Shown: in pieces, positions 1 through 64,000 of the stretch | How positions within the stretch are numbered: the first letter of the stretch is position 1 | Layout of the letters: each line of letters starts with the position of its first letter | From: Embleya hyalina | Lineage (GTDB): Bacteria > Actinomycetota > Actinomycetes > Streptomycetales > Streptomycetaceae | Reading direction: 5' to 3' | Length of the DNA stretch: 64,000 nt | NCBI RefSeq assembly: GCF_003967355.1 | Contig: NZ_BIFH01000028.1 | Location: 124,001 to 188,000 of the forward strand | The notes under the pieces: generated by a model | Told to the model about the DNA's origin: nothing | The model's input: only the letters and a program-made list of their open reading frames with translations | The model's database searches: none | Program-made: the position numbers and the translations under genes

Positions 1-734
1 TGGATACCGCACGCGCGCGGTTACGCCACGAACTCCGGCTCGCACAGATGATGGGAGCGCTCTCCCCGGGTGGGGCGATCGGCGACCTGCGCCTCGCCGA
101 CGCGGCGACGGCGGCCGCGGACGCGACCTGGGTGATCGAGGCCGTCACCGAACTCGCCGGGCTCAAGGCCGACGTGCACAAGGAGATCGCCGCCGTGGTC
201 GCGCCCGGCACGCTCCGCGTCACCAACACTTCGTCGATCCCCGTCGACGAACTCGCCGGCCAGGTCCCCTCCCCCGAGGACCTGGTCGGCATCCACTTCA
301 TGAATCCGCCCTACCTGATCGGCACGCTGGAGATCGTGCGCGGACCGCGCACCGGCGAGCGGGCGATGTCGGCCGTACGGGACCTGCTGTCGACCCTGGA
401 CCGCAGGGGCATCGTGGTCGGCGACGGCCCCGGCTTCGTCACCAGTCGGCTGCTGCACCGCATGATCAACGACGCGGCGAACCTCGTCGAGGAGGGCCGG
501 GCGAGCGTCGAGGACGTCGACGCGCTGATGGAGGGCTGCCTCGGGCACCCGACCGGCCCGCTGCGCACGGCCGACCTGATCGGCATCGACAACCTCGTCG
601 ACTCGTTGTGGGTGCTGCACGAGCGCACGGGCGACGAGGGTTGCCGCCCCGGCGAACTGCTCCTGCGCAAGGTCGCCGAGGGCGAGCACGGCCGCAAGAC
701 CGGGCGTGGTTTCTACCGGTACGGAGCGTCGTGA
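1..734 (+). CDS. fkbK: 3-hydroxyacyl-CoA dehydrogenase family protein, FkbK-like (5' truncated by window edge)
   Basis: The reading frame is open from base 3, so the gene begins left of the window and its N-terminal NAD-binding glycine motif is not visible. What remains is typical of 3-hydroxybutyryl-CoA dehydrogenases: a VIEAVTE segment followed by an LK...V...I helix, the HFMNPPYLIGTLEIVRG stretch, and the PGFVTSRLLHRMINDA start of the C-terminal domain. In methoxymalonyl-ACP pathways this enzyme oxidises ACP-bound glycerate-derived hydroxyl groups before the acyl-CoA dehydrogenase-like step. The assignment rests mainly on its place directly before OMT, ACP, ACAD and FkbH-like genes. The stop codon overlaps the next start (TGATG, 732-736). 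Codon 21-23 is a rare in-frame TTA. The internal ATG at 48 is not a credible start, because it would remove the whole Rossmann core. Confidence 0.88.
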   Translation, partial: DTARARLRHELRLAQMMGALSPGGAIGDLRLADAATAAADATWVIEAVTELAGLKADVHKEIAAVVAPGTLRVTNTSSIPVDELAGQVPSPEDLVGIHFMNPPYLIGTLEIVRGPRTGERAMSAVRDLLSTLDRRGIVVGDGPGFVTSRLLHRMINDAANLVEEGRASVEDVDALMEGCLGHPTGPLRTADLIGIDNLVDSLWVLHERTGDEGCRPGELLLRKVAEGEHGRKTGRGFYRYGAS

Positions 735-1405
735 TGGCCGGCCAGGTGGAGTTGGACGAGCGCCTGCTCGCGTACGTGCGCTCGGTGTCCCTGCGCGACG
801 ACGACATCCTGCGCGACCTGGTCGCCGAGACCGCGTCCATGCCCATGCTCGACGCCATGGTCACCATGCCCGAGGAGGGCCAACTCCTGGCGCTGCTGGT
901 CGGGTTGACCGGCGCCCACCGGGTATTGGAGATCGGCACGTTCACCGGATACGGCACGCTGTGCATGGCCCGGGCGCTGCCGCCCGACGGACGCATCGTC
1001 ACCTGCGACATCAACGAGCGCTGGACCCGGATCGCCCGGCGCTACTGGGACCGTGCCGGCGTCTCCGACCGGATCGAACTGCGGCTCGGGGACGGCACGC
1101 GGACCATGGCGGCCCTGCTCGCCGAGCACGGCCCCGAGACCTACGACCTGGTGTTCGTCGACGCCGACAAGACCGGCTACGCGCGTTACTACGAGGACGC
1201 GCTCACCCACCTGCGGCCCGGTGGCCTGATCGTGCTCGACAACACCCTCTACTTCGGCCGGGTCGCCGACCCGGAGGCGGACGACCCGGACACCAGGGCC
1301 ATCCGCGAACTCAACGCGGCGCTGTTCGCCGACGCCCGGGTGGAACTGTCGATGCTCGTCATGGCGGACGGGATCACGCTCGCCCGCAAGAACAAGGTGC
1401 GATGA
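734..1405 (+). CDS. fkbG: SAM-dependent O-methyltransferase of the methoxymalonyl-ACP cassette (FkbG-like)
   Basis: This is a 223-residue class I methyltransferase of the catechol-O-methyltransferase / caffeoyl-CoA OMT type. The SAM motif VLEIGTFTGYGTL lies near residues 63-75, an acidic TCDIN follows, and the metal-linked DLVFVDADKTGY segment lies near 137-148. It would methylate the hydroxyl of ACP-bound hydroxymalonate to give methoxymalonyl-ACP. The ATG at 734 overlaps the upstream stop by one base and follows ACGGAG at 721-726, so it was chosen over longer in-frame options that run into the preceding gene. It is followed after 15 bp by the carrier protein. All visible motifs are intact. 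The substrate is inferred from the operon. Confidence 0.9.
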   Translation: MAGQVELDERLLAYVRSVSLRDDDILRDLVAETASMPMLDAMVTMPEEGQLLALLVGLTGAHRVLEIGTFTGYGTLCMARALPPDGRIVTCDINERWTRIARRYWDRAGVSDRIELRLGDGTRTMAALLAEHGPETYDLVFVDADKTGYARYYEDALTHLRPGGLIVLDNTLYFGRVADPEADDPDTRAIRELNAALFADARVELSMLVMADGITLARKNKVR

Positions 1406-1420
1406 GAAAGGGACTCTCCC

Positions 1421-1744
1421 ATGACCGAATCGACAACACGCTCGACGGCGGACTCGACGACGTTCGAGCCGGCGGACCCGACCGCGGATCTCCCGGTCGC
1501 CGCCATCGAGGACCGCATCGGCGCATTCCTGGAGGCGAAGACCAAGGCGACCTGGGAGCGGGAGGTGGACCTGTTCGCCTCGGGCGCGGTCTCCTCGCTC
1601 TTCGCGATGGAACTGGTGGTGTTCGTGGAGAGCACCTTCGGCATCGCGGTGGAGGGCCCCGACCTCGCCCTGGACAACTTCCGCACCCTGCGCTCGATGA
1701 GCGCGCTGGTGATCCGGCTGCGCGGCGGGGGCGACGATGCCTGA
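1421..1744 (+). CDS. fkbJ: Discrete acyl carrier protein for the methoxymalonyl extender unit (FkbJ-like)
   Basis: This 107-residue carrier protein has the FkbJ-type site GAVSSLFAMEL; Ser59 is the likely phosphopantetheine attachment residue. The glyceryl unit would be loaded here, then oxidised twice and O-methylated while ACP-bound, and the finished methoxymalonyl group would be passed by an acyltransferase to a PKS module. A Thr/Ser/Asp-rich stretch of about 25 residues precedes the folded domain. The ATG at 1421 follows an AAGGGA ribosome site. The end overlaps the next gene by 8 bp, which implies translational coupling. Its separateness from the PKS matters because the unit is ACP-bound rather than CoA-bound, so the receiving AT must recognise this protein. 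Confidence 0.9.
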   Translation: MTESTTRSTADSTTFEPADPTADLPVAAIEDRIGAFLEAKTKATWEREVDLFASGAVSSLFAMELVVFVESTFGIAVEGPDLALDNFRTLRSMSALVIRLRGGGDDA

Positions 1745-2837
1745 CCACCTGAGCGCGCTGGTGACCGAGACGGTCGCCGACGCCGCGAGCGGGTGGGACG
1801 TGGCGGGCGAGATCCCGATCGCCGTCCTGCGCGCACTCGGCGCCAAGGGCGTGTTGTGCGCCGAAACCGAGCAGAGGTTCGGCGGCCTCGGCCTGTCCTG
1901 TGTCGAGAACGGCGAACTCACCGCGCACACCGGCGCGCTGTGCAGCTCGCTGCGCAGCGTGATGACCTCCCAGGGCATGGCCGCGTGGACGATTCGGCGC
2001 TTCGGGGACCGGGCGCAGCGCGAGGAACACCTGGCCCGACTCACCGGCGGCGAACTGGCCGCGGTCGCGTTCAGCGAGCCGGCCGCCGGCAGCGACCTGG
2101 CCGCGATGAGCACCGGGATCCGGCGCGACGGTGGCGACATCGTCGTCCACGGCACCAAGACGTGGATCACGGTCGCCGACTACGCCGACTGGATCGTGGT
2201 GTTCGGCCGGTACGAGGGCGGCGGCGCGGTCGCCGTGGTGCCGACGACGGCGCCCGGGGTGCGGGTGACCCGGGTGCCCCACCCGATGGGCTGCCGGGCG
2301 GCCGGACACGCCACGGTGGAACTCGACCACGTACGGCTGCCCGCGGAGCACCTGCTCGCCGTGGCCGGTCAGCCGATCGTCATGCTCACCACCATCGCGC
2401 TGACCTACGGCCGGTTGTCGGTGGCCTGGGGCTGCGTCGGCATCCTGCGCGCGTGCCTGACGGCCGTCGCCCGACACGCGGCGGCCCGCGAGCAGTTCGG
2501 CAAACCCCTGCTCCAACACCAACTCGTCGCCCGGCACCTGGCCGAGCTGTACGCCGCGGAACGCACCGCGACGTTCGCCTGCGAGCGGGCGAGCGGCAGC
2601 CGCGACGAAGGATCACCCGAGCAGGTACCCGCGTCGGTCCTGGCCAAGCACGTCGCGGCCGGCCATGCCGCCCGCGGCGCGGCCTCCGCGCTCCAGGTGC
2701 TCGCCTCCGCGGGGGCGGCGAGCGGACACGTGGTCGAGCGCGCCTACCGCGACGCGAAGTTGATGGAAGTCATCGAAGGCAGCAACGAGATCTGCCAGCT
2801 GATCCTCGCCGAGCACGCGGCGTCGGCGGCGGGCTGA
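1737..2837 (+). CDS. fkbI: Acyl-CoA dehydrogenase-like enzyme of methoxymalonyl-ACP formation (FkbI-like)
   Basis: This 366-residue flavoprotein has the acyl-CoA dehydrogenase fold. It shows the middle-domain VAFSEPAAGSDLAAM motif near residue 102, a KTWIT strand, an REQFGKPLLQHQ helix, and a C-terminal VIEGSNEICQLIL segment corresponding to the conserved EGxNEI region of the family. In the FK520, ansamitocin and geldanamycin type cassettes the homologue takes part in oxidising the ACP-bound C3 unit to the malonyl oxidation state. The length is slightly short for the superfamily but normal for FkbI proteins. The ATG at 1737 lies inside the last codons of the ACP gene, and fkbH follows 25 bp downstream. 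Substrate is inferred from context. Confidence 0.9.
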   Translation: MPDHLSALVTETVADAASGWDVAGEIPIAVLRALGAKGVLCAETEQRFGGLGLSCVENGELTAHTGALCSSLRSVMTSQGMAAWTIRRFGDRAQREEHLARLTGGELAAVAFSEPAAGSDLAAMSTGIRRDGGDIVVHGTKTWITVADYADWIVVFGRYEGGGAVAVVPTTAPGVRVTRVPHPMGCRAAGHATVELDHVRLPAEHLLAVAGQPIVMLTTIALTYGRLSVAWGCVGILRACLTAVARHAAAREQFGKPLLQHQLVARHLAELYAAERTATFACERASGSRDEGSPEQVPASVLAKHVAAGHAARGAASALQVLASAGAASGHVVERAYRDAKLMEVIEGSNEICQLILAEHAASAAG

Positions 2838-2862
2838 ACGGTCGCACGAAACGGGAGCGGAC

Positions 2863-3954
2863 ATGTCCGAAGCACAACCGGTCGTGAAGTGCCTGATCTG
2901 GGACCTCGACAACACGCTGTGGCGCGGCACGCTGATCGAGGACGGCGACGTCGAGGTGGACGAGGCCGTCCGCAAGGTCGTGGTGGAGCTCGACGCGCGT
3001 GGAGTATTGCAGGCCGTCTCCAGCCGCAACGACCACGACGAGGCCTGGGCGCGGCTCGAACAACTGGGCCTGGCCGAATACTTCGTGCTGCCCCAGATCG
3101 GCTGGGGCCCGAAGTCGGAGTCGGTGCGCCGGATCGCCGAGCGGCTGAACTTCGCCACCGGGACGATCGCGTTCATCGACGACCTGCCGACCGAGCGCGC
3201 CGAGGTCGCCTACCACCTGCCCGACGTGCGGTGCTACCCGGCCGAGCAGGCCGCCGCGCTGCTCGACCTGCCCGAGTTCAGCCCGCCGGTGGTCACCGTC
3301 GACGCGCGTCGCCGCCGGATGATGTACCGGGCCGGATTCGAGCGGGACCGGGAGCGGGAGCAATACCGCGGCGCCGACGAGGAGTTCCTGCGCTCGCTCG
3401 ACCTGGTGATGCGGATCGGCGAGGCCCGGGACGAGGAGATCACCCGGGTCGAGGAACTGACCCTGCGCACCAGCCAGATGAACGCCACCGGCGTGCACTA
3501 CTCGGACGCGGCGCTGCGCGCACTGGCCCGCGACGAGGATCACGACGTACTGGTGGTCTCGATGAGCGACCGCTTCGGGCCACACGGCGCGGTCGGGGTG
3601 ATGCTGATCGAGAAGACCCCGCGGACGTGGCACATCAAACTCCTGGCGACCTCCTGCCGGGTCGTCTCCTTCGGCGCGGGCGCGGTACTGCTGCGCTGGC
3701 TCACCGACGCCGCCGCCCGGGCCCGGGTGCACCTGGTCGCCGACTTCCGCCGTACCGAGCGCAACCGAATGATGGAAGTGGCCTACCGGTTCGCGGGATT
3801 CGCCGACGCGGACTGCACGTGCCTGGCCTCCTTCCCGGCCACCGAGGGAACCGAGGTCCTGCATCTGGAACCGGTCCGCCAGGACCCCCCGACGACCATG
3901 CGGGTCACCGCCCCGGACCCGCAGGCCGCCGGTCGGGAGGCGGAATGGGCGTAG
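2863..3954 (+). CDS. fkbH: FkbH-like HAD-family glyceryl transferase / phosphatase
   Basis: This 363-residue protein has the HAD signature LIWDLDNTLWRGTL near residue 8 (DxD nucleophile site) and a later VAFIDDLPTERAEV segment. A C-terminal half resembling an N-acyltransferase domain (LRTSQMNATG, then FGPHGAVGVMLIE) follows, which is the usual FkbH arrangement. FkbH proteins capture 1,3-bisphosphoglycerate, remove the phosphate and place the glyceryl group on the discrete ACP, the committed step to methoxymalonyl-ACP. The start at 2863 follows GGGAGCGG. It closes the cassette: after 54 bp the transcriptional activator gene begins, with no clear terminator between them. Together the five genes are a complete fkbG-K set, although fkbK is cut by the window. 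Confidence 0.93.
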   Translation: MSEAQPVVKCLIWDLDNTLWRGTLIEDGDVEVDEAVRKVVVELDARGVLQAVSSRNDHDEAWARLEQLGLAEYFVLPQIGWGPKSESVRRIAERLNFATGTIAFIDDLPTERAEVAYHLPDVRCYPAEQAAALLDLPEFSPPVVTVDARRRRMMYRAGFERDREREQYRGADEEFLRSLDLVMRIGEARDEEITRVEELTLRTSQMNATGVHYSDAALRALARDEDHDVLVVSMSDRFGPHGAVGVMLIEKTPRTWHIKLLATSCRVVSFGAGAVLLRWLTDAAARARVHLVADFRRTERNRMMEVAYRFAGFADADCTCLASFPATEGTEVLHLEPVRQDPPTTMRVTAPDPQAAGREAEWA

Positions 3955-4008
3955 CCGCGCACCGATCCGACGGTTGACGCAGAGCACGAACGATCTACGG
4001 GGGATCTC

Positions 4009-6033
4009 TTGCAGTTCATGGTTCTGGGCCCGTTGAAACTGATGGACGACGAGAAACCGATCGCGCTCGGCGGCGACCGGCGGCGGGCGACACTCGGCCT
4101 GCTGCTGCTCAACGCCAACCGCGAGGTGGCGACCAGCAAACTCCTCGAGGGTCTGTGGGACACCGAGGAGACGCCGCCGACCGCACGCAAGATCCTGCAG
4201 AACGCGGTGCGCGGACTGCGGGTGATGTTCGCCGAGCACACGCGCGGCGACACCCGCCCGCCCGCGCTGCTGACCTGCTCGCACGGATACCAGTTGCAGG
4301 TCGACCCCGAACAGGTCGACATGTTCCGCTTCCACCGCCTCGCCCAGGCCGGCCGCGCGGAACTGGCGGTCGGCCGCCCCGCCGCCGCCGCGGACACCCT
4401 GCGCGAGGTGCTGGCACTGTGGCGCGGACCGGCCCTGGCCGACCTGGTCGAGGCCGGACACTCCTGGGCGGAGCTGACCGCACTGCACAACGCCCGCCTC
4501 GACGTGATGGAGGACTACTACGAGGCCGAGTTGGCCAACGGGCACCACCAGGGCGTGCTCGGCGGGTTGGAGACCATGGTCGAGGCCGAGCCACTGCGCG
4601 AGCGGGCATGCCACCAGCTGATGCTGGCGCTGTACCGCAGCGGACGCCAGGCCGACGCGCTGGCGGTCTACCGCCGGGCCCGGCTGCGCCTCGCCGAGCA
4701 GTTCGGCCTCGAACCCGGCCGGGAACTGCGGATGTTGCAACACGCGATCCTGGTGCACGACCCGTCCCTCGCCGCGCCCGCCGCACCGGCCCGACCCGTG
4801 GTGCTCGCCGCGCCCACACCGGAGCCGGAACAGCCCGAATACCCGCTCGCCCGCACCGCCCCGGCCGTGGCGCCGCCCGCCGCCGGGGCCCGGAGCCGGG
4901 TCAGCGCCGTACTGATCCGCGCCGACTTCGGCACCGGCCCCCGGGTCGTCGACGTCGGCGAGGCACTGGAACGCACCGCGACGACGGTACGCGAGGAGGT
5001 CGAACGATTCGGCGGCGTCGTCGCCGGCTCGACCGGCTCGGTCACCCTGGCGGTGTTCCGCCCCGACACCACGCGGGACGACGACACCGACCGGGTCGCC
5101 GAACGCGCCGTGCACGCCGCCGTCTCCCTGCGCCGGCGCATCTGCTTCGAGGTCCCCGACGGCGAACGACCCGCCCTGCGGGTGGCCGTGTCGACGGGCG
5201 AGCTCCCGGTGCGTCCCGCCGAACGATTCCTGGAACCGCTGCCGGTCAACGGTGCGTTGCTCGTCGACTGTGAGTCCCTGCTTCAGTTCGCCGAGGACAC
5301 CGAGATCGTGGTGTGCGACCACACCAGCCGACTGACCGGCGCGGCGATCCGCTACGACCACCAGGGTGGACCGCACCCACGACGGACCGTCCGGGGAGGC
5401 TGTCCGGACTCGCCGATCATGCTCGCGGTGATGGATCGCGAACCCGAGTTGGACGTACTGAGCAGCCTGCTCGAACGGGTCCGCCGGCGGGCCCGGCCAC
5501 ACCTGGTGCTGGTCGTCGGCGGGCCCGGGATCGGCAAGTCGCGGTTGCTCGCGGCGTTCGAGAGACGGGTGCGCGACGCCGCGACGATCCGGCTCGACCC
5601 GCACGGGCCGGCGACCACCCCCAATGTGGCCGAACTCGCCGAGTACCGCCCGCTCGTGGTGTTCGCCGACGACCTGCAGGCGGCCGACAACACGGTCCTG
5701 ACCGTCGTCGAGGGCCTGCTCGACCAACCGGAACCGACCCCGCTCCTGGTGGTCGCCGCCGCCCGTCCGGAACTGTTCCGCCGCCGCCCGGGATGGGGCG
5801 ACGGCAGTCGGCACGCGAGCCGGATGACCCTGGAGCCGGTCACACCCGAGGCACCCGCCCGGGCGCCGGAGGAGCGCGACACGCCCAGGCTCTGCCACGT
5901 CCCGGGTCGGGGCCGCCCTCGCTCTTTGGTCCGGGGAGCCAGATTCGCCGCCCGGTCCGGGTTTCTCGAACCGGGTTGCCCACCGTCCTCGCAGGGTTCA
6001 CTGGCCCCGTTGAGTACTCGGCCGGAGGAGTGA
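4009..6033 (+). CDS. SARP-family transcriptional activator with ATPase core, C-terminally shortened
   Basis: This 674-residue protein starts [11 protein letters not shown] at a TTG preceded by GGGGGA. Residues 1 to about 95 form an OmpR-type winged-helix DNA-binding domain and about 100-245 a bacterial transcriptional activation domain, together the SARP signature. Residues about 300-425 resemble a degenerate class III nucleotide-cyclase-like domain. An NTPase follows with a Walker A-like [11 protein letters not shown] near 504 and a Walker B-like LVVFADDL. After about residue 605 the sequence loses family character and becomes Pro/Arg/Ser-rich up to the stop, 7 bp before the first PKS gene. 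The TPR and LuxR parts found in larger relatives are absent, so the tail may be decayed. It probably activates this cluster. Confidence 0.8.
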
Positions 6034-6040
6034 CGAGACC

Positions 6041-9000
6041 ATGGAGAACGAGGGCAGGCTACGGAACTACCTCAAGCAGGCGGTCGGCGAACTCCAGGAC
6101 ACCCGCGAACGGTTGCGGGAACTGGAGCAGGCCGCCGCCGAGCCGATCGCGATCGTCGGCATGGCCTGCCGCTTCCCCGGCGGGGTCGAATCACCCGCCG
6201 GACTCTGGGAGTTGGTGGCCGAGGGCCGGGACGCGATCGCCGCGTTCCCGACCGACCGCGGCTGGGACGTCGACGGCCGCTACGACCCCGACCCCGGCGT
6301 GCCCGGCAGCTACTACGCACGCGGTGGGGGATTCCTCTACGACGCGGCCGACTTCGACGCCGACTTCTTCGGGATCTCGCCGCGCGAGGCGTTGGCGATG
6401 GACCCGCAGCAGCGGCTGCTCCTGGAGACCGCGTGGGAGGCACTGGAACGCACCGGGACCGACCCGCAGGCGCTCCGGGGCAGCGACACCGGGGTGTTCG
6501 TCGGCCTGATGGGCCACGGCGGACAGCGGTACGGCCTCGGCGCGGAGGAGGCCGGTCGGGGCGGCGACGGCTTCGGCGGGACCGGCAGCGCGGCCAGCGT
6601 CGCCTCCGGCCGGATCGCCTACCTGCTCGGCCTGGAGGGTCCGGCCCTGACCGTCGACACGGCGTGCTCGTCGTCGCTGGTGTCGATGCACCTGGCGAGC
6701 CGGTCGCTGCGCAAGGGCGAATGCTCGCTGGCACTGGTCGGCGGCGCCTCGGTGATGGCGACGCTGGACACCTTCGTCGACTTCTCCCGGCAGCGCGGTC
6801 TGGCCGAGGACGGCCGGTGCAAGGCGTTCGCGGCCACGGCGGACGGCACCGGGTGGTCCGAGGGCGTGGGCATGGTGGTCCTGGCCCGCCTCTCCGACGC
6901 CCGGCGGCTGGGATACCCCGTGCACGCGGTGATCCGGGGCAGCGCGGTCAACTCCGACGGCGCCTCCAACGGCCTGACCGCGCCGAACGGTCCGTCCCAG
7001 CAGCGGGTCATCCGTCGGGCACTGGCCGACGCGGGCCTGACCGCCGCCGACGTGGACGTGGTGGACGCACACGGCACCGGCACCCGACTCGGCGACCCGA
7101 TCGAGGCACAGGCCCTGCTGGCGACCTACGGTCGGGAGCGTCCCGACGACCGACCGCTGTGGCTGGGCTCGCTGAAATCCAACATCGGCCACACCCAGGC
7201 CGCGGCGGGCGTCGGCGGCGTGATCAAGATGGTGCAGGCGCTGCGACACGGCCTGCTGCCCAGGACGCTGCACGTGGACGAGCCGACCCCCGCCGTGGAC
7301 TGGGCGTCGGGCGCGGTCGAACTGCTGACCGAGGCACGCGCCTGGCCCGAGACGGGCCGGCCCCGTCGGGCCGCGGTCTCGGCGTTCGGGATCAGCGGAA
7401 CCAATGCGCACGTGATCATCGAGGAGGCGCCGGCGGAGCCGGAGCCGGAGCCGGAGCCGGAGTCGGAACCGGGGGTGGAGCCGGGGTTGGAGCAGGGCTC
7501 GGAACCGGAGTCGGAGCCGGTATCGACACCGGGGCCGGCACCGGACTCCGGGCACCCCGCGGTGCCGCTGCTGCTGTCCGCCGCCTCGGCCCCGGCGCTC
7601 GCCGCCCGGGCGCGCCAACTGCACGAGTTCACGGCGGCCGACCCGGCCGCCCCCGTGGCCGCCGCCCTGGCCGGCCGCGCGCCACGACTGGCACACCGCG
7701 CGGCCGTGCTCGGCACCGACCCGGCGGCGGGACTGCGTGCCCTCGCCGAGGGTCGGCCGTCCCCGGACGTCCTCCTCGGCACCGCCCGCCCCCGTGGGAA
7801 GACCGTGTTCGTCTTCCCCGGCCAGGGCTCGCAATGGTCCGGAATGGCCCTCGACCTGTACCGCGAATCCCCGGTGTTCCGTGCCTGCCTGGACCGCTGC
7901 GCCGACGCCCTCGAACCGCACGTCGACTGGAACCTCGTCGACGCGCTCGCCGGACCCCTCGACCGCGTCGACGTGGTGCAACCGGCGCTGTGGGCGGTGA
8001 TGATCTCGATCGCCGCGCTGTGGGAGAGCCACGGCCTCGCTCCCGACGCGGTACTGGGCCACTCCCAGGGCGAGATCGCCGCCGCATACGTCGCCGGCGC
8101 CCTCTCCCTGGCCGACTCGGCCACGGTCGTCACCGCCCGCAGCAAGGCCATCGTGCGCCTGGCCGGTACCGGCGGCATGGCCTCCGTGCACCTTCCGAGG
8201 GCCGACACCGCGCACCGGATCGAGCGCTACGCCGGCGCGGTCGAGATCGCCGCCGTCAACGGACCCGGCAGCACGGTCGTCTCGGGCACGCCCGCCGCCC
8301 TGACCGACCTCGTCGAGTCCTGCGAGGCCGACGGGATCCGGGCACGGCTCATCCCGGTGGACTACGCCTCCCACTCGGCGCACGTCGAGGCCCTGCGGGA
8401 CGACATCCTCGGCACGCTCGCCGGCATCCGACCCCGCCCGACCCGCGTCCCGTTCCATTCCACGGTCACCAACGAGATCCTGGTCGGCCCGGAACTGGAC
8501 GCCGAGTACTGGTTCCGCAACCTGCGGCACACCGTCGGCTTCGCCGCCGGCACCCGGGCGCTGCTCGACCGGGGACACCGCGTGTTCGTCGAGGTCAGCG
8601 CACACCCGGTGCTGACCACCGCGATCGGCGAGACGATCGAGGAGGCGGAAACCCCCGACACGGTCGTCCTGGAGTCGCTGCGCCGGGACGAGGGCGGGTC
8701 GACGCGCTTCGCCGCCGGACTGGCCGGGGCGTACGTACACGGCATCGAAATCGGCTGGCAATTGCCGCCGTGCGACGTCGAGTTGCCGACCTATCCCTTC
8801 CAACGTCGGCGCTACTGGCTCGAAGAGCCCGCCGCGATCGGCGACATCACCGCCCTCGGTCTGCACCGCGCCGACCACCCGATGCTCGGCGCGGCGCTGC
8901 GCACCGCCGACGCGGAGACACTCGTCCTCACCGGCCGGCTGTCCCCTGCCGCGCAACCGTGGCTGGCCGACCACGGGATCGGCGAATCGGTGCTGCTGCC

Positions 9001-12000
9001 CGGCGCGGCGATGGTCGAACTCGCCCTCCAGGCCGGCGACCGGGTCGGTCGCGCGCATCTGGCCGAACTGACCATGCGGGCGCCGGTGGTCGTCGACGCC
9101 GACCTCGATCTCCAGGTGCTGATCGGCCCGGAGGTCGACGCGGGTCGGCCGGTGGCGGTGTACACCAGCCCGAGCGGGCGGGACGAGTGGACCCGGCACG
9201 CACAGGGCGTGCTGACCGCCGAGGAGCCGCCGGCACCCGGCGCGTCGACCTCCTGGCCGCCGCCGGGCGCGGTGGCCGTACCGCTGGACGGGTTCTACGA
9301 GACCCTGGCCGAGCGCGGCTACGCCTACGGCCCGGCCTTTCGCGGCGTGCGCGCGGCATGGCGCGACGGCGAGGTGATCCACGCCTCGGTCGCGCTGCCG
9401 GACGAGGTGGACGTCTCCGGCTTCGGGCTGCACCCCGCCCTGTTGGACGCGTCGCTGCACGCGGCCGGCCTGGCCGATACCGGCGAACTGCGCCTCCCGT
9501 TCGGCTGGACCGACGTACACGTGTACGCCACCGCCGCGCGCACCGTCCGGGTAAGCCTGTCCCCGGCCGGATCGGATGCGATCGCCCTGCTCGTCACCGA
9601 CGAGGCGGGGCAAGTCGTGGCATCGGTTGGCGGGTTGTCGCTGCGTCCGGTGGACGCGGACGCGTTCGGTCGGGCCCGGGTGGACACCTCGGCGCTCTTC
9701 GGCCTCGACCTCGTCCCGATCGACCTCCCCGAACCACCCGCCGAACACTCGTGGTTCACCCTCTCGGCCACCGGCCACGACCGTCCGAACCCGCCATCCT
9801 CCGCGCAGGCCGCGCTGTGGACCTGCCCGACCGGCGACCTCGAGGACGTCGTCGCCCGGACGCTGGAGGTGGTTCGGGACTGGCTCGCCGATGCGGACCC
9901 GGCCGAGGTCCCGCTCGTCGTGCTCACCCGGGCGGACGAGCCCGCACACCGCGCGGTGACCGGCCTGTTGCGCACCGCCCGGAGCGAACACCCGGGCCGA
10001 CTGCGGCACATCGACGTCGACGACCACCCGCACACCGGGCGCGCGCTGCCCGCCGCGATGGCCGTCGACCACCCCGAACTGGTGCTCCGCGCCGGGACCG
10101 GCGCGGTGCCGCGCCTGGTCCGCGCGTCGGCGTCGCCCGCTCTGCCCGAGCCGCACGATCGGCCGTGGCGGCTGGCCCCGACCCATCGCGGCGACCTGGA
10201 CGGACTGTCGCTCGCCGCGTGCCCCGAGGTGACGCGCCCGTTGGCGGCCGGCGAGGTGCGGGTCGCGCTGCGGGCGGGCGGGCTGAACTTCAAGGCCGTG
10301 CTTCTCGAACTGGGCATGGTGGCGCGGGACGAGTGGTCCTCGCTGGGCGAAGGCGCGGGAGTGGTCCTGGAGGTCGGTGCGGACGTCACCGGACTGGCCC
10401 CGGGGGACCGGGTGATGGGGCTGTTCACCGGCGGTCTGGGTACGGAAAGCGTCTCGGATCGCCGGCTGGTCGTACCGATGCCCGAACACCTGTCGTTCGC
10501 CCAGGCCGCCGGGGTCCCGGTGGTGTATCTGACCGCCTACTACGGCCTCGCGGACCTGGCCGGGCTCCGATCCGGCGAATCGCTGCTGCTGCACGCCGCG
10601 ACCGGCGGAGTGGGCTTCGCCGCCCAACAACTGGCCCGGCACTGGGGCGCCGCGGTGTTCGGCACCGCGAGCGCCGGCAAACGCGACGTGCTGCACGCGT
10701 GGGGTTTCGACGACGACCACCTCGCCGACTCGCGCAGCCTCGGCTACGCCGAGCGGTTCGGCCGGACCACCGGCGGACGCGGCGTGGACGTGGTGCTCAA
10801 CGCGTTGGCTCACGAGCACGTCGAGGAGTCGCTGACCCTGCTGTCGCCCGGTGGTCGTTTCGTGGAGATGGGCAAGACCGACATCCGCGACCCCGAGGAG
10901 ATCGCGAAGACGCATCCCGGGGTGCGCTACCGGGCGTTCGACGTGATGGACGCCGGCTTCGAGCGCCTCGGCGAGATGCTGGAGGCGATCCGCGTCCTGT
11001 TCGACGAGGGCGCGCTGCGACCGATGCCGCTGACCACGTTCGAGATCCAGCGGGCACCGGAGGCGTTCCGATACCTGCGCCAGGCCCGACACGTGGGCAA
11101 GATCGTGCTGACGATACCCGCGCCGCTCGACCCCGACGGCACGGTGCTGATCACCGGCGGGACGGGTGTGCTCGGCGGGGTGATCGCGCGGCATCTGGTC
11201 GCCGAACACGGCGCGCGGCGACTGCTGTTGACGAGCCGACGCGGCCCGGCGGCCGAGGGCGCGGGCGCGTTGCTCGACGACCTGCGCGCGGCGGGCGCCG
11301 ACGTGGATGTGGTGGCGTGCGACGTCACCGACCGCGAGGCCCTCGCCGAGCTGATCGGTTCGACGCATCGCCTGACCGGGGTGGTACACGCCGCCGGGGT
11401 GCTCTCCGACGGCGTCCTGGAGGCGCTGACCCGCGACGACCTCGACGCCGTATTGCGGGCCAAGGCCCGCTCGGCATGGGATCTGCACGAGCTGACCCGG
11501 GATCACGACCTGTCCCTGTTCGTGCTGTTCTCCTCGGCCGCCGGCGTGCTGGGCAACGCGGGCCAGGGCGGATACGCCGCGGCCAACGCCTTCCTCGACG
11601 GTCTCGCGGAACATCGGCGCGGGCTCGGCCTTCCGGGCCTGTCGATCGCGTGGGGCCTGTGGGCTCGGGAAAGCGCGATGACCGGACACATGAGCGACAC
11701 GGACCGGGACCGCCTGGCCCGGATCGGACTGGGCGCGATCACCGACGAGCAGGGCGCGGCCCTGTTCGACGCCGCCCTCGCCCTGCGCCGCCCGGTCGCG
11801 GTGGCCGTGCCGATCGACGTGGCCGCCCTGCGCGGGAGCGGCCGCCCCCGGCCCGACATCTTGTCGGCACTGGACCCGTCGGGCCCGACCCGGCGCCGGG
11901 TCGCGGCCCGGGCGACCGACACCTCGCGGGCGGACCGGTTCCTCGAACTGCCCGAACGCCGACGCCGCCGGGAACTCCTGGAACTGGTCCGGGAGTCCGC

Positions 12001-12421
12001 GGCCCTCGTGCTCGGGCACGAAACGGCCGCCGCGGTCGACGCGGACAGCGCGTTCAAGGAACTCGGGTTCGACTCGCTGACGGCGGTGGAACTGCGCAAC
12101 CGATTGGGCAACGGCACGGGCCTGCGACTGCCCCCGACGGTCGTGTTCGACCACCCGACGCCGGTCGAACTGGCCGGCTTCCTGGACGAACTGCTCGTGC
12201 CCGCCGAGGAGACCGGGGTGCGGTCCGTCGTCACCGGACTCGATCGACTCGCCGTCGCGGATCTCGACGACGAGGAACGCGACCTGCTCGCCAAGGGGCT
12301 CCAGGAGGTGCTGCGCCGACTCGCCGCACCGACCGACGCGGGCGGCGAGGACCGGGACTTCACCGCCGCCTCCGACGACGAACTCTTCGACTTCATCGAC
12401 GGCGAACTCGACATCGCATGA
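6041..12421 (+). CDS. Type I PKS, one fully reducing module: KS-AT(methylmalonyl)-DH-ER-KR-ACP
   Basis: The protein has 2126 residues. An N-terminal docking coiled coil (1-32) is followed by KS (34-460, DTACSSS with intact Cys), then a Glu/Pro-rich linker built of EP repeats (7432-7550). AT (about 587-925) has GHSQGE and YASH, the methylmalonyl signature. DH (about 946-1205) keeps His but reads [10 protein letters not shown], with Gly one place early, and keeps HPALLDA. ER (about 1380-1690) has [15 protein letters not shown] (about 1700-1880) has GGTGVLGG, an LSD in place of LDD, and GYAAAN with the catalytic Tyr. ACP (about 1975-2053) has GFDSL. The C-terminus is a docking helix ending [14 protein letters not shown]. 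It would add a saturated methyl-branched unit (M3 in the proposed order). An AGGAG site lies 10 bp before ATG 6041. Confidence 0.95.
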
Positions 12422-12455
12422 CTTCGCCTGTCCGCACGGAAGGGGGCTGCCCGGG

Positions 12456-15400
12456 ATGTCCAACGAGCAGAAGCTGCGCGAATATCTGAGGCGCGTCACG
12501 ACGGACCTCCAGCGCGCCCAGCGGGAGCTGCGCGACGCCGAGGCCGCCGCCCGGGAGCCGATCGCGATCGTCGGCATGGCGGCCCGGTTCCCCGGTGCCG
12601 CCAACGCGCCCGAGGAGCTGTGGGAACTGATCCGTGGCGGTGGGGAAGCCCTCACGGATTTCCCGAGCGACCGAGGGTGGGATCTCGATCGGCTGTCGGA
12701 CCCCGACCCCGACACACCCGGAACCACCTACCTCACCCGGGGCGGCTTCCTGGCCGGCGCGGGGCGGTTCGATGCCGAGTTCTTCGGGATCTCACCGCGC
12801 GAGGCGGCGGCGATGGACCCGCAGCAGCGGGTGCTGTTGGAAACCTCCTGGGAGGCGCTGGAGAGCGCCCGCATCGACCCGGCGTCGATGCGGGGCAGCT
12901 CCACCGGCGTCTTCGTCGGGGTGATCCCGCAGGAGTACATGCCGCGCGCGGGGGAGACGCCCGACGACCTGGAGGGCTTCGTCCTCACCGGCGGCACCAC
13001 CAGCGTCGCGTCCGGCCGGATCGCCTACGTGCTCGGCCTGTTGGGACCGGCGGTGACGCTGGACACCGCGTGCTCGTCGTCGCTGGTGTCGATGCACCTG
13101 GCGGAGCAGTCGCTGCGCAGCGGGGAGTGCGACATCGCGCTGGCGGGCGGCGCCACCGTGATGTCCGGGCCGAGCGTGTTCGTCGAGTTCTCCCGGCAGC
13201 GCGGGCTGGCGCCGGACGGCCGCTGCAAGGCGTTCGCGGCGGCGGCGGACGGCACCGGGTTCTCCGAGGGCGTCGGGATGCTGGTGTTGGCCCGGTTGTC
13301 CGACGCGCGGCGGCGCGGGTTGCCGGTATTGGCGTTGGTCCGGGGCAGCGCGGTGAACTCCGACGGTGCGTCCAACGGCCTGACCGCGCCGAACGGGCCG
13401 TCCCAGCAGCGGGTGATCCGGCAGGCACTGGCCAACGCCGGTCTGTCCCCGGCCGAAGTGGATGTGGTGGAGGGTCATGGCACGGGAACACGGCTGGGAG
13501 ACCCGATCGAGGCGGACGCGCTGCTGGCCACGTACGGACGGGCACGTACGCCGGGTTCCGACGAACAGGCGTTGCTGCTGGGCTCGGTGAAGTCGAACAT
13601 CGGGCACACCCAGGCCGCGGCGGGCGTGGCCGGGGTGATCAAGATGGTCATGGCCATGCGCGACGGGGTGGTGCCGGGGACGCTGCACGTGGACGAGCCG
13701 ACACCGGCGGTGGACTGGTCCGCCGGGACGGTCGAGGTGGTGACGGAGTCCCGGCCGTGGCCGGCGACGGGCCGGCCGAGACGGTCGGCGGTGTCGTCGT
13801 TCGGGATCAGCGGGACCAACGCGCACGTGATTCTCGAACAGGCCCCGGTGGAAGAGCCGGTGGCGGCGAGCGAGCCGGAGTCGACGCCGCCGGCGCCCGG
13901 GTCGGCGTTGCCGGTGGTTCCGGTGGTGGTGTCGGCGCGGTCGGCCGGGGCGCTGCGGGCACAGGCGGAGCGGCTTCTGCCGGTGGTCGCGAGCGGCGCG
14001 TCGCCGGCGGACGTGGGGTTGTCGGCGGCGGTGTCGCGGTCGACGTTCGAGCACCGCGGCGTGGTGCTGGCGGCCGACGCGGATGAACTTGCGGACGGTT
14101 TGCGGGCGTTGGCCGCTGGTGAGTCGGCGGCGGGGGTGGTGTCCGGGGTCGCCGCCGAAGGGCTCACGGCATTCCTGTTCACCGGCCAGGGTGCGCAACG
14201 TGCCGGCATGGGCCGGGAGTTGTACAAGACCTTTCCGGTGTTCGCGGCGGCGTTCGACGAGATCTGCGGGCATTTCGACACGCTGTTGCCCGGGTCGTTG
14301 CGAGACGTCGTGTTCGGGGACAGTGCGGGGTTGGACCGGACCGAGTGGACCCAGCCGGCGTTGTTCGCGGTCGAGGTCGCGATGTTCCGGCTCCTGGAAT
14401 CGTGGGACGTCCGGCCCGACTTCGTGACCGGGCATTCGATCGGCGAGTTGGCCGCCGCGCACGTTGCCGGGGTGCTCGATACGGCCGACGCGTGTGAGGT
14501 CGTGGCGGCGCGGGGCCGGTTGATGCAGGCGTTGCCGGCCGGCGGGGCGATGGTCGCGGTGCGGGCCGCCGAGGCGGAGGTGCGCGAACTCCTGCGCGGG
14601 TACGAGGACCGGGCCGGGATCGCGGCGGTCAACGGGCCGACGTCGGTGGTGGTCTCCGGCGCCGAGGACGTCGTCCTCGCGGTCGCGGACGCCCTGCGGG
14701 AGCGCGGCCACACGACGAACCGGCTCACCGTCGGCCACGCCTTCCACTCACCCCTGATGGATCCCGTCCTGGACGGGTTCGCCACGGTCCTGGACGGCGT
14801 GGTGTTGGCCGAGCCGGTGATTGCGATGGCGGCCGACGCGGCCGATGTGCGTTCGGCGCGGTACTGGGTCGACCACGTCCGCGAGCCGGTGCGCTTCGCG
14901 GAGCATGTCGCCCGCCTGCGGGAGCGGGGCGTCACGCGGTTCCTGGAGATCGGCCCGGACGCGGTCCTCACCGCCCTGGGCCCGGAGACCGCACCGGACG
15001 GGTTGTTCGTCGCCCTCCAACACCGCGACCGCCCCCAGGCCCGTACCGCGCTCACCGCGCTCGCCCGGCTGCACACCCACGGCCACACCGTCGACTGGCA
15101 ACACCTGTTCGCGGACACGACCGCCTCGCTCGTCGATCTCCCGACCTACCCCTTCCAACAGCGCCACTACTGGCTGCCGGAGTCGTCGTCGGGCGATGTC
15201 GTCTCGGCCGGGCAGGTGGCCGCCGGTCACGCGATGTTGGAAGCCGTGGTGCGGGTCGCCGATGCCGACGAGGTGGTGTTCACCGGGCGGCTGTCCGTAC
15301 GGACGCACCCCTGGGTCGCCGAACACGAGCTCGGCGGGCGGGCGTTGGTGCCCGGCACCGCGTTGCTCGACATGGCGATCCGGGCCGGGGACGAGGTCGG

Positions 15401-18400
15401 CTGCGCCGGCGTGGCCGAGATGGTGGTCACCGCGCCCCTGATCCTCCCCGAGTCGGGTGGGGTGCGGGTGCAGCTCGTGGTGCACGAGGCGCGGGACGGC
15501 GGGGAGCGGCCGTTCGCGATCCACTCCTGCCCCGAGGACGCGTCCGGCGAGGAATGGACGTGCCACGCCACCGGACTGCTGGCCTCCACCGCCCCCGAGC
15601 CGGACTTCGAGCTGAGCGAATGGCCGCCGGCGGGGGCTCGACCCGTGCCGATGGACGGGTTCTACGACCGGCTCGCGGAGCACGGCTACGTGTACGGCCC
15701 GCTGTTCCGCGGGCTGCACACGCTGTGGCGCCGTGACGGCGGTGCCGGCGCCGAGTTCTTCGCCGAGGTCGCCCTGCCGGAACACGCCGACACGGCCCGG
15801 TTCGGGATCCATCCCGCCCTGTTCGACGCGGCGATCCATCCACGGGTCGTGGCCGCGATCGCCGACGCGGGTGCGGACTTCACGCTTTTGCTGCCGTTCG
15901 TGTGGAACGGGATCAGCCTCCACGCGACGGGCGCGACCGCCCTGCGGGTACGGGTCCTGATCGACGATCCGACCGACGGGACGTCCTGTCGGGTACAACT
16001 CGCCGACCAGGCCGGGCAACCGGTCGCCGAGGTGCGCTCGGTCGAGGCCCGCCCGGTGTCGACCGACCGGTCGGCCACGCGGGACGAGACGTCCGGATCC
16101 CTCTTCGAGGTGGAATGGGTTCCGGTCGAGCCGACCCCGACCGAGCCGACCGGGAGCTGGGTCCTGGTCGGTGGGCCCGACCGCCGCATCGAGGACGCGC
16201 TGCCCGTCGTCCGCCACGCGACGTTGCGGGAGGCGGCCGGTGCCGACGTGGTGGTCGTCGCGTACACCGCGCCCTCGGACGGCGGCGACGTCGTCGCGTC
16301 GGTGCACGACACGACGGTCCGGGTGGTGGACCTCCTCCGGGAATGGTCGGCCGACGACGGACACCGGTCCGGCCGCCTGGTCGTGGTCACCCGTGGTGCG
16401 GTGGCGACCGATGCCGCGCCGGACCTGGTGGGTGCGTCGGTGTGGGGCCTGTTGCGGTCCGCGCGGGCGGAACACCCCGACCGGATCGTGCTGGTGGACG
16501 TCGACGACGACCCGGCCTCGCTCGCGCTCCTGCCCGCCGTGTCGGCGGCCGGCCACGACGAGGCCGCGGTCCGCGCCGGCGCGGTGACGGTACCCCGCCT
16601 GGTGCCGCGGCCCGCGCCTGCGGACGCGGCCCGGCCGGTGCCCGCGCCCGACGGCACCGTCCTGGTGACCGGTGGGACCGGCGCGCTGGGCGCGTTGTTC
16701 GCCCGGCACCTGGTCACCGAGTACGGGGTCCGGCACCTGGTCCTCACCAGCCGCCGGGGGCAGGACGCGCCGGGGGCCGCCGAGTTGGTCGCCACACTCA
16801 CCGAACTCGGGGCCACCGTACGGATCGCCGCCGGTGACGTGGCCGACCGGGCCGTACTCGCGGCGATCCTCGACACGATCCCCGCGGAACACCCGCTCAC
16901 CGGTGTCGTGCACACCGCCGGCGTGATCGACGACGGCATCCTCACCGCCCTCACCCCCGAGCGGGTCGACGCGGTGCTTCGGCCCAAGGTCGACGCCGCG
17001 TGGCACCTGCACGAGCTCACCCGCGAGCACCCGCTGACGATGTTCGTGATGTTCTCCTCGCTGGCCGGCACGCTGGGCAACGCCGGACAGGCCAACTACT
17101 CGGCGGCCAACCACTTTCTCGACGCGCTCGCGCACCACCGCCGGGCCCACGACCTGCCCGCGATCTCGCTGGGCTGGGGGCTGTGGGCCACCGAGGGCGG
17201 TATGCGGGCCGGCGGCGCCGACCAGGTGCGACGGAGCGGCCTGCGGGCGATCACCCCGGAGGCCGGGTACGCGCTGTTCGACCGGGCCCTGGCGGCGAAC
17301 CGTGCGGTGACCCTGCCCGCGCGACTCGATCCGCGCGTGTTGCGGGCCGGGTCGGCGCCGATCCCGTCGATGTTGCGGAGCCTGGTCGGGCGTTCGGCGC
17401 GCCGGGTGGTGCGGCCGGGCGCGGCCGACCAACGGGCCCTGGCCGAGCGGCTGGCCGCATTGCCGCGCCGGGAGCGGCAGGAGCAGGTCGTCGACCTGGT
17501 CCGGGCCGAGGTTGCGGCGGTGCTCGGGTTCGGCGCGGGCGAACGGGTCGGCGAGAGCGTGCCGTTCCGCGACCTGGGCTTCGACTCGCTGACCGCCGTC
17601 GAGTTGCGCAACCGGCTGTCCGCGACCACGGGACTGCGACTGTCGCCCGGGGTGGTGTTCGACTATCCGACGGTCGCGACGCTCGCGGAGCACGTGCTGT
17701 CCGAGCTGAGCGGAGACCTGCCCGCCTCGGCCACGGCCGTCGCCGCGTCGGTGTCGGGGCCCGGCGGCGCGAACGAGCCGATCGCGATCGTGGGCATGGC
17801 GTGCCGCTTCCCCGGCGGGGCCGACACGCCCGAGGAGTTGTGGCGGCTGGTCGTGGACGGCGTGGACGCGATGGCGGACATACCGGATGACCGGGGTTGG
17901 GACATCGCGCGGTTGTGGGATCCGGATCCGGACAAACCCGGCACGTTCTATCCGCGCGCCGGCGGATTCATCGACGACCCCGCCGGGTTCGACGCCGGCT
18001 TCTTCGGCATCTCGCCGCGCGAGGCGCTGGCGATGGACCCGCAGCAGCGGTTGTTGCTGGAGACCTCCTGGGAGGCCCTGGAGAGCGGCGGCATCGACCC
18101 GCGGTCGTTGCGCGGCAGCGCTACCGGCGTCTACACCGGCCTGACCGCACAGCAGTACGAGGCGGGCGCCGGGACGGTCGAGGAGGGCGTCGAGGGGTAT
18201 CGGCTGACCGGCTCGACGACGTCCTTCGGATCCGGCCGGATCTCCTACGTCCTCGGCCTCGAGGGCCCGACGATGTCCATCGACACGGCGTGCTCGTCGG
18301 TGTTGGTTTCCGTGCACCTCGCCGCCAACGCGGTGCGCAGCGGCGAGTGTGCGCTGGCCCTGGCGGGCGGCGCGACGGTGATGGCGCAGCCCATCGGCTT

Positions 18401-21400
18401 CATCGAGTTCTCCCGGCAGCGCACGTTGTCCCCCGACGGCCGGGCCAAGGCGTTCGCCGAGGCCGCCGACGGCACCGGATGGTCCGAGGGCGTGGGCATG
18501 TTCGTACTGGAACGGTTGTCCGACGCCCGCCGGCACGGGCACCCGGTGCTCGCGCTGATCCGGGGCAGCGCGGTGAACTCCGACGGCGCGTCCAACGGCC
18601 TGACCGCCCCCAACGGCCCGGCGCAACAGCGGGTGATCCGGCAGGCGTTGGCCAACGCGGGCCTCGTCGGGGCCGAGGTGGACCTGCTGGAGGCGCACGG
18701 GACGGGCACCAGACTCGGCGACCCGATCGAGGCACAGGCCCTGTTGGCCACCTACGGCCGGGACCGGCCGGCGGATCGCCCCCTGTGGCTGGGTTCGGTC
18801 AAATCCAACATCGGGCACACCCAACACGCCGCCGGTGCCGGTGGGTTGATCAAGGCGGTCCTGGCCATGCGCGACGGCCTGATGCCCAAGACGCTGCACG
18901 TGGACGAGCCGACGTCGGCGGTGGACTGGTCGTCCGGGGCGATGCGGTTGTTGACCGAGGCCCGCCCGTGGCCGGAGGTGGACGGGCCGCGTCGGGCCGC
19001 GGTGTCGGCGTTCGGGATGAGCGGGACGAACGCGCATGTCGTGCTGGAGCAGGCCCCCGAGGAGCCGGTCCCGGCGGAGGCGGAGGTGTCCCTGCCGGCG
19101 GTGCCGTGGGTGTTGTCGGCCAAGTCGCCGCAGGCGCTGCGGGCGCTGGCCGAGCGCATGGCATCGCTGTTGTACACCACGGACGAAGCGGACGTCGCCG
19201 GTGCCGCGCCGAGCCTGCTCGACGTCGGGTTCTCGCTGGCGGCCCGGTCCGGGTTCGAGTACCGGGCGGTGCTCGTGGTCGGGGAGGCCGCGGAGGCCCG
19301 GGCCGGGCTGTGGGCGATCGCCGAGCCCGAGCGCGAGGCGGAGCGCGGGCCCGAGCCCGAGCGCGAGGTGCCCGCCACCGCGGACGGGCGCACCGCGTAC
19401 CTGTTCTCCGACCGCCCCGCGCCCGGCCCGGACCGGGCCTTGTACGAGACGTGGCCGGTGTACGCCCGGGCGTTCGACGCCGTGCTCGCCGAGGTCGAGG
19501 GTGAAGGGGCGGGGGAGGGTCGATTCGCCGCCGAGGTGGCGCTGTTCCGCCTGGTCGAGTCCTGGGGTGTGAGCTTCGGCTGCGTCGCCGGGACCGGCGT
19601 CGGCGAGCTTGCCGCGGCGTACGTCGCCGGGGCGCTCTCGGCGCCCGACGTGCGCCGCTTGCTGGCCGACGGACAACGGGCCGAGGTGACCTTCGGGGAG
19701 CCGCGCATCCCGGTGCTGTCGTTGCGCACCGGCAGGCCGCCGGCCGCCGACGACGCGCCGGGGTCGAGCGGAACCGAGGGCGCCGCGGTCGCCGAGCGGT
19801 GGATGGCCGAGCGGCGGGTGACCCGCCTCGTCGAATCGGGCGGCCCCGACCGGGTGTTCCGCCATTCGGTGGCGCTGCTCCCGGACGGCCGGCCGCAGGT
19901 ACGCGCCGTGCTCGACGGGGTCGGCGAACTGTTCGTGGCCGGCGCCCCCGTCGACTGGTCGGCCGTGTTCGCCGGCACCGGGGCGCGCCGTATCGCCCTG
20001 CCCACCTACCCGTTCCGGCACGAGCGCTATTGGCCGGCCGCGCCCGAACCCGCCGAGGACGCCGACGCCGGCACCGCCTCGCTGTTCGAGCTGCGCTGGA
20101 CCCCGGTCGCGGCGCCGGCGGACGACGAGCCGGAGAGCCTGCTCGCCCTGCTCGGCGACGACCCCGCCGGCCTGGCCGCGGTGGCGCCGCTGCGATTCGG
20201 CGACGTCGAGGAGGCCGCGACGGCCTTCACCCCGTGGGACGTACTGCTGGTGCAGCCGTCGGCGCCGGAGGATCCCGCCGCCGACGGACCGGCCGAGGTG
20301 GATCGAGCGGTGGCCCGGGCGCTCGACGTGGCGCAGTCCTGGCTGGCCCGGGAGAACCTGCCGGACAACCGCCTGATCGTGGTGACCCGGGGCGCGATGG
20401 CCGTCGAGGCCGGGGAGGACGTACCCGACCCGGCCGGTGCCGCGGTGTGGGGCCTGCTGCGCTCGGCCCAGGCGGAGCACCCGGATCGAATCGTGCTGGT
20501 CGACCTGGACGACGACCCGGCCTCGACCGACCGGCTGTTCGTGGTGGCCCAGACCGGGGAGCCCCAACTCGCGGTGCGCGCCGGACGGTTGCTCGCCCCG
20601 CGACTGGTGCCGTCGACGCCGGTGCCGGATGTGGTGCCGCCGACACCGGTGGCGGGCGGCACCGTGCTGGTCACCGGTGCCGGCGGGCCGCTGGGCGCGC
20701 TGTTCGCCCGGCACCTGGTCACCGCGTACGGCGTGGAACACCTGGTGCTCGCCGACCCGAACGTCCCCGACTCGCCCGCCACACGACTGCGGGACGAACT
20801 GGCCGCGCTCGGCGCCTCGGCGACGGTGGTCGCCTGCGACCCGGCCGACCGCGACGCGGTACGCGCGATGCTCGCGGGCATCCCGGCCGAGCACCCGCTG
20901 ACCGGGATCGTGCACACCGAAAACGTGCTCGACGACGGTGTGTTCACCGCGCTGACCCCGGCGCGTGTGGCGGCGGTGTCGCGGCCCAAGGTGGACGGCG
21001 CCCGGCACCTGCACGAGCTGACCGCCGACACCCCGCCCGCGCTGTTCGTGCTGTTCTCCTCGGTGGTCGGCATGCTCGGCAGCCCGGGCCAGGCCAACTT
21101 CGCCTCGGCCAACGCCTACCTGGACGCGCTGGCGACCCGCCGCCGGGCCGCCGGACTGCCCGCCGTGTCACTGGCGTGGGGCCGGATGGTGGCGAGCGCG
21201 CAATCCGGCCTGCGGGTGATCGCCGAGGACGAGGCGTGCGCGCTGTTCGACGCCGCGCTCGCCGACGGGCACACCGTGATCGTGCCCGCCCCGCTCGACC
21301 TTCCCGCGCTGCGCCGAGACGGTGCGCAGGTCCCGGCGGTGTTGCGGCACCTGGTGCCGCGCGACGAGCGCCGCACGGCCGGCACCGAGCAGCCGGCCGA

Positions 21401-21962
21401 CCGGTTCGCCGCGATGAGCCGGGCCGAGGCCGAGGCGTACCTGCGGGACCTGGTGCGCACCGAGGCGGCGGGCGTACTCGGCCACGCGGCGCCGGACCGG
21501 TTGCGGTGGGAGGTGTCCTTCCGGGACTCCGGCTTCGACTCGTTGTCCGCCGTGCAGTTCCGCAACCGACTGGGGGAGCGCACCGGCCTGTCGCTGCCCA
21601 CCACGCTGGTCTTCGACTACGCCTCACCGGACGTACTGGTGGACCACCTCCTCGACCGGCTCGCCGTCACCGACGGAGTGGACCGCCGCGCGGCACTGGC
21701 CGAACTGGACCGCCTGGAGGCGGTGTTGATGGCCGTGCCGGTCGAGCCGACGGACGACGAGGACTCCGGTCACACCGAGATCGCCGCCCGACTGAACACC
21801 ATCCTCGCCCGCTGGAACAAGGCCCGGACCGAGGCCCGTTCGCACGCCCCCGACGCCGACGCGATCGACCCGGCCACCGCGATCGAGACCGCGACCGAGA
21901 ACGAGATCTTCGACTTCATCGACCGGGAGCTGGGCCGCTCCGCCGCCAACCCCCAACGCTGA
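12456..21962 (+). CDS. Type I PKS, two modules: KS-AT(malonyl)-DH-KR-ACP and KS-AT(inactive)-KR(inactive)-ACP
   Basis: The protein has 3168 residues. A docking helix precedes M4: KS 34-460 (DTACSSS), AT 567-907 (GHSIGE, HAFH: malonyl), DH about 920-1205 (canonical [17 protein letters not shown]), KR about 1399-1580 (GGTGALG, IDD, NYSAAN) and ACP 1672-1755 (GFDSL). M4 makes a double bond. M5: KS about 1773-2198 (DTACSSV, both His motifs intact), then a shortened AT remnant (about 2311-2525) and a KR-like region (about 2735-2910), both lacking key residues, and an intact ACP (GFDSL). No DH lies between. M5 can therefore condense but cannot select its own extender or reduce the ketone. ATG 12456 follows GGAAGGGGG, 34 bp after the previous stop. 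The C-terminal docking region ends [15 protein letters not shown]. Confidence 0.95.
14517..15114 (+). repeat. Inverted-repeat copy 1 (AT of module 4), partner at 46285-46882
   Basis: This part of the M4 AT is nearly identical, in opposite orientation, to the M6 AT. Without any gap, base x matches base 61399 minus x. Two stretches read as identical: 14517-14732 (216 bp) and 14824-15114 (291 bp). Between them lies an 89-bp divergent patch covering HAFHS and the residues after it. The pattern suggests recent gene conversion or duplication between the two PKS genes. Confidence 0.9.
19387..20030 (+). other. Degenerate acyltransferase domain of module 5 (AT0)
   Basis: In M4 the same region holds a full AT of about 300 residues. 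Here it is roughly 215 residues. The GQGxQ entry motif is replaced by a Pro/Asp-rich loop. The nucleophile motif GHSxGE reads GTGVGE, with Thr2380 for His and Gly2381 (codon 19596-19598) for Ser. The VNGPxSVVVSG strand and the YASH/HAFH specificity loop are missing altogether. The flanking FEYRAVLVV linker and the LPTYPF...RYW exit motif remain, so this is decay inside a normal module frame and not a boundary error. It cannot form an acyl-enzyme. Confidence 0.9.
20658..21215 (+). other. Degenerate ketoreductase domain of module 5 (KR0)
   Basis: The NADPH motif reads GAGGPLG instead of GGTGxLG. The active-site Tyr of NYxAAN is Phe2882 (ANFASAN, codon 21099-21101). The segment after the LAWG motif that forms the lid is about 15 residues shorter than in M4 ([14 protein letters not shown]). 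Ser of FSSVVG and Lys of RPKVDG remain. Loss of the Tyr proton donor with a shortened lid predicts no ketoreduction, so the M5 beta-ketone should survive in the chain. Confidence 0.85.
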
Positions 21963-21977
21963 CCACAAGGAGACACG

Positions 21978-24869
21978 GTGAACGCACCCACCCGCTACGC
22001 CGAGGCCCTGCTGACCGGAATGCTCGGCACCTTCGGTCTGGACGTCCAGTACGTCCGGGCGGAGCAGAACTCGCTGTACTACCTGGACGACACCGGCACC
22101 GAGGTGCCCGTGCTCGACCTGATCGGGGGTTGGGGCTCGCTGATGCTCGGGCACAACCATCCGGAGATCGTGGCGTACGCGAAGGAACTCCTGGACACCG
22201 GTTGGCCGGTGCACTCCCAGCACTCCGCGCACCCGGTCGCCGACCAGGTCGGCGCGGTGCTCAACGGCATCCTGGGCCGGGAATTCCCCGGCGCCGAGCC
22301 GTACTCGATCGGCTTCGCGAACAGCGGTGCGGAGGCGGTCGAAGCGGCCGTCAAACACTGCGAGTTCGACCGCGTGTTGCGGATGCAGAGCCTGGTCCGG
22401 GAGATCGAGTGGCACGCCGACGTGGCGCTGCGCGCGGTGCGCGAGGGAAGCGCGGCGCTACCCGACGACACGTCGTTGCTGCCCGGCGAGGTGCCGGTGC
22501 CCACCACCGTCGAGGAGTTCGCCGGAGTGCTCGGCGCGATGGCCGCGCACAACCTCTCGCGCGCGGGCGCCGGACCGGTGTTCTTCGCCCTGGAGCGGGC
22601 CTTCCACGGAAAGCTGATGGGCAGTACCCAGTTCACCTACAACCCGCTGTTCCGGGCGGCGTTCGCGGCGCTCGGCTCGACGGTGACCTTCGTGCCGGCC
22701 AACGACGCGGCCGCGTTCGAGAAGGCCGTCGCCGAGCATCGGGTCACCGTGCTCGACGTGGAGGTGGTGCACGGCCGGGTCACCCTCGTCGAGCGGGCCT
22801 TCCCGGTGATCGCCGGACTGATCGTCGAGCCGATCCAGGGCGAGGGCGGAATCCACGAGCTGACCGAGGAGTTCGGCGCCCGCGTGCGGCGGATCTGCGA
22901 CGAGGTCGAGTGCCCGATCGTGGTCGACGAGATCCAGACCGGGATGGGGCGCACGGGCCGGTTCTTCGCGAGCAGCCACATCGGACTCCTCGGCGACTAC
23001 TACGTCTTGGGCAAGTCGCTCGGCGGCGGCATCGCCAAGTCCTCCGCGATCCTCGTGCGACAGTCGCGCTACCGCCCCGAGTTCGAGCTGGTGCACAGCT
23101 CCACGTTCGCCAAGGACGGCTTCTCCACGGCGATCGCGCTGCGCACCCTCGACCTCCTGGAAGCCGACGACGGCGCCGCGTACGCGCGGGCCGCCGAGCG
23201 CGGCGGGCGCATCCTGGGCATGCTGCGCGAACTGGCCGCCGAATTCCCCGACGTGGTGGCCGACGTACGCGGACGCGGGCTGCTGATCGGGCTGGAGTTC
23301 GCCGACCAGAGCAACGCGTCGTCCCCGATCATCCGGGGCAAGGCCCAGGCCGGTCTGCTCGTCTTCCAGTTGGGCAGCTACCTCCAGGCGGTCCACCGCA
23401 TCCGCACCGGCCCCACCGCCAGCGTGCCGACCATGTTGCGGATCGAGCCCTCGATCTGCATCAGCGACGAGGAGATCGATCGGCTGCGGACCGGCCTCAC
23501 CCAGGTCTGCCTGATCCTGCGCAACCAGGACGCGCTGCCCCTGGTACACCCGCTGACCGGCGCCGGCGGCCCGCCGCCGCGCGTGGAAAGCGCGGACTTC
23601 CGGCCGCGGCGCGCCGATTCGGCCGTGCGGGCCGAGCCGGCCGCACCGACCGAGCCGGCCGACCGCCGCGTCGCGCTGATCGGCTACCCGCTGACGCCCG
23701 ACCTGCTGCGGGAGGCGGACCCCTCGCTCGCCGACCTGGACGACGAACATCTGCTCGGCTACTGCCGGCGCTCCGAACTGCTCAAGGACCTCCCGGCGTT
23801 CGCGCCGATCCGGTTCGACTCGCCGCAGGGCACGTCGGTGGACCTCACCGTCTACCCGCTGCTGGTGTCCCTGCGGCAGTTGCGGGAGTACCAGGTCTCC
23901 GGGCAGACCTTCCTGATCGGCCTGGACCTCGACCGCCGGGTGCGCGCGGCGAAGGCGGACGGCTGCGACACCGTCGGCCTCGGATTCGGCCTCGGCGCGG
24001 TCGCCGGTCACGGTCGCGCGCTGCGGGTGCCCGGGATCACGGTGACCCCGGGCAGCGCGCTCACGGTCGGCTCGGCGCTGGCCGCCGTCCGGCACGCCGC
24101 GACGGAGCGGTCGGGCGGGTTCGCCGGTTCGACGGTGGCGGTCGTCGGCGCCGGCGGCCGGATCGGCTCGGCGCTCGCCGTACTGAGCGCACGCGAGGCC
24201 GCCGCGATCGTGCTCGTGGGCAGCGGCCGGTCCGGCTCGGCCGATCGGCTCCGGGCCACGGAGCAGTGGATCTACCAGGAGGCGTGGGCGCGGATCGCCG
24301 CCGGCGACGCGGCGACGGGCCTGGCGGCGGCGCTGTCCGCGGAGCCGCTGATCACCGGCTGGCTGGCCGAGGGGCGCGCCGCCGACGAACCGAGCGGGGC
24401 GGCCATCGCCGCCCACCTCGCCGAAGCGCACGACGTGAACCCGTACGTCGTGGTCACCGACGACCCGCTGTCGGTGCGCCGGGCCCGGGTGGTCTTCGCG
24501 GCACACTCGAGCCCGGTCCCCGTGCTCGACGGGAAACACCTCGCGGACGGCGCCGTGCTCGGCGACGTGTCCTTCTTCGGCACCGGTGCCGAAAGCGCCG
24601 CGGCGGCCGGCCGCGACGACGTGCGATACGTACGCGCCGGCGTGCTCTCCGTATCCGACGGGGCCGAAGTGCCGCGTGCCCTGGGCATCGCACCGAACGC
24701 CGGTGAGTTGCTCGCGGGCGCGGCCGAGGCCGTCACGCTCGCGCTGTCCGGCGACGGCGGACCCGCGAGCGACGGCGGACGGAGCGGCGCCGGCGCCCTC
24801 ACCGGTGAGCGGGTGCAGGCCATGGTCGACCTCGCGCGGCGACACGGCTTCGAGACCGTCACCACCTGA
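21978..24869 (+). CDS. Class III aminotransferase fused to an acyl-ACP-reductase-like domain
   Basis: The protein has 963 residues. The GTG at 21978 follows AAGGAGA, 15 bp after the PKS stop. Residues 1 to about 515 are a class III (omega-type) PLP aminotransferase: FANSGAEAVEAA, the PLP-ring Asp317 in VVDEIQTGMGRTG, and Schiff-base Lys346 in LGKSLGGG. After an Ala/Pro-rich linker, residues about 560-963 resemble cyanobacterial acyl-ACP reductase, with a Rossmann motif VAVVGAGGRIGSA (about 720) and a C-terminus ending RHGFETV. By eye, the reductase Cys of the cyanobacterial enzyme aligns with Gly914. The overall plan recalls TamH and PigE, two-domain enzymes of tambjamine and prodigiosin biosynthesis. 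Its likely role is amination of the aldehyde released by the TR domain; whether the second domain reduces anything is open. Confidence 0.85.
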   Translation: MNAPTRYAEALLTGMLGTFGLDVQYVRAEQNSLYYLDDTGTEVPVLDLIGGWGSLMLGHNHPEIVAYAKELLDTGWPVHSQHSAHPVADQVGAVLNGILGREFPGAEPYSIGFANSGAEAVEAAVKHCEFDRVLRMQSLVREIEWHADVALRAVREGSAALPDDTSLLPGEVPVPTTVEEFAGVLGAMAAHNLSRAGAGPVFFALERAFHGKLMGSTQFTYNPLFRAAFAALGSTVTFVPANDAAAFEKAVAEHRVTVLDVEVVHGRVTLVERAFPVIAGLIVEPIQGEGGIHELTEEFGARVRRICDEVECPIVVDEIQTGMGRTGRFFASSHIGLLGDYYVLGKSLGGGIAKSSAILVRQSRYRPEFELVHSSTFAKDGFSTAIALRTLDLLEADDGAAYARAAERGGRILGMLRELAAEFPDVVADVRGRGLLIGLEFADQSNASSPIIRGKAQAGLLVFQLGSYLQAVHRIRTGPTASVPTMLRIEPSICISDEEIDRLRTGLTQVCLILRNQDALPLVHPLTGAGGPPPRVESADFRPRRADSAVRAEPAAPTEPADRRVALIGYPLTPDLLREADPSLADLDDEHLLGYCRRSELLKDLPAFAPIRFDSPQGTSVDLTVYPLLVSLRQLREYQVSGQTFLIGLDLDRRVRAAKADGCDTVGLGFGLGAVAGHGRALRVPGITVTPGSALTVGSALAAVRHAATERSGGFAGSTVAVVGAGGRIGSALAVLSAREAAAIVLVGSGRSGSADRLRATEQWIYQEAWARIAAGDAATGLAAALSAEPLITGWLAEGRAADEPSGAAIAAHLAEAHDVNPYVVVTDDPLSVRRARVVFAAHSSPVPVLDGKHLADGAVLGDVSFFGTGAESAAAAGRDDVRYVRAGVLSVSDGAEVPRALGIAPNAGELLAGAAEAVTLALSGDGGPASDGGRSGAGALTGERVQAMVDLARRHGFETVTT

Positions 24870-24888
24870 GAACCGCAGGATACGGCTC

Positions 24889-24914
24889 GCCGGACCATCG
24901 GCCGATGGTCCGGC
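24889..24914. promoter_or_regulatory. 26-bp perfect palindrome upstream of the exporter gene
   Basis: The sequence from 24889 to 24914 is a perfect inverted repeat with no spacer, two 13-bp arms built on CCGGACCATCGG. It sits 19 bp after the aminotransferase stop and ends 23 bp before the MFS start. It could be an operator for a dimeric repressor of the exporter, or an RNA hairpin separating expression of the two genes. No T-run follows, so a classical terminator is less likely. Confidence 0.6.
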
Positions 24915-24937
24915 CCGATCAACAGAAGGTACGCGGA

Positions 24938-26449
24938 ATGTCAGAGTCAGCAGATTCCGAGTCGAAAGTGGCGGCGGAGGGCACGCCGGATCTCCACTAC
25001 ACCAACCGCTGGTTGATCCTGGCGGTGATCGGTCTCGCCCAGATGACGATCTTCCTGGACACGACGGTCGTCAACATCGCGCTGCCGTCGGCGCAGGCGG
25101 ATCTGGGCTTCGGCGACGGGGACCGCCAGTGGGTCGTCACGGCCTACGCGCTCGCCTTCGGCAGCCTGCTCCTGCTCGGCGGCCGACTGGTCGACCTCGT
25201 GGGGGCCAAACGCTCGCTGATGATCTCCATCGTCGGCTTCGGCGTGATGTCGGTGCTGGGCGGCGCGGCCAACGGCTTCGCGATGCTGGTGACCGCGCGC
25301 GCGTTGCAGGGGGCGTTCGCCGCGCTCGTGGCGCCGGCGGCACTGTCCTTTCTGCTGACCGTGTTCAAGGATCCGAAGGAACGGGTCACCGCGTTCGGGG
25401 TCTACGGCGCGCTGGGCAGCGGTGGGCTCGCGCTCGGCCTGATCCTGGGCGGCGCGTTGACCGACTGGCTGGACTGGCGCTGGTGCCTGTACGTCAACGT
25501 GATCCTGACCGCGGTCGTGTTCGTCGGCGCGCTGCTGACGATGCAGAACCGGCAGGCCGCACAGCGCCCGGAACGGCTCGACCTGCCCGGCACGGTGACC
25601 GCCTCGGTCGGTCTGTTCTGCCTCGCCTACGGTCTGTCCAACGCCGCCGACGGGGAGTGGGGCGGCGCCGACGTGTGGGGCTACCTGGTCGGGAGCGGGA
25701 TCCTGCTCGTCGCGTTCGTCGTGTTCGAACTGCGCTCGCGTACCCCGCTGTTGCCGATCCGGATCGTGCTGCACCGCAACCGGGGCAGCGCCTACCTGGC
25801 GATGTTCCTGCTCGGTGTCGGGTTGTTCGTGCAGTTCCTGTTCCTGACCTACTACCTGCAATTGATCCTGAAGTTCACCGCGATCGAGAGCGGACTGGCG
25901 TTCCTGCCGATGATCTTCGGCATCGCGATCGGCGCGACCACCGTGCCGCCGGTGCTCGAACCCAAGCTCGGCGCGCGCATCCTGATCCCGGCGGGTCTGC
26001 TCCTGGCCGCCGTCGGTTCGTTCTGGCTCAGCCGGCTGAGCACGGACAGCTCGTACGCAGCCGGCGTGCTCGCCCCGTCCTTCATCGCCGGCATCGGCTT
26101 CGGCCTGGTGGTCTCGCTCGGCGCCGCGGTGGCCACGGTCGGGGTCGAACCCCAGGACGCGGGCGCCGCGTCGGCACTGGTGAACACCGTGCAGCAGGTG
26201 GGTGGTTCGATCGGTACCGCGCTGCTGAGCACGCTGGCGATCACCGCGGCGGACTCGTTCGTCGAGGGCAAGGAGAAGACGGCGAAACTGGCCGCGGAGG
26301 CGTCCGTGGAGAGTTACACGACCGCCTTCTTCTGGGGCGCGATGGTCTTCCTCGGCGGGGCGATCGTCTGTGGTCTGCTGTTCGACCGCTTCGTGACGGC
26401 GCAGGCCGACCCGGAGATCGAGGAGCCGGCCACGGCGGTCGGCGCCTGA
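24938..26449 (+). CDS. MFS drug exporter, DHA2 (14-helix) family
   Basis: The protein has 503 residues from ATG 24938, chosen over the upstream ATG 24905 because AGAAGG lies 8 bp before it and the upstream codons fall in the palindrome region. After a short soluble N-terminus the membrane part begins with WLILAVIGLAQMTIFLDTTV, carrying the LDxTVVNIALP motif of the EmrB/QacA family. GGRLVDLVGAKR (motif A) and about 14 hydrophobic segments follow, ending in an Asp/Glu-rich cytoplasmic tail. Transporters of this type in antibiotic clusters export the product and give self-resistance. It is the last gene of the block starting at 6041. The substrate is inferred from position only. Confidence 0.9.
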   Translation: MSESADSESKVAAEGTPDLHYTNRWLILAVIGLAQMTIFLDTTVVNIALPSAQADLGFGDGDRQWVVTAYALAFGSLLLLGGRLVDLVGAKRSLMISIVGFGVMSVLGGAANGFAMLVTARALQGAFAALVAPAALSFLLTVFKDPKERVTAFGVYGALGSGGLALGLILGGALTDWLDWRWCLYVNVILTAVVFVGALLTMQNRQAAQRPERLDLPGTVTASVGLFCLAYGLSNAADGEWGGADVWGYLVGSGILLVAFVVFELRSRTPLLPIRIVLHRNRGSAYLAMFLLGVGLFVQFLFLTYYLQLILKFTAIESGLAFLPMIFGIAIGATTVPPVLEPKLGARILIPAGLLLAAVGSFWLSRLSTDSSYAAGVLAPSFIAGIGFGLVVSLGAAVATVGVEPQDAGAASALVNTVQQVGGSIGTALLSTLAITAADSFVEGKEKTAKLAAEASVESYTTAFFWGAMVFLGGAIVCGLLFDRFVTAQADPEIEEPATAVGA

Positions 26450-26715
26450 TCGCTTTCGCCGCACCGTTTGGTCGCACCGCTTTGCCGCACTGAATCGTCG
26501 CACCGATTCTCCGCACCGATTTCGTTCCTCGCGCGACCGTGAACCGGTCGTCCTGCGGTACTGGTTCCCAGTACCAGCGGGGCGATCGGTTTTTGGTTTC
26601 GGGGCGCTGGGATCGGTCGGCCGCAGGGGATTGACTCGACCGTGAGACGCGGTGCGTGAGCCCGCCCCGATCGGGGCTCGGGCCGGCCGACGACCCCCGA
26701 TCGCAGGAGGATTTC
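26450..26715. promoter_or_regulatory. Intergenic region with short inverted repeats before the monooxygenase gene
   Basis: This is a 266-bp gap. Its first 75 bp hold imperfect copies of TCGCACCG followed by a short T-rich stretch (26457-26525). Two compact inverted repeats follow: CGACCG / CGGTCG at 26534-26550, and an 8-bp perfect pair GGTACTGG / CCAGTACC with a 3-base spacer at 26557-26575. The second looks like an operator. No terminator with a T-run is visible. Confidence 0.4.
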
Positions 26716-27918
26716 GTGACAGCTGTGACCAGTGAGCGGGCGGAGGAGACGGCCGTGCCCTCGGTCGACCCGGCCGAACTCGTGACCCGTGCCCGCGAAC
26801 TCGCCCCGCTGATCCGCGAGCACGCGGCGAAGACGGAGGAGGACCGCCGGCTCGCCGAGGAGGTCGTCGTCGCGCTGCGCGACGCCGGGCTGTTCCGGCT
26901 CACCACGCCGACCCGGTTCGGCGGTTACGACCTGCGCATGCCGGACCTGCTGACGATCGTCGCCGAGGTCGGCAGGGCGTGCGGCTCGGCCGGTTGGAAC
27001 CTGTCCATCGACACTGCCTCCACCCGGTTCGCGCTCAACGGGATGCCGGAGACCGCACTGTCGGACGTGTTCGAGGGCAACCCCGACGCGTACGTGATCT
27101 CCACGGCCCACCTGAGCACCACCAAGGCGTGGAAGACCGACGGCGGGTGGCGGATCACCGGCACCTTCCCGTGGAGCTCGGGTTGTGAGATCGCCGACTG
27201 GGCCTACATCCCCGTCGTGCACGTGTACGACGGCGACGAGCAGACCGCGGACCTGGTCGGCGGCGTCGTGCCGATGAGCGACCTGAGGATCGAGCGCACC
27301 TGGCACTCGGCCGGCCTGGGCGGCTCCGGTACGCATACGGTCGTGGCCGAGGACGTGTTCCTCCCGGAGCGGCACGCCGCCGCGTTCAGCCTCACCGACC
27401 TCGTCGGCGAGGACGAGCGGGACAGCATGCTCATCCAGGGCAGCGCGCAGTCGCTCGCCGCGATCGTCGGCGCGGCACGGGGCGCGTTGGAGGTCACCCG
27501 GGGCGCGCTGGACAAGAAGCGGCCGATCACCTACGTGAACTACGCGGCGGCCGTGGACGCGCCGTCGGTGCAGATGTGGTTCGGCGAGGCCGTCCACCTG
27601 GTGGAGACCGCCGAGTTGCACCTGCGCGAGATCGGCCGTTCGCTCGACGGGATCCCGGAGACCGCGCCGATGCCGTGGGCCGAGCGGGCCCGGCTGCGCA
27701 TGCACCAGCGCTCCGCCCAGGAGAAGTCGCGCGCGGCCGTGGAGCGCATGCTCGACGTGGTCGGCGGCAGCTCGTTCGCGCTGTCGAACCCGCTCCAGCG
27801 GCTGTGGCGGGACATCTCGGTGATGAGCCGGCACACCGCGCTCAACGCGCCGATCATCCTGGAGGACTACAGCCGCGCGGCGCTGGACATCCACCCGGCG
27901 GTCACCCTCCTCTACTGA
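26716..27918 (+). CDS. Flavin-dependent monooxygenase of the acyl-CoA dehydrogenase fold (group D type)
   Basis: The protein has 400 residues from GTG 26716, chosen because GCAGGAGG ends 5 bp upstream; the frame stays open to 26656 without another site. It has the three-part acyl-CoA dehydrogenase fold but lacks the EGxNEI segment. It shows the pattern of reduced-flavin-using oxygenases such as DszC, HsaA or amino-sugar N-oxygenases: FRLTTPTRFGGYDLRMPDLL near the N-terminus, SGCEIADWAYIPVV in the middle, then WHSAGLGGSGTHTVVAEDVFLP, and a C-terminal RLWRDISVMSRHTALN helix. It needs a separate flavin reductase, and none is visible here. It may hydroxylate or N-oxidise the PKS product. It stands alone between two promoter-like gaps. 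Confidence 0.75.
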   Translation: MTAVTSERAEETAVPSVDPAELVTRARELAPLIREHAAKTEEDRRLAEEVVVALRDAGLFRLTTPTRFGGYDLRMPDLLTIVAEVGRACGSAGWNLSIDTASTRFALNGMPETALSDVFEGNPDAYVISTAHLSTTKAWKTDGGWRITGTFPWSSGCEIADWAYIPVVHVYDGDEQTADLVGGVVPMSDLRIERTWHSAGLGGSGTHTVVAEDVFLPERHAAAFSLTDLVGEDERDSMLIQGSAQSLAAIVGAARGALEVTRGALDKKRPITYVNYAAAVDAPSVQMWFGEAVHLVETAELHLREIGRSLDGIPETAPMPWAERARLRMHQRSAQEKSRAAVERMLDVVGGSSFALSNPLQRLWRDISVMSRHTALNAPIILEDYSRAALDIHPAVTLLY

Positions 27919-27987
27919 GGGATTCACCGAGGGATTCACCGAGGGATCCGCCGAGGGATTCGGCTTCCATCGAGGCGGATATCGAAT

Positions 27988-28044
27988 GCGTCGGTATTGC
28001 TCGGCGGCCGGGAGGGTCCGGTGGCCGCCGAGCAATACCGACGC
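27988..28044. terminator. Strong 22-bp stem-loop in the gap before the loading-module PKS
   Basis: Two perfectly complementary 22-base arms, 27988-28009 and 28023-28044, built on GCGTCGGTATTGCTCGG, flank a 13-base loop and are followed by TGTTTT. This fits a terminator for the monooxygenase gene, but also a large operator, since the PKS gene starts 130 bp later. Just before it, 27918-27962 holds four tandem copies of a 12-bp GAGGGATTCACC-type unit. Confidence 0.65.
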
Positions 28045-28173
28045 TGTTTTCGGAATGGGGTTCGCCCGAAATTCCCGACCGGGAGATTGTTGGTTTCGCT
28101 CACCAGATTCCCCGGCGCACTTTGGGTCGGAGAAACAAGCCGTCCCGCGGGCACACGGCGTTGACTGGGGAAT

Positions 28174-36933
<8,760 letters not shown>

Positions 36934-36999
36934 GAACCCGGTCTTTTCCGAGAACTCGGCCCGTCCCCGACAACTCGGCCCGTCCCGAACGGAGCGCTT

Positions 37000-39900
37000 G
37001 TGAGCAACGAAGAGAAATTGGTGGAATACCTCAAGCGGGTCACGGCCGAGTTGCAGCAGACCAAGCAGCGGCTGCGCGACGCCGAACAGGCGACCCGCGA
37101 GCCGATCGCCGTCGTCGGCATGGCCTGCCGATTCCCCGGCGACGTCGGCTCCCCCGAGGACCTGTGGCGGCTCCTCGACGCGGGCGGCGACGCGATCGGC
37201 GAATTCCCCGCCGACCGCGGCTGGGACCTGGAAGCGCTCTACGACCCGAACCCCGACACCCCCGGCCGCACCTACACGCGACGCGGCGGATTCCTGCGCG
37301 GCGCGACCGAGTTCGACCCCGAGTTCTTCGGCATCTCGCCCCGCGAGGCGACGGCCATGGACCCACAGCAGCGGCTGCTCCTGGAAACCTCCTGGGAGGC
37401 GCTGGAGCGCGCCGGGATCCGCCCCGCGTCGCTGCGCGGCGCCGGAGTCGGGGTGTTCGCCGGGGCGATGGCCCCGGACTACGGCCCGCGGCTGCACCAG
37501 GCCGTCGGCGGCGCGGAGGCACACCTGCTCACCGGCACCGCCAACAGCGCCGCGTCCGGACGGATCGCCTACACCCTGGGCCTGGAGGGCCCCGCCGTCA
37601 CCGTCGACACCGCGTGCTCGTCGTCCCTGGTCGCCCTGCACCTGGCGATGCGCTCGTTGCGCCGCGGCGAGTGCACCCTGGCCCTGGCCGGCGGTGCCAC
37701 CGTGATGTCCACGCCGGGCATGCTCGTCGCGTTCAGCCGACACCGCGGACTGGCCGCCGACGGGCGCTGCAAGTCGTTCGCCGACACGGCCGACGGCACC
37801 GGCTGGGCCGAGGGCGTCGGGATGCTTCTGGTGGAACGCCTCTCCGACGCCCGGCGGCTCGGACACCCGGTGTTGGCCGTGCTCCGCGGCAGCGCGGTCA
37901 ACCAGGACGGCGCCTCGAACGGACTGACCGCCCCGAACGGACCGGCCCAGCAACGGGTGATCCGCCAGGCGCTCGACGACGCCGACCTGGCGCCGTGCGA
38001 CGTGGACGCGGTCGAGGCACACGGCACCGGCACCGGCCTCGGCGACCCGATCGAGGCCCAGGCCGTCCTGGACACCTACGGCCTCGACCGCGAACGCCCC
38101 CTGTGGCTGGGCTCGTTGAAGTCCAACATCGGCCACACCCAGGCCGCCGCCGGGATCGGCGGGGTGATCAAGATGGTGCTCGCCCTGCGCCACGGCGTGC
38201 TCCCGAGGACGCTGCACGTGGACACCCCGTCCTCACACGTGGACTGGTCGTCGGGCGCGGTACGGCTGCTGACGGAGCGTCGGGAGTGGCCGGCGACGGG
38301 CGCGCCCAGACGGGCCGCGGTGTCCTCGTTCGGGATCAGCGGCACCAACGCGCACCTGATCCTGGAACAGGCCCCGGAACCCGAGCCGGCCGCGCCGCCC
38401 CCGGCCCGCACCGGGTTGCCGCTCATACCGCTGATCCTCTCCGGCCCCACCCCCGACGCGCCCGCCCGCCAGGCCGCGCGACTGCTGTCCACGGCCGACG
38501 CCGTCGATCCGCTCGACGCCGGCTTCTCGCTGGCCACCACCCGGACCGCGTTCGAGTATCGGGCCGCGCTCGTGGCCGAGGACCACGACGACATGCGGGC
38601 CGGCCTGCGGGAGATCGCCGTCGGCGGATCCGGTCCCGGCGTCCTGCGGGGCGTCGCCCATCCCGGCCGCACCGCGTTCGTCTTCGCCGGTCAGGGCACC
38701 CAACGGCTTGGCATGGGCCGCGAGTTGTACGCGGCCTTCCCGGCCTTCGCGACGGCCCTGGACGAGGTGTGTGCCGGTTTCGACGGCCTGCTGGACCGTC
38801 CGCTGCGCGAACTCCTCGTCGAAGGGCGCGCGGACGCGGCCGAGTTGCTGGACCGGACCGGCTGGGCACAACCCGCGCTGTTCGCGGTCGAGGTCGCGCT
38901 GACCCGGCTGCTCGGCTCGTGGGGTGTGCGTCCGGAGGTCCTGGCCGGGCACTCCGTCGGCGAACTGTCCGCGGCCTTCGTCGCGGGTCTGTGGACGCTG
39001 GAGCACGCCTGCCGAGTCGTGGCGGCTCGCGGACTGCTGATGGAACGGCTGCCCGAGGGCGGCGCGATGGTGTCGATCCAGGCCACGGAGGACGAGGTCG
39101 CGGCGGCATCGGCCGACGGCCCGGCCGGTATCGCCGCCGTGAACGGGCCCGAGTCGGTGGTCGTCTCCGGCGAGTGGGACGCCGTACTGCGCCTCGCCGA
39201 ACACTTCACCTCCCTCGGCCGCCGCACCAGGCGCCTGCGGGTCAGTCACGCGTTCCACTCGCCCCTGATGGACCCGATGCTGGCGTCCTATCGCAAGGTG
39301 CTCGCGGAAGTCGTCTACCACGAACCGCTGTTGCCGATCGTGTCGACCGTCACCGGCGAGCCGTTGGCGGCGGAGACGGTGTGCGCGCCGGAGTACTGGG
39401 TGCGCCAGGTCCGCGAGCCGGTGCGGTTCGCCGCCGCGATCCGCCGGTTGCAGGACGACGGCGTCACCCGCTTCCTCGGCATCGGCCCGGACGCCGCGGT
39501 GACCACGATGGCCGAGGGCTGCCTCACCACATCCCCCGATCGCGAGGCGCCGCCTTTCGCGGTGCCGGTGCTGCGCGCGGACCGCCCGGAACCGCACACC
39601 GCGCTGACCGCGCTGGCCACGGCACACGTGCACGGCGTGGAGGTCGACTGGCACCGGGTGTTCGCCGGAACCGGCGCGAGCACCGTGACCCTGCCGACCT
39701 ACGCCTTCCGGCACGACCGCTACTGGATGCACGCCTCCGCGTCGTCGGGCGACCTGCGGGCGGTCGGCCTGTCCGACGGCGAACACCCGCTGCTCGGCGC
39801 GGTGTTGGCCCGCCCGGAGACCGGCGGGGCGGTGCTGACCGGCCGACTGTCCCCGCAGACCCACCCCTGGCTGGCCGACCACGCGGTCCTCGGCCGGGTG

Positions 39901-42450
39901 ATCGTACCCGGCGCGGCGTTCGTGGAGATGGCACTGCGCGCCGCCCGCGAGGTCGACTGCGACCTGCTCGACGAACTGACCCTGCACACCCCGCTGGTCC
40001 TGGCCGAGCGGGGCGGGGTCCGGGTCCAGGTCGTGGTCGAGGCCGCCGACGAGGCGGGCCGGCGTGCGGTGTCGGTGTACGCCCGGCACGAGGACGGCGG
40101 CGAGTGGGTCCGGCACGCCGCCGGTTCGCTGGTCGAACGGGCCGAACCGGCGGTGTTCGAGGCCGCCGAGTGGCCGCCGGAGGGAGCGGAGGAGGTCGCG
40201 ATCGGCGACGTGTACGCGGACCTCGCCGCACGCGGCTACGACTACGGTCCGGCATTTCGGGGACTCGCGGCGGTGTGGCGGCGCGAGGACGAGGTGTTCG
40301 CCGAGATCGCCCCGCCGCCGGAGTCGACGGCGGACGCGGCGCGATTCGGATTGCATCCGGCGCTGCTCGACGCGGCGCTGCACGCGGTCTGGTACGGGTC
40401 CTTCCTGGCCGACGTGGACGGCGCCGTACTTCCCTTCGCCTGGTCCGGCGTGTCCCTGTCGGCGGTCGGCGCGTCCGCGCTGCGCCTGCGGATGTCGCCG
40501 GCCGGCCCGGACACGGTCTCGATCGTGCTCGCCGACCCGACCGGCGCGCCGGTGGCGTCGGTCGAGGCCCTGCGCTTTCGGCGGATGCCGACCACCGGCC
40601 GGGGCACGCCCGCGGAGTCGATGTTCCGGGTGGACTGGTCGCCGGCGCGGCCGGCACAGTCGACCCGGCCCGACCGGTGGACGCTCGTCTCCGCGCTGGC
40701 GGAGGTGCCCGCCGACCCGGGCGTGGTGTTCCTGCGCTGCCCGGTCGGACCGGACGCCCGTGAGGTCACCGGCACGATGCTGGCGGTCATGCAGGAGTGG
40801 CTGGCCGACGAGCGGTACGCCTCCGGGACGCTCGTCCCGGTGACGGAGGGAGCGGTCGGCACCGATGCGAAGGATCCGGTCGACGGGCTCGCCCAGGCGG
40901 GCGTATGGGGTCTCGTACGGTCCGCGCAAACCGAGAACCCGGGCCGATTCGGCCTGGTCGACGTCGACGCGGACACGCACACGAGCCCCGAGTCGGCGCC
41001 GTGGGACACCCTGGCCGCGCTGATCCCGCAGGAGCCGCAACTGGCCGTGCGATCCGGCCGGGTACTGGTCCCCAGACTCGTCCGGGTCGAGATCGGCCCC
41101 GGCTCCGGCTCCGCGCCCGCGCCCGTGCCCGCGTTCGGGTCCGGGACGGTGCTCGTCACCGGCGGCACCGGCACGCTCGGCACGATCGTCGCCCGACATC
41201 TGGTCGCCACACACGGGGTGCGGCGGTTGTTGCTGGTCAGCCGCGCCGGCGCGGACTCCCCGAGCAGCGCGGAACTCGCGGCCGAACTGACCGGGGCGGG
41301 CGCCGAGGTCGTGGTGGCCGCCTGCGACACGACCGACCGCGCCGCGCTGTCCCGGGTCCTGGCCGACATCCCGGCCGAGGCCCCGCTGACCGCGGTCGTG
41401 CACGCGGCCGGCGTCCTGGACGACGGCGTCCTCACCGAACTCACCCCGCGGCGCCTGGACGCGGCACTGGACCCCAAGGTCGTCGCCGCCCGGAACCTGC
41501 ACGAGGCGACCCGCGACCTCGACCTGTCCGCGTTCGTGCTGTTCTCCTCGATGTCCGGCCTGATCGGCCCGGCGGGCCAGGCGAACTACGCGGCGGGCAA
41601 CACCTACCTGGACGCCCTCGCGCAACACCGCCGGGCCCGGGGGCTGCCCGCGATGTCCCTGGCGTGGGGCATGTGGGCCGAGCGCAGCACGATGACCGAG
41701 CGGCTGACCGACGTCGACCTGGCCCGGCTGGCCCGGCTCGGGGTGACCCTGTCCTCCTCGGCGGAGGGCGTCGCGCTGCTGGACGCCGCGCTGGGCCTGG
41801 ACGAGCCGACGCTGGTCCCGGTCGCCCTCGACCTGACCCGGGTACGCGCCCAGGCGGACGTACCGCCGCTGCTGCGCCGCCTGGCCGGGCGCGAGGCCGT
41901 GGCCCGAACGCCGCGCCGGGCACCGGCCGGCACGGGACCGGTTCCGATGTCGGAGCGCCTGGCCGGCCTGTCGGAGGACGGCCGGTACGAGGTGCTGCTC
42001 GACCTGGTGTGCATCCGGATGGCCGAGGTGTTGCAGTACGCGGCGGGCCGCAAGGTCGACCCCGACCGGGCCTTCTCCGACCTCGGCGTCGACTCGGTGT
42101 CCGCCGTCGAGTTCCGCAACCGGCTCGGCGCCGAGACCGGCCTGCGGCTGGCCCAGACGCTGGTGTTCGACCACCCCACGGCCGCCGCGGTGGCCCGCGA
42201 GCTGGTCCGCACGCCGGCGGTCCGGGGCCAGGCGCCGACGGGGTCGGTACTGGCCGAGCTGGACCGGGTCGAATCGGCGCTCACCATGGACTCGGCGACC
42301 GGCCCGGACGGCGACGAGATCGCCGATCGTATCGAGGGCCTGCTCCTGAAACTGCGCGCGCTCCGCGACTCCGCGGACCGCCCCGACGCCAAGCTGGACG
42401 TCACCGCCGCGACGGACGAGGAACTCTTCCAGTTCCTCGACGGCCGGTAG
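37000..42450 (+). CDS. Type I PKS, one module: KS-AT(malonyl)-DH-KR-ACP
   Basis: The protein has 1816 residues. GTG 37000 follows ACGGAG, 66 bp after the previous PKS stop. Order: docking coiled coil [14 protein letters not shown] (1-32), KS 34-460 (DTACSSS), AT (38672-39720; GQGTQ, GHSVGE, HAFH: malonyl), DH (39780-40590; canonical [17 protein letters not shown]), KR (41140-41690; GGTGTLG, LDD, NYAAGN) and ACP (41990-42200; GVDSV). A C-terminal docking region ends [13 protein letters not shown]. All catalytic residues are present, so it should add a two-carbon unit with a double bond (M2 in the proposed order). It ends at a strong bidirectional hairpin facing the minus-strand PKS. The 66-bp spacer repeats an AACTCGGCCCGTCCC-like unit. 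Confidence 0.95.
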
Positions 42451-42462
42451 CACCGAACGACC

Positions 42463-42500
42463 AAGGGTCCGCCGGGGCTTCGATGCCCCGGCGGACCCTT
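42463..42500. terminator. Bidirectional terminator between convergent PKS genes
   Basis: Perfect 16-base arms, 42463-42478 and 42485-42500, built on AAGGGTCCGCCGGGGC, enclose a 6-base loop TTCGAT. The hairpin lies 13 bp after the plus-strand PKS stop and 32 bp beyond the minus-strand PKS stop, so it can end transcription from both sides. Confidence 0.9.
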
Positions 42501-42532
42501 CGCCGTGTGCCGCGACCGGCGGCCCGAACGCC

Positions 42533-45500
42533 CTACCCGACCCGGGCCGGCACCGGGAAGTACCCGACCCCGGCGAAGAACTCCGCGTACCTGCCGAACA
42601 GTTCCGCGTCGATCTCCGGGCAGACGATGCCGGTACCGGCCAACGCGGCCTCCGTCGCCTCCACGTCCATCCGCATGTACAGCTCCTCGCCCGCCGTCAT
42701 GTAGCTCCGGAAGATGTCGATCGTCGGGAACAGCGCGTTGTCCCGATCGGCACGCACAGTGGCGACGAACTCGTCCCAGGACACCTCGTCCAGGACATGC
42801 CCGGCCTCCCGCAACCGCCCCACCATGTCGGCGAAGCCGATCGCCACCGGATTGAACAGGTGGAACGTGCGCCCGCCGGTCGTGCGGGACAGGGCCAGCA
42901 CAGCCGACGCGACGTAGTCCACCGGCACCATCGGGAACAGCGCGTTCGCCCCCACCGGCACCGCCCGGGCCTGGAGGCTGCCCTTCAGGCTCAACCAGAC
43001 GAAGTCGCGGGTCTGGCAGGCGCCGTTGGTCCGCGCACCCGAGACCACGTCGGCGCGGTAGATCGACACGGGCAGGCCGCGTTCCCGGGCCAGTGCGATC
43101 ACCTTCTCGGCGACGTACTTGCTCTGCCGGTACCCGTTGGTCAACTCCTCCGGCGGCCCGGTGGGATCCTGCGGGGTCAGACCGGCGCCGCCGGGTGCCG
43201 GCCGAGCGAAGACGCCCGTGCTGGACACGTAGTGCAGCGGCACCGTGCGGTACAGCGCCGCGAGCCGCAGCGCCTCCTCCGTACCGGTCACGTTGGCGGC
43301 CTTCAACGACGTGTACGGGTGCAGCCAGTTCACCGTCGCGCCCGCGTGGTACACCACGTCGACCTCGCGGGCCAGCCGCTCGTACCGCTCGGCGTCCAGC
43401 CCGAAGCGCGGTTCGGCGAGGTCGCCGGTGACCACCGACAGCCGGTCCGGGTCGATCTCGTCCCAGATGCCGTACCAGCTCAGATTCGCCCGCAGCCGCT
43501 CCAGCGCGGTCGCCTCGTCGGCACCCCGGACCAGGCAGTGCACGGTGGCCCCGGTCTCGCGCATCAGGTCCCGGAGCAGGAAGGCGCCGACGAACCCGGT
43601 CGCCCCGGTGAGGAACACCCGCCCGGGATCGGCGACCACGTCCACGACCTCCGCGGCCGGGACCACGTCCTCGGCCAGCCGCACCTCCGCCGCGAAGTCC
43701 ACGGCGGAGCGCGCCGGCGAGTCGGCACGGCTGGAGAGTTCGGCGAGCAGGTAATCGATCAGCGCCGCCGGGGTGTTGTGGTCGAACAGCAGGGTCGGCG
43801 GCAGGCGCAGCCCCGTCTCGCCCTCCAGCCGGTTGCGCAACTCGACCGCGGTCAGCGAATCGAAGCCCAGCTCGGTGAAGACGACACCGGGGGTGATGTG
43901 GTCGGTGCCGCGATGGCCCAGGATCGCGGCCACGGCGACGCGGACCAGATCGAGCAGGAGTTCGTGCCGACCGGGGTCGTCCAGCGGGGCCAGACGTTCC
44001 GCGAGATGCCCGGTGTCCCGGGCCGCCGCGGTGATCACCCGCCGCGCCGACTTGCGCACCAGGCCGCGCAACACGGGCATGACCGGGCCGGGTTGCCGCT
44101 CGATCCGGGCGATGTCGAGATGCATCGGCACCGTCGTCGGGTGCACGGCCACCAGCGCCGCGTCGAACAGGTCGGGGCCCTCGGCCGGTTCGATCGGCCG
44201 CAACCCGGCCTGCGTCGCCCGACTCCGGTCCACCTCGGACAGCCTCGACGCCATGCCGTGCTCCTGCGCCCATGCCGCCCAGGCGAGCGAATGGGCCGGC
44301 AGCCCGTTGGCCCGACGGTGCTGCGCGAGCGCGTCCAGGAACTGGTTGGCGGCCGAGTAGTTCGCCTGCCCCGGCGACCCGACCACACCGGCGACGGAGG
44401 AGAACAGCACGAACATGGCCAGGTCGTCGTCGAGGGTCGCCTCGTGCAGATGCAGCGCGGCGTCGACCTTGGGCCGCAGTACGCGGGCGACACGTTCGCG
44501 GGTGAGCGCCGTGACGATGCCGTCGTCGATGACACCGGCGGTGTGCACGATGCCGGTCAGCGCGTGCTCCGAGGGGATCGCGGCGAGCACCCGGTCCACG
44601 GCGTCCCGGTCGGTGACGTCGGCCGCGACGACGGTGACCCGGGCGCCGAGCGCGGCGAGTTCGTCCCGCAACTCCCGCGCACCGGGCGCGTCCTGCCCGC
44701 GTCGACTGGTCAGGACCAGGTTCCGTACGCCGTACTCGGTGACCAGATGGCGGGCGAACAGCGCACCCAGCGCGCCCGTTCCGCCGGTGACGAGGACGGT
44801 GCCGTCGGGCTTCAACTCCGGCCCGGCCACGGCCTCCGGGCACACCCTGGCCAGCCGGGGAGTACTCGCGTGCCCGCCCCGGATGGCCACCTGCTCGTGC
44901 CCGGACACGATCGCGGCGCCCAGCCGCGCGGCGCTGGCCGGGCTGTCGTCGACGTCGATCAGCGTGATCCGCCCCGGGTTCTCGACCTGGGCCGACCTGA
45001 CCAGCCCCCAGACCGGGGCCGAGCCGAGTTCGACGTCCGCGTACTCGTGCGTGGCGACCGCGTTGCGCGTGACCACCACGAGACGGGAGGTGCCGAACGC
45101 CAGGCTCTCCTGGACCAGTTCCAACGCGCGCGACGTGGCCCGGTGGGCCGCGTCCGCGAGATCGGCCCCGGCCGGCTCGTCGATCATCGCGACGAGGACG
45201 CCCCCGGCGGCCTCCGCGACCCGCCCGACGTGTCTCGCGCGCCGGACGGGCGGGGAGTCCCCGAGCACCGCCCAGCCGGTGGGGTCGAGGTCGTCCGGGT
45301 CGGGGAGGGTGATCGGCGACCAGGCGGTGTGGAACAGGGAGTTCGCCATCACCCGGTCGTGCCGGCGGATGACGGGAGCCCGCCGACGCCGCAACGCGCG
45401 CACCTCGGCGACCGGTTCCCCCTCCTCGTCGGCCAGCCACACCCGGAACCCGTCCCGCTCCCCGGGCCTGATCCGAACCCTGAGCGCACGCGGACCGGCG

Positions 45501-48500
45501 GCGTACAGGTCGAACCCGCGCCACGACAGCTCGGCGGTGTCCTGCCCCACGGCGAGCAACGCGTGCAGCGCCGCGTCCAGCAGCGCCGGATGGATCCCGA
45601 ACGTGTCCGGGTCCGTGTCGTCGGGAAGCCGCACCTCGGCGAACAGATCCGCACCCTGCCGCCACAGGGCCCGCAGCCCCCGGAACACCGGCCCGTACGC
45701 GCGGCCCTTCCCGTCGAGCCGCGGGTAGAGGTCGTCGAGATCGACCGGGACCGCGTCGGGCGGCGGCCAGGCGGCCAGGGAGATCAGCGGCGCCGGCGCC
45801 GGCTCGGTGAGCAGCCCCCGGGCGTGCACGAGCCACGCCGCGCCCGGCTCGCCCCGATCCGGCCGGGAGCCGATCGTGATCGGTCGACAACCGTCCTCGT
45901 CGGGCGGACCCAGGGTCACCTGGACCTGCACCCCGCCGCTGTCCGGGACGGCCAGGGGAGCGTGCATCGTCAGGTCGACGATGCCGGGGCAGCCGACCTC
46001 GTCGCCGGCCCGGACCGCCAACTCGACCAGGGCCGCCGGAGGCAGCGTCACGGTGTCGTCCACGCGGTGGTCGGCGAGCCAGGGATGGGTGTGCGGGGAG
46101 AGCCGACCGGTGAGCACGAGCCCGGCACCGCCCGTGAGTTCGATGGCGGTCGTCAGCAGTGGGTGCTCCGGCGTGATCAGCCCCAGTCCGGTGGTCCTGC
46201 GCCCGCCGGGGGAGGTGCCGTCCAGCCAGTACGGCCGGTGCTCGAAGGGGTAGGTCGGAAGATCGACGAGCGAGGCGGTCGTGCCCGCGAACAGGTGTTG
46301 CCAGTCGACGGTGTGGCCGTGGGTGTGCAGCCGGGCGAGCGCGGTGAGCGCGGTACGGGCCTGGGGGCGGTCGCGGTGTTGGAGGGCGACGAACAACCCG
46401 TCCGGTGCGGTCTCCGGGCCCAGGGCGGTGAGGACCGCGTCCGGGCCGATCTCCAGGAACCGCGTGACGCCCCGCTCCCGCAGGCGGGCGACATGCTCCG
46501 CGAAGCGCACCGGCTCGCGGACGTGGTCGACCCAGTACCGCGCCGAACGCACATCGGCCGCGTCGGCCGCCATCGGAATGCCGGGCTCGCCCAGTTCGAC
46601 CGTGTCCAGAACACCGGCGAACTCGTCGAGAACCGGGACCATCGCCGGGGAGTGGAAGGCGTGGCTGACGGTGAGCCGGTTCGTCGTGTGGCCGCGCTCC
46701 CGCAGGGCGTCCGCGACCGCGAGGACGACGTCCTCGGCGCCGGAGACCACCACCGACGTCGGCCCGTTGACCGCCGCGATCCCGGCCCGGTCCTCGTACC
46801 CGCGCAGGAGTTCGCGCACCTCCGCCTCGGCGGCCCGCACCGCGACCATCGCCCCGCCGGCCGGCAACGCCTGCATCAACCGCCCGCGAGCGGCGACGAC
46901 CCGGCACGCGTCGGCCAGGGTCAGCACACCCGCGACATGCGCGGCGGCCAACTCCCCGATCGAGTGCCCCGTCACGAAGTCCGGCCGTACACCCCACGAT
47001 TCCAGCAGCCGGAACATCGCCACCTCGACCGCGAACAACGCCGGCTGCGTCCACCCGGTCCGATCCAGCCCTTCACTGTCGCCGAAGACGACATCCTTCA
47101 GCATCCCGGGCAACACGGCGTCGAAGTGGCCACAGACCTCGTCGAACGCCGCCGCGAACACCGGAAAGCCGTCATACAACTCCCGGCCCATGCCCACACG
47201 TTGCGCACCCTGACCGGTGAACAGGAACGCCAGACGCCCCTCGCCCGCCGCCCCGGACACCACCCCCGCCGCCGACTCGCCCGCGGCCAACGCCCGCAAC
47301 CCCGAGACGAGTTCGTCCCGGTCCCCGGCCACCACCACCGCGCGGTGCTCGAACATCGACCGCGTCACCGCCGCCGACAAGCCCACATCCGGCAACGACG
47401 CACCGCCGGCGCCGTCCACCACGGACACCAACCGCCGCGCCTGCGCCCGCAACGCCCCGGCCGACCGCGCCGACACCACCACCGGAACCACCGGCAACAC
47501 CGATCCGGCCGGCATCGCCGGCTCCGGGTCGTCGACCGGCGCCTGCTCGACGACAAGATGCGCGTTCGTCCCGCTGACCCCGAACGACGAGACCGCGGCC
47601 CGCCTCGGCCGCCCGGTCGACGGCCACGCGCGCTGCTCCGTGACCAGCTCGATCGCCCCGGACGACCAGTCCACCGCGGGTGTCGGCTCGTCCACGTGCA
47701 GCGTCTTGGGCACCACCCCGTGGCGCATGGCCATGACCATCTTGATCACCCCGGCCACCCCCGCGGCGGCCTGGGTGTGTCCGATGTTCGACTTCAACGA
47801 GCCCAACAGCAGCGGCTCGCCGGCCGGTCGCGACTGCCCGTACGTCGCCAGCAGCGCCTGGGCCTCGATCGGATCGCCGAGCATCGTCCCCGTGCCGTGC
47901 GCGTCGATGACGTCGACCTCGGCGGGGGAGAGGCCGGCGTTCGCCAGCGCCCGACGGATCACCCGCTGCTGCGCGGGACCGCTCGGCGCGGTCAGGCCGT
48001 TGGACGCGCCGTCGGAGTTCACCGCACTGCCCCGGATCACCGCCAATACCGGCAACCCGCGCCGCCGCGCGTCGGACAACCGGGCCAACACCAGCATCCC
48101 GACGCCCTCGGAGAACCCGGTGCCGTCCGCCGCCGCCGCGAACGCCTTGCAGCGGCCGTCCGGCGCCAGCCCGCGCTGCCGGGAGAACTCCACGAAGCCG
48201 TCCGGCACCGGGATCACCATCGCGCCGCCGGTGAGCGCCAGCGAGCACTCGCCGTTGCGCAGCGCGGCGACGGCGTGATGGATGGACACCAGGGACGACG
48301 AGCAGGCCGTGTCCATGCTGACCGTCGGCCCCTCCAGGCCCAGGACGTAGGAGAGCCGGCCGGACGCGACGCTGGTCAACATCCCGGTCATCGCGTAGCC
48401 CTCGATGCCGGTCGCCGACGCGCTGACCGTCGAGGCGTAGCCGGTGTACATCACGCCGACGAACACCCCGGTGTCGCTGCCGCGCAGCGACCGCGGGTCC

Positions 48501-48976
48501 ATCCGGGCCCGTTCCACGGCCTCCCAGGCGGTCTCCAGGAGCAGTCGCTGCTGCGGGTCCATCGCCAGTGCCTCGCGCGGCGAGATGCCGAAGAAGGCCG
48601 CGTCGAATCCCTTCACGTCGTCGAGGAATCCGCCCTCCCGCGCGTAGAACTTGCCCATGGCGTCGGGGTCGGGGTCGTATCCGCCCTCGACGTCCCAGTC
48701 CCGGTCGGTGGGGAAGCCCGTGATCGCGTCGACGCCGTCGGCGGCCAGGCGCCACAACTCCTCGGGCGTGGACACGCCCCCGGGGTAGCGGCAGCCCATG
48801 CCCACGACGGCGATGGGTTCGGCCCGGCTCGACTCCAACTCCTCGACCCGGTTTCGGGCCTTGTGCAGGTCGGTGGTGACCCACTTGAGATAGTCGAGCA
48901 GCTTCTCGTCCTTGCTCATGCCGCGACCGCCGTTCATCTCCGGACCGCCGTTCATCTCGCGCCCACCACCGCTCAT
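42533..48976 (-). CDS. Terminal type I PKS module with thioester reductase: KS-AT(malonyl)-DH-KR-ACP-TR
   Basis: The protein has 2147 residues from ATG 48976, which overlaps the stop of the upstream regulator (ATGA), so the two are translationally coupled; ATG 48919 (MSKDEKLL) is an alternative matching other docking starts. Order from the N-terminus: docking helix, KS (48820-47540; DTACSSS), AT (47240-46200; GHSIGE, HAFH: malonyl), DH (46170-45370; [10 protein letters not shown], with Gly replaced by Asp; HPALLDA intact), KR (44800-44240; IDD, NYSAAN), ACP (44000-43740; GFDSL) and an NAD(P)H-dependent reductase (43640-42536; [28 protein letters not shown]). The TR replaces a thioesterase, so the chain should leave as an aldehyde. 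This marks the end of the assembly line, and an aminotransferase is in the cluster. Confidence 0.94.
46285..46882 (-). repeat. Inverted-repeat copy 2 (AT of module 6), partner at 14517-15114
   Basis: This is the minus-strand partner of the M4 AT repeat. The copies lie about 31 kb apart and face each other, so recombination between them would invert the intervening PKS, aminotransferase and exporter genes. They are also a likely place for assembly errors with short reads. Confidence 0.9.
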
Positions 48977-50364
48977 GAGGACACCGCCCGAATCGAGTGC
49001 TCCAGTCCCGCCGCGGGGCCCTGTTTGGCCAGTACGGACGAGCCGAGCCGTTCCGCCAGATACAGCGCGAAGTGCAGGCGCAGGTGGTCCTCGCGCAACG
49101 ACCGCCCGAGCAACTGCTCCGCCTTCTTGACCCGATACACCACGGTGTTCTTCGCGATGTGCAGGTGTTTGGCCGTGGTCGCCACGCCACGCTCGTTGTC
49201 CAGCAGGCACCGCACGGTCTCGCGCAACGCGGCCATGGTGCGGTTGTCGGCGGCGAGCGGTCCGAGTTCGCGGCGTACGAAGTCGGCGGTGGCCTCGGCG
49301 TCGTTGCCGAGCAGGATGACCAGTTCGAGGTCGCCGTAGTCGCACAACCTCGACGGGCCGGGTTCGGTGATGCGGCCGACCCGCTCGGCGGTGATCGCCT
49401 GCTGGTGCGAACGCCGGAAGCCCGCGATGCCGTCCCCGGGCAGCCCCGAGGCGACGTGCACGTGCGCGGGCAGGTCCATCGGCTTGGCGGAGCGCCGCAG
49501 TTCACCCGGATGGTCGGTGGCGCGCCCACCCCATGCCCACAGGCGTCCCGGGCCCGCCGGAAGCAGCAACATCGAGGAACAGCCCACCTGGTCGAGCAGG
49601 CGCAGCGCGGTGGTCTCCAGGTCCCGTCTGCTGTCCGGGGTGATCTCGTCCTGCCACAGGATCAGCGCGACGTGATGCAGGGTCAGGTCGTAGCGCAGCT
49701 GGTGCAGCGCCTTTCGGGTGTCGGTCGGCTTGCCCTTGAGGATCGCGGACACCGATTCGAAGCGCTCGCCCACGGATCCGGCGAACCAGCGGTTGCGTTC
49801 GGCGGCGAACTTCTCGGTCACCGAGGCCGACAGCGTCTCCATGCCCTCGAACAGGTCGGCCGAGATGGAGCGCATCATGGCCGGCTGGTCCTCGGCGGGA
49901 ATCATCGTCTCGCGGAACTCGAACAACTCACGGGTGAAGCTCGCGTGGGTGGCCCGGACGTAGCGGAGCAGGAGGTCGACGGTCGTGTTGTCCGCGATCC
50001 GTTCCCGGATGGCGTTGGTGAGTTCGGCGGAAAGCAGGCCGGTTATGGCCCGGACGCCGCTGAGTCGCAGGACGACCCACAGTGCGATCGCCTCGACCAA
50101 CCGGGTTTCGCTGCACGACTTGCGATCGAAGCGGGCGAAGGGTTCCTCGGCCAACTCGGCCAGTAAGAGCCGGCTGTTCTCGATGGCCCAACCGGTCGCC
50201 CCCGAGCCGACGCGGGCGACGACCTCCTCGATCAGCTGCGGGTTCGTCGCCGGTAAGTGGAGTACGGAATCGTCGACGGGTTGAAGTAGGTGCAGCAGGG
50301 AATAGGTGGACGTTATCTGCCGTGGCGCAGGAATGGTGGCCTGCGATATCGAATAGCCCGACAA
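48973..50364 (-). CDS. PucR/CdaR-type transcriptional regulator with two TTA codons
   Basis: The protein has 463 residues from TTG 50364, chosen because GTACGGAGG lies 7-8 bp before it; the longer GTG 50418 frame would run through a conserved noncoding element. The C-terminal about 60 residues form the PucR helix-turn-helix ([26 protein letters not shown]), and the middle is the usual GGDEF-like CdaR region. Two in-frame TTA Leu codons (complements of 50254-50256 and 50164-50166) predict dependence on the bldA leucyl-tRNA, hence late-growth expression. Its stop overlaps the start of the terminal PKS gene, so regulator and last module are made together. It probably controls the cluster; the ligand is unknown. 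Confidence 0.85.
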
Positions 50365-50476
50365 CGAGTTGCCTCCGTACCGGAAAGCGGACGCGACTGG
50401 GTGTCGGCAGCCTGGCACGGTTTCACTCGCACGGGGTAATCATCCGGTAACCGCACGCTCGGGACAAGATTACCGA
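50338..50476 (-). promoter_or_regulatory. Conserved promoter/leader element A before the PucR regulator
   Basis: About 140 bp are similar to element B at 52172-52310, including TGCGATATCG, CCTCCGTAC (the ribosome site in complement) and the first codons of the regulator. Upstream, relative to that gene, lie GGTAATC (50435-50441), GGTAACC (50446-50452) and GATTACC (50468-50474), at steps of 11 and 22 bp. Heptamers at 11-bp steps are the known layout of SARP operators, so the cluster's SARP may act here. Confidence 0.65.
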
Positions 50477-50669
50477 CCGGTGGGCGCAAGCGGTCGACTT
50501 GCGTGCTGTCGTGTGATTCGCCGCCCGGGAACGGGCGGAGACGGTAGGCCACCGCCTCCGCCAGGCCTCGCATCTCGCGTGCTCGGTGCTTACCGGCGCC
50601 ACCCGTCCCGCACCGCGCGGAACCCGGGAAACAACGGTTGTTCGGATCGAAAGGAAGGCGGGGCGTTTG
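50365..50669. other. Gap between regulator start and acyltransferase end
   Basis: About 305 bp. The left part is promoter element A. The remainder, 50477-50669, holds no gene that can be supported; it contains a small AACAACGGTTGTT palindrome near 50630-50642, close to the convergent end of the acyltransferase gene, but no strong terminator. Confidence 0.5.
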
Positions 50670-51902
50670 CTATTTCGTCACGCCGAGGCCGTCCGTACTC
50701 AGGGGTGTTGTCACTCGGGAGGAGAATCCGGCGGCCTTGACGGAATTCGCCCGGTGCCGCCCGAAGCGCCGCACGAGCGGCATCTCCACGAAGCGATAGA
50801 GGACGAAGGAACACGCGAGCGCCGCCAGGAACAGGGGGACGATCAGCAGCGCGCCGGTGGTCGAGGAGAACGTACGGGTGGGCCCGATCCAGTCGGCGGC
50901 CGCGCCGATGACGATCCAGTGGACCATGTAGAAGGCGAAGGAGAGTTCGCCCAGGAGGATCATCGTCGGCCTGCGGAACACCGAGGCGGTGCGCCGGCGG
51001 TCGGCGACCGCGGCGGAGGCGATCAGGGGCGCGGTCCACACCGTCGCGACCCCTGCGGTGCCCGCCAGGTACGGTTCGTAGCGGACGAGCACATAGCCGG
51101 CGACGGCGATCGCGAACGCCGGCACGAGGCCGATATTCGGCCACCGCCCCGCGGCCACGATCCGGGCCAGCAGGATGCCCAGGACGAATTCGAGCGCGCG
51201 CACGGGCGGGAAGAAGTACACGAACCACACCTGGTCGAACGACACTTCACCGGAGACGGCGAAGGCCGCGAGGCGCGGTTGGTCGTTCACCACGAAGGTG
51301 GCGACCAGGAACGCCCCCACGATCAGCGCGAGTACGGTGGCCAGCGCCGGCCACAACCACGCCTCGCGGATGCGGCGCAGGAGGGGATACAGGAGCGGGA
51401 AGGCGAGGTAGAAGAAGAACTCGCAACACAGCGACCAGGTGACCCCGTTGACCGCCGATACGGACCGGATGTCCGGAATCCACGCCTGCTGCATGCTCAG
51501 GGCGCCGAACCAGTCGACCATGCGGGTCGGCCGATCCGTGTGCAGCACGAGCAGGGCGGCCAGCCCGAAGGTGACCAGGTGCATCGGGCCGATCTTGACC
51601 ATGCGGCGGCGCCAGAACGACCGGGTCGTGTCGCCCGCACTCGCGGTCCAGGTCAGTACGAAGCCGCTGAGGATGAAGAAGAAGCCGACGCCGTACGAGC
51701 CCGCCAGGGCGAACGTCTCGCGGAGGTGGTTCCCGGTCTCGCCCGGGACCAACTGGGGTGTGTACCAGAGGACATGCGTGGTGAAGACCAGCAGGGCCGC
51801 CACGAAACGCAGTCCCGTCAACGACGGCAGTCGGGAGGGTTCGGGATCCGTGAACTCGTTCGTCCGGCCGGCGGTGTTCGAGCCGGTCTCCCGGGTCACC
51901 AT
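50670..51902 (-). CDS. Membrane acyltransferase, family 3 (macrolide O-acyltransferase type)
   Basis: The protein has 410 residues from ATG 51902, which overlaps the end of a short leader ORF; a longer frame to GTG 52004 is possible. The N-terminal LPSLTGLRFVAALLVFTTHV has the Arg...His pattern of the OafA/MdmB family, in which the His is catalytic, and about ten hydrophobic segments follow. The family includes enzymes that acylate sugar or aglycone hydroxyls of macrolides (MdmB, CarE types) as well as cell-wall acyltransferases. Placed between the PucR regulator and the free AT gene, and driven by a promoter resembling the regulator's, it is most likely a tailoring enzyme adding an acyl ester to the polyketide. 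Confidence 0.82.
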   Translation of the reverse strand: MVTRETGSNTAGRTNEFTDPEPSRLPSLTGLRFVAALLVFTTHVLWYTPQLVPGETGNHLRETFALAGSYGVGFFFILSGFVLTWTASAGDTTRSFWRRRMVKIGPMHLVTFGLAALLVLHTDRPTRMVDWFGALSMQQAWIPDIRSVSAVNGVTWSLCCEFFFYLAFPLLYPLLRRIREAWLWPALATVLALIVGAFLVATFVVNDQPRLAAFAVSGEVSFDQVWFVYFFPPVRALEFVLGILLARIVAAGRWPNIGLVPAFAIAVAGYVLVRYEPYLAGTAGVATVWTAPLIASAAVADRRRTASVFRRPTMILLGELSFAFYMVHWIVIGAAADWIGPTRTFSSTTGALLIVPLFLAALACSFVLYRFVEMPLVRRFGRHRANSVKAAGFSSRVTTPLSTDGLGVTK

Positions 51903-52198
51903 GTCGGTGTCGCGGGTCGAAGTCGGACGACCGGTCGATACACAATCGTTTTCCCGAAGTGCGGGGGACCGGACCGGGAATGGGCGGATGCGGTCGGCGG
52001 GCACACCGGTGTCTGCTCCGACGCGTGCGTCGCGGTGCGCTTCGCGATGGGCTTCGGAGTGTGCTTCGGTGTGTGCGCGAGGGAGTGCGCAGGTGAGTGC
52101 ACGAGGGAGCGTGCGGATGTGTGCACGAGTGAGAGCGCGGATGTGTACGCGGATGTCTGCGCAGGATTAGTCGCCTGCGATATCGGATTGCCCGACAC
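51896..52198 (-). CDS. Leader ORF upstream of the acyltransferase (100 residues, low complexity)
   Basis: GTG 52198 follows GGAGG with a 6-base spacer inside element B. The stop TGA at 51898-51896 lies just inside the ATG at 51902 (ATGGTGA), the layout of translational coupling. The first residues (SGNPISQATNPA) resemble the start of the PucR regulator ([12 protein letters not shown]), and then the sequence becomes Ser/His/Thr/Ala repeats such as LVHTSARSLVHSPAHS. Codon bias is weak. It may be a decayed copy of a regulator start kept as a leader rather than a functional protein. Confidence 0.4.
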   Translation of the reverse strand: MSGNPISQATNPAQTSAYTSALSLVHTSARSLVHSPAHSLAHTPKHTPKPIAKRTATHASEQTPVCPPTASAHSRSGPPHFGKTIVYRPVVRLRPATPTW

Positions 52199-52310
52199 GG
52201 ATAGCCTCCGTACTGGAAAGCCGGCGCGGCTGGGGCTCGGCAGCCTTCCACGATTTCGGGCACGTTCGGTAATCCGTCGGTAATCGCGCCGGGACGGCCC
52301 GATTACCGCA
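52172..52310 (-). promoter_or_regulatory. Conserved promoter/leader element B between acyltransferase and free AT genes
   Basis: This is the second copy of the element at 50338-50476. GGTAATC occurs at 52268-52274 and 52279-52285, with GATTACC at 52301-52307: exactly the same 11- and 22-bp steps as copy A. CGGTAATCG / CGATTACCG (52278-52286, 52300-52308) is also a perfect 9-bp inverted repeat. It lies between divergent genes and could serve the acyltransferase leftward and the free-standing AT gene (start 52390) rightward. Confidence 0.65.
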
Positions 52311-52389
52311 CGATGGGCCGAAGACGCGGCGTCGCGGATATCTTGCGAAGCACGCACGGTCCACCGTTCGGCACCGACGAGGAGTGCTC

Positions 52390-53712
52390 GTGAGCAAGCC
52401 GGCCATTCAAGACGTTCGTATCGGTGCCGCGGCCGGCACCGTGCCGTGGGTGTTGTCCGGGCGCAGCGCGGCGGGCCTGCGCGGCCAGGCCGCCCGCCTG
52501 CTGTCCAGACTGGAATCCGACGCGGCACGCGACGTCGTCACCGATGTCGCCGAGGTCGGTCGATCCCTGGTGGCGGCCGGCGCGACCCACGAGCACCGGG
52601 CCGTCGTGCTGGGCGACGACCGCAGCGAACTGGTCGCCGGGATACGGGCGCTCGTCGACGAACGGGCCGCGGCGAACGTGTTCACCGGGCAGGCGACCCG
52701 GCAGGCCCAGGCGGATTCCCGGCCGGTGTTCGTCTTCCCCGGCCAGGGCACCCAGTGGGTCGGCATGGCGGTGGAACTCCTGGACACCTGCCCCGAGTTC
52801 GCCCGCGGGATCCGAGCCTGCGCCGAGGCACTGGCGCCGCACGTGGACTGGTCTCTGGAGGACGTACTGCGCGGCGCCCCGGACACCCCGCCGCTGGACC
52901 GGGTGGACGTCGTACAACCCGTGCTGTTCTCGATGATGGTGTCGCTGGCCCGCCTGTGGCGCCGCTTCGGGGTGCGACCGGCCGCGACGGTCGGCCACTC
53001 CCAGGGCGAGATCGTGTCCGCGCACATCGCCGGCGCGTTGTCCCTGGCGGACGCGGCGCGGATCGTGGCGTTGCGCAGCCGGGCCCTGACCGCGATTCGG
53101 GGCCGCGGCGAGATGTTGACCGTACTCGCCCCCAACGACCGTGTGCGGACGATGCTGGCCGACTGGGACGGCGTGTTGGCGGTCGCCGCGGTGAACGGCC
53201 CGGCGACCATGACGGTCTCGGGCGACGTGGCGGCGATGAAGGAGTTCGGCGCCGCGCTGTCCGCGGCCCGGATGATGCGCTGGCGAGTTCCCGGCGTGGA
53301 CTTCGCGGCACACTCCCCGCACGTGGAGGATCTGCGCGAGACGCTGCTCGCTCTGGCGGCCGGGATCGAACCGGCCCGCGGCGACGTGCCGTTCTACTCG
53401 ACGGTGACCGGACGGCGCGTGGAGACCGACGAGTTGACCGCCGAGTACTGGTACCGCAACCTGCGCCAAACGGTGCGCTTCGACGACGCGGTCCGCACGT
53501 TGGTCGCCGACGGCCACACGCTCTTCGTCGAGTGCAGCGCGCAACCGGTGCTCTCGGTCGGGATCCAGGACACCGCCGAAGCGCTGGGCCGCCCGGCCGT
53601 GTTGCTGGCCACGCTCCGCAACGAGGACGGCGGGATGGGCCGGTTCCTGGCCGCGCTGGCCGAGGCGTACGTACACGGTGTCACGGTCGACTGGACGACG
53701 GCCTTCGCCTGA
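52390..53712 (+). CDS. Free-standing PKS acyltransferase, probable trans-acting AT for the AT-less module 5
   Basis: The protein has 440 residues from GTG 52390, preceded by AGGAG with a 5-bp spacer. It begins with a KS-to-AT linker of modular PKS type (VPWVLSGRSAAGLRGQAARL), then a full [16 protein letters not shown], Ser204 in GHSQGE, RIVALRSRAL with the conserved Arg, and VNGPATMTVSG. The specificity loop is FAAH (305-308) in place of YASH or HAFH. It stops after VHGVTVDWTTAFA, just before the LPTYxFxxxRYW exit motif. It therefore looks like a domain cut out of a cis-AT module, not a FabD-type malonyl transferase. With AT0 in M5 and a methoxymalonyl cassette in the cluster, trans-loading of methoxymalonyl is the best hypothesis. 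Confidence 0.88.
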   Translation: MSKPAIQDVRIGAAAGTVPWVLSGRSAAGLRGQAARLLSRLESDAARDVVTDVAEVGRSLVAAGATHEHRAVVLGDDRSELVAGIRALVDERAAANVFTGQATRQAQADSRPVFVFPGQGTQWVGMAVELLDTCPEFARGIRACAEALAPHVDWSLEDVLRGAPDTPPLDRVDVVQPVLFSMMVSLARLWRRFGVRPAATVGHSQGEIVSAHIAGALSLADAARIVALRSRALTAIRGRGEMLTVLAPNDRVRTMLADWDGVLAVAAVNGPATMTVSGDVAAMKEFGAALSAARMMRWRVPGVDFAAHSPHVEDLRETLLALAAGIEPARGDVPFYSTVTGRRVETDELTAEYWYRNLRQTVRFDDAVRTLVADGHTLFVECSAQPVLSVGIQDTAEALGRPAVLLATLRNEDGGMGRFLAALAEAYVHGVTVDWTTAFA

Positions 53713-53718
53713 CGGACG

Positions 53719-53750
53719 GCGCGGTGCCGCCCGGCCGGGCGGCACCGCGC
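53719..53750. terminator. 32-bp perfect palindrome after the free AT gene
   Basis: Two 16-base arms (GCGCGGTGCCGCCCGG and complement) meet without a loop, 7 bp after the AT stop and before the convergent minus-strand gene ending at 53812. It is a strong candidate for the right-hand terminator of the polyketide cluster. Confidence 0.8.
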
Positions 53751-53811
53751 GGAACGGGCGAGGTCGCCGTCCGGGAGCCGGCGACCTCGTCATGTTCACC
53801 GATCGCACGGT

Positions 53812-54330
53812 TCAGCCGGTACGCCGACCGCCCGCGGGGACGGAGGGCGGTGCGGTGCGTGGGGGTTGGTTCTCCGGGGGAGCGGTGCGGCGTCCGCCCG
53901 AGTCGGGCCCGGGGATCGTCTCCGGGGCCGTCGGGGAGTCCGACCCGGTCGCTCTCGGCGGCGCCGTGCCGGCCGTGGACGGGGTCGGCGCGCCGGTGCT
54001 CGGCGCACTCTCGACCGGCGCACCGGTGGGCGGCGCGGGTACGGCCGGCGGTACGGTCACCGGGCGCGGCCCGTCCGGCGTCGAGGTCGACCCGAACACC
54101 ATCCAACCCGCCGCGGCCACCACGATCGCCCCCACCAGCGCCGCCGGCCGCAGCGGAACACGCAGCCGACGCACCGGCGCGGCCGGCAGCGGTACCTCGC
54201 GCGCACGGAGCGTCGCCGGTGTCACCGCGTCGGCCCGTCGACCCATCCAGTCCCGCAACTCCGTCTCCAGAGCCGCGTGCTCCGGCGTCCCCGAGCGCAG
54301 GGGTTCGCCACGGTCACGGCGTCGGTTCAC
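53812..54330 (-). CDS. Single-pass membrane protein coupled to an ECF sigma factor
   Basis: The protein has 172 residues. GTG 54330 overlaps the sigma factor stop (GTGA), so the pair is coupled. A soluble N-terminus (about 60 residues; ETELRDWMGRRADAVTP) precedes one transmembrane helix (AALVGAIVVAAAGWMVF) and a long Pro/Thr/Ser-rich outer segment. The position and topology are those of an anti-sigma factor, but the zinc-binding HxxxCxxC motif of the ZAS family is absent. I do not recognise the family; a role in controlling the sigma factor is inferred from gene order alone. Confidence 0.65.
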   Translation of the reverse strand: MNRRRDRGEPLRSGTPEHAALETELRDWMGRRADAVTPATLRAREVPLPAAPVRRLRVPLRPAALVGAIVVAAAGWMVFGSTSTPDGPRPVTVPPAVPAPPTGAPVESAPSTGAPTPSTAGTAPPRATGSDSPTAPETIPGPDSGGRRTAPPENQPPRTAPPSVPAGGRRTG

Positions 54331-54983
54331 GTGTCCTCCTCCCTCAGCAGCCGATGCAGCGCGGTCAGCCCGCGACTCGCGGTGGATTTCACGGTGCCGG
54401 ACGGTATGCCCAGCGTGCCGGCGATCTCGCTCTCGCTCAGGTTCTCCCAGTAGCGCAACACCAGCACCTCGCGCTGGCGCCGGGTGAGTTGCCTCAGCGC
54501 CTGCCGCAGTCGCCGATCCCGCTCCGCGCGCAGCGCGTCGTCCTCGGGCGAGGCCGCCGGCGGCAGCACCGGCGGCACCCAGGCCCGGGCCGTACGCCGC
54601 CGGCGCAACACCGATCGCGCGCCGTTGACCACACAACGCCGCAGATACGCGGGCGGGTCGTCCAACTCGCCCAGCCGCGCGCCGTACCGTCGAAACGCGG
54701 CGGTGAACGCCTCCTGGACGACGTCCTCCGCCGTCTCCTGGTCGTCCACCAACAACGTGGCCAGGCGAACCAACCGGATCCGATGCGCGTGATAGAGCTG
54801 CGTCATGGTTGGCGGCGGCTCGCCCGCCTCCCGGGCCCGGCGCCGGAACAGCCCGAACGCCCGCCGCCGCGGCGACGTGGCCTCGGCGGGCGGCACCCGA
54901 GGGGGCGGGGTCGGGTCGTATCGGACCCTGATGTGGGATTCCTGGATGGCCGTGAACTCCTCGGACGCGAAGCGATGAACCAC
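54327..54983 (-). CDS. ECF-type RNA polymerase sigma factor
   Basis: This is sigma-70 family, with region 2 as RLVRLATLLVDDQETAEDVVQEAFTAAFRR and region 4 as LTRRQREVLVLRYW...LSESEIAGTLGIPSGTVKS, the typical ECF helix-turn-helix. The start is uncertain: GTG 54983 gives 218 residues with an Arg/Pro-rich N-terminal extension, while ATG 54806 (MTQLYHAHRIRL) begins right at region 2. Neither has a strong ribosome site. It is coupled by a 4-bp overlap to the membrane protein gene that follows. Nothing ties it to the polyketide cluster, from which it is separated by a strong terminator. Confidence 0.88.
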   Translation of the reverse strand: MVHRFASEEFTAIQESHIRVRYDPTPPPRVPPAEATSPRRRAFGLFRRRAREAGEPPPTMTQLYHAHRIRLVRLATLLVDDQETAEDVVQEAFTAAFRRYGARLGELDDPPAYLRRCVVNGARSVLRRRRTARAWVPPVLPPAASPEDDALRAERDRRLRQALRQLTRRQREVLVLRYWENLSESEIAGTLGIPSGTVKSTASRGLTALHRLLREEDT

Positions 54984-55071
54984 CGGCGCCGTTTTCGGCA
55001 CCGCGGCGGGTGCCCGGCCGGTGTACCGGGGACAACGACATCCCCGGCGCACCGACCGGTTCCCGCGCCGA

Positions 55072-55563
55072 TCAGGCCACGGTCCGCCCGCGCCGCCTGC
55101 CGGCCACCACGGCCCCACCACCGAGCAGCAGCAGGCCGCCGGCCCCGCCGATGTACCAGGCGGTCTTGTCGTCACCCCCGGTTTCCGCGAGCCGAGGCGG
55201 CACCGTCGCCGGGGCGGCCGACGGGGCGCTCGGCACACCTGTGCGCCCACCCGAGGGTGCCCTCGACGGCGTCGGGGCGACGGTCGACCGCTCGTCCCCG
55301 GGCGGAGAGCCGGGCGGCACGGCGCCGGGCGCCCTGGTCACCGGCGGCGCGACGGTGGGCGGGGCGGCGGCCGGCGGAACCCGCCCGTCCGACCCACGCG
55401 CCGCGCCCTGGTCGGCCACGGCCACCCCCTGCGCCGACACCACAGCGATGGCCGCCGCCAGCAACCCGGCCCCGAACACCGGACCGACCCGAACCCGACC
55501 CCGACGACCACCCGGCGGGGAGCCGATCACGGAACCCGAAACACGCGGCGAACGAATAGTCAC
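55072..55563 (-). CDS. Secreted surface protein with sortase-type LAETG anchor
   Basis: The protein has 163 residues from GTG 55563 (GAGGAG just upstream; ATG 55566 is the alternative). It has a basic N-terminus and a signal-peptide hydrophobic segment (FGAGLLAAAIAVVSAQGVAVA), then a Pro/Ala/Thr/Ser-rich stalk. The end is a cell-wall sorting signal: LAETG, a hydrophobic helix (AWYIGGAGGLLLLGGGAVVA) and a tail GRRRGRTVA. LAxTG is the motif favoured by actinobacterial class E sortases. Apart from the stalk there is no recognisable domain, so the function is unknown. It is transcribed away from the lipoprotein gene at 55835 across a 270-bp gap containing a repeated CCCACCGTCCCCGACGA unit. Confidence 0.8.
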   Translation of the reverse strand: MTIRSPRVSGSVIGSPPGGRRGRVRVGPVFGAGLLAAAIAVVSAQGVAVADQGAARGSDGRVPPAAAPPTVAPPVTRAPGAVPPGSPPGDERSTVAPTPSRAPSGGRTGVPSAPSAAPATVPPRLAETGGDDKTAWYIGGAGGLLLLGGGAVVAGRRRGRTVA

Positions 55564-55834
55564 CATTCTCCTCAAGGGCCATCAACCACCCGGATCCCCG
55601 TGCCATGAACACTCGGAGCCGAGGCCGCCACCATCCGGCGACAGCCATCCAGACGCCCGAGGCCCCGCGGGGTTCCCACTCCCACCGAACTTTTTTCGAA
55701 GCCCGCGACCCACCGTCCCCGACGACCCACCGTCCCCGACGACCCGCCCCGGCGCGACGACCTCGGACGCGCGCTGCCAGGATCAACGGGCCCGACGATG
55801 CCGCGGTGCGGCCCAGGTCACATGAGAGGTAGGA

Positions 55835-56269
55835 ATGGTGCACTCCACGTCGTTACGAGCCGTGGTCGCCTTCGGCATGGCGATCGTCCTCGGGGGCTGC
55901 ACGTCCGCCTCCGAATCCGTGTGTACCGCCGACTGGCGGGTGCCCGTGACCATCGACATCGCGCCCGAACTGGCCGATCGGGTCACCGACATCCGGATCC
56001 GGTTGTGTCGGGCCGGATCCTGCCAGGAGCCCCGGGTGACCCTGCCGCCCGCCCGGGACGGCTCCGCCCGGGTCGGGAGGATCCTCGACGTGGACCTGAC
56101 GGCGGAGCCGATGGAGGCCACCGTGCGGGTGAGCACGGTGTCACCCGACGCCACCCGCGACTCGCGCCTGACCGTGACACCGCGAACGACCGGTCGCGGG
56201 ACGAACTGCCGCGACGAGCACGACGCCCGGCTCGTGGTCGCCGCCGACGCGGGGGTCACCCAAGCCTGA
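55835..56269 (+). CDS. Small lipoprotein of unknown function
   Basis: The protein has 144 residues, and ATG 55835 follows GAGAGGTAGGA. The first 21 residues form a lipoprotein signal with lipobox LGGC (VVAFGMAIVLGGC), so the mature protein would be lipid-anchored on the outer face of the membrane. The rest is beta-rich in appearance with an immunoglobulin-like pattern (TADWRVPVTIDIAPELADRV, MEATVRVSTVSPD) and five Cys beyond the lipobox, at CTADW, RLCRAGSC and TNCRDE. No family is recognised. It stands alone. Confidence 0.75.
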   Translation: MVHSTSLRAVVAFGMAIVLGGCTSASESVCTADWRVPVTIDIAPELADRVTDIRIRLCRAGSCQEPRVTLPPARDGSARVGRILDVDLTAEPMEATVRVSTVSPDATRDSRLTVTPRTTGRGTNCRDEHDARLVVAADAGVTQA

Positions 56270-56716
56270 GCGGGGGCGACGTCGACCGGGAGGGAGGAGA
56301 TCTCGGGTCGTCGTCGGGGCCGAGGCAGCGGACGGCTGGCGGGATCGTCATGGGTGCGGTGGACCCGGGGGGAAGCCCGAGTACACCTGCCCACCGCACG
56401 CACCGCAGGGGCACGGGCAGGAATCGTGTCGATGTTCCGGTGATATGGGAGGTTCCCGTGGCGTGGGGATTGTCCTGAACTCTTCTGGTGACGGTGATTC
56501 GGATCCGCTTACGGTGCCAGAGGCCGTCGACGAACCCGTGGGAGGCAAGCTCCGTGTGTCCGGCATCCGCCGGTGGGTGAGGGAAATGCGGCTTGGTCGG
56601 GCCCGGTTCGCGCCGGACGGGCAGGACCACATCGCGTACTCGAACAACGCCCACGGTGTGCCCTCGGTCGCCACGACGGCCCGTACCGAGAACCGAACCA
56701 CCATCAAGAGGCGGAA
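56270..56716. other. 447-bp region without a supported gene
   Basis: It lies between the lipoprotein and the ricin-lectin gene. Open frames exist on both strands, but they lack ribosome sites, carry Arg-rich shadow-like translations or overlap the lectin start. The AT content rises toward the right end, consistent with the promoter and leader of the lectin gene. No hairpin of note was seen. Confidence 0.5.
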
Positions 56717-57229
56717 ATGAGCAAAGCCAGCAAGTTCGTCACCACGGCAGCGGTTTGCGCGACTTCCCTCGCGGCCCTGGTACTTTCCGGCGCAACGGCC
56801 TCCGCGGTCGGATCGACTCCGACGGGCGGGACCGGCTCGCTCGCCGGCACCGGTCCGATCGTGCACTGGGTCAGCGGCAAGTGCATGGACGTCGCCGGAG
56901 CCACCGACGGCACCCCTGTACGGCTCAACGACTGCAGCCCCGGCTCCGCGGCCCAACAGTGGACCATCACCAACGGCACCATCGTGGCCAAGGCCAAATG
57001 TCTCGACGGCGGCGACCTGGGCGTCAGGACCGAACTGACCATCCGGGACTGCACCGGCGGTGCCAACCAGGAGTGGCGTCGCCTCAACTTCGATCGCCTG
57101 TACAACCCCGCGTCCAGCCTCTGCATCAACGTTCCCAACGGCAACGCGACCAACGGCACCCGACTCGACATCGAACCCTGCGCTCGCACGGGCAACATGG
57201 TCTGGACCGTGCCCGCCGGTAGCTTCTGA
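56717..57229 (+). CDS. Secreted ricin-type beta-trefoil lectin
   Basis: The protein has 170 residues, and ATG 56717 follows GAGGCGGAA. A signal peptide (KFVTTAAVCATSLAALVLSGATASA) is followed by one ricin B-type domain: IVHWVSGKCMDVAG, QQWTITNGTIVAKAKCLDGG, then NQEWRRLNFDRLYNPASSLCINV, and a final VWTVPAG. Two repeats show the QxW pattern clearly, and paired Cys would form the usual disulfides. Such stand-alone domains bind sugars of polysaccharides; no catalytic part is present. It appears unrelated to the polyketide cluster. Confidence 0.85.
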   Translation: MSKASKFVTTAAVCATSLAALVLSGATASAVGSTPTGGTGSLAGTGPIVHWVSGKCMDVAGATDGTPVRLNDCSPGSAAQQWTITNGTIVAKAKCLDGGDLGVRTELTIRDCTGGANQEWRRLNFDRLYNPASSLCINVPNGNATNGTRLDIEPCARTGNMVWTVPAGSF

Positions 57230-57760
57230 GCCCAGGGCCTGTAGAAAGTTCGGCTCCGTTTCACAACCTGTCGTAACGGAGCATGGTTTCGATCAGGCGC
57301 GATCCGCTGTCGGACCCGCCTGAGCCCGGCCCCGCCACATCCGCCGTACGAGACGTCCGGTTCCCATGCGGACGCCTTCGACCCGGCGACCGCGGCGGGG
57401 CCGGCGCCGTTCACCGCGTAGAGGGCACCGATTGCCCTCCGCCGGCCCACCCGCCGAAACCCCGTGCCCGGGTACTCGGATCGAGTGGGGCTACCGCGTT
57501 GGTTCGAGGTGGGTCGACCTCTGGTGTGCGGTGGGGGTGAGGGTGGCTGCCGCGTTGGTTCGAGGACGGGTTCGAACGTCGGGTTGACGTGCCCGGGTGG
57601 GCGGATTTCTAGGATCGGTTGCGTGACGTCACACGGCCGACCGTGGGGATGTCGGTCCGGTGGCCACCGGAACCGGTACCTCGAATTCACACGGACGGCA
57701 TGCCCGACCCGCCGCGTCCCGAGGACGCGTCACATCATCGACTCGACAAGGGAGAACGTC
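57230..57760. other. 531-bp gap with a stem-loop, a direct repeat and a palindrome
   Basis: GCTCCGTT (57253-57260) and AACGGAGC (57275-57282) form an 8-bp stem with a 14-base loop 24 bp after the lectin stop, a possible terminator. A 20-base sequence, GCTRCCGCGTTGGTTCGAGG, occurs twice in direct order (57490 and 57547, one difference). The palindrome GTGACGTCAC lies at 57623-57632, upstream of the next gene, and may be an operator. No protein-coding frame is convincing. Confidence 0.45.
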
Positions 57761-58192
57761 ATGTCCGTTCGCAGGAAGTTGTTCACCACGGCCGCCGCCG
57801 TCACCCTTCTCGGCACGCCCCTCGTCATGGCCTCCTCGGCGTCCGCCGCGTCGGCCGAGTCGGCGGGGGGTGCCTCCGCCGCCGCCACCTCGTGTATCGG
57901 TGGTGCGTGGAAGTACGACAAGCCGTCCGGCTGGGGGTACGCCCCCACGGGGTCCGGCTACTACGTGACGACCAACCGCTGCGCGGATATCCAGGTCAAG
58001 CCGGACCAGAACACCGTGATTCGGCTCTGCTACCTGAAGAACCGGGACCCGGGCAAGGAGGTCTGCAAGGGCGAGGTCACGGTCAAGACCGGCAAGTGGA
58101 CCGTGCTGGGCACGGACTTCGAGAACGGGGCCTACTTCTACTTCAAGTTCCCCAACACCGACGCCCACAAGACGGGCTTGGTCGCCGCCTGA
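57761..58192 (+). CDS. Small secreted protein of unknown function
   Basis: The protein has 143 residues; ATG 57761 follows AAGGGAGAA and was chosen over longer frames for that reason. The signal peptide (MSVRRKLFTTAAAVTLLG, then ASSASAASA) has a standard AxA cleavage site. The mature part is about 105 residues with four Cys (TSCIGG, NRCADI, RLCYLK, EVCKGE) and many aromatic residues (YDKPSGWGYAPTGSGYYV). It resembles small secreted Streptomyces proteins with a compact disulfide-linked beta fold, but I do not recognise a named family. It ends just before a strong terminator. Confidence 0.75.
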   Translation: MSVRRKLFTTAAAVTLLGTPLVMASSASAASAESAGGASAAATSCIGGAWKYDKPSGWGYAPTGSGYYVTTNRCADIQVKPDQNTVIRLCYLKNRDPGKEVCKGEVTVKTGKWTVLGTDFENGAYFYFKFPNTDAHKTGLVAA

Positions 58193-58209
58193 CCGCTCAT
58201 CGTCCGTTC

Positions 58210-58242
58210 CGCCCCCGCCCCCACTGCACGGGGGCGGGGGCG
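58210..58242. terminator. GC-rich hairpin between convergent genes
   Basis: Arms CGCCCCCGCCCCC (58210-58222) and its complement (58230-58242) give a 13-bp stem with a 7-base loop, 17 bp after the secreted-protein stop and 39 bp from the end of the minus-strand PLP enzyme gene. Confidence 0.85.
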
Positions 58243-58281
58243 GGGGCGGAAGGGACGGGACACCCGGGTCGCAGCGCGATC

Positions 58282-59193
58282 TCAGCGGCCGGTTACCAGG
58301 ACGATCTGGTCTCCGGCGACCTCGGTGGTCTCGGCGTGGGCCAGCAGGCCGGCGAGGCCGGCCGCGCCCGCCGCGGTGGGGTGTACCCCGTGGCGGGCCA
58401 GTACGGCCCGGGCGGCGAGCAGGGCGTCGTCGCTCGCGGCGTGGGCCGCGCCGCCCGAGGCGGCTATCGCGGTCAGGGCCTCGGGACCGTGCAGGGCGTG
58501 CCGGTTGACCAGCGGCTCGTTGTGTTCCGTCGTGACCACCTCGTCGCTCGACAGCGTGCGGTACGGGCCCGGCCAACTCGTCACGATCGGGTTGTTGCCG
58601 GGGGAGCCGACGGCGTGGAGGGCCACCGGCCAGGCCAGGAGGCGGGCTTGGCGGTGGGCGGCGACGATCGTCGTACCGTTGCCGACCGGGATCCACAGAG
58701 CGGCCGGAGCGCCGCCCAGTTCACGGTGCAGAACCCGGACGACATGTCCGTGCCCCGCCAGGATCGCGTCCGTGCAGGGGCCGTCGACGTTGCCGTCCAG
58801 TGCCCCCGACTCGACGGCCAGCCGATGGGATTCGTCGACGGCGTCCTCGTAACCGCCGCGGACGAAACGGATGTCCGCCCCGGCGTTGGCGACGGCGGCG
58901 CCCCCGTCGCCCCATCCCGCGGGCAGCACCACGGTCGACCGCAGGCCCGCCGCCGCGCACGCCGTCGCCATCGCCCGCCCGTAACTGCCGCACGAGCCCA
59001 CGACGATCCGGTCGTGTCCCTCGGCGACGGCCCGCGCCACGACCGCGCGGGCGGCGGGTTCCTTGTGACTGCCGGAGGCGTAACGGGACTCGTCCTTGAG
59101 GAGGACGCGGACGCCCGGCAGCACGCCGTCGGCGACGATCAGGGGGGTCAGGTACGGATCGGTGGGCGGCGCGACGGAAATCGGAGGCAACAA
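58282..59193 (-). CDS. Fold-type II PLP enzyme (threonine synthase / cysteine synthase superfamily)
   Basis: The protein has 303 residues from TTG 59193, with AGGA about 8 bp upstream, 12 bp after the NRPS-transporter stop, so the two are one operon. It shows the SGSHKEPAARAVV segment with the PLP Lys, a glycine-rich phosphate-binding loop GSCGSYGRAMATACAAAGL, and a later PVGNGTTIVAAH. These are the hallmarks of beta-family PLP enzymes such as threonine synthase, cysteine synthase or amino-acid dehydratases. It is shorter than most threonine synthases. In this operon it could make or modify an amino acid used by the NRPS, for example a beta-substituted or dehydrated residue. The exact reaction cannot be read from the sequence. 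Confidence 0.78.
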   Translation of the reverse strand: MLPPISVAPPTDPYLTPLIVADGVLPGVRVLLKDESRYASGSHKEPAARAVVARAVAEGHDRIVVGSCGSYGRAMATACAAAGLRSTVVLPAGWGDGGAAVANAGADIRFVRGGYEDAVDESHRLAVESGALDGNVDGPCTDAILAGHGHVVRVLHRELGGAPAALWIPVGNGTTIVAAHRQARLLAWPVALHAVGSPGNNPIVTSWPGPYRTLSSDEVVTTEHNEPLVNRHALHGPEALTAIAASGGAAHAASDDALLAARAVLARHGVHPTAAGAAGLAGLLAHAETTEVAGDQIVLVTGR

Positions 59194-59205
59194 GGGGGTG
59201 TTCCT

Positions 59206-62200
59206 TCACCGGGTGCGGGCGGAGAGCAGTTCGTCGGCTTCGCGCTGCAGGTCGTCGCGCGTGCCGATCTCGGCGGGCGGTATGGCGTCGGGCAGTTCGT
59301 CCTCGATCAGCCGCAGCCGGTCGTCGAACCACCCGCGCACGGCCCAGGCCAGTTGCAGGACACCGCTCAGGACGATCAGCAGGGCCAGGCCCCGTCCCGG
59401 GCCCTCGGATTCGAGCAGTGGTTGGACGAACCGTTCGGCCAGGGGCCCGACCACGAGGTAGCCCAGCGGCATCGTCAGCATCATCAGGGTGATGAACAGG
59501 GAAAGGACACGGCCCTGCAGTTCGAACCCGACCTTGCTCTGCACGATCGCGATCCAATGGCCTTCGGCGAGGGATTCGCCGAACCCCACGAGGAACATCC
59601 CGGCGACGATCAGGGCCGGGACGGTGGAGATCCCGACCAGGATCATCGCGAAACTGCCGATGCCCATCGCGATGAGCATGCCGTGACTGCGCCGGGCGGT
59701 ACCGCCCCACAGGCCCATCAGGACGCTGCCGACGATCCCGCCGACACCGCCGGCGCCCAGCGCCAGACCCAACACCGAATCCGACTGCTCGGCCAGCAAC
59801 ATCGGCGTGATGACGGCGAAACCCAGGGTGTAGAAGACGTGGTCGACGACGAAGAACCGAAGTGCCGCGCGCAGGCCGGGCCGACGGGTGATGTAGCGCC
59901 AGCCGTTGCGGATCTCCGCGCCGAAGGTCTCCTCGCGTACCCGGAACATGAGGTTCGGGAAGCGCACGAGAAGCAGTGTGAGCGCCCCGATCGCGAAGGT
60001 GCCCGTGTCGACGAGGAGCACGCCGTCGATGCCGATCGGGTCGATCAGCGCGGCACCGAGCATGGGTGAGAACACCAGCCCGACGCCGACGCCGAGTTGC
60101 CCGATCCCGGCGGCGTGGCCGAGGTAGCGCTTGGGCACGAGCTGCGCGACCGCCGCGAGGTAGGCCGGTCGTTGGAACGCCCCGGCCACCGACGTCACCG
60201 ACACCACCAGGTAGACGTGCCACAGGTACAGGCCGTCGCCGTGCATCAGGACGACCAGGGCCGCCATCGAGAGCCCGGCGGTGGTGTCGCTCGCCAGCAT
60301 CACCTTGCGGCGATCCCACCGGTCGGCGACGGCCCCGGCGACCGGCCCCACGAGGATGCCGGGGAGCAGCCCGATCGCGCTCACCACCGCGAAGGAGGTG
60401 AGCGAGCCGGTGCGGTCGAGCACCCAGATGCTCAGCACCAGTGTGCTCAGCCCGCTGCCCATCATCGACAGGAGTTGGCCCAGCGCGACCAGCGCGAACT
60501 TCCGCAGATCGGGCGCGGTCCCCGCGGTCGGGCCGGATACCTCGGCGGGGAACCGCACGGTCGGCGATGTGGACGGCCGCACGGTCGACTCGGTGTTCGG
60601 CGAGTCCGTCGACCGCCGCGCGCCGGAGTCGACCCCGGCCACCAAAGCCTCCGCGAGCGGTACCGCATGGCTCTTGAGGAAGAAGTGCCCCGCACGCGGC
60701 AGCACCACCAGACCCAGGTCGCCCTCGGTGAAGTGCCGCCATTCCCGGTGGCGTTCCTGATAGTGCTCGGTGACCCGGTCCCGGGCGCCGACGACCGTGA
60801 TCACCGGAGCCCGCAGCGGACGGTACGTCCGCCGGTACGCGGCCGTGAAGTACTCCTCGGCGTCGCGCGCGTCGTGCCGGACGTTGCGGAGTACGAAGGC
60901 CTCCTGCTCGTCGTCGTCGAGGTCGGTGAAACCGCCGCGCGCGCGGAGGTAGGCCAGGTATTCACGATCGGACGTGAAACGATCCACCGGCACGTGCCGG
61001 TAGATCCAGTCGAAGAACCGTCCCGGCAGCCGGGCGGTCGGGAATCCCGCCCCGAGCGCGACCCCGGCCAGCACTACGCCCGCCGCCTCGGCGCGCCGTG
61101 CCACCTCCACCGTGAGTGCGACGCCGAGGCAGTGTCCGTACAGCAGGACCGGGCCCTCGATCTCCCGCATTTCGTCGACGATGCGATCGGAGACGACGGC
61201 GATCGGCTCCAGCTCCTCGTCCGGCCTGGACCGGTCGTGGCCCGGCAACTCCACCGCCATCAGCGCCCAGTTCGCCGGAAGCGCGTCGGCGAGCGGCTGA
61301 TAGGCGACGGCGCTGCCCCCGGAGTAGGGCACCGCGACGACGGTGTGCCCGCCGGTCGCCGGTTCGGCGTCCGTGGCGGTGAGCCGTTGCAGCAGCCGCT
61401 GTTCGGCCGGGTCCGCCTCCGACCGCGCGTCGAGATGCGCGGCCAGGCGGCGGATGGTGGCGTAGCGGTAGAACTCGACCAGACTGGGCGCCGGTTCGAC
61501 GCGCCGGACGACCCGCAGGGCCGAGAAGGAATCGCCGCCGAGGTCGAAGAAGCCGTCGTCGATACCGGGTTCGGGAATCCCGAGAACCTCCGCCCAGATC
61601 GCCGCGATCCGCTTCTCGGTATCGGTCCGCGCGAGCGTCACGGCGGACTCGGGCCCGGCGCCGGTCGGGGCGGGCAGTGCGCGCCGGTCCAGTTTCCCGT
61701 TCGGCGTCGACGGAAGCGCGGGCAGCGTGACGATCCGGGTGGGAACCATGTGCGCGGGCAGACCCGCGGCGAGTGTCTCGCGGTAGGCGGCCTCGTCGGC
61801 GTCCACCCCGTCGCGGGTCACCACGTAGCCGACGAGCCGACCGATGCCGCCGGGCGACGCGTGCACGGCCACGGCGCAGGCCGCCACCTGCTCCAGCGTG
61901 CCGAGCCGGGCCTCGATCTCGCCGAGCTCGATCCGGTACCCGTTGATCTTGACCTGGTCGTCGAGCCTGCCGAGGAAGTCGACCGTGCCGTCGAGGTGGA
62001 ACCGGGCCGAGTCGCCGGTGCGGTACATCCGGGCGCCGGGCGCGGCGACGAACGGATCCGACACGAATCGCTCGGCGGTCAGTTCGGGCCGGTCGTGGTA
62101 GCCGGGTACGACGCCGAGCCCACCCAGATACAACTCGCCGACCACGCCCGCGGGAACCGGGCGGCGGTGCGCGTCGAGGACGTAGACCCGGTTGTTCGGG

Positions 62201-64000
62201 AAGGGCCGTCCGATCGGCAACGGCGCGTCGTCGGCGAGGTGTTCGACCGAACCCTCGAAGAGCACGTTGTCGACGGTGGCCTCGGTGACGCCGTACGAAT
62301 TGACGACGCGGTTGCCCGGCCCGACGAGGCGTCTCGCCAGCGCGTACTCCTTGACGTGCCACTTCTCGCCACCGCCGATCAGCAGGCGGACGAACGACAG
62401 GTCCGTCCCGCCGCGTTCGGTGTGGTCGAGGAGCGCGCGCAGCACCGCGGGTACGAGTTCGGTGCAGGCGACGTGCTCGGACTTCATCAGCGCGTGGAGA
62501 TCGGCCGGGTCGAGCAGGGTCTCGCGCGGGGCGACCACCAGTCGACCGCCGCTGAGATGGGCCCGGAGCGTCTCGCCCACGAACATGTCGAAGGAGAAGC
62601 TGGCCGCCTGCAGGTAGGTCCACTCCGGCCGCAGCCGGTACGCCTGCCGCCACATGCCGGCGGCGTGCACGAGGTTGCCGTGGGTGACCACGACTCCCTT
62701 GGGCCGGCCGGTGGATCCCGAGGTGTAGATGACATAGGCGGGATCGTCGGCCGAGTTGCACAGGGGTGGATCGCCGTCGTCCTCGGGTAGCCCCTCGAGA
62801 AGCGCCTCGGGCAGCCCTTCGGCGAGGTAGTCCCGATCGACCACGACCGTCGCCCCGCTGTCGGCCAGCATGTACTCCAGCCGGTCGCTCGGGTACGCCG
62901 GATCCAACGGCACGTAGGCGCCGCCCGACTTGAGCACCGCCCACATCGCGGTGAAGAGTTCGACGCCGCGATCCAGGTTGATCGCCACCCGGTCGCCCGG
63001 CCGAACCCCCTCCCGACGCAGTCTCCGAGCGAGCCGATTCGCCCGACGGTTCAGGTCCCCGTAGCCCAGGGTGTCGCCGCCGACCGTGAGCGCGGGCGCG
63101 TCGGGCGTGGCCGCGGCGTGGCGTTCGAACAGCTGGTGTACGGCGGTGGCATCCGGTATCGGGGCGACGATGTCGTTCCAGTCGTCCACGATGCGGCGCT
63201 GCTCGTCGTCGGTGAGCATCGGCAGCCGGGTGACCGGCGTGCGCGCCCCGTCGCCCACCGCGCCGCCCCCGGTCTCACCGATCGCCGCGTCGAGCAGCGT
63301 CAGCAAGTGGTCCACGACGGCCTCGACGCGTGCGCCGTCGAAGAGTTCGGCGGCATAGTCCGCGTTCAGCACCGCGCCGTCGGCGGGAAAGTCGATCCCG
63401 ATCGCGAGGTCGACCATGGTCGCGGCCGGAGCCAACTCGCCTGCGTAACACAGGAGTTCGTCATTCGTTGGCGGCGTGTTGTGCACGGTCAGCAGCACCG
63501 GGCTCAGTCGCTTGGCCGCGCCGGGCCGCGCCAACGCGTCCACCAGATCCGGCAGCGCGAGCCGCCCGTGGTCGAGGTCGCGCAAAACCGCGTCCCGTAC
63601 CCGTGCGACGAGTTCGGCGAACGACGGATCGCCGGACACATCGCCGCGCAGCGGCAGCACGTTCAACGCGGGCCCGATCAACGAGGCCGACTCGGCGGTC
63701 GACCGCCCGGCGACCGGTGCGAGCACGGTGACGTCGGTGCGCCCGGTGTACCGGTGCAGCACGACCTGGAGCCCGGCCAAAACCACCATGAACAGGCTCG
63801 CCCGCTGTTCGCCGGCGTAGGTACGCAGCCGGTCCAGCAGGTCGGGATCGAGGGGACGGCTGATGCGGGCGGCGGCGTACGAGGGCGCGGCCGGGCGCGG
63901 GCGGTCGGTGGGCAGTTCCGCGTCGAGGTCGGCGCCGTCGAACCGCTGCCGCCAGTACGAGACGAGTGCCGCGTCGCCCTTCGCGTCGGCGGCACGTGCG
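59206..64000 (-). CDS. NRPS C-A-PCP-TE fused to an MFS transporter (5' end beyond window)
   Basis: The frame is open to the right edge, so the gene begins outside and the C domain is incomplete (RASLFMVVLAGLQVVLHRYTG visible). The A domain (about 63150-61700) has YIYTSGSTGRPKG-type core motifs and NGYRIE; its binding-pocket residues read by eye are D-M-G-E-I-G-S-V-D, close to the ornithine code. PCP (61640-61430) has LGGDSFSA. TE (61350-60640) has GHCLG, a Cys (complement of 61129-61131) where Ser is usual, plus VGARDRVT and RAGHFF for Asp and His. After a Ser/Thr/Pro linker comes a 12-helix MFS domain (60560-59260; GPVAGAVADRWDRRK) of EntS-like type. Biosynthesis, release and export are thus on one polypeptide. 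Confidence 0.9.
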   Translation of the reverse strand, partial: ARAADAKGDAALVSYWRQRFDGADLDAELPTDRPRPAAPSYAAARISRPLDPDLLDRLRTYAGEQRASLFMVVLAGLQVVLHRYTGRTDVTVLAPVAGRSTAESASLIGPALNVLPLRGDVSGDPSFAELVARVRDAVLRDLDHGRLALPDLVDALARPGAAKRLSPVLLTVHNTPPTNDELLCYAGELAPAATMVDLAIGIDFPADGAVLNADYAAELFDGARVEAVVDHLLTLLDAAIGETGGGAVGDGARTPVTRLPMLTDDEQRRIVDDWNDIVAPIPDATAVHQLFERHAAATPDAPALTVGGDTLGYGDLNRRANRLARRLRREGVRPGDRVAINLDRGVELFTAMWAVLKSGGAYVPLDPAYPSDRLEYMLADSGATVVVDRDYLAEGLPEALLEGLPEDDGDPPLCNSADDPAYVIYTSGSTGRPKGVVVTHGNLVHAAGMWRQAYRLRPEWTYLQAASFSFDMFVGETLRAHLSGGRLVVAPRETLLDPADLHALMKSEHVACTELVPAVLRALLDHTERGGTDLSFVRLLIGGGEKWHVKEYALARRLVGPGNRVVNSYGVTEATVDNVLFEGSVEHLADDAPLPIGRPFPNNRVYVLDAHRRPVPAGVVGELYLGGLGVVPGYHDRPELTAERFVSDPFVAAPGARMYRTGDSARFHLDGTVDFLGRLDDQVKINGYRIELGEIEARLGTLEQVAACAVAVHASPGGIGRLVGYVVTRDGVDADEAAYRETLAAGLPAHMVPTRIVTLPALPSTPNGKLDRRALPAPTGAGPESAVTLARTDTEKRIAAIWAEVLGIPEPGIDDGFFDLGGDSFSALRVVRRVEPAPSLVEFYRYATIRRLAAHLDARSEADPAEQRLLQRLTATDAEPATGGHTVVAVPYSGGSAVAYQPLADALPANWALMAVELPGHDRSRPDEELEPIAVVSDRIVDEMREIEGPVLLYGHCLGVALTVEVARRAEAAGVVLAGVALGAGFPTARLPGRFFDWIYRHVPVDRFTSDREYLAYLRARGGFTDLDDDEQEAFVLRNVRHDARDAEEYFTAAYRRTYRPLRAPVITVVGARDRVTEHYQERHREWRHFTEGDLGLVVLPRAGHFFLKSHAVPLAEALVAGVDSGARRSTDSPNTESTVRPSTSPTVRFPAEVSGPTAGTAPDLRKFALVALGQLLSMMGSGLSTLVLSIWVLDRTGSLTSFAVVSAIGLLPGILVGPVAGAVADRWDRRKVMLASDTTAGLSMAALVVLMHGDGLYLWHVYLVVSVTSVAGAFQRPAYLAAVAQLVPKRYLGHAAGIGQLGVGVGLVFSPMLGAALIDPIGIDGVLLVDTGTFAIGALTLLLVRFPNLMFRVREETFGAEIRNGWRYITRRPGLRAALRFFVVDHVFYTLGFAVITPMLLAEQSDSVLGLALGAGGVGGIVGSVLMGLWGGTARRSHGMLIAMGIGSFAMILVGISTVPALIVAGMFLVGFGESLAEGHWIAIVQSKVGFELQGRVLSLFITLMMLTMPLGYLVVGPLAERFVQPLLESEGPGRGLALLIVLSGVLQLAWAVRGWFDDRLRLIEDELPDAIPPAEIGTRDDLQREADELLSARTR

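Follow-up and report, generated by a model that had tools for sequence, protein, structure and literature searches.

The free-standing acyltransferase (AT) encoded at the right of the analysed DNA very probably loads the acyl carrier protein (ACP) of module M5, within a six-module cis-AT polyketide synthase (PKS), with methoxymalonyl taken from the ACP of a methoxymalonyl-ACP cassette. The DNA, referred to below as the window, is a 64,000-nucleotide stretch of Embleya hyalina; its features are given with window positions and lie on the + strand unless the − strand is indicated. The first-pass annotation had proposed this role for the orphan AT and had read the arrangement as a split module. 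The role is supported by the type of the AT loop, its association with FkbH, the joint occurrence of the free AT and a truncated AT of M5 in six of six genomes and the absence of a rival AT to the left, but the split-module part does not stand, since the truncated AT is of the malonyl type.

The truncated AT of M5 and the free AT gene

M5 (KS-AT0-KR0-ACP, 17766-21665) is the second module of a PKS encoded at 12456..21962 that, as identified by Pfam and sequence, also contains M4 (KS-AT-DH-KR-ACP, with the malonyl motif HAFH) and a C-terminal docking segment. The M5 KS (17766..19055) has intact DTACSS, EAHGTGT and KSNIGH motifs, and the ACP (21441..21665), the proposed methoxymalonyl acceptor, has an intact GFDSL motif. 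AT0 (19308..20045), in contrast, is a truncated relic: on direct reading, GTGVGE stands in place of the active-site motif GHS(I/V)GE, with Thr for His and Gly for Ser, and the specificity loop and the stretch with the catalytic His are gone. Its Pfam score is 24.1 bits, below the cut-off of 32.7, whereas the contig's seven further ATs score 197-334 bits. Thus, the earlier claim that M5 lacks the AT nucleophile and the specificity loop and retains its KS and ACP was correct. An AlphaFold model of AT0 matched modular ATs in Foldseek with a TM of about 0.5 and a large rmsd; with a mean pLDDT of 62.9 (mostly 70-92 for residues 130-290), the model speaks only to a general modular-AT likeness. The KR of M5 (KR0, 20646..21335) is dead, its catalytic Tyr being replaced by Phe (GQANF), and DH is absent from M5 in the window.

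AT0 has malonyl-type ancestry in six of six genomes. Since AT0 is malonyl-type, the free AT is not M5's own, and M5 is better described as a malonyl module in which an AT from elsewhere took the place of the dead one than as a module split in two. AT0 is kept in frame in the six genomes.

The free AT gene (52390..53712; 272 bits in Pfam) starts with a GTG at 52390 with GAGGAG upstream. Both catalytic residues are intact (Ser in GHSQGE, His in VDFAAH), the loop reads MRWRVPGVDFAAH, the KS-AT linker is kept and the C-terminal end lies at VDWTTAFA, short of the PTYxFxRERYW exit motif. Reading of the sequence therefore bears out the first description of this gene as an intact AT with GHSQGE, an FAAH loop, a KS-AT linker and an end just before the exit motif. 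The NCBIfam model for modular PKSs (linker and AT part) scores 473 bits against 112 for FabD, which favours derivation from a modular AT, and the gene looks as though it was excised from a modular PKS with its linker retained.

All six genomes found with a free AT also have the truncated AT; they belong to four genera and two families and include Streptomycetaceae and Micromonospora; two further genomes of the window's genus had neither. A module matching M5 is present in five other genomes. An assembly error as the source of AT0 is ruled out by the presence of both the truncated and the free AT in these five. The two lie on one contig in the window's genome and in genome G096 only, and on different contigs of draft assemblies in the other four. 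In each of the six genomes the free AT is a separate gene, with open frames of 440-479 residues; in the Micromonospora genome, its N-terminal part is in another frame. The M5 KS is 82-91% identical in four close relatives. Compared with the window copies, and among close relatives only, dN/dS was 0.13-0.25 for the KS (n = 4), 0.13-0.27 for the ACP (n = 4), 0.19-0.25 for the free AT (n = 3) and 0.46-0.62 for AT0 (n = 4). Purifying selection acts on the free AT.

The loop of the free AT and its association with FkbH

According to passages of PMC4207774, ATs that use methoxymalonyl-ACP have a hydrophobic MXW carrier motif, instead of RXR, before their YASH-like motif. The free AT loop consists of MRW, six residues and FAAH, within PGVDFAAH, whereas five residues precede the YASH-like motif in the form published there; the Trp and PGVDFAxH are invariant across 12 aligned ATs. 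Judged by these residues, the carrier/lid loop of the free AT is of the published methoxymalonyl-ACP type.

Of 394 genomes from the window's family, 29 contain the pattern PGV[D/E]FA[A/G]H, and every one of these has FkbH, against 205 of the 394 overall, the genomes counted being related to each other. Loop and FkbH share a contig, 7-54 kb apart, in 23 cases; in six they are on separate contigs of drafts. The Trp is present in 26 of 26 loops that could be read in frame (of 29). The window's genome contains a single match to the pattern and a single FkbH. When four candidates per genome were scored across the 394 genomes, 14 modular ATs were obtained beyond the free-standing ones (E up to 1e-128): 12 have PGV[D/E]FAGH and come from genomes with FkbH, and the remaining two have no such loop and come from genomes without FkbH.

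Among solved structures, the closest loop is that of the ansamitocin module 3 AT, which has 18 of 23 residues identical to the free AT, including the Trp, and carries FAGH. With the 66 residues around the free AT loop, the best PDB matches were 6L3M, 6L3N and 6J0U (58 bits; the next scored 42), 6J0U being titled as the ansamitocin module 3 AT; this AT is favoured only by the stretch around the loop and not by full-length PDB scores. AT6 of bafilomycin-type clusters has been assigned to methoxymalonyl in print, and the AT order in genome G160 agrees with the printed one (HAFH in AT3 and AT7, PGVDFAGH in AT6). The loop is not necessary for methoxymalonyl specificity: AT12 of bafilomycin, which likewise has a methoxymalonyl assignment, differs in its loop (WATRIETDFASH), and the tetromadurin methoxymalonyl AT has YASH. 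The one-residue insertion (PGVD) was dropped as a diagnostic feature because the tylactone module 5 AT has PGVDTAGH, which left the Trp and FA[A/G]H as the features used.

An AT tree was built from 67 of 112 extracted ATs, namely the six free ATs, all ATs of the window and of G160, 16 loop ATs and random samples of the rest; five near-duplicate loop ATs and one row interrupted by a stop (L156) were left out, and trans-AT references were not among the rows. When loop columns were kept, the free ATs grouped with the 16 in-module loop ATs in a set of 28 rows (SH-aLRT 93) that also has six loop-less rows. Once the lid columns were removed, the backbone of the methylmalonyl-type part was not resolved and the free AT was not firmly placed; nor did an AU test discriminate, since even a control grouping with malonyl ATs was retained (p 0.29). 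Phylogeny was therefore dropped as the main proof of specificity.

The gene cluster, the proposed mechanism and its alternatives

Five genes at the cluster start (3-3954) make up the cassette: an FkbK-like 3-hydroxyacyl-CoA dehydrogenase (3..734; Pfam 3HCDH_N and 3HCDH) that runs off the left window edge, an FkbG-like O-methyltransferase (743..1405, approximate start; Pfam Methyltransf_3, 214 bits), an FkbJ-like free ACP (1421..1744), the proposed methoxymalonyl donor, an FkbI-like acyl-CoA dehydrogenase (1737..2837; Pfam Acyl-CoA_dh domains) and FkbH, for glyceryl-ACP synthesis (2863..3954; TIGR01686, 378 bits). The free ACP gave weak NCBIfam ACP matches and no match in a Pfam search; it is conserved in four relatives and resembles the ACP of a bafilomycin-type cluster. 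All five genes of the cassette expected at the opening of the cluster were thus found.

They are followed by a SARP-type regulator (4009..6033; Pfam BTAD and AAA_16) and by M3, KS-AT(methylmalonyl, YASH)-DH-ER-KR-ACP (6041..12421; Pfam and motifs). Downstream of the PKS with M4 and M5 lie a class III aminotransferase (21978..24869; Pfam Aminotran_3, 204 bits) fused to a reductase-like domain of ~420 residues with weak similarity to PigE, an MFS exporter (24905..26449; TIGR00711, Pfam MFS_1), a PKS with the loading module KSQ(AQSS)-AT(YASH)-ACP and M1, KS-AT(YASH)-DH-KR-ACP (28174..36933; Pfam, sequence and motifs), and M2, KS-AT(malonyl, HAFH)-DH-KR-ACP (37000..42450; Pfam and sequence). The − strand encodes the last module, M6, KS-AT(malonyl, HAFH)-DH-KR-ACP-thioester reductase (42533..49345; Pfam), with the reductase on 42533-43645 (TIGR01746, 328 bits), a PucR-type regulator (48973..50418; Pfam HTH_30 and GGDEF_2) and a membrane acyltransferase (50670..52004; Pfam Acyl_transf_3) that is likely a tailoring enzyme. 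We infer the module order M1 to M6, the places of M2 and M3 included. The six other cis ATs have ordinary motifs, as had been described, three with YASH and three with HAFH. A Pfam search of the contig found no AT outside the window, and this excludes the case, named by the first-pass annotation as refuting its proposal, of a methoxymalonyl AT in a PKS further left.

In the proposed mechanism, M5 would be unable to load itself, and the free AT (52390-53712) would transfer methoxymalonyl from the cassette carrier (1421-1744) to the M5 ACP (21441-21665), whereupon the M5 KS would condense this unit. Since the M5 KR is dead, the beta-keto group would be retained. M6 would add and process a malonyl unit, and its thioester reductase would release an aldehyde, which the aminotransferase would convert to an amine; the amine and the M5 keto group would then condense into a cyclic imine with a six-membered ring, the methoxy group being adjacent to the ring carbon. 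The thioester reductase and the transaminase suggest that the product is a methoxylated cyclic-imine alkaloid. Neither the inactive M5 KR nor release by the reductase had been noted at first pass.

One could suppose that M5 is loaded by a neighbouring malonyl cis AT, of M4 or M6, or by the transacylase of the fatty acid synthase, with the free AT serving elsewhere. With M5 between M4 and M6 in the inferred order, an AT lies on either side of it; for aureothin, passages of PMC9899208 report that one AT loads consecutive modules, and haliangicin AT1 is inactive with no trans-AT found there, according to parts of PMC4768178. Such loading is nevertheless very unlikely: the free AT, under purifying selection, is always found with AT0, and the cassette would be left without an evident user, its loop type being present in no other AT of the cluster and matched once in the genome, an argument weakened by the existence of methoxymalonyl ATs with other loops. 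It is very unlikely that the free AT serves M5 with methylmalonyl, ethylmalonyl or hydroxymalonyl units. The free AT does fall within the methylmalonyl-type superclade, with which it has GHSQGE in common, and ZmaA-AT, a user of hydroxymalonyl-ACP, has a related GAAH motif (passages of PMC4207774), but the FA[A/G]H loop goes with FkbH in every loop genome, the ansamitocin module 3 AT has both the Trp and FAGH, and the cassette includes an O-methyltransferase.

Least probable of all is that M5 is a skipped, decaying module and that the free AT and the cassette are remnants. AT0, the KR and, in the window, the DH have been lost, and AT0 evolves faster than its neighbours; however, the active sites of the M5 KS and ACP are kept, both domains are well conserved across six genomes, conservation extends to the free AT, and three cassette proteins, the O-methyltransferase, the acyl-CoA dehydrogenase and FkbH, show 83-87% identity in G001 and G096. 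A ketone left by the dead KR at the M5 position would, moreover, fit closure of the cyclic imine. As for the origin of loading by the free AT, a tentative scenario, which we regard as possible but somewhat doubtful, is that the extender was changed without an AT swap, by killing the malonyl AT and recruiting a methoxymalonyl AT set free from another module, and that AT0 may now be a docking scaffold for the free AT, similar to a trans-AT docking platform.

Relation to known systems

OzmC of oxazolomycin is described in parts of PMC6164871 as a discrete AT specific for methoxymalonyl-ACP; in its case, as is proposed for the free AT, a discrete enzyme delivers the unit from methoxymalonyl-ACP to a PKS that has no AT of its own for it. 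Unlike OzmC, the free AT has the excised appearance and the linker noted above. In layout, too, the two lines differ, the one here being cis-AT except for one module, which keeps a truncated AT. In the mixed cis/trans line of kirromycin, KirCII acts in trans for a single unit and is likewise a discrete AT for one unusual extender alongside cis ATs; according to passages of PMC6164871 and PMC5818483 it uses ethylmalonyl-CoA, whereas the free AT has an ACP-carrier loop and a cis-type linker. The ansamitocin module 3 AT (6J0U) and AT6 of bafilomycin-type clusters have a similar carrier/lid loop but, unlike the free AT, are in-module.

Coelimycin and argimycin clusters share thioester reductase release and a transaminase with this cluster, and the module 4 KR is inactive in argimycin, as is the M5 KR here, but not in coelimycin; their descriptions in the passages of PMC9733639 drawn on here mention neither a methoxymalonyl cassette nor a free AT. 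The transaminase of the window, unlike theirs, has a C-terminal fusion. The same arrangement of AT0 and free AT was not found in the open-licence literature, a scope in which subscription papers mostly do not fall.

The pair would represent a natural and repeatedly conserved case of what PKS engineers aim for, a module without a working AT that is served in trans by one of another specificity. It adds a free-standing AT with a methoxymalonyl-ACP loop, useful for testing how an ACP-bound extender is read out, and draws attention to what is probably a family of methoxylated polyketide alkaloids in Streptomycetaceae and Micromonospora.

The AT-null module and its cluster

The window takes up bases 124001–188000 of a 246,610-base contig on which a whole-genome Pfam search for acyltransferase (AT) domains found eight matches, all within the window, so that this search places no rival methoxymalonyl AT on the contig to the left of the window. 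Seven of the eight are full-length (197–334 bits). The eighth, AT0 (19308–20045), is a truncated relic in the second module (M5) of gene 12456–21962 and gave a fragment match of 24.1 bits against a cut-off of 32.7. Direct reading revealed GTGVGE where GHSxGE is expected and the loss of the catalytic-His stretch. The active sites of the M5 KS and ACP are both intact, and the catalytic Tyr of the M5 KR is replaced by Phe. The first-pass annotation had described M5 as devoid of an AT nucleophile but intact in KS and ACP, the remaining cis ATs as ordinary, and the cluster as opening with a methoxymalonyl-ACP cassette, and each point held: the six working cis ATs carry the methylmalonyl motif YASH (three) or the malonyl motif HAFH (three), and all five genes of the cassette (3–3954) were identified (3HCDH, O-methyltransferase, ACP, acyl-CoA dehydrogenase and FkbH). 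The cassette ACP had no match in Pfam and weak ACP matches in NCBIfam; it is kept in genomes G001, G096, G394 and G395 and resembles the ACP of a bafilomycin-type cluster (G057).

Judging from the KSQ domain, docking segments and reductase, the line probably runs from the loading module with KSQ and M1 (28174–36933) through M2 (37000–42450), M3 (6041–12421) and M4 with M5 (12456–21962) to M6 with a thioester reductase (42533–49345, minus strand). The KS-AT linker of M1 is repetitive, being encoded by a tandem repeat at 32523–32912 (42-base unit, 9.3 copies, 86% matches). The ATs of M4 (14157–15185) and M6 (46223–47278) are ~91% identical to each other and only ~77–78% identical to their G001 counterparts, which suggests gene conversion inside the cluster. 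An open frame of 2180 residues on the strand opposite the M6 gene (42797–49339) had no family match and seems to be a side effect of G+C-rich coding sequence. The class III aminotransferase (21978–24869) continues into a fused C-terminal domain of ~420 residues, conserved in five related clusters. Neither Pfam nor the PDB sequences gave a match to this domain, which is only weakly similar to PigE and acyl-ACP reductase models.

The free AT and its carrier loop

The free AT gene (52390–53712, plus strand) has a GTG start with a conserved ribosome-binding site. As previously annotated, it encodes a modular KS-AT linker, an intact GHSQGE and a FAAH-type loop (VDFAAH), and ends ahead of the exit motif. 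In NCBIfam it scores highest (473 bits) against a modular PKS model, aligning to the portion that covers linker and AT, and reaches 112 bits against FabD. A membrane acyltransferase gene (Acyl_transf_3, 50670–52004) adjoins it, which suggests O-acylation of the product; this neighbourhood is kept in G001, G096 and Micromonospora, and no such gene was seen in the NRRL B-1347 locus.

According to PMC4207774, citing Haydock et al., CoA-using methylmalonyl ATs carry RXR(X)5YASH and methoxymalonyl-ACP ATs carry MXW(X)5YASH. The loop of the free AT, MRW-RVPGVD-FAAH, has MXW plus one additional residue. For the 66 residues round this loop the best PDB matches were 6L3M, 6L3N and 6J0U (58 bits; next, 42), which are mutually identical across the aligned stretch. 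The title of 6J0U names it as the AT from ansamitocin PKS module 3, a module that we take to use methoxymalonyl-ACP; 18 of 23 loop residues are common to the two enzymes, although in whole-length comparison other PDB ATs outscored the ansamitocin one. The AT of tylactone module 5, presumably an ethylmalonyl enzyme, shares the one-residue insertion but lacks the Trp and FAAH.

Among the 12 ATs of the bafilomycin-type cluster of G160, AT3 and AT7 have HAFH and AT6 has the methoxymalonyl-type loop, matching the assignments in PMC3679948 (AT3 and AT7, malonyl; AT6 and AT12, methoxymalonyl); that study itself detected no significant difference in sequence to separate methoxymalonyl from methylmalonyl ATs. 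However, the loop of AT12 is different (WATRIETDFASH), and the methoxymalonyl AT of tetromadurin is described with YASH in PMC7489565. Because of these two cases the absence of the loop proves nothing, while its presence is telling.

When 394 family genomes were searched with the free AT at a limit of E 1e-128, with four candidates scored in each, 18 matched: in the window's own, G001, G096 and G307 the match is free-standing, and in 14 it is a modular AT. Twelve of these 14 have both PGV[D/E]FAGH and FkbH; the other two (G063 and G339) have neither. A DNA pattern search found PGV[D/E]FA[A/G]H in 29 of the 394 genomes, with Trp in all 26 loops read in frame (G065, G073 and G139 left out). FkbH is present in 205 genomes (201 above the curated cut-off), including 29/29 with the loop; treating the genomes as independent (they are not), chance would give such a coincidence with a probability of ~2e-9. 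Loop and FkbH share a contig in 23 of the 29, 7–54 kb apart, and lie on separate contigs in six; the window's genome has a single match of each.

Conservation and origin of the pair

Free-standing orthologues were found by genome-contig scan in at least five other genomes: G001 of the same genus (84% identical), G096 of another genus (78%), G307 with a third genus code (56–58%), Streptomyces sp. NRRL B-1347 (76%) and Micromonospora sp. NBS 11-29 (79%). All five have a truncated AT in the corresponding module, so that free and truncated AT go together in at least two families (Streptomycetaceae and Micromonosporaceae) and four genera. In a draw of 394 class genomes (E up to 1e-150) the free AT matched only in the window's own, and both free and truncated AT are missing from G002 and G003, which belong to the window's genus. 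Free and truncated AT share a contig only in the window's genome and G096. In G001, NRRL B-1347 and Micromonospora the free AT lies at a contig end, next to a PucR gene and the beginning of the final PKS gene, with the truncated AT on a different contig; in G307 it shares a contig with FkbH, aminotransferase and reductase, the truncated AT being on another. In Micromonospora the free AT (L065:2451–3703) and the thioester reductase (L146) each occupy more than one reading frame, reflecting either assembly errors or decaying copies.

The His loop is absent from all six truncated ATs and the Ser from five (GTGxGE, or GSGLGE in Micromonospora); since G307 keeps GHSTGE yet has no His loop, the loop was apparently lost before the Ser. 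The KR Tyr is likewise Phe in five of the six genomes and retained in G307. Among the six clusters, that of the window is the only one to have lost the M5 DH outright. The other five retain the domain, with an intact HxxxGxxxxP motif in G394 and an altered one in G395 and G307; in G001 and G096 a pattern search did not find the motif.

By simple counting against the window copy, with no stop codon reported in the stretches used, dN/dS was 0.13–0.31 for the M5 KS, 0.13–0.52 for its ACP and 0.25–0.42 for its KR (five comparisons each), 0.19–0.41 for the free AT (four) and 0.19–0.31 for the ATs of M4 and M6 (two comparisons for each AT). Since AT0 gave 0.46–0.62 (five comparisons), it is relaxed, yet not free to drift, which is compatible with a structural role.

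The first-pass annotation had proposed a split module, with a free AT that looks as if excised from a module. In BLAST against 112 extracted AT rows, however, AT0 was nearest to malonyl-type (HAFH) ATs in 6/6 genomes, whereas the free ATs form a single clade (100/99) within the methylmalonyl-type superclade (100/100). On this evidence the free AT does not derive from M5's own AT, and the split module is contradicted. When the loop columns were kept, the tree had a group of 28 rows (SH-aLRT 93) made up of the six free ATs, the 16 in-module loop ATs and six further rows. Without the loop columns the free AT had no firm placement inside the superclade, and the AU test rejected neither the alternative nor a control grouping with malonyl ATs.

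A probable route for methoxymalonyl

We infer methoxymalonyl transfer, ring closure and product as follows. The cassette ACP would carry methoxymalonyl, which the free AT would move onto the M5 ACP; M5 would condense it without reduction and M6 would extend the chain. The thioester reductase would free an aldehyde, which the transaminase would convert to an amine, and this amine would cyclize onto the M5 ketone. We hold this scheme as a whole to be highly probable. PMC9733639 describes thioester reductase release of an aldehyde followed by amination in the argimycin and coelimycin pathways, the module 4 KR being inactive in argimycin but not in coelimycin.

Discrete ATs for unusual units are already known; PMC6164871 lists OzmC (methoxymalonyl-ACP), KirCII (ethylmalonyl-CoA) and ZmaF (aminomalonyl-ACP). 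An AT-null module combined with a freed methoxymalonyl-loop AT was not found in the open-licence literature, which is weak evidence of absence. To our knowledge, what is new is the combination: a cis-AT line in which just one module, of malonyl ancestry, is AT-null, together with a freed modular-type AT bearing a methoxymalonyl loop, a pair conserved across families.
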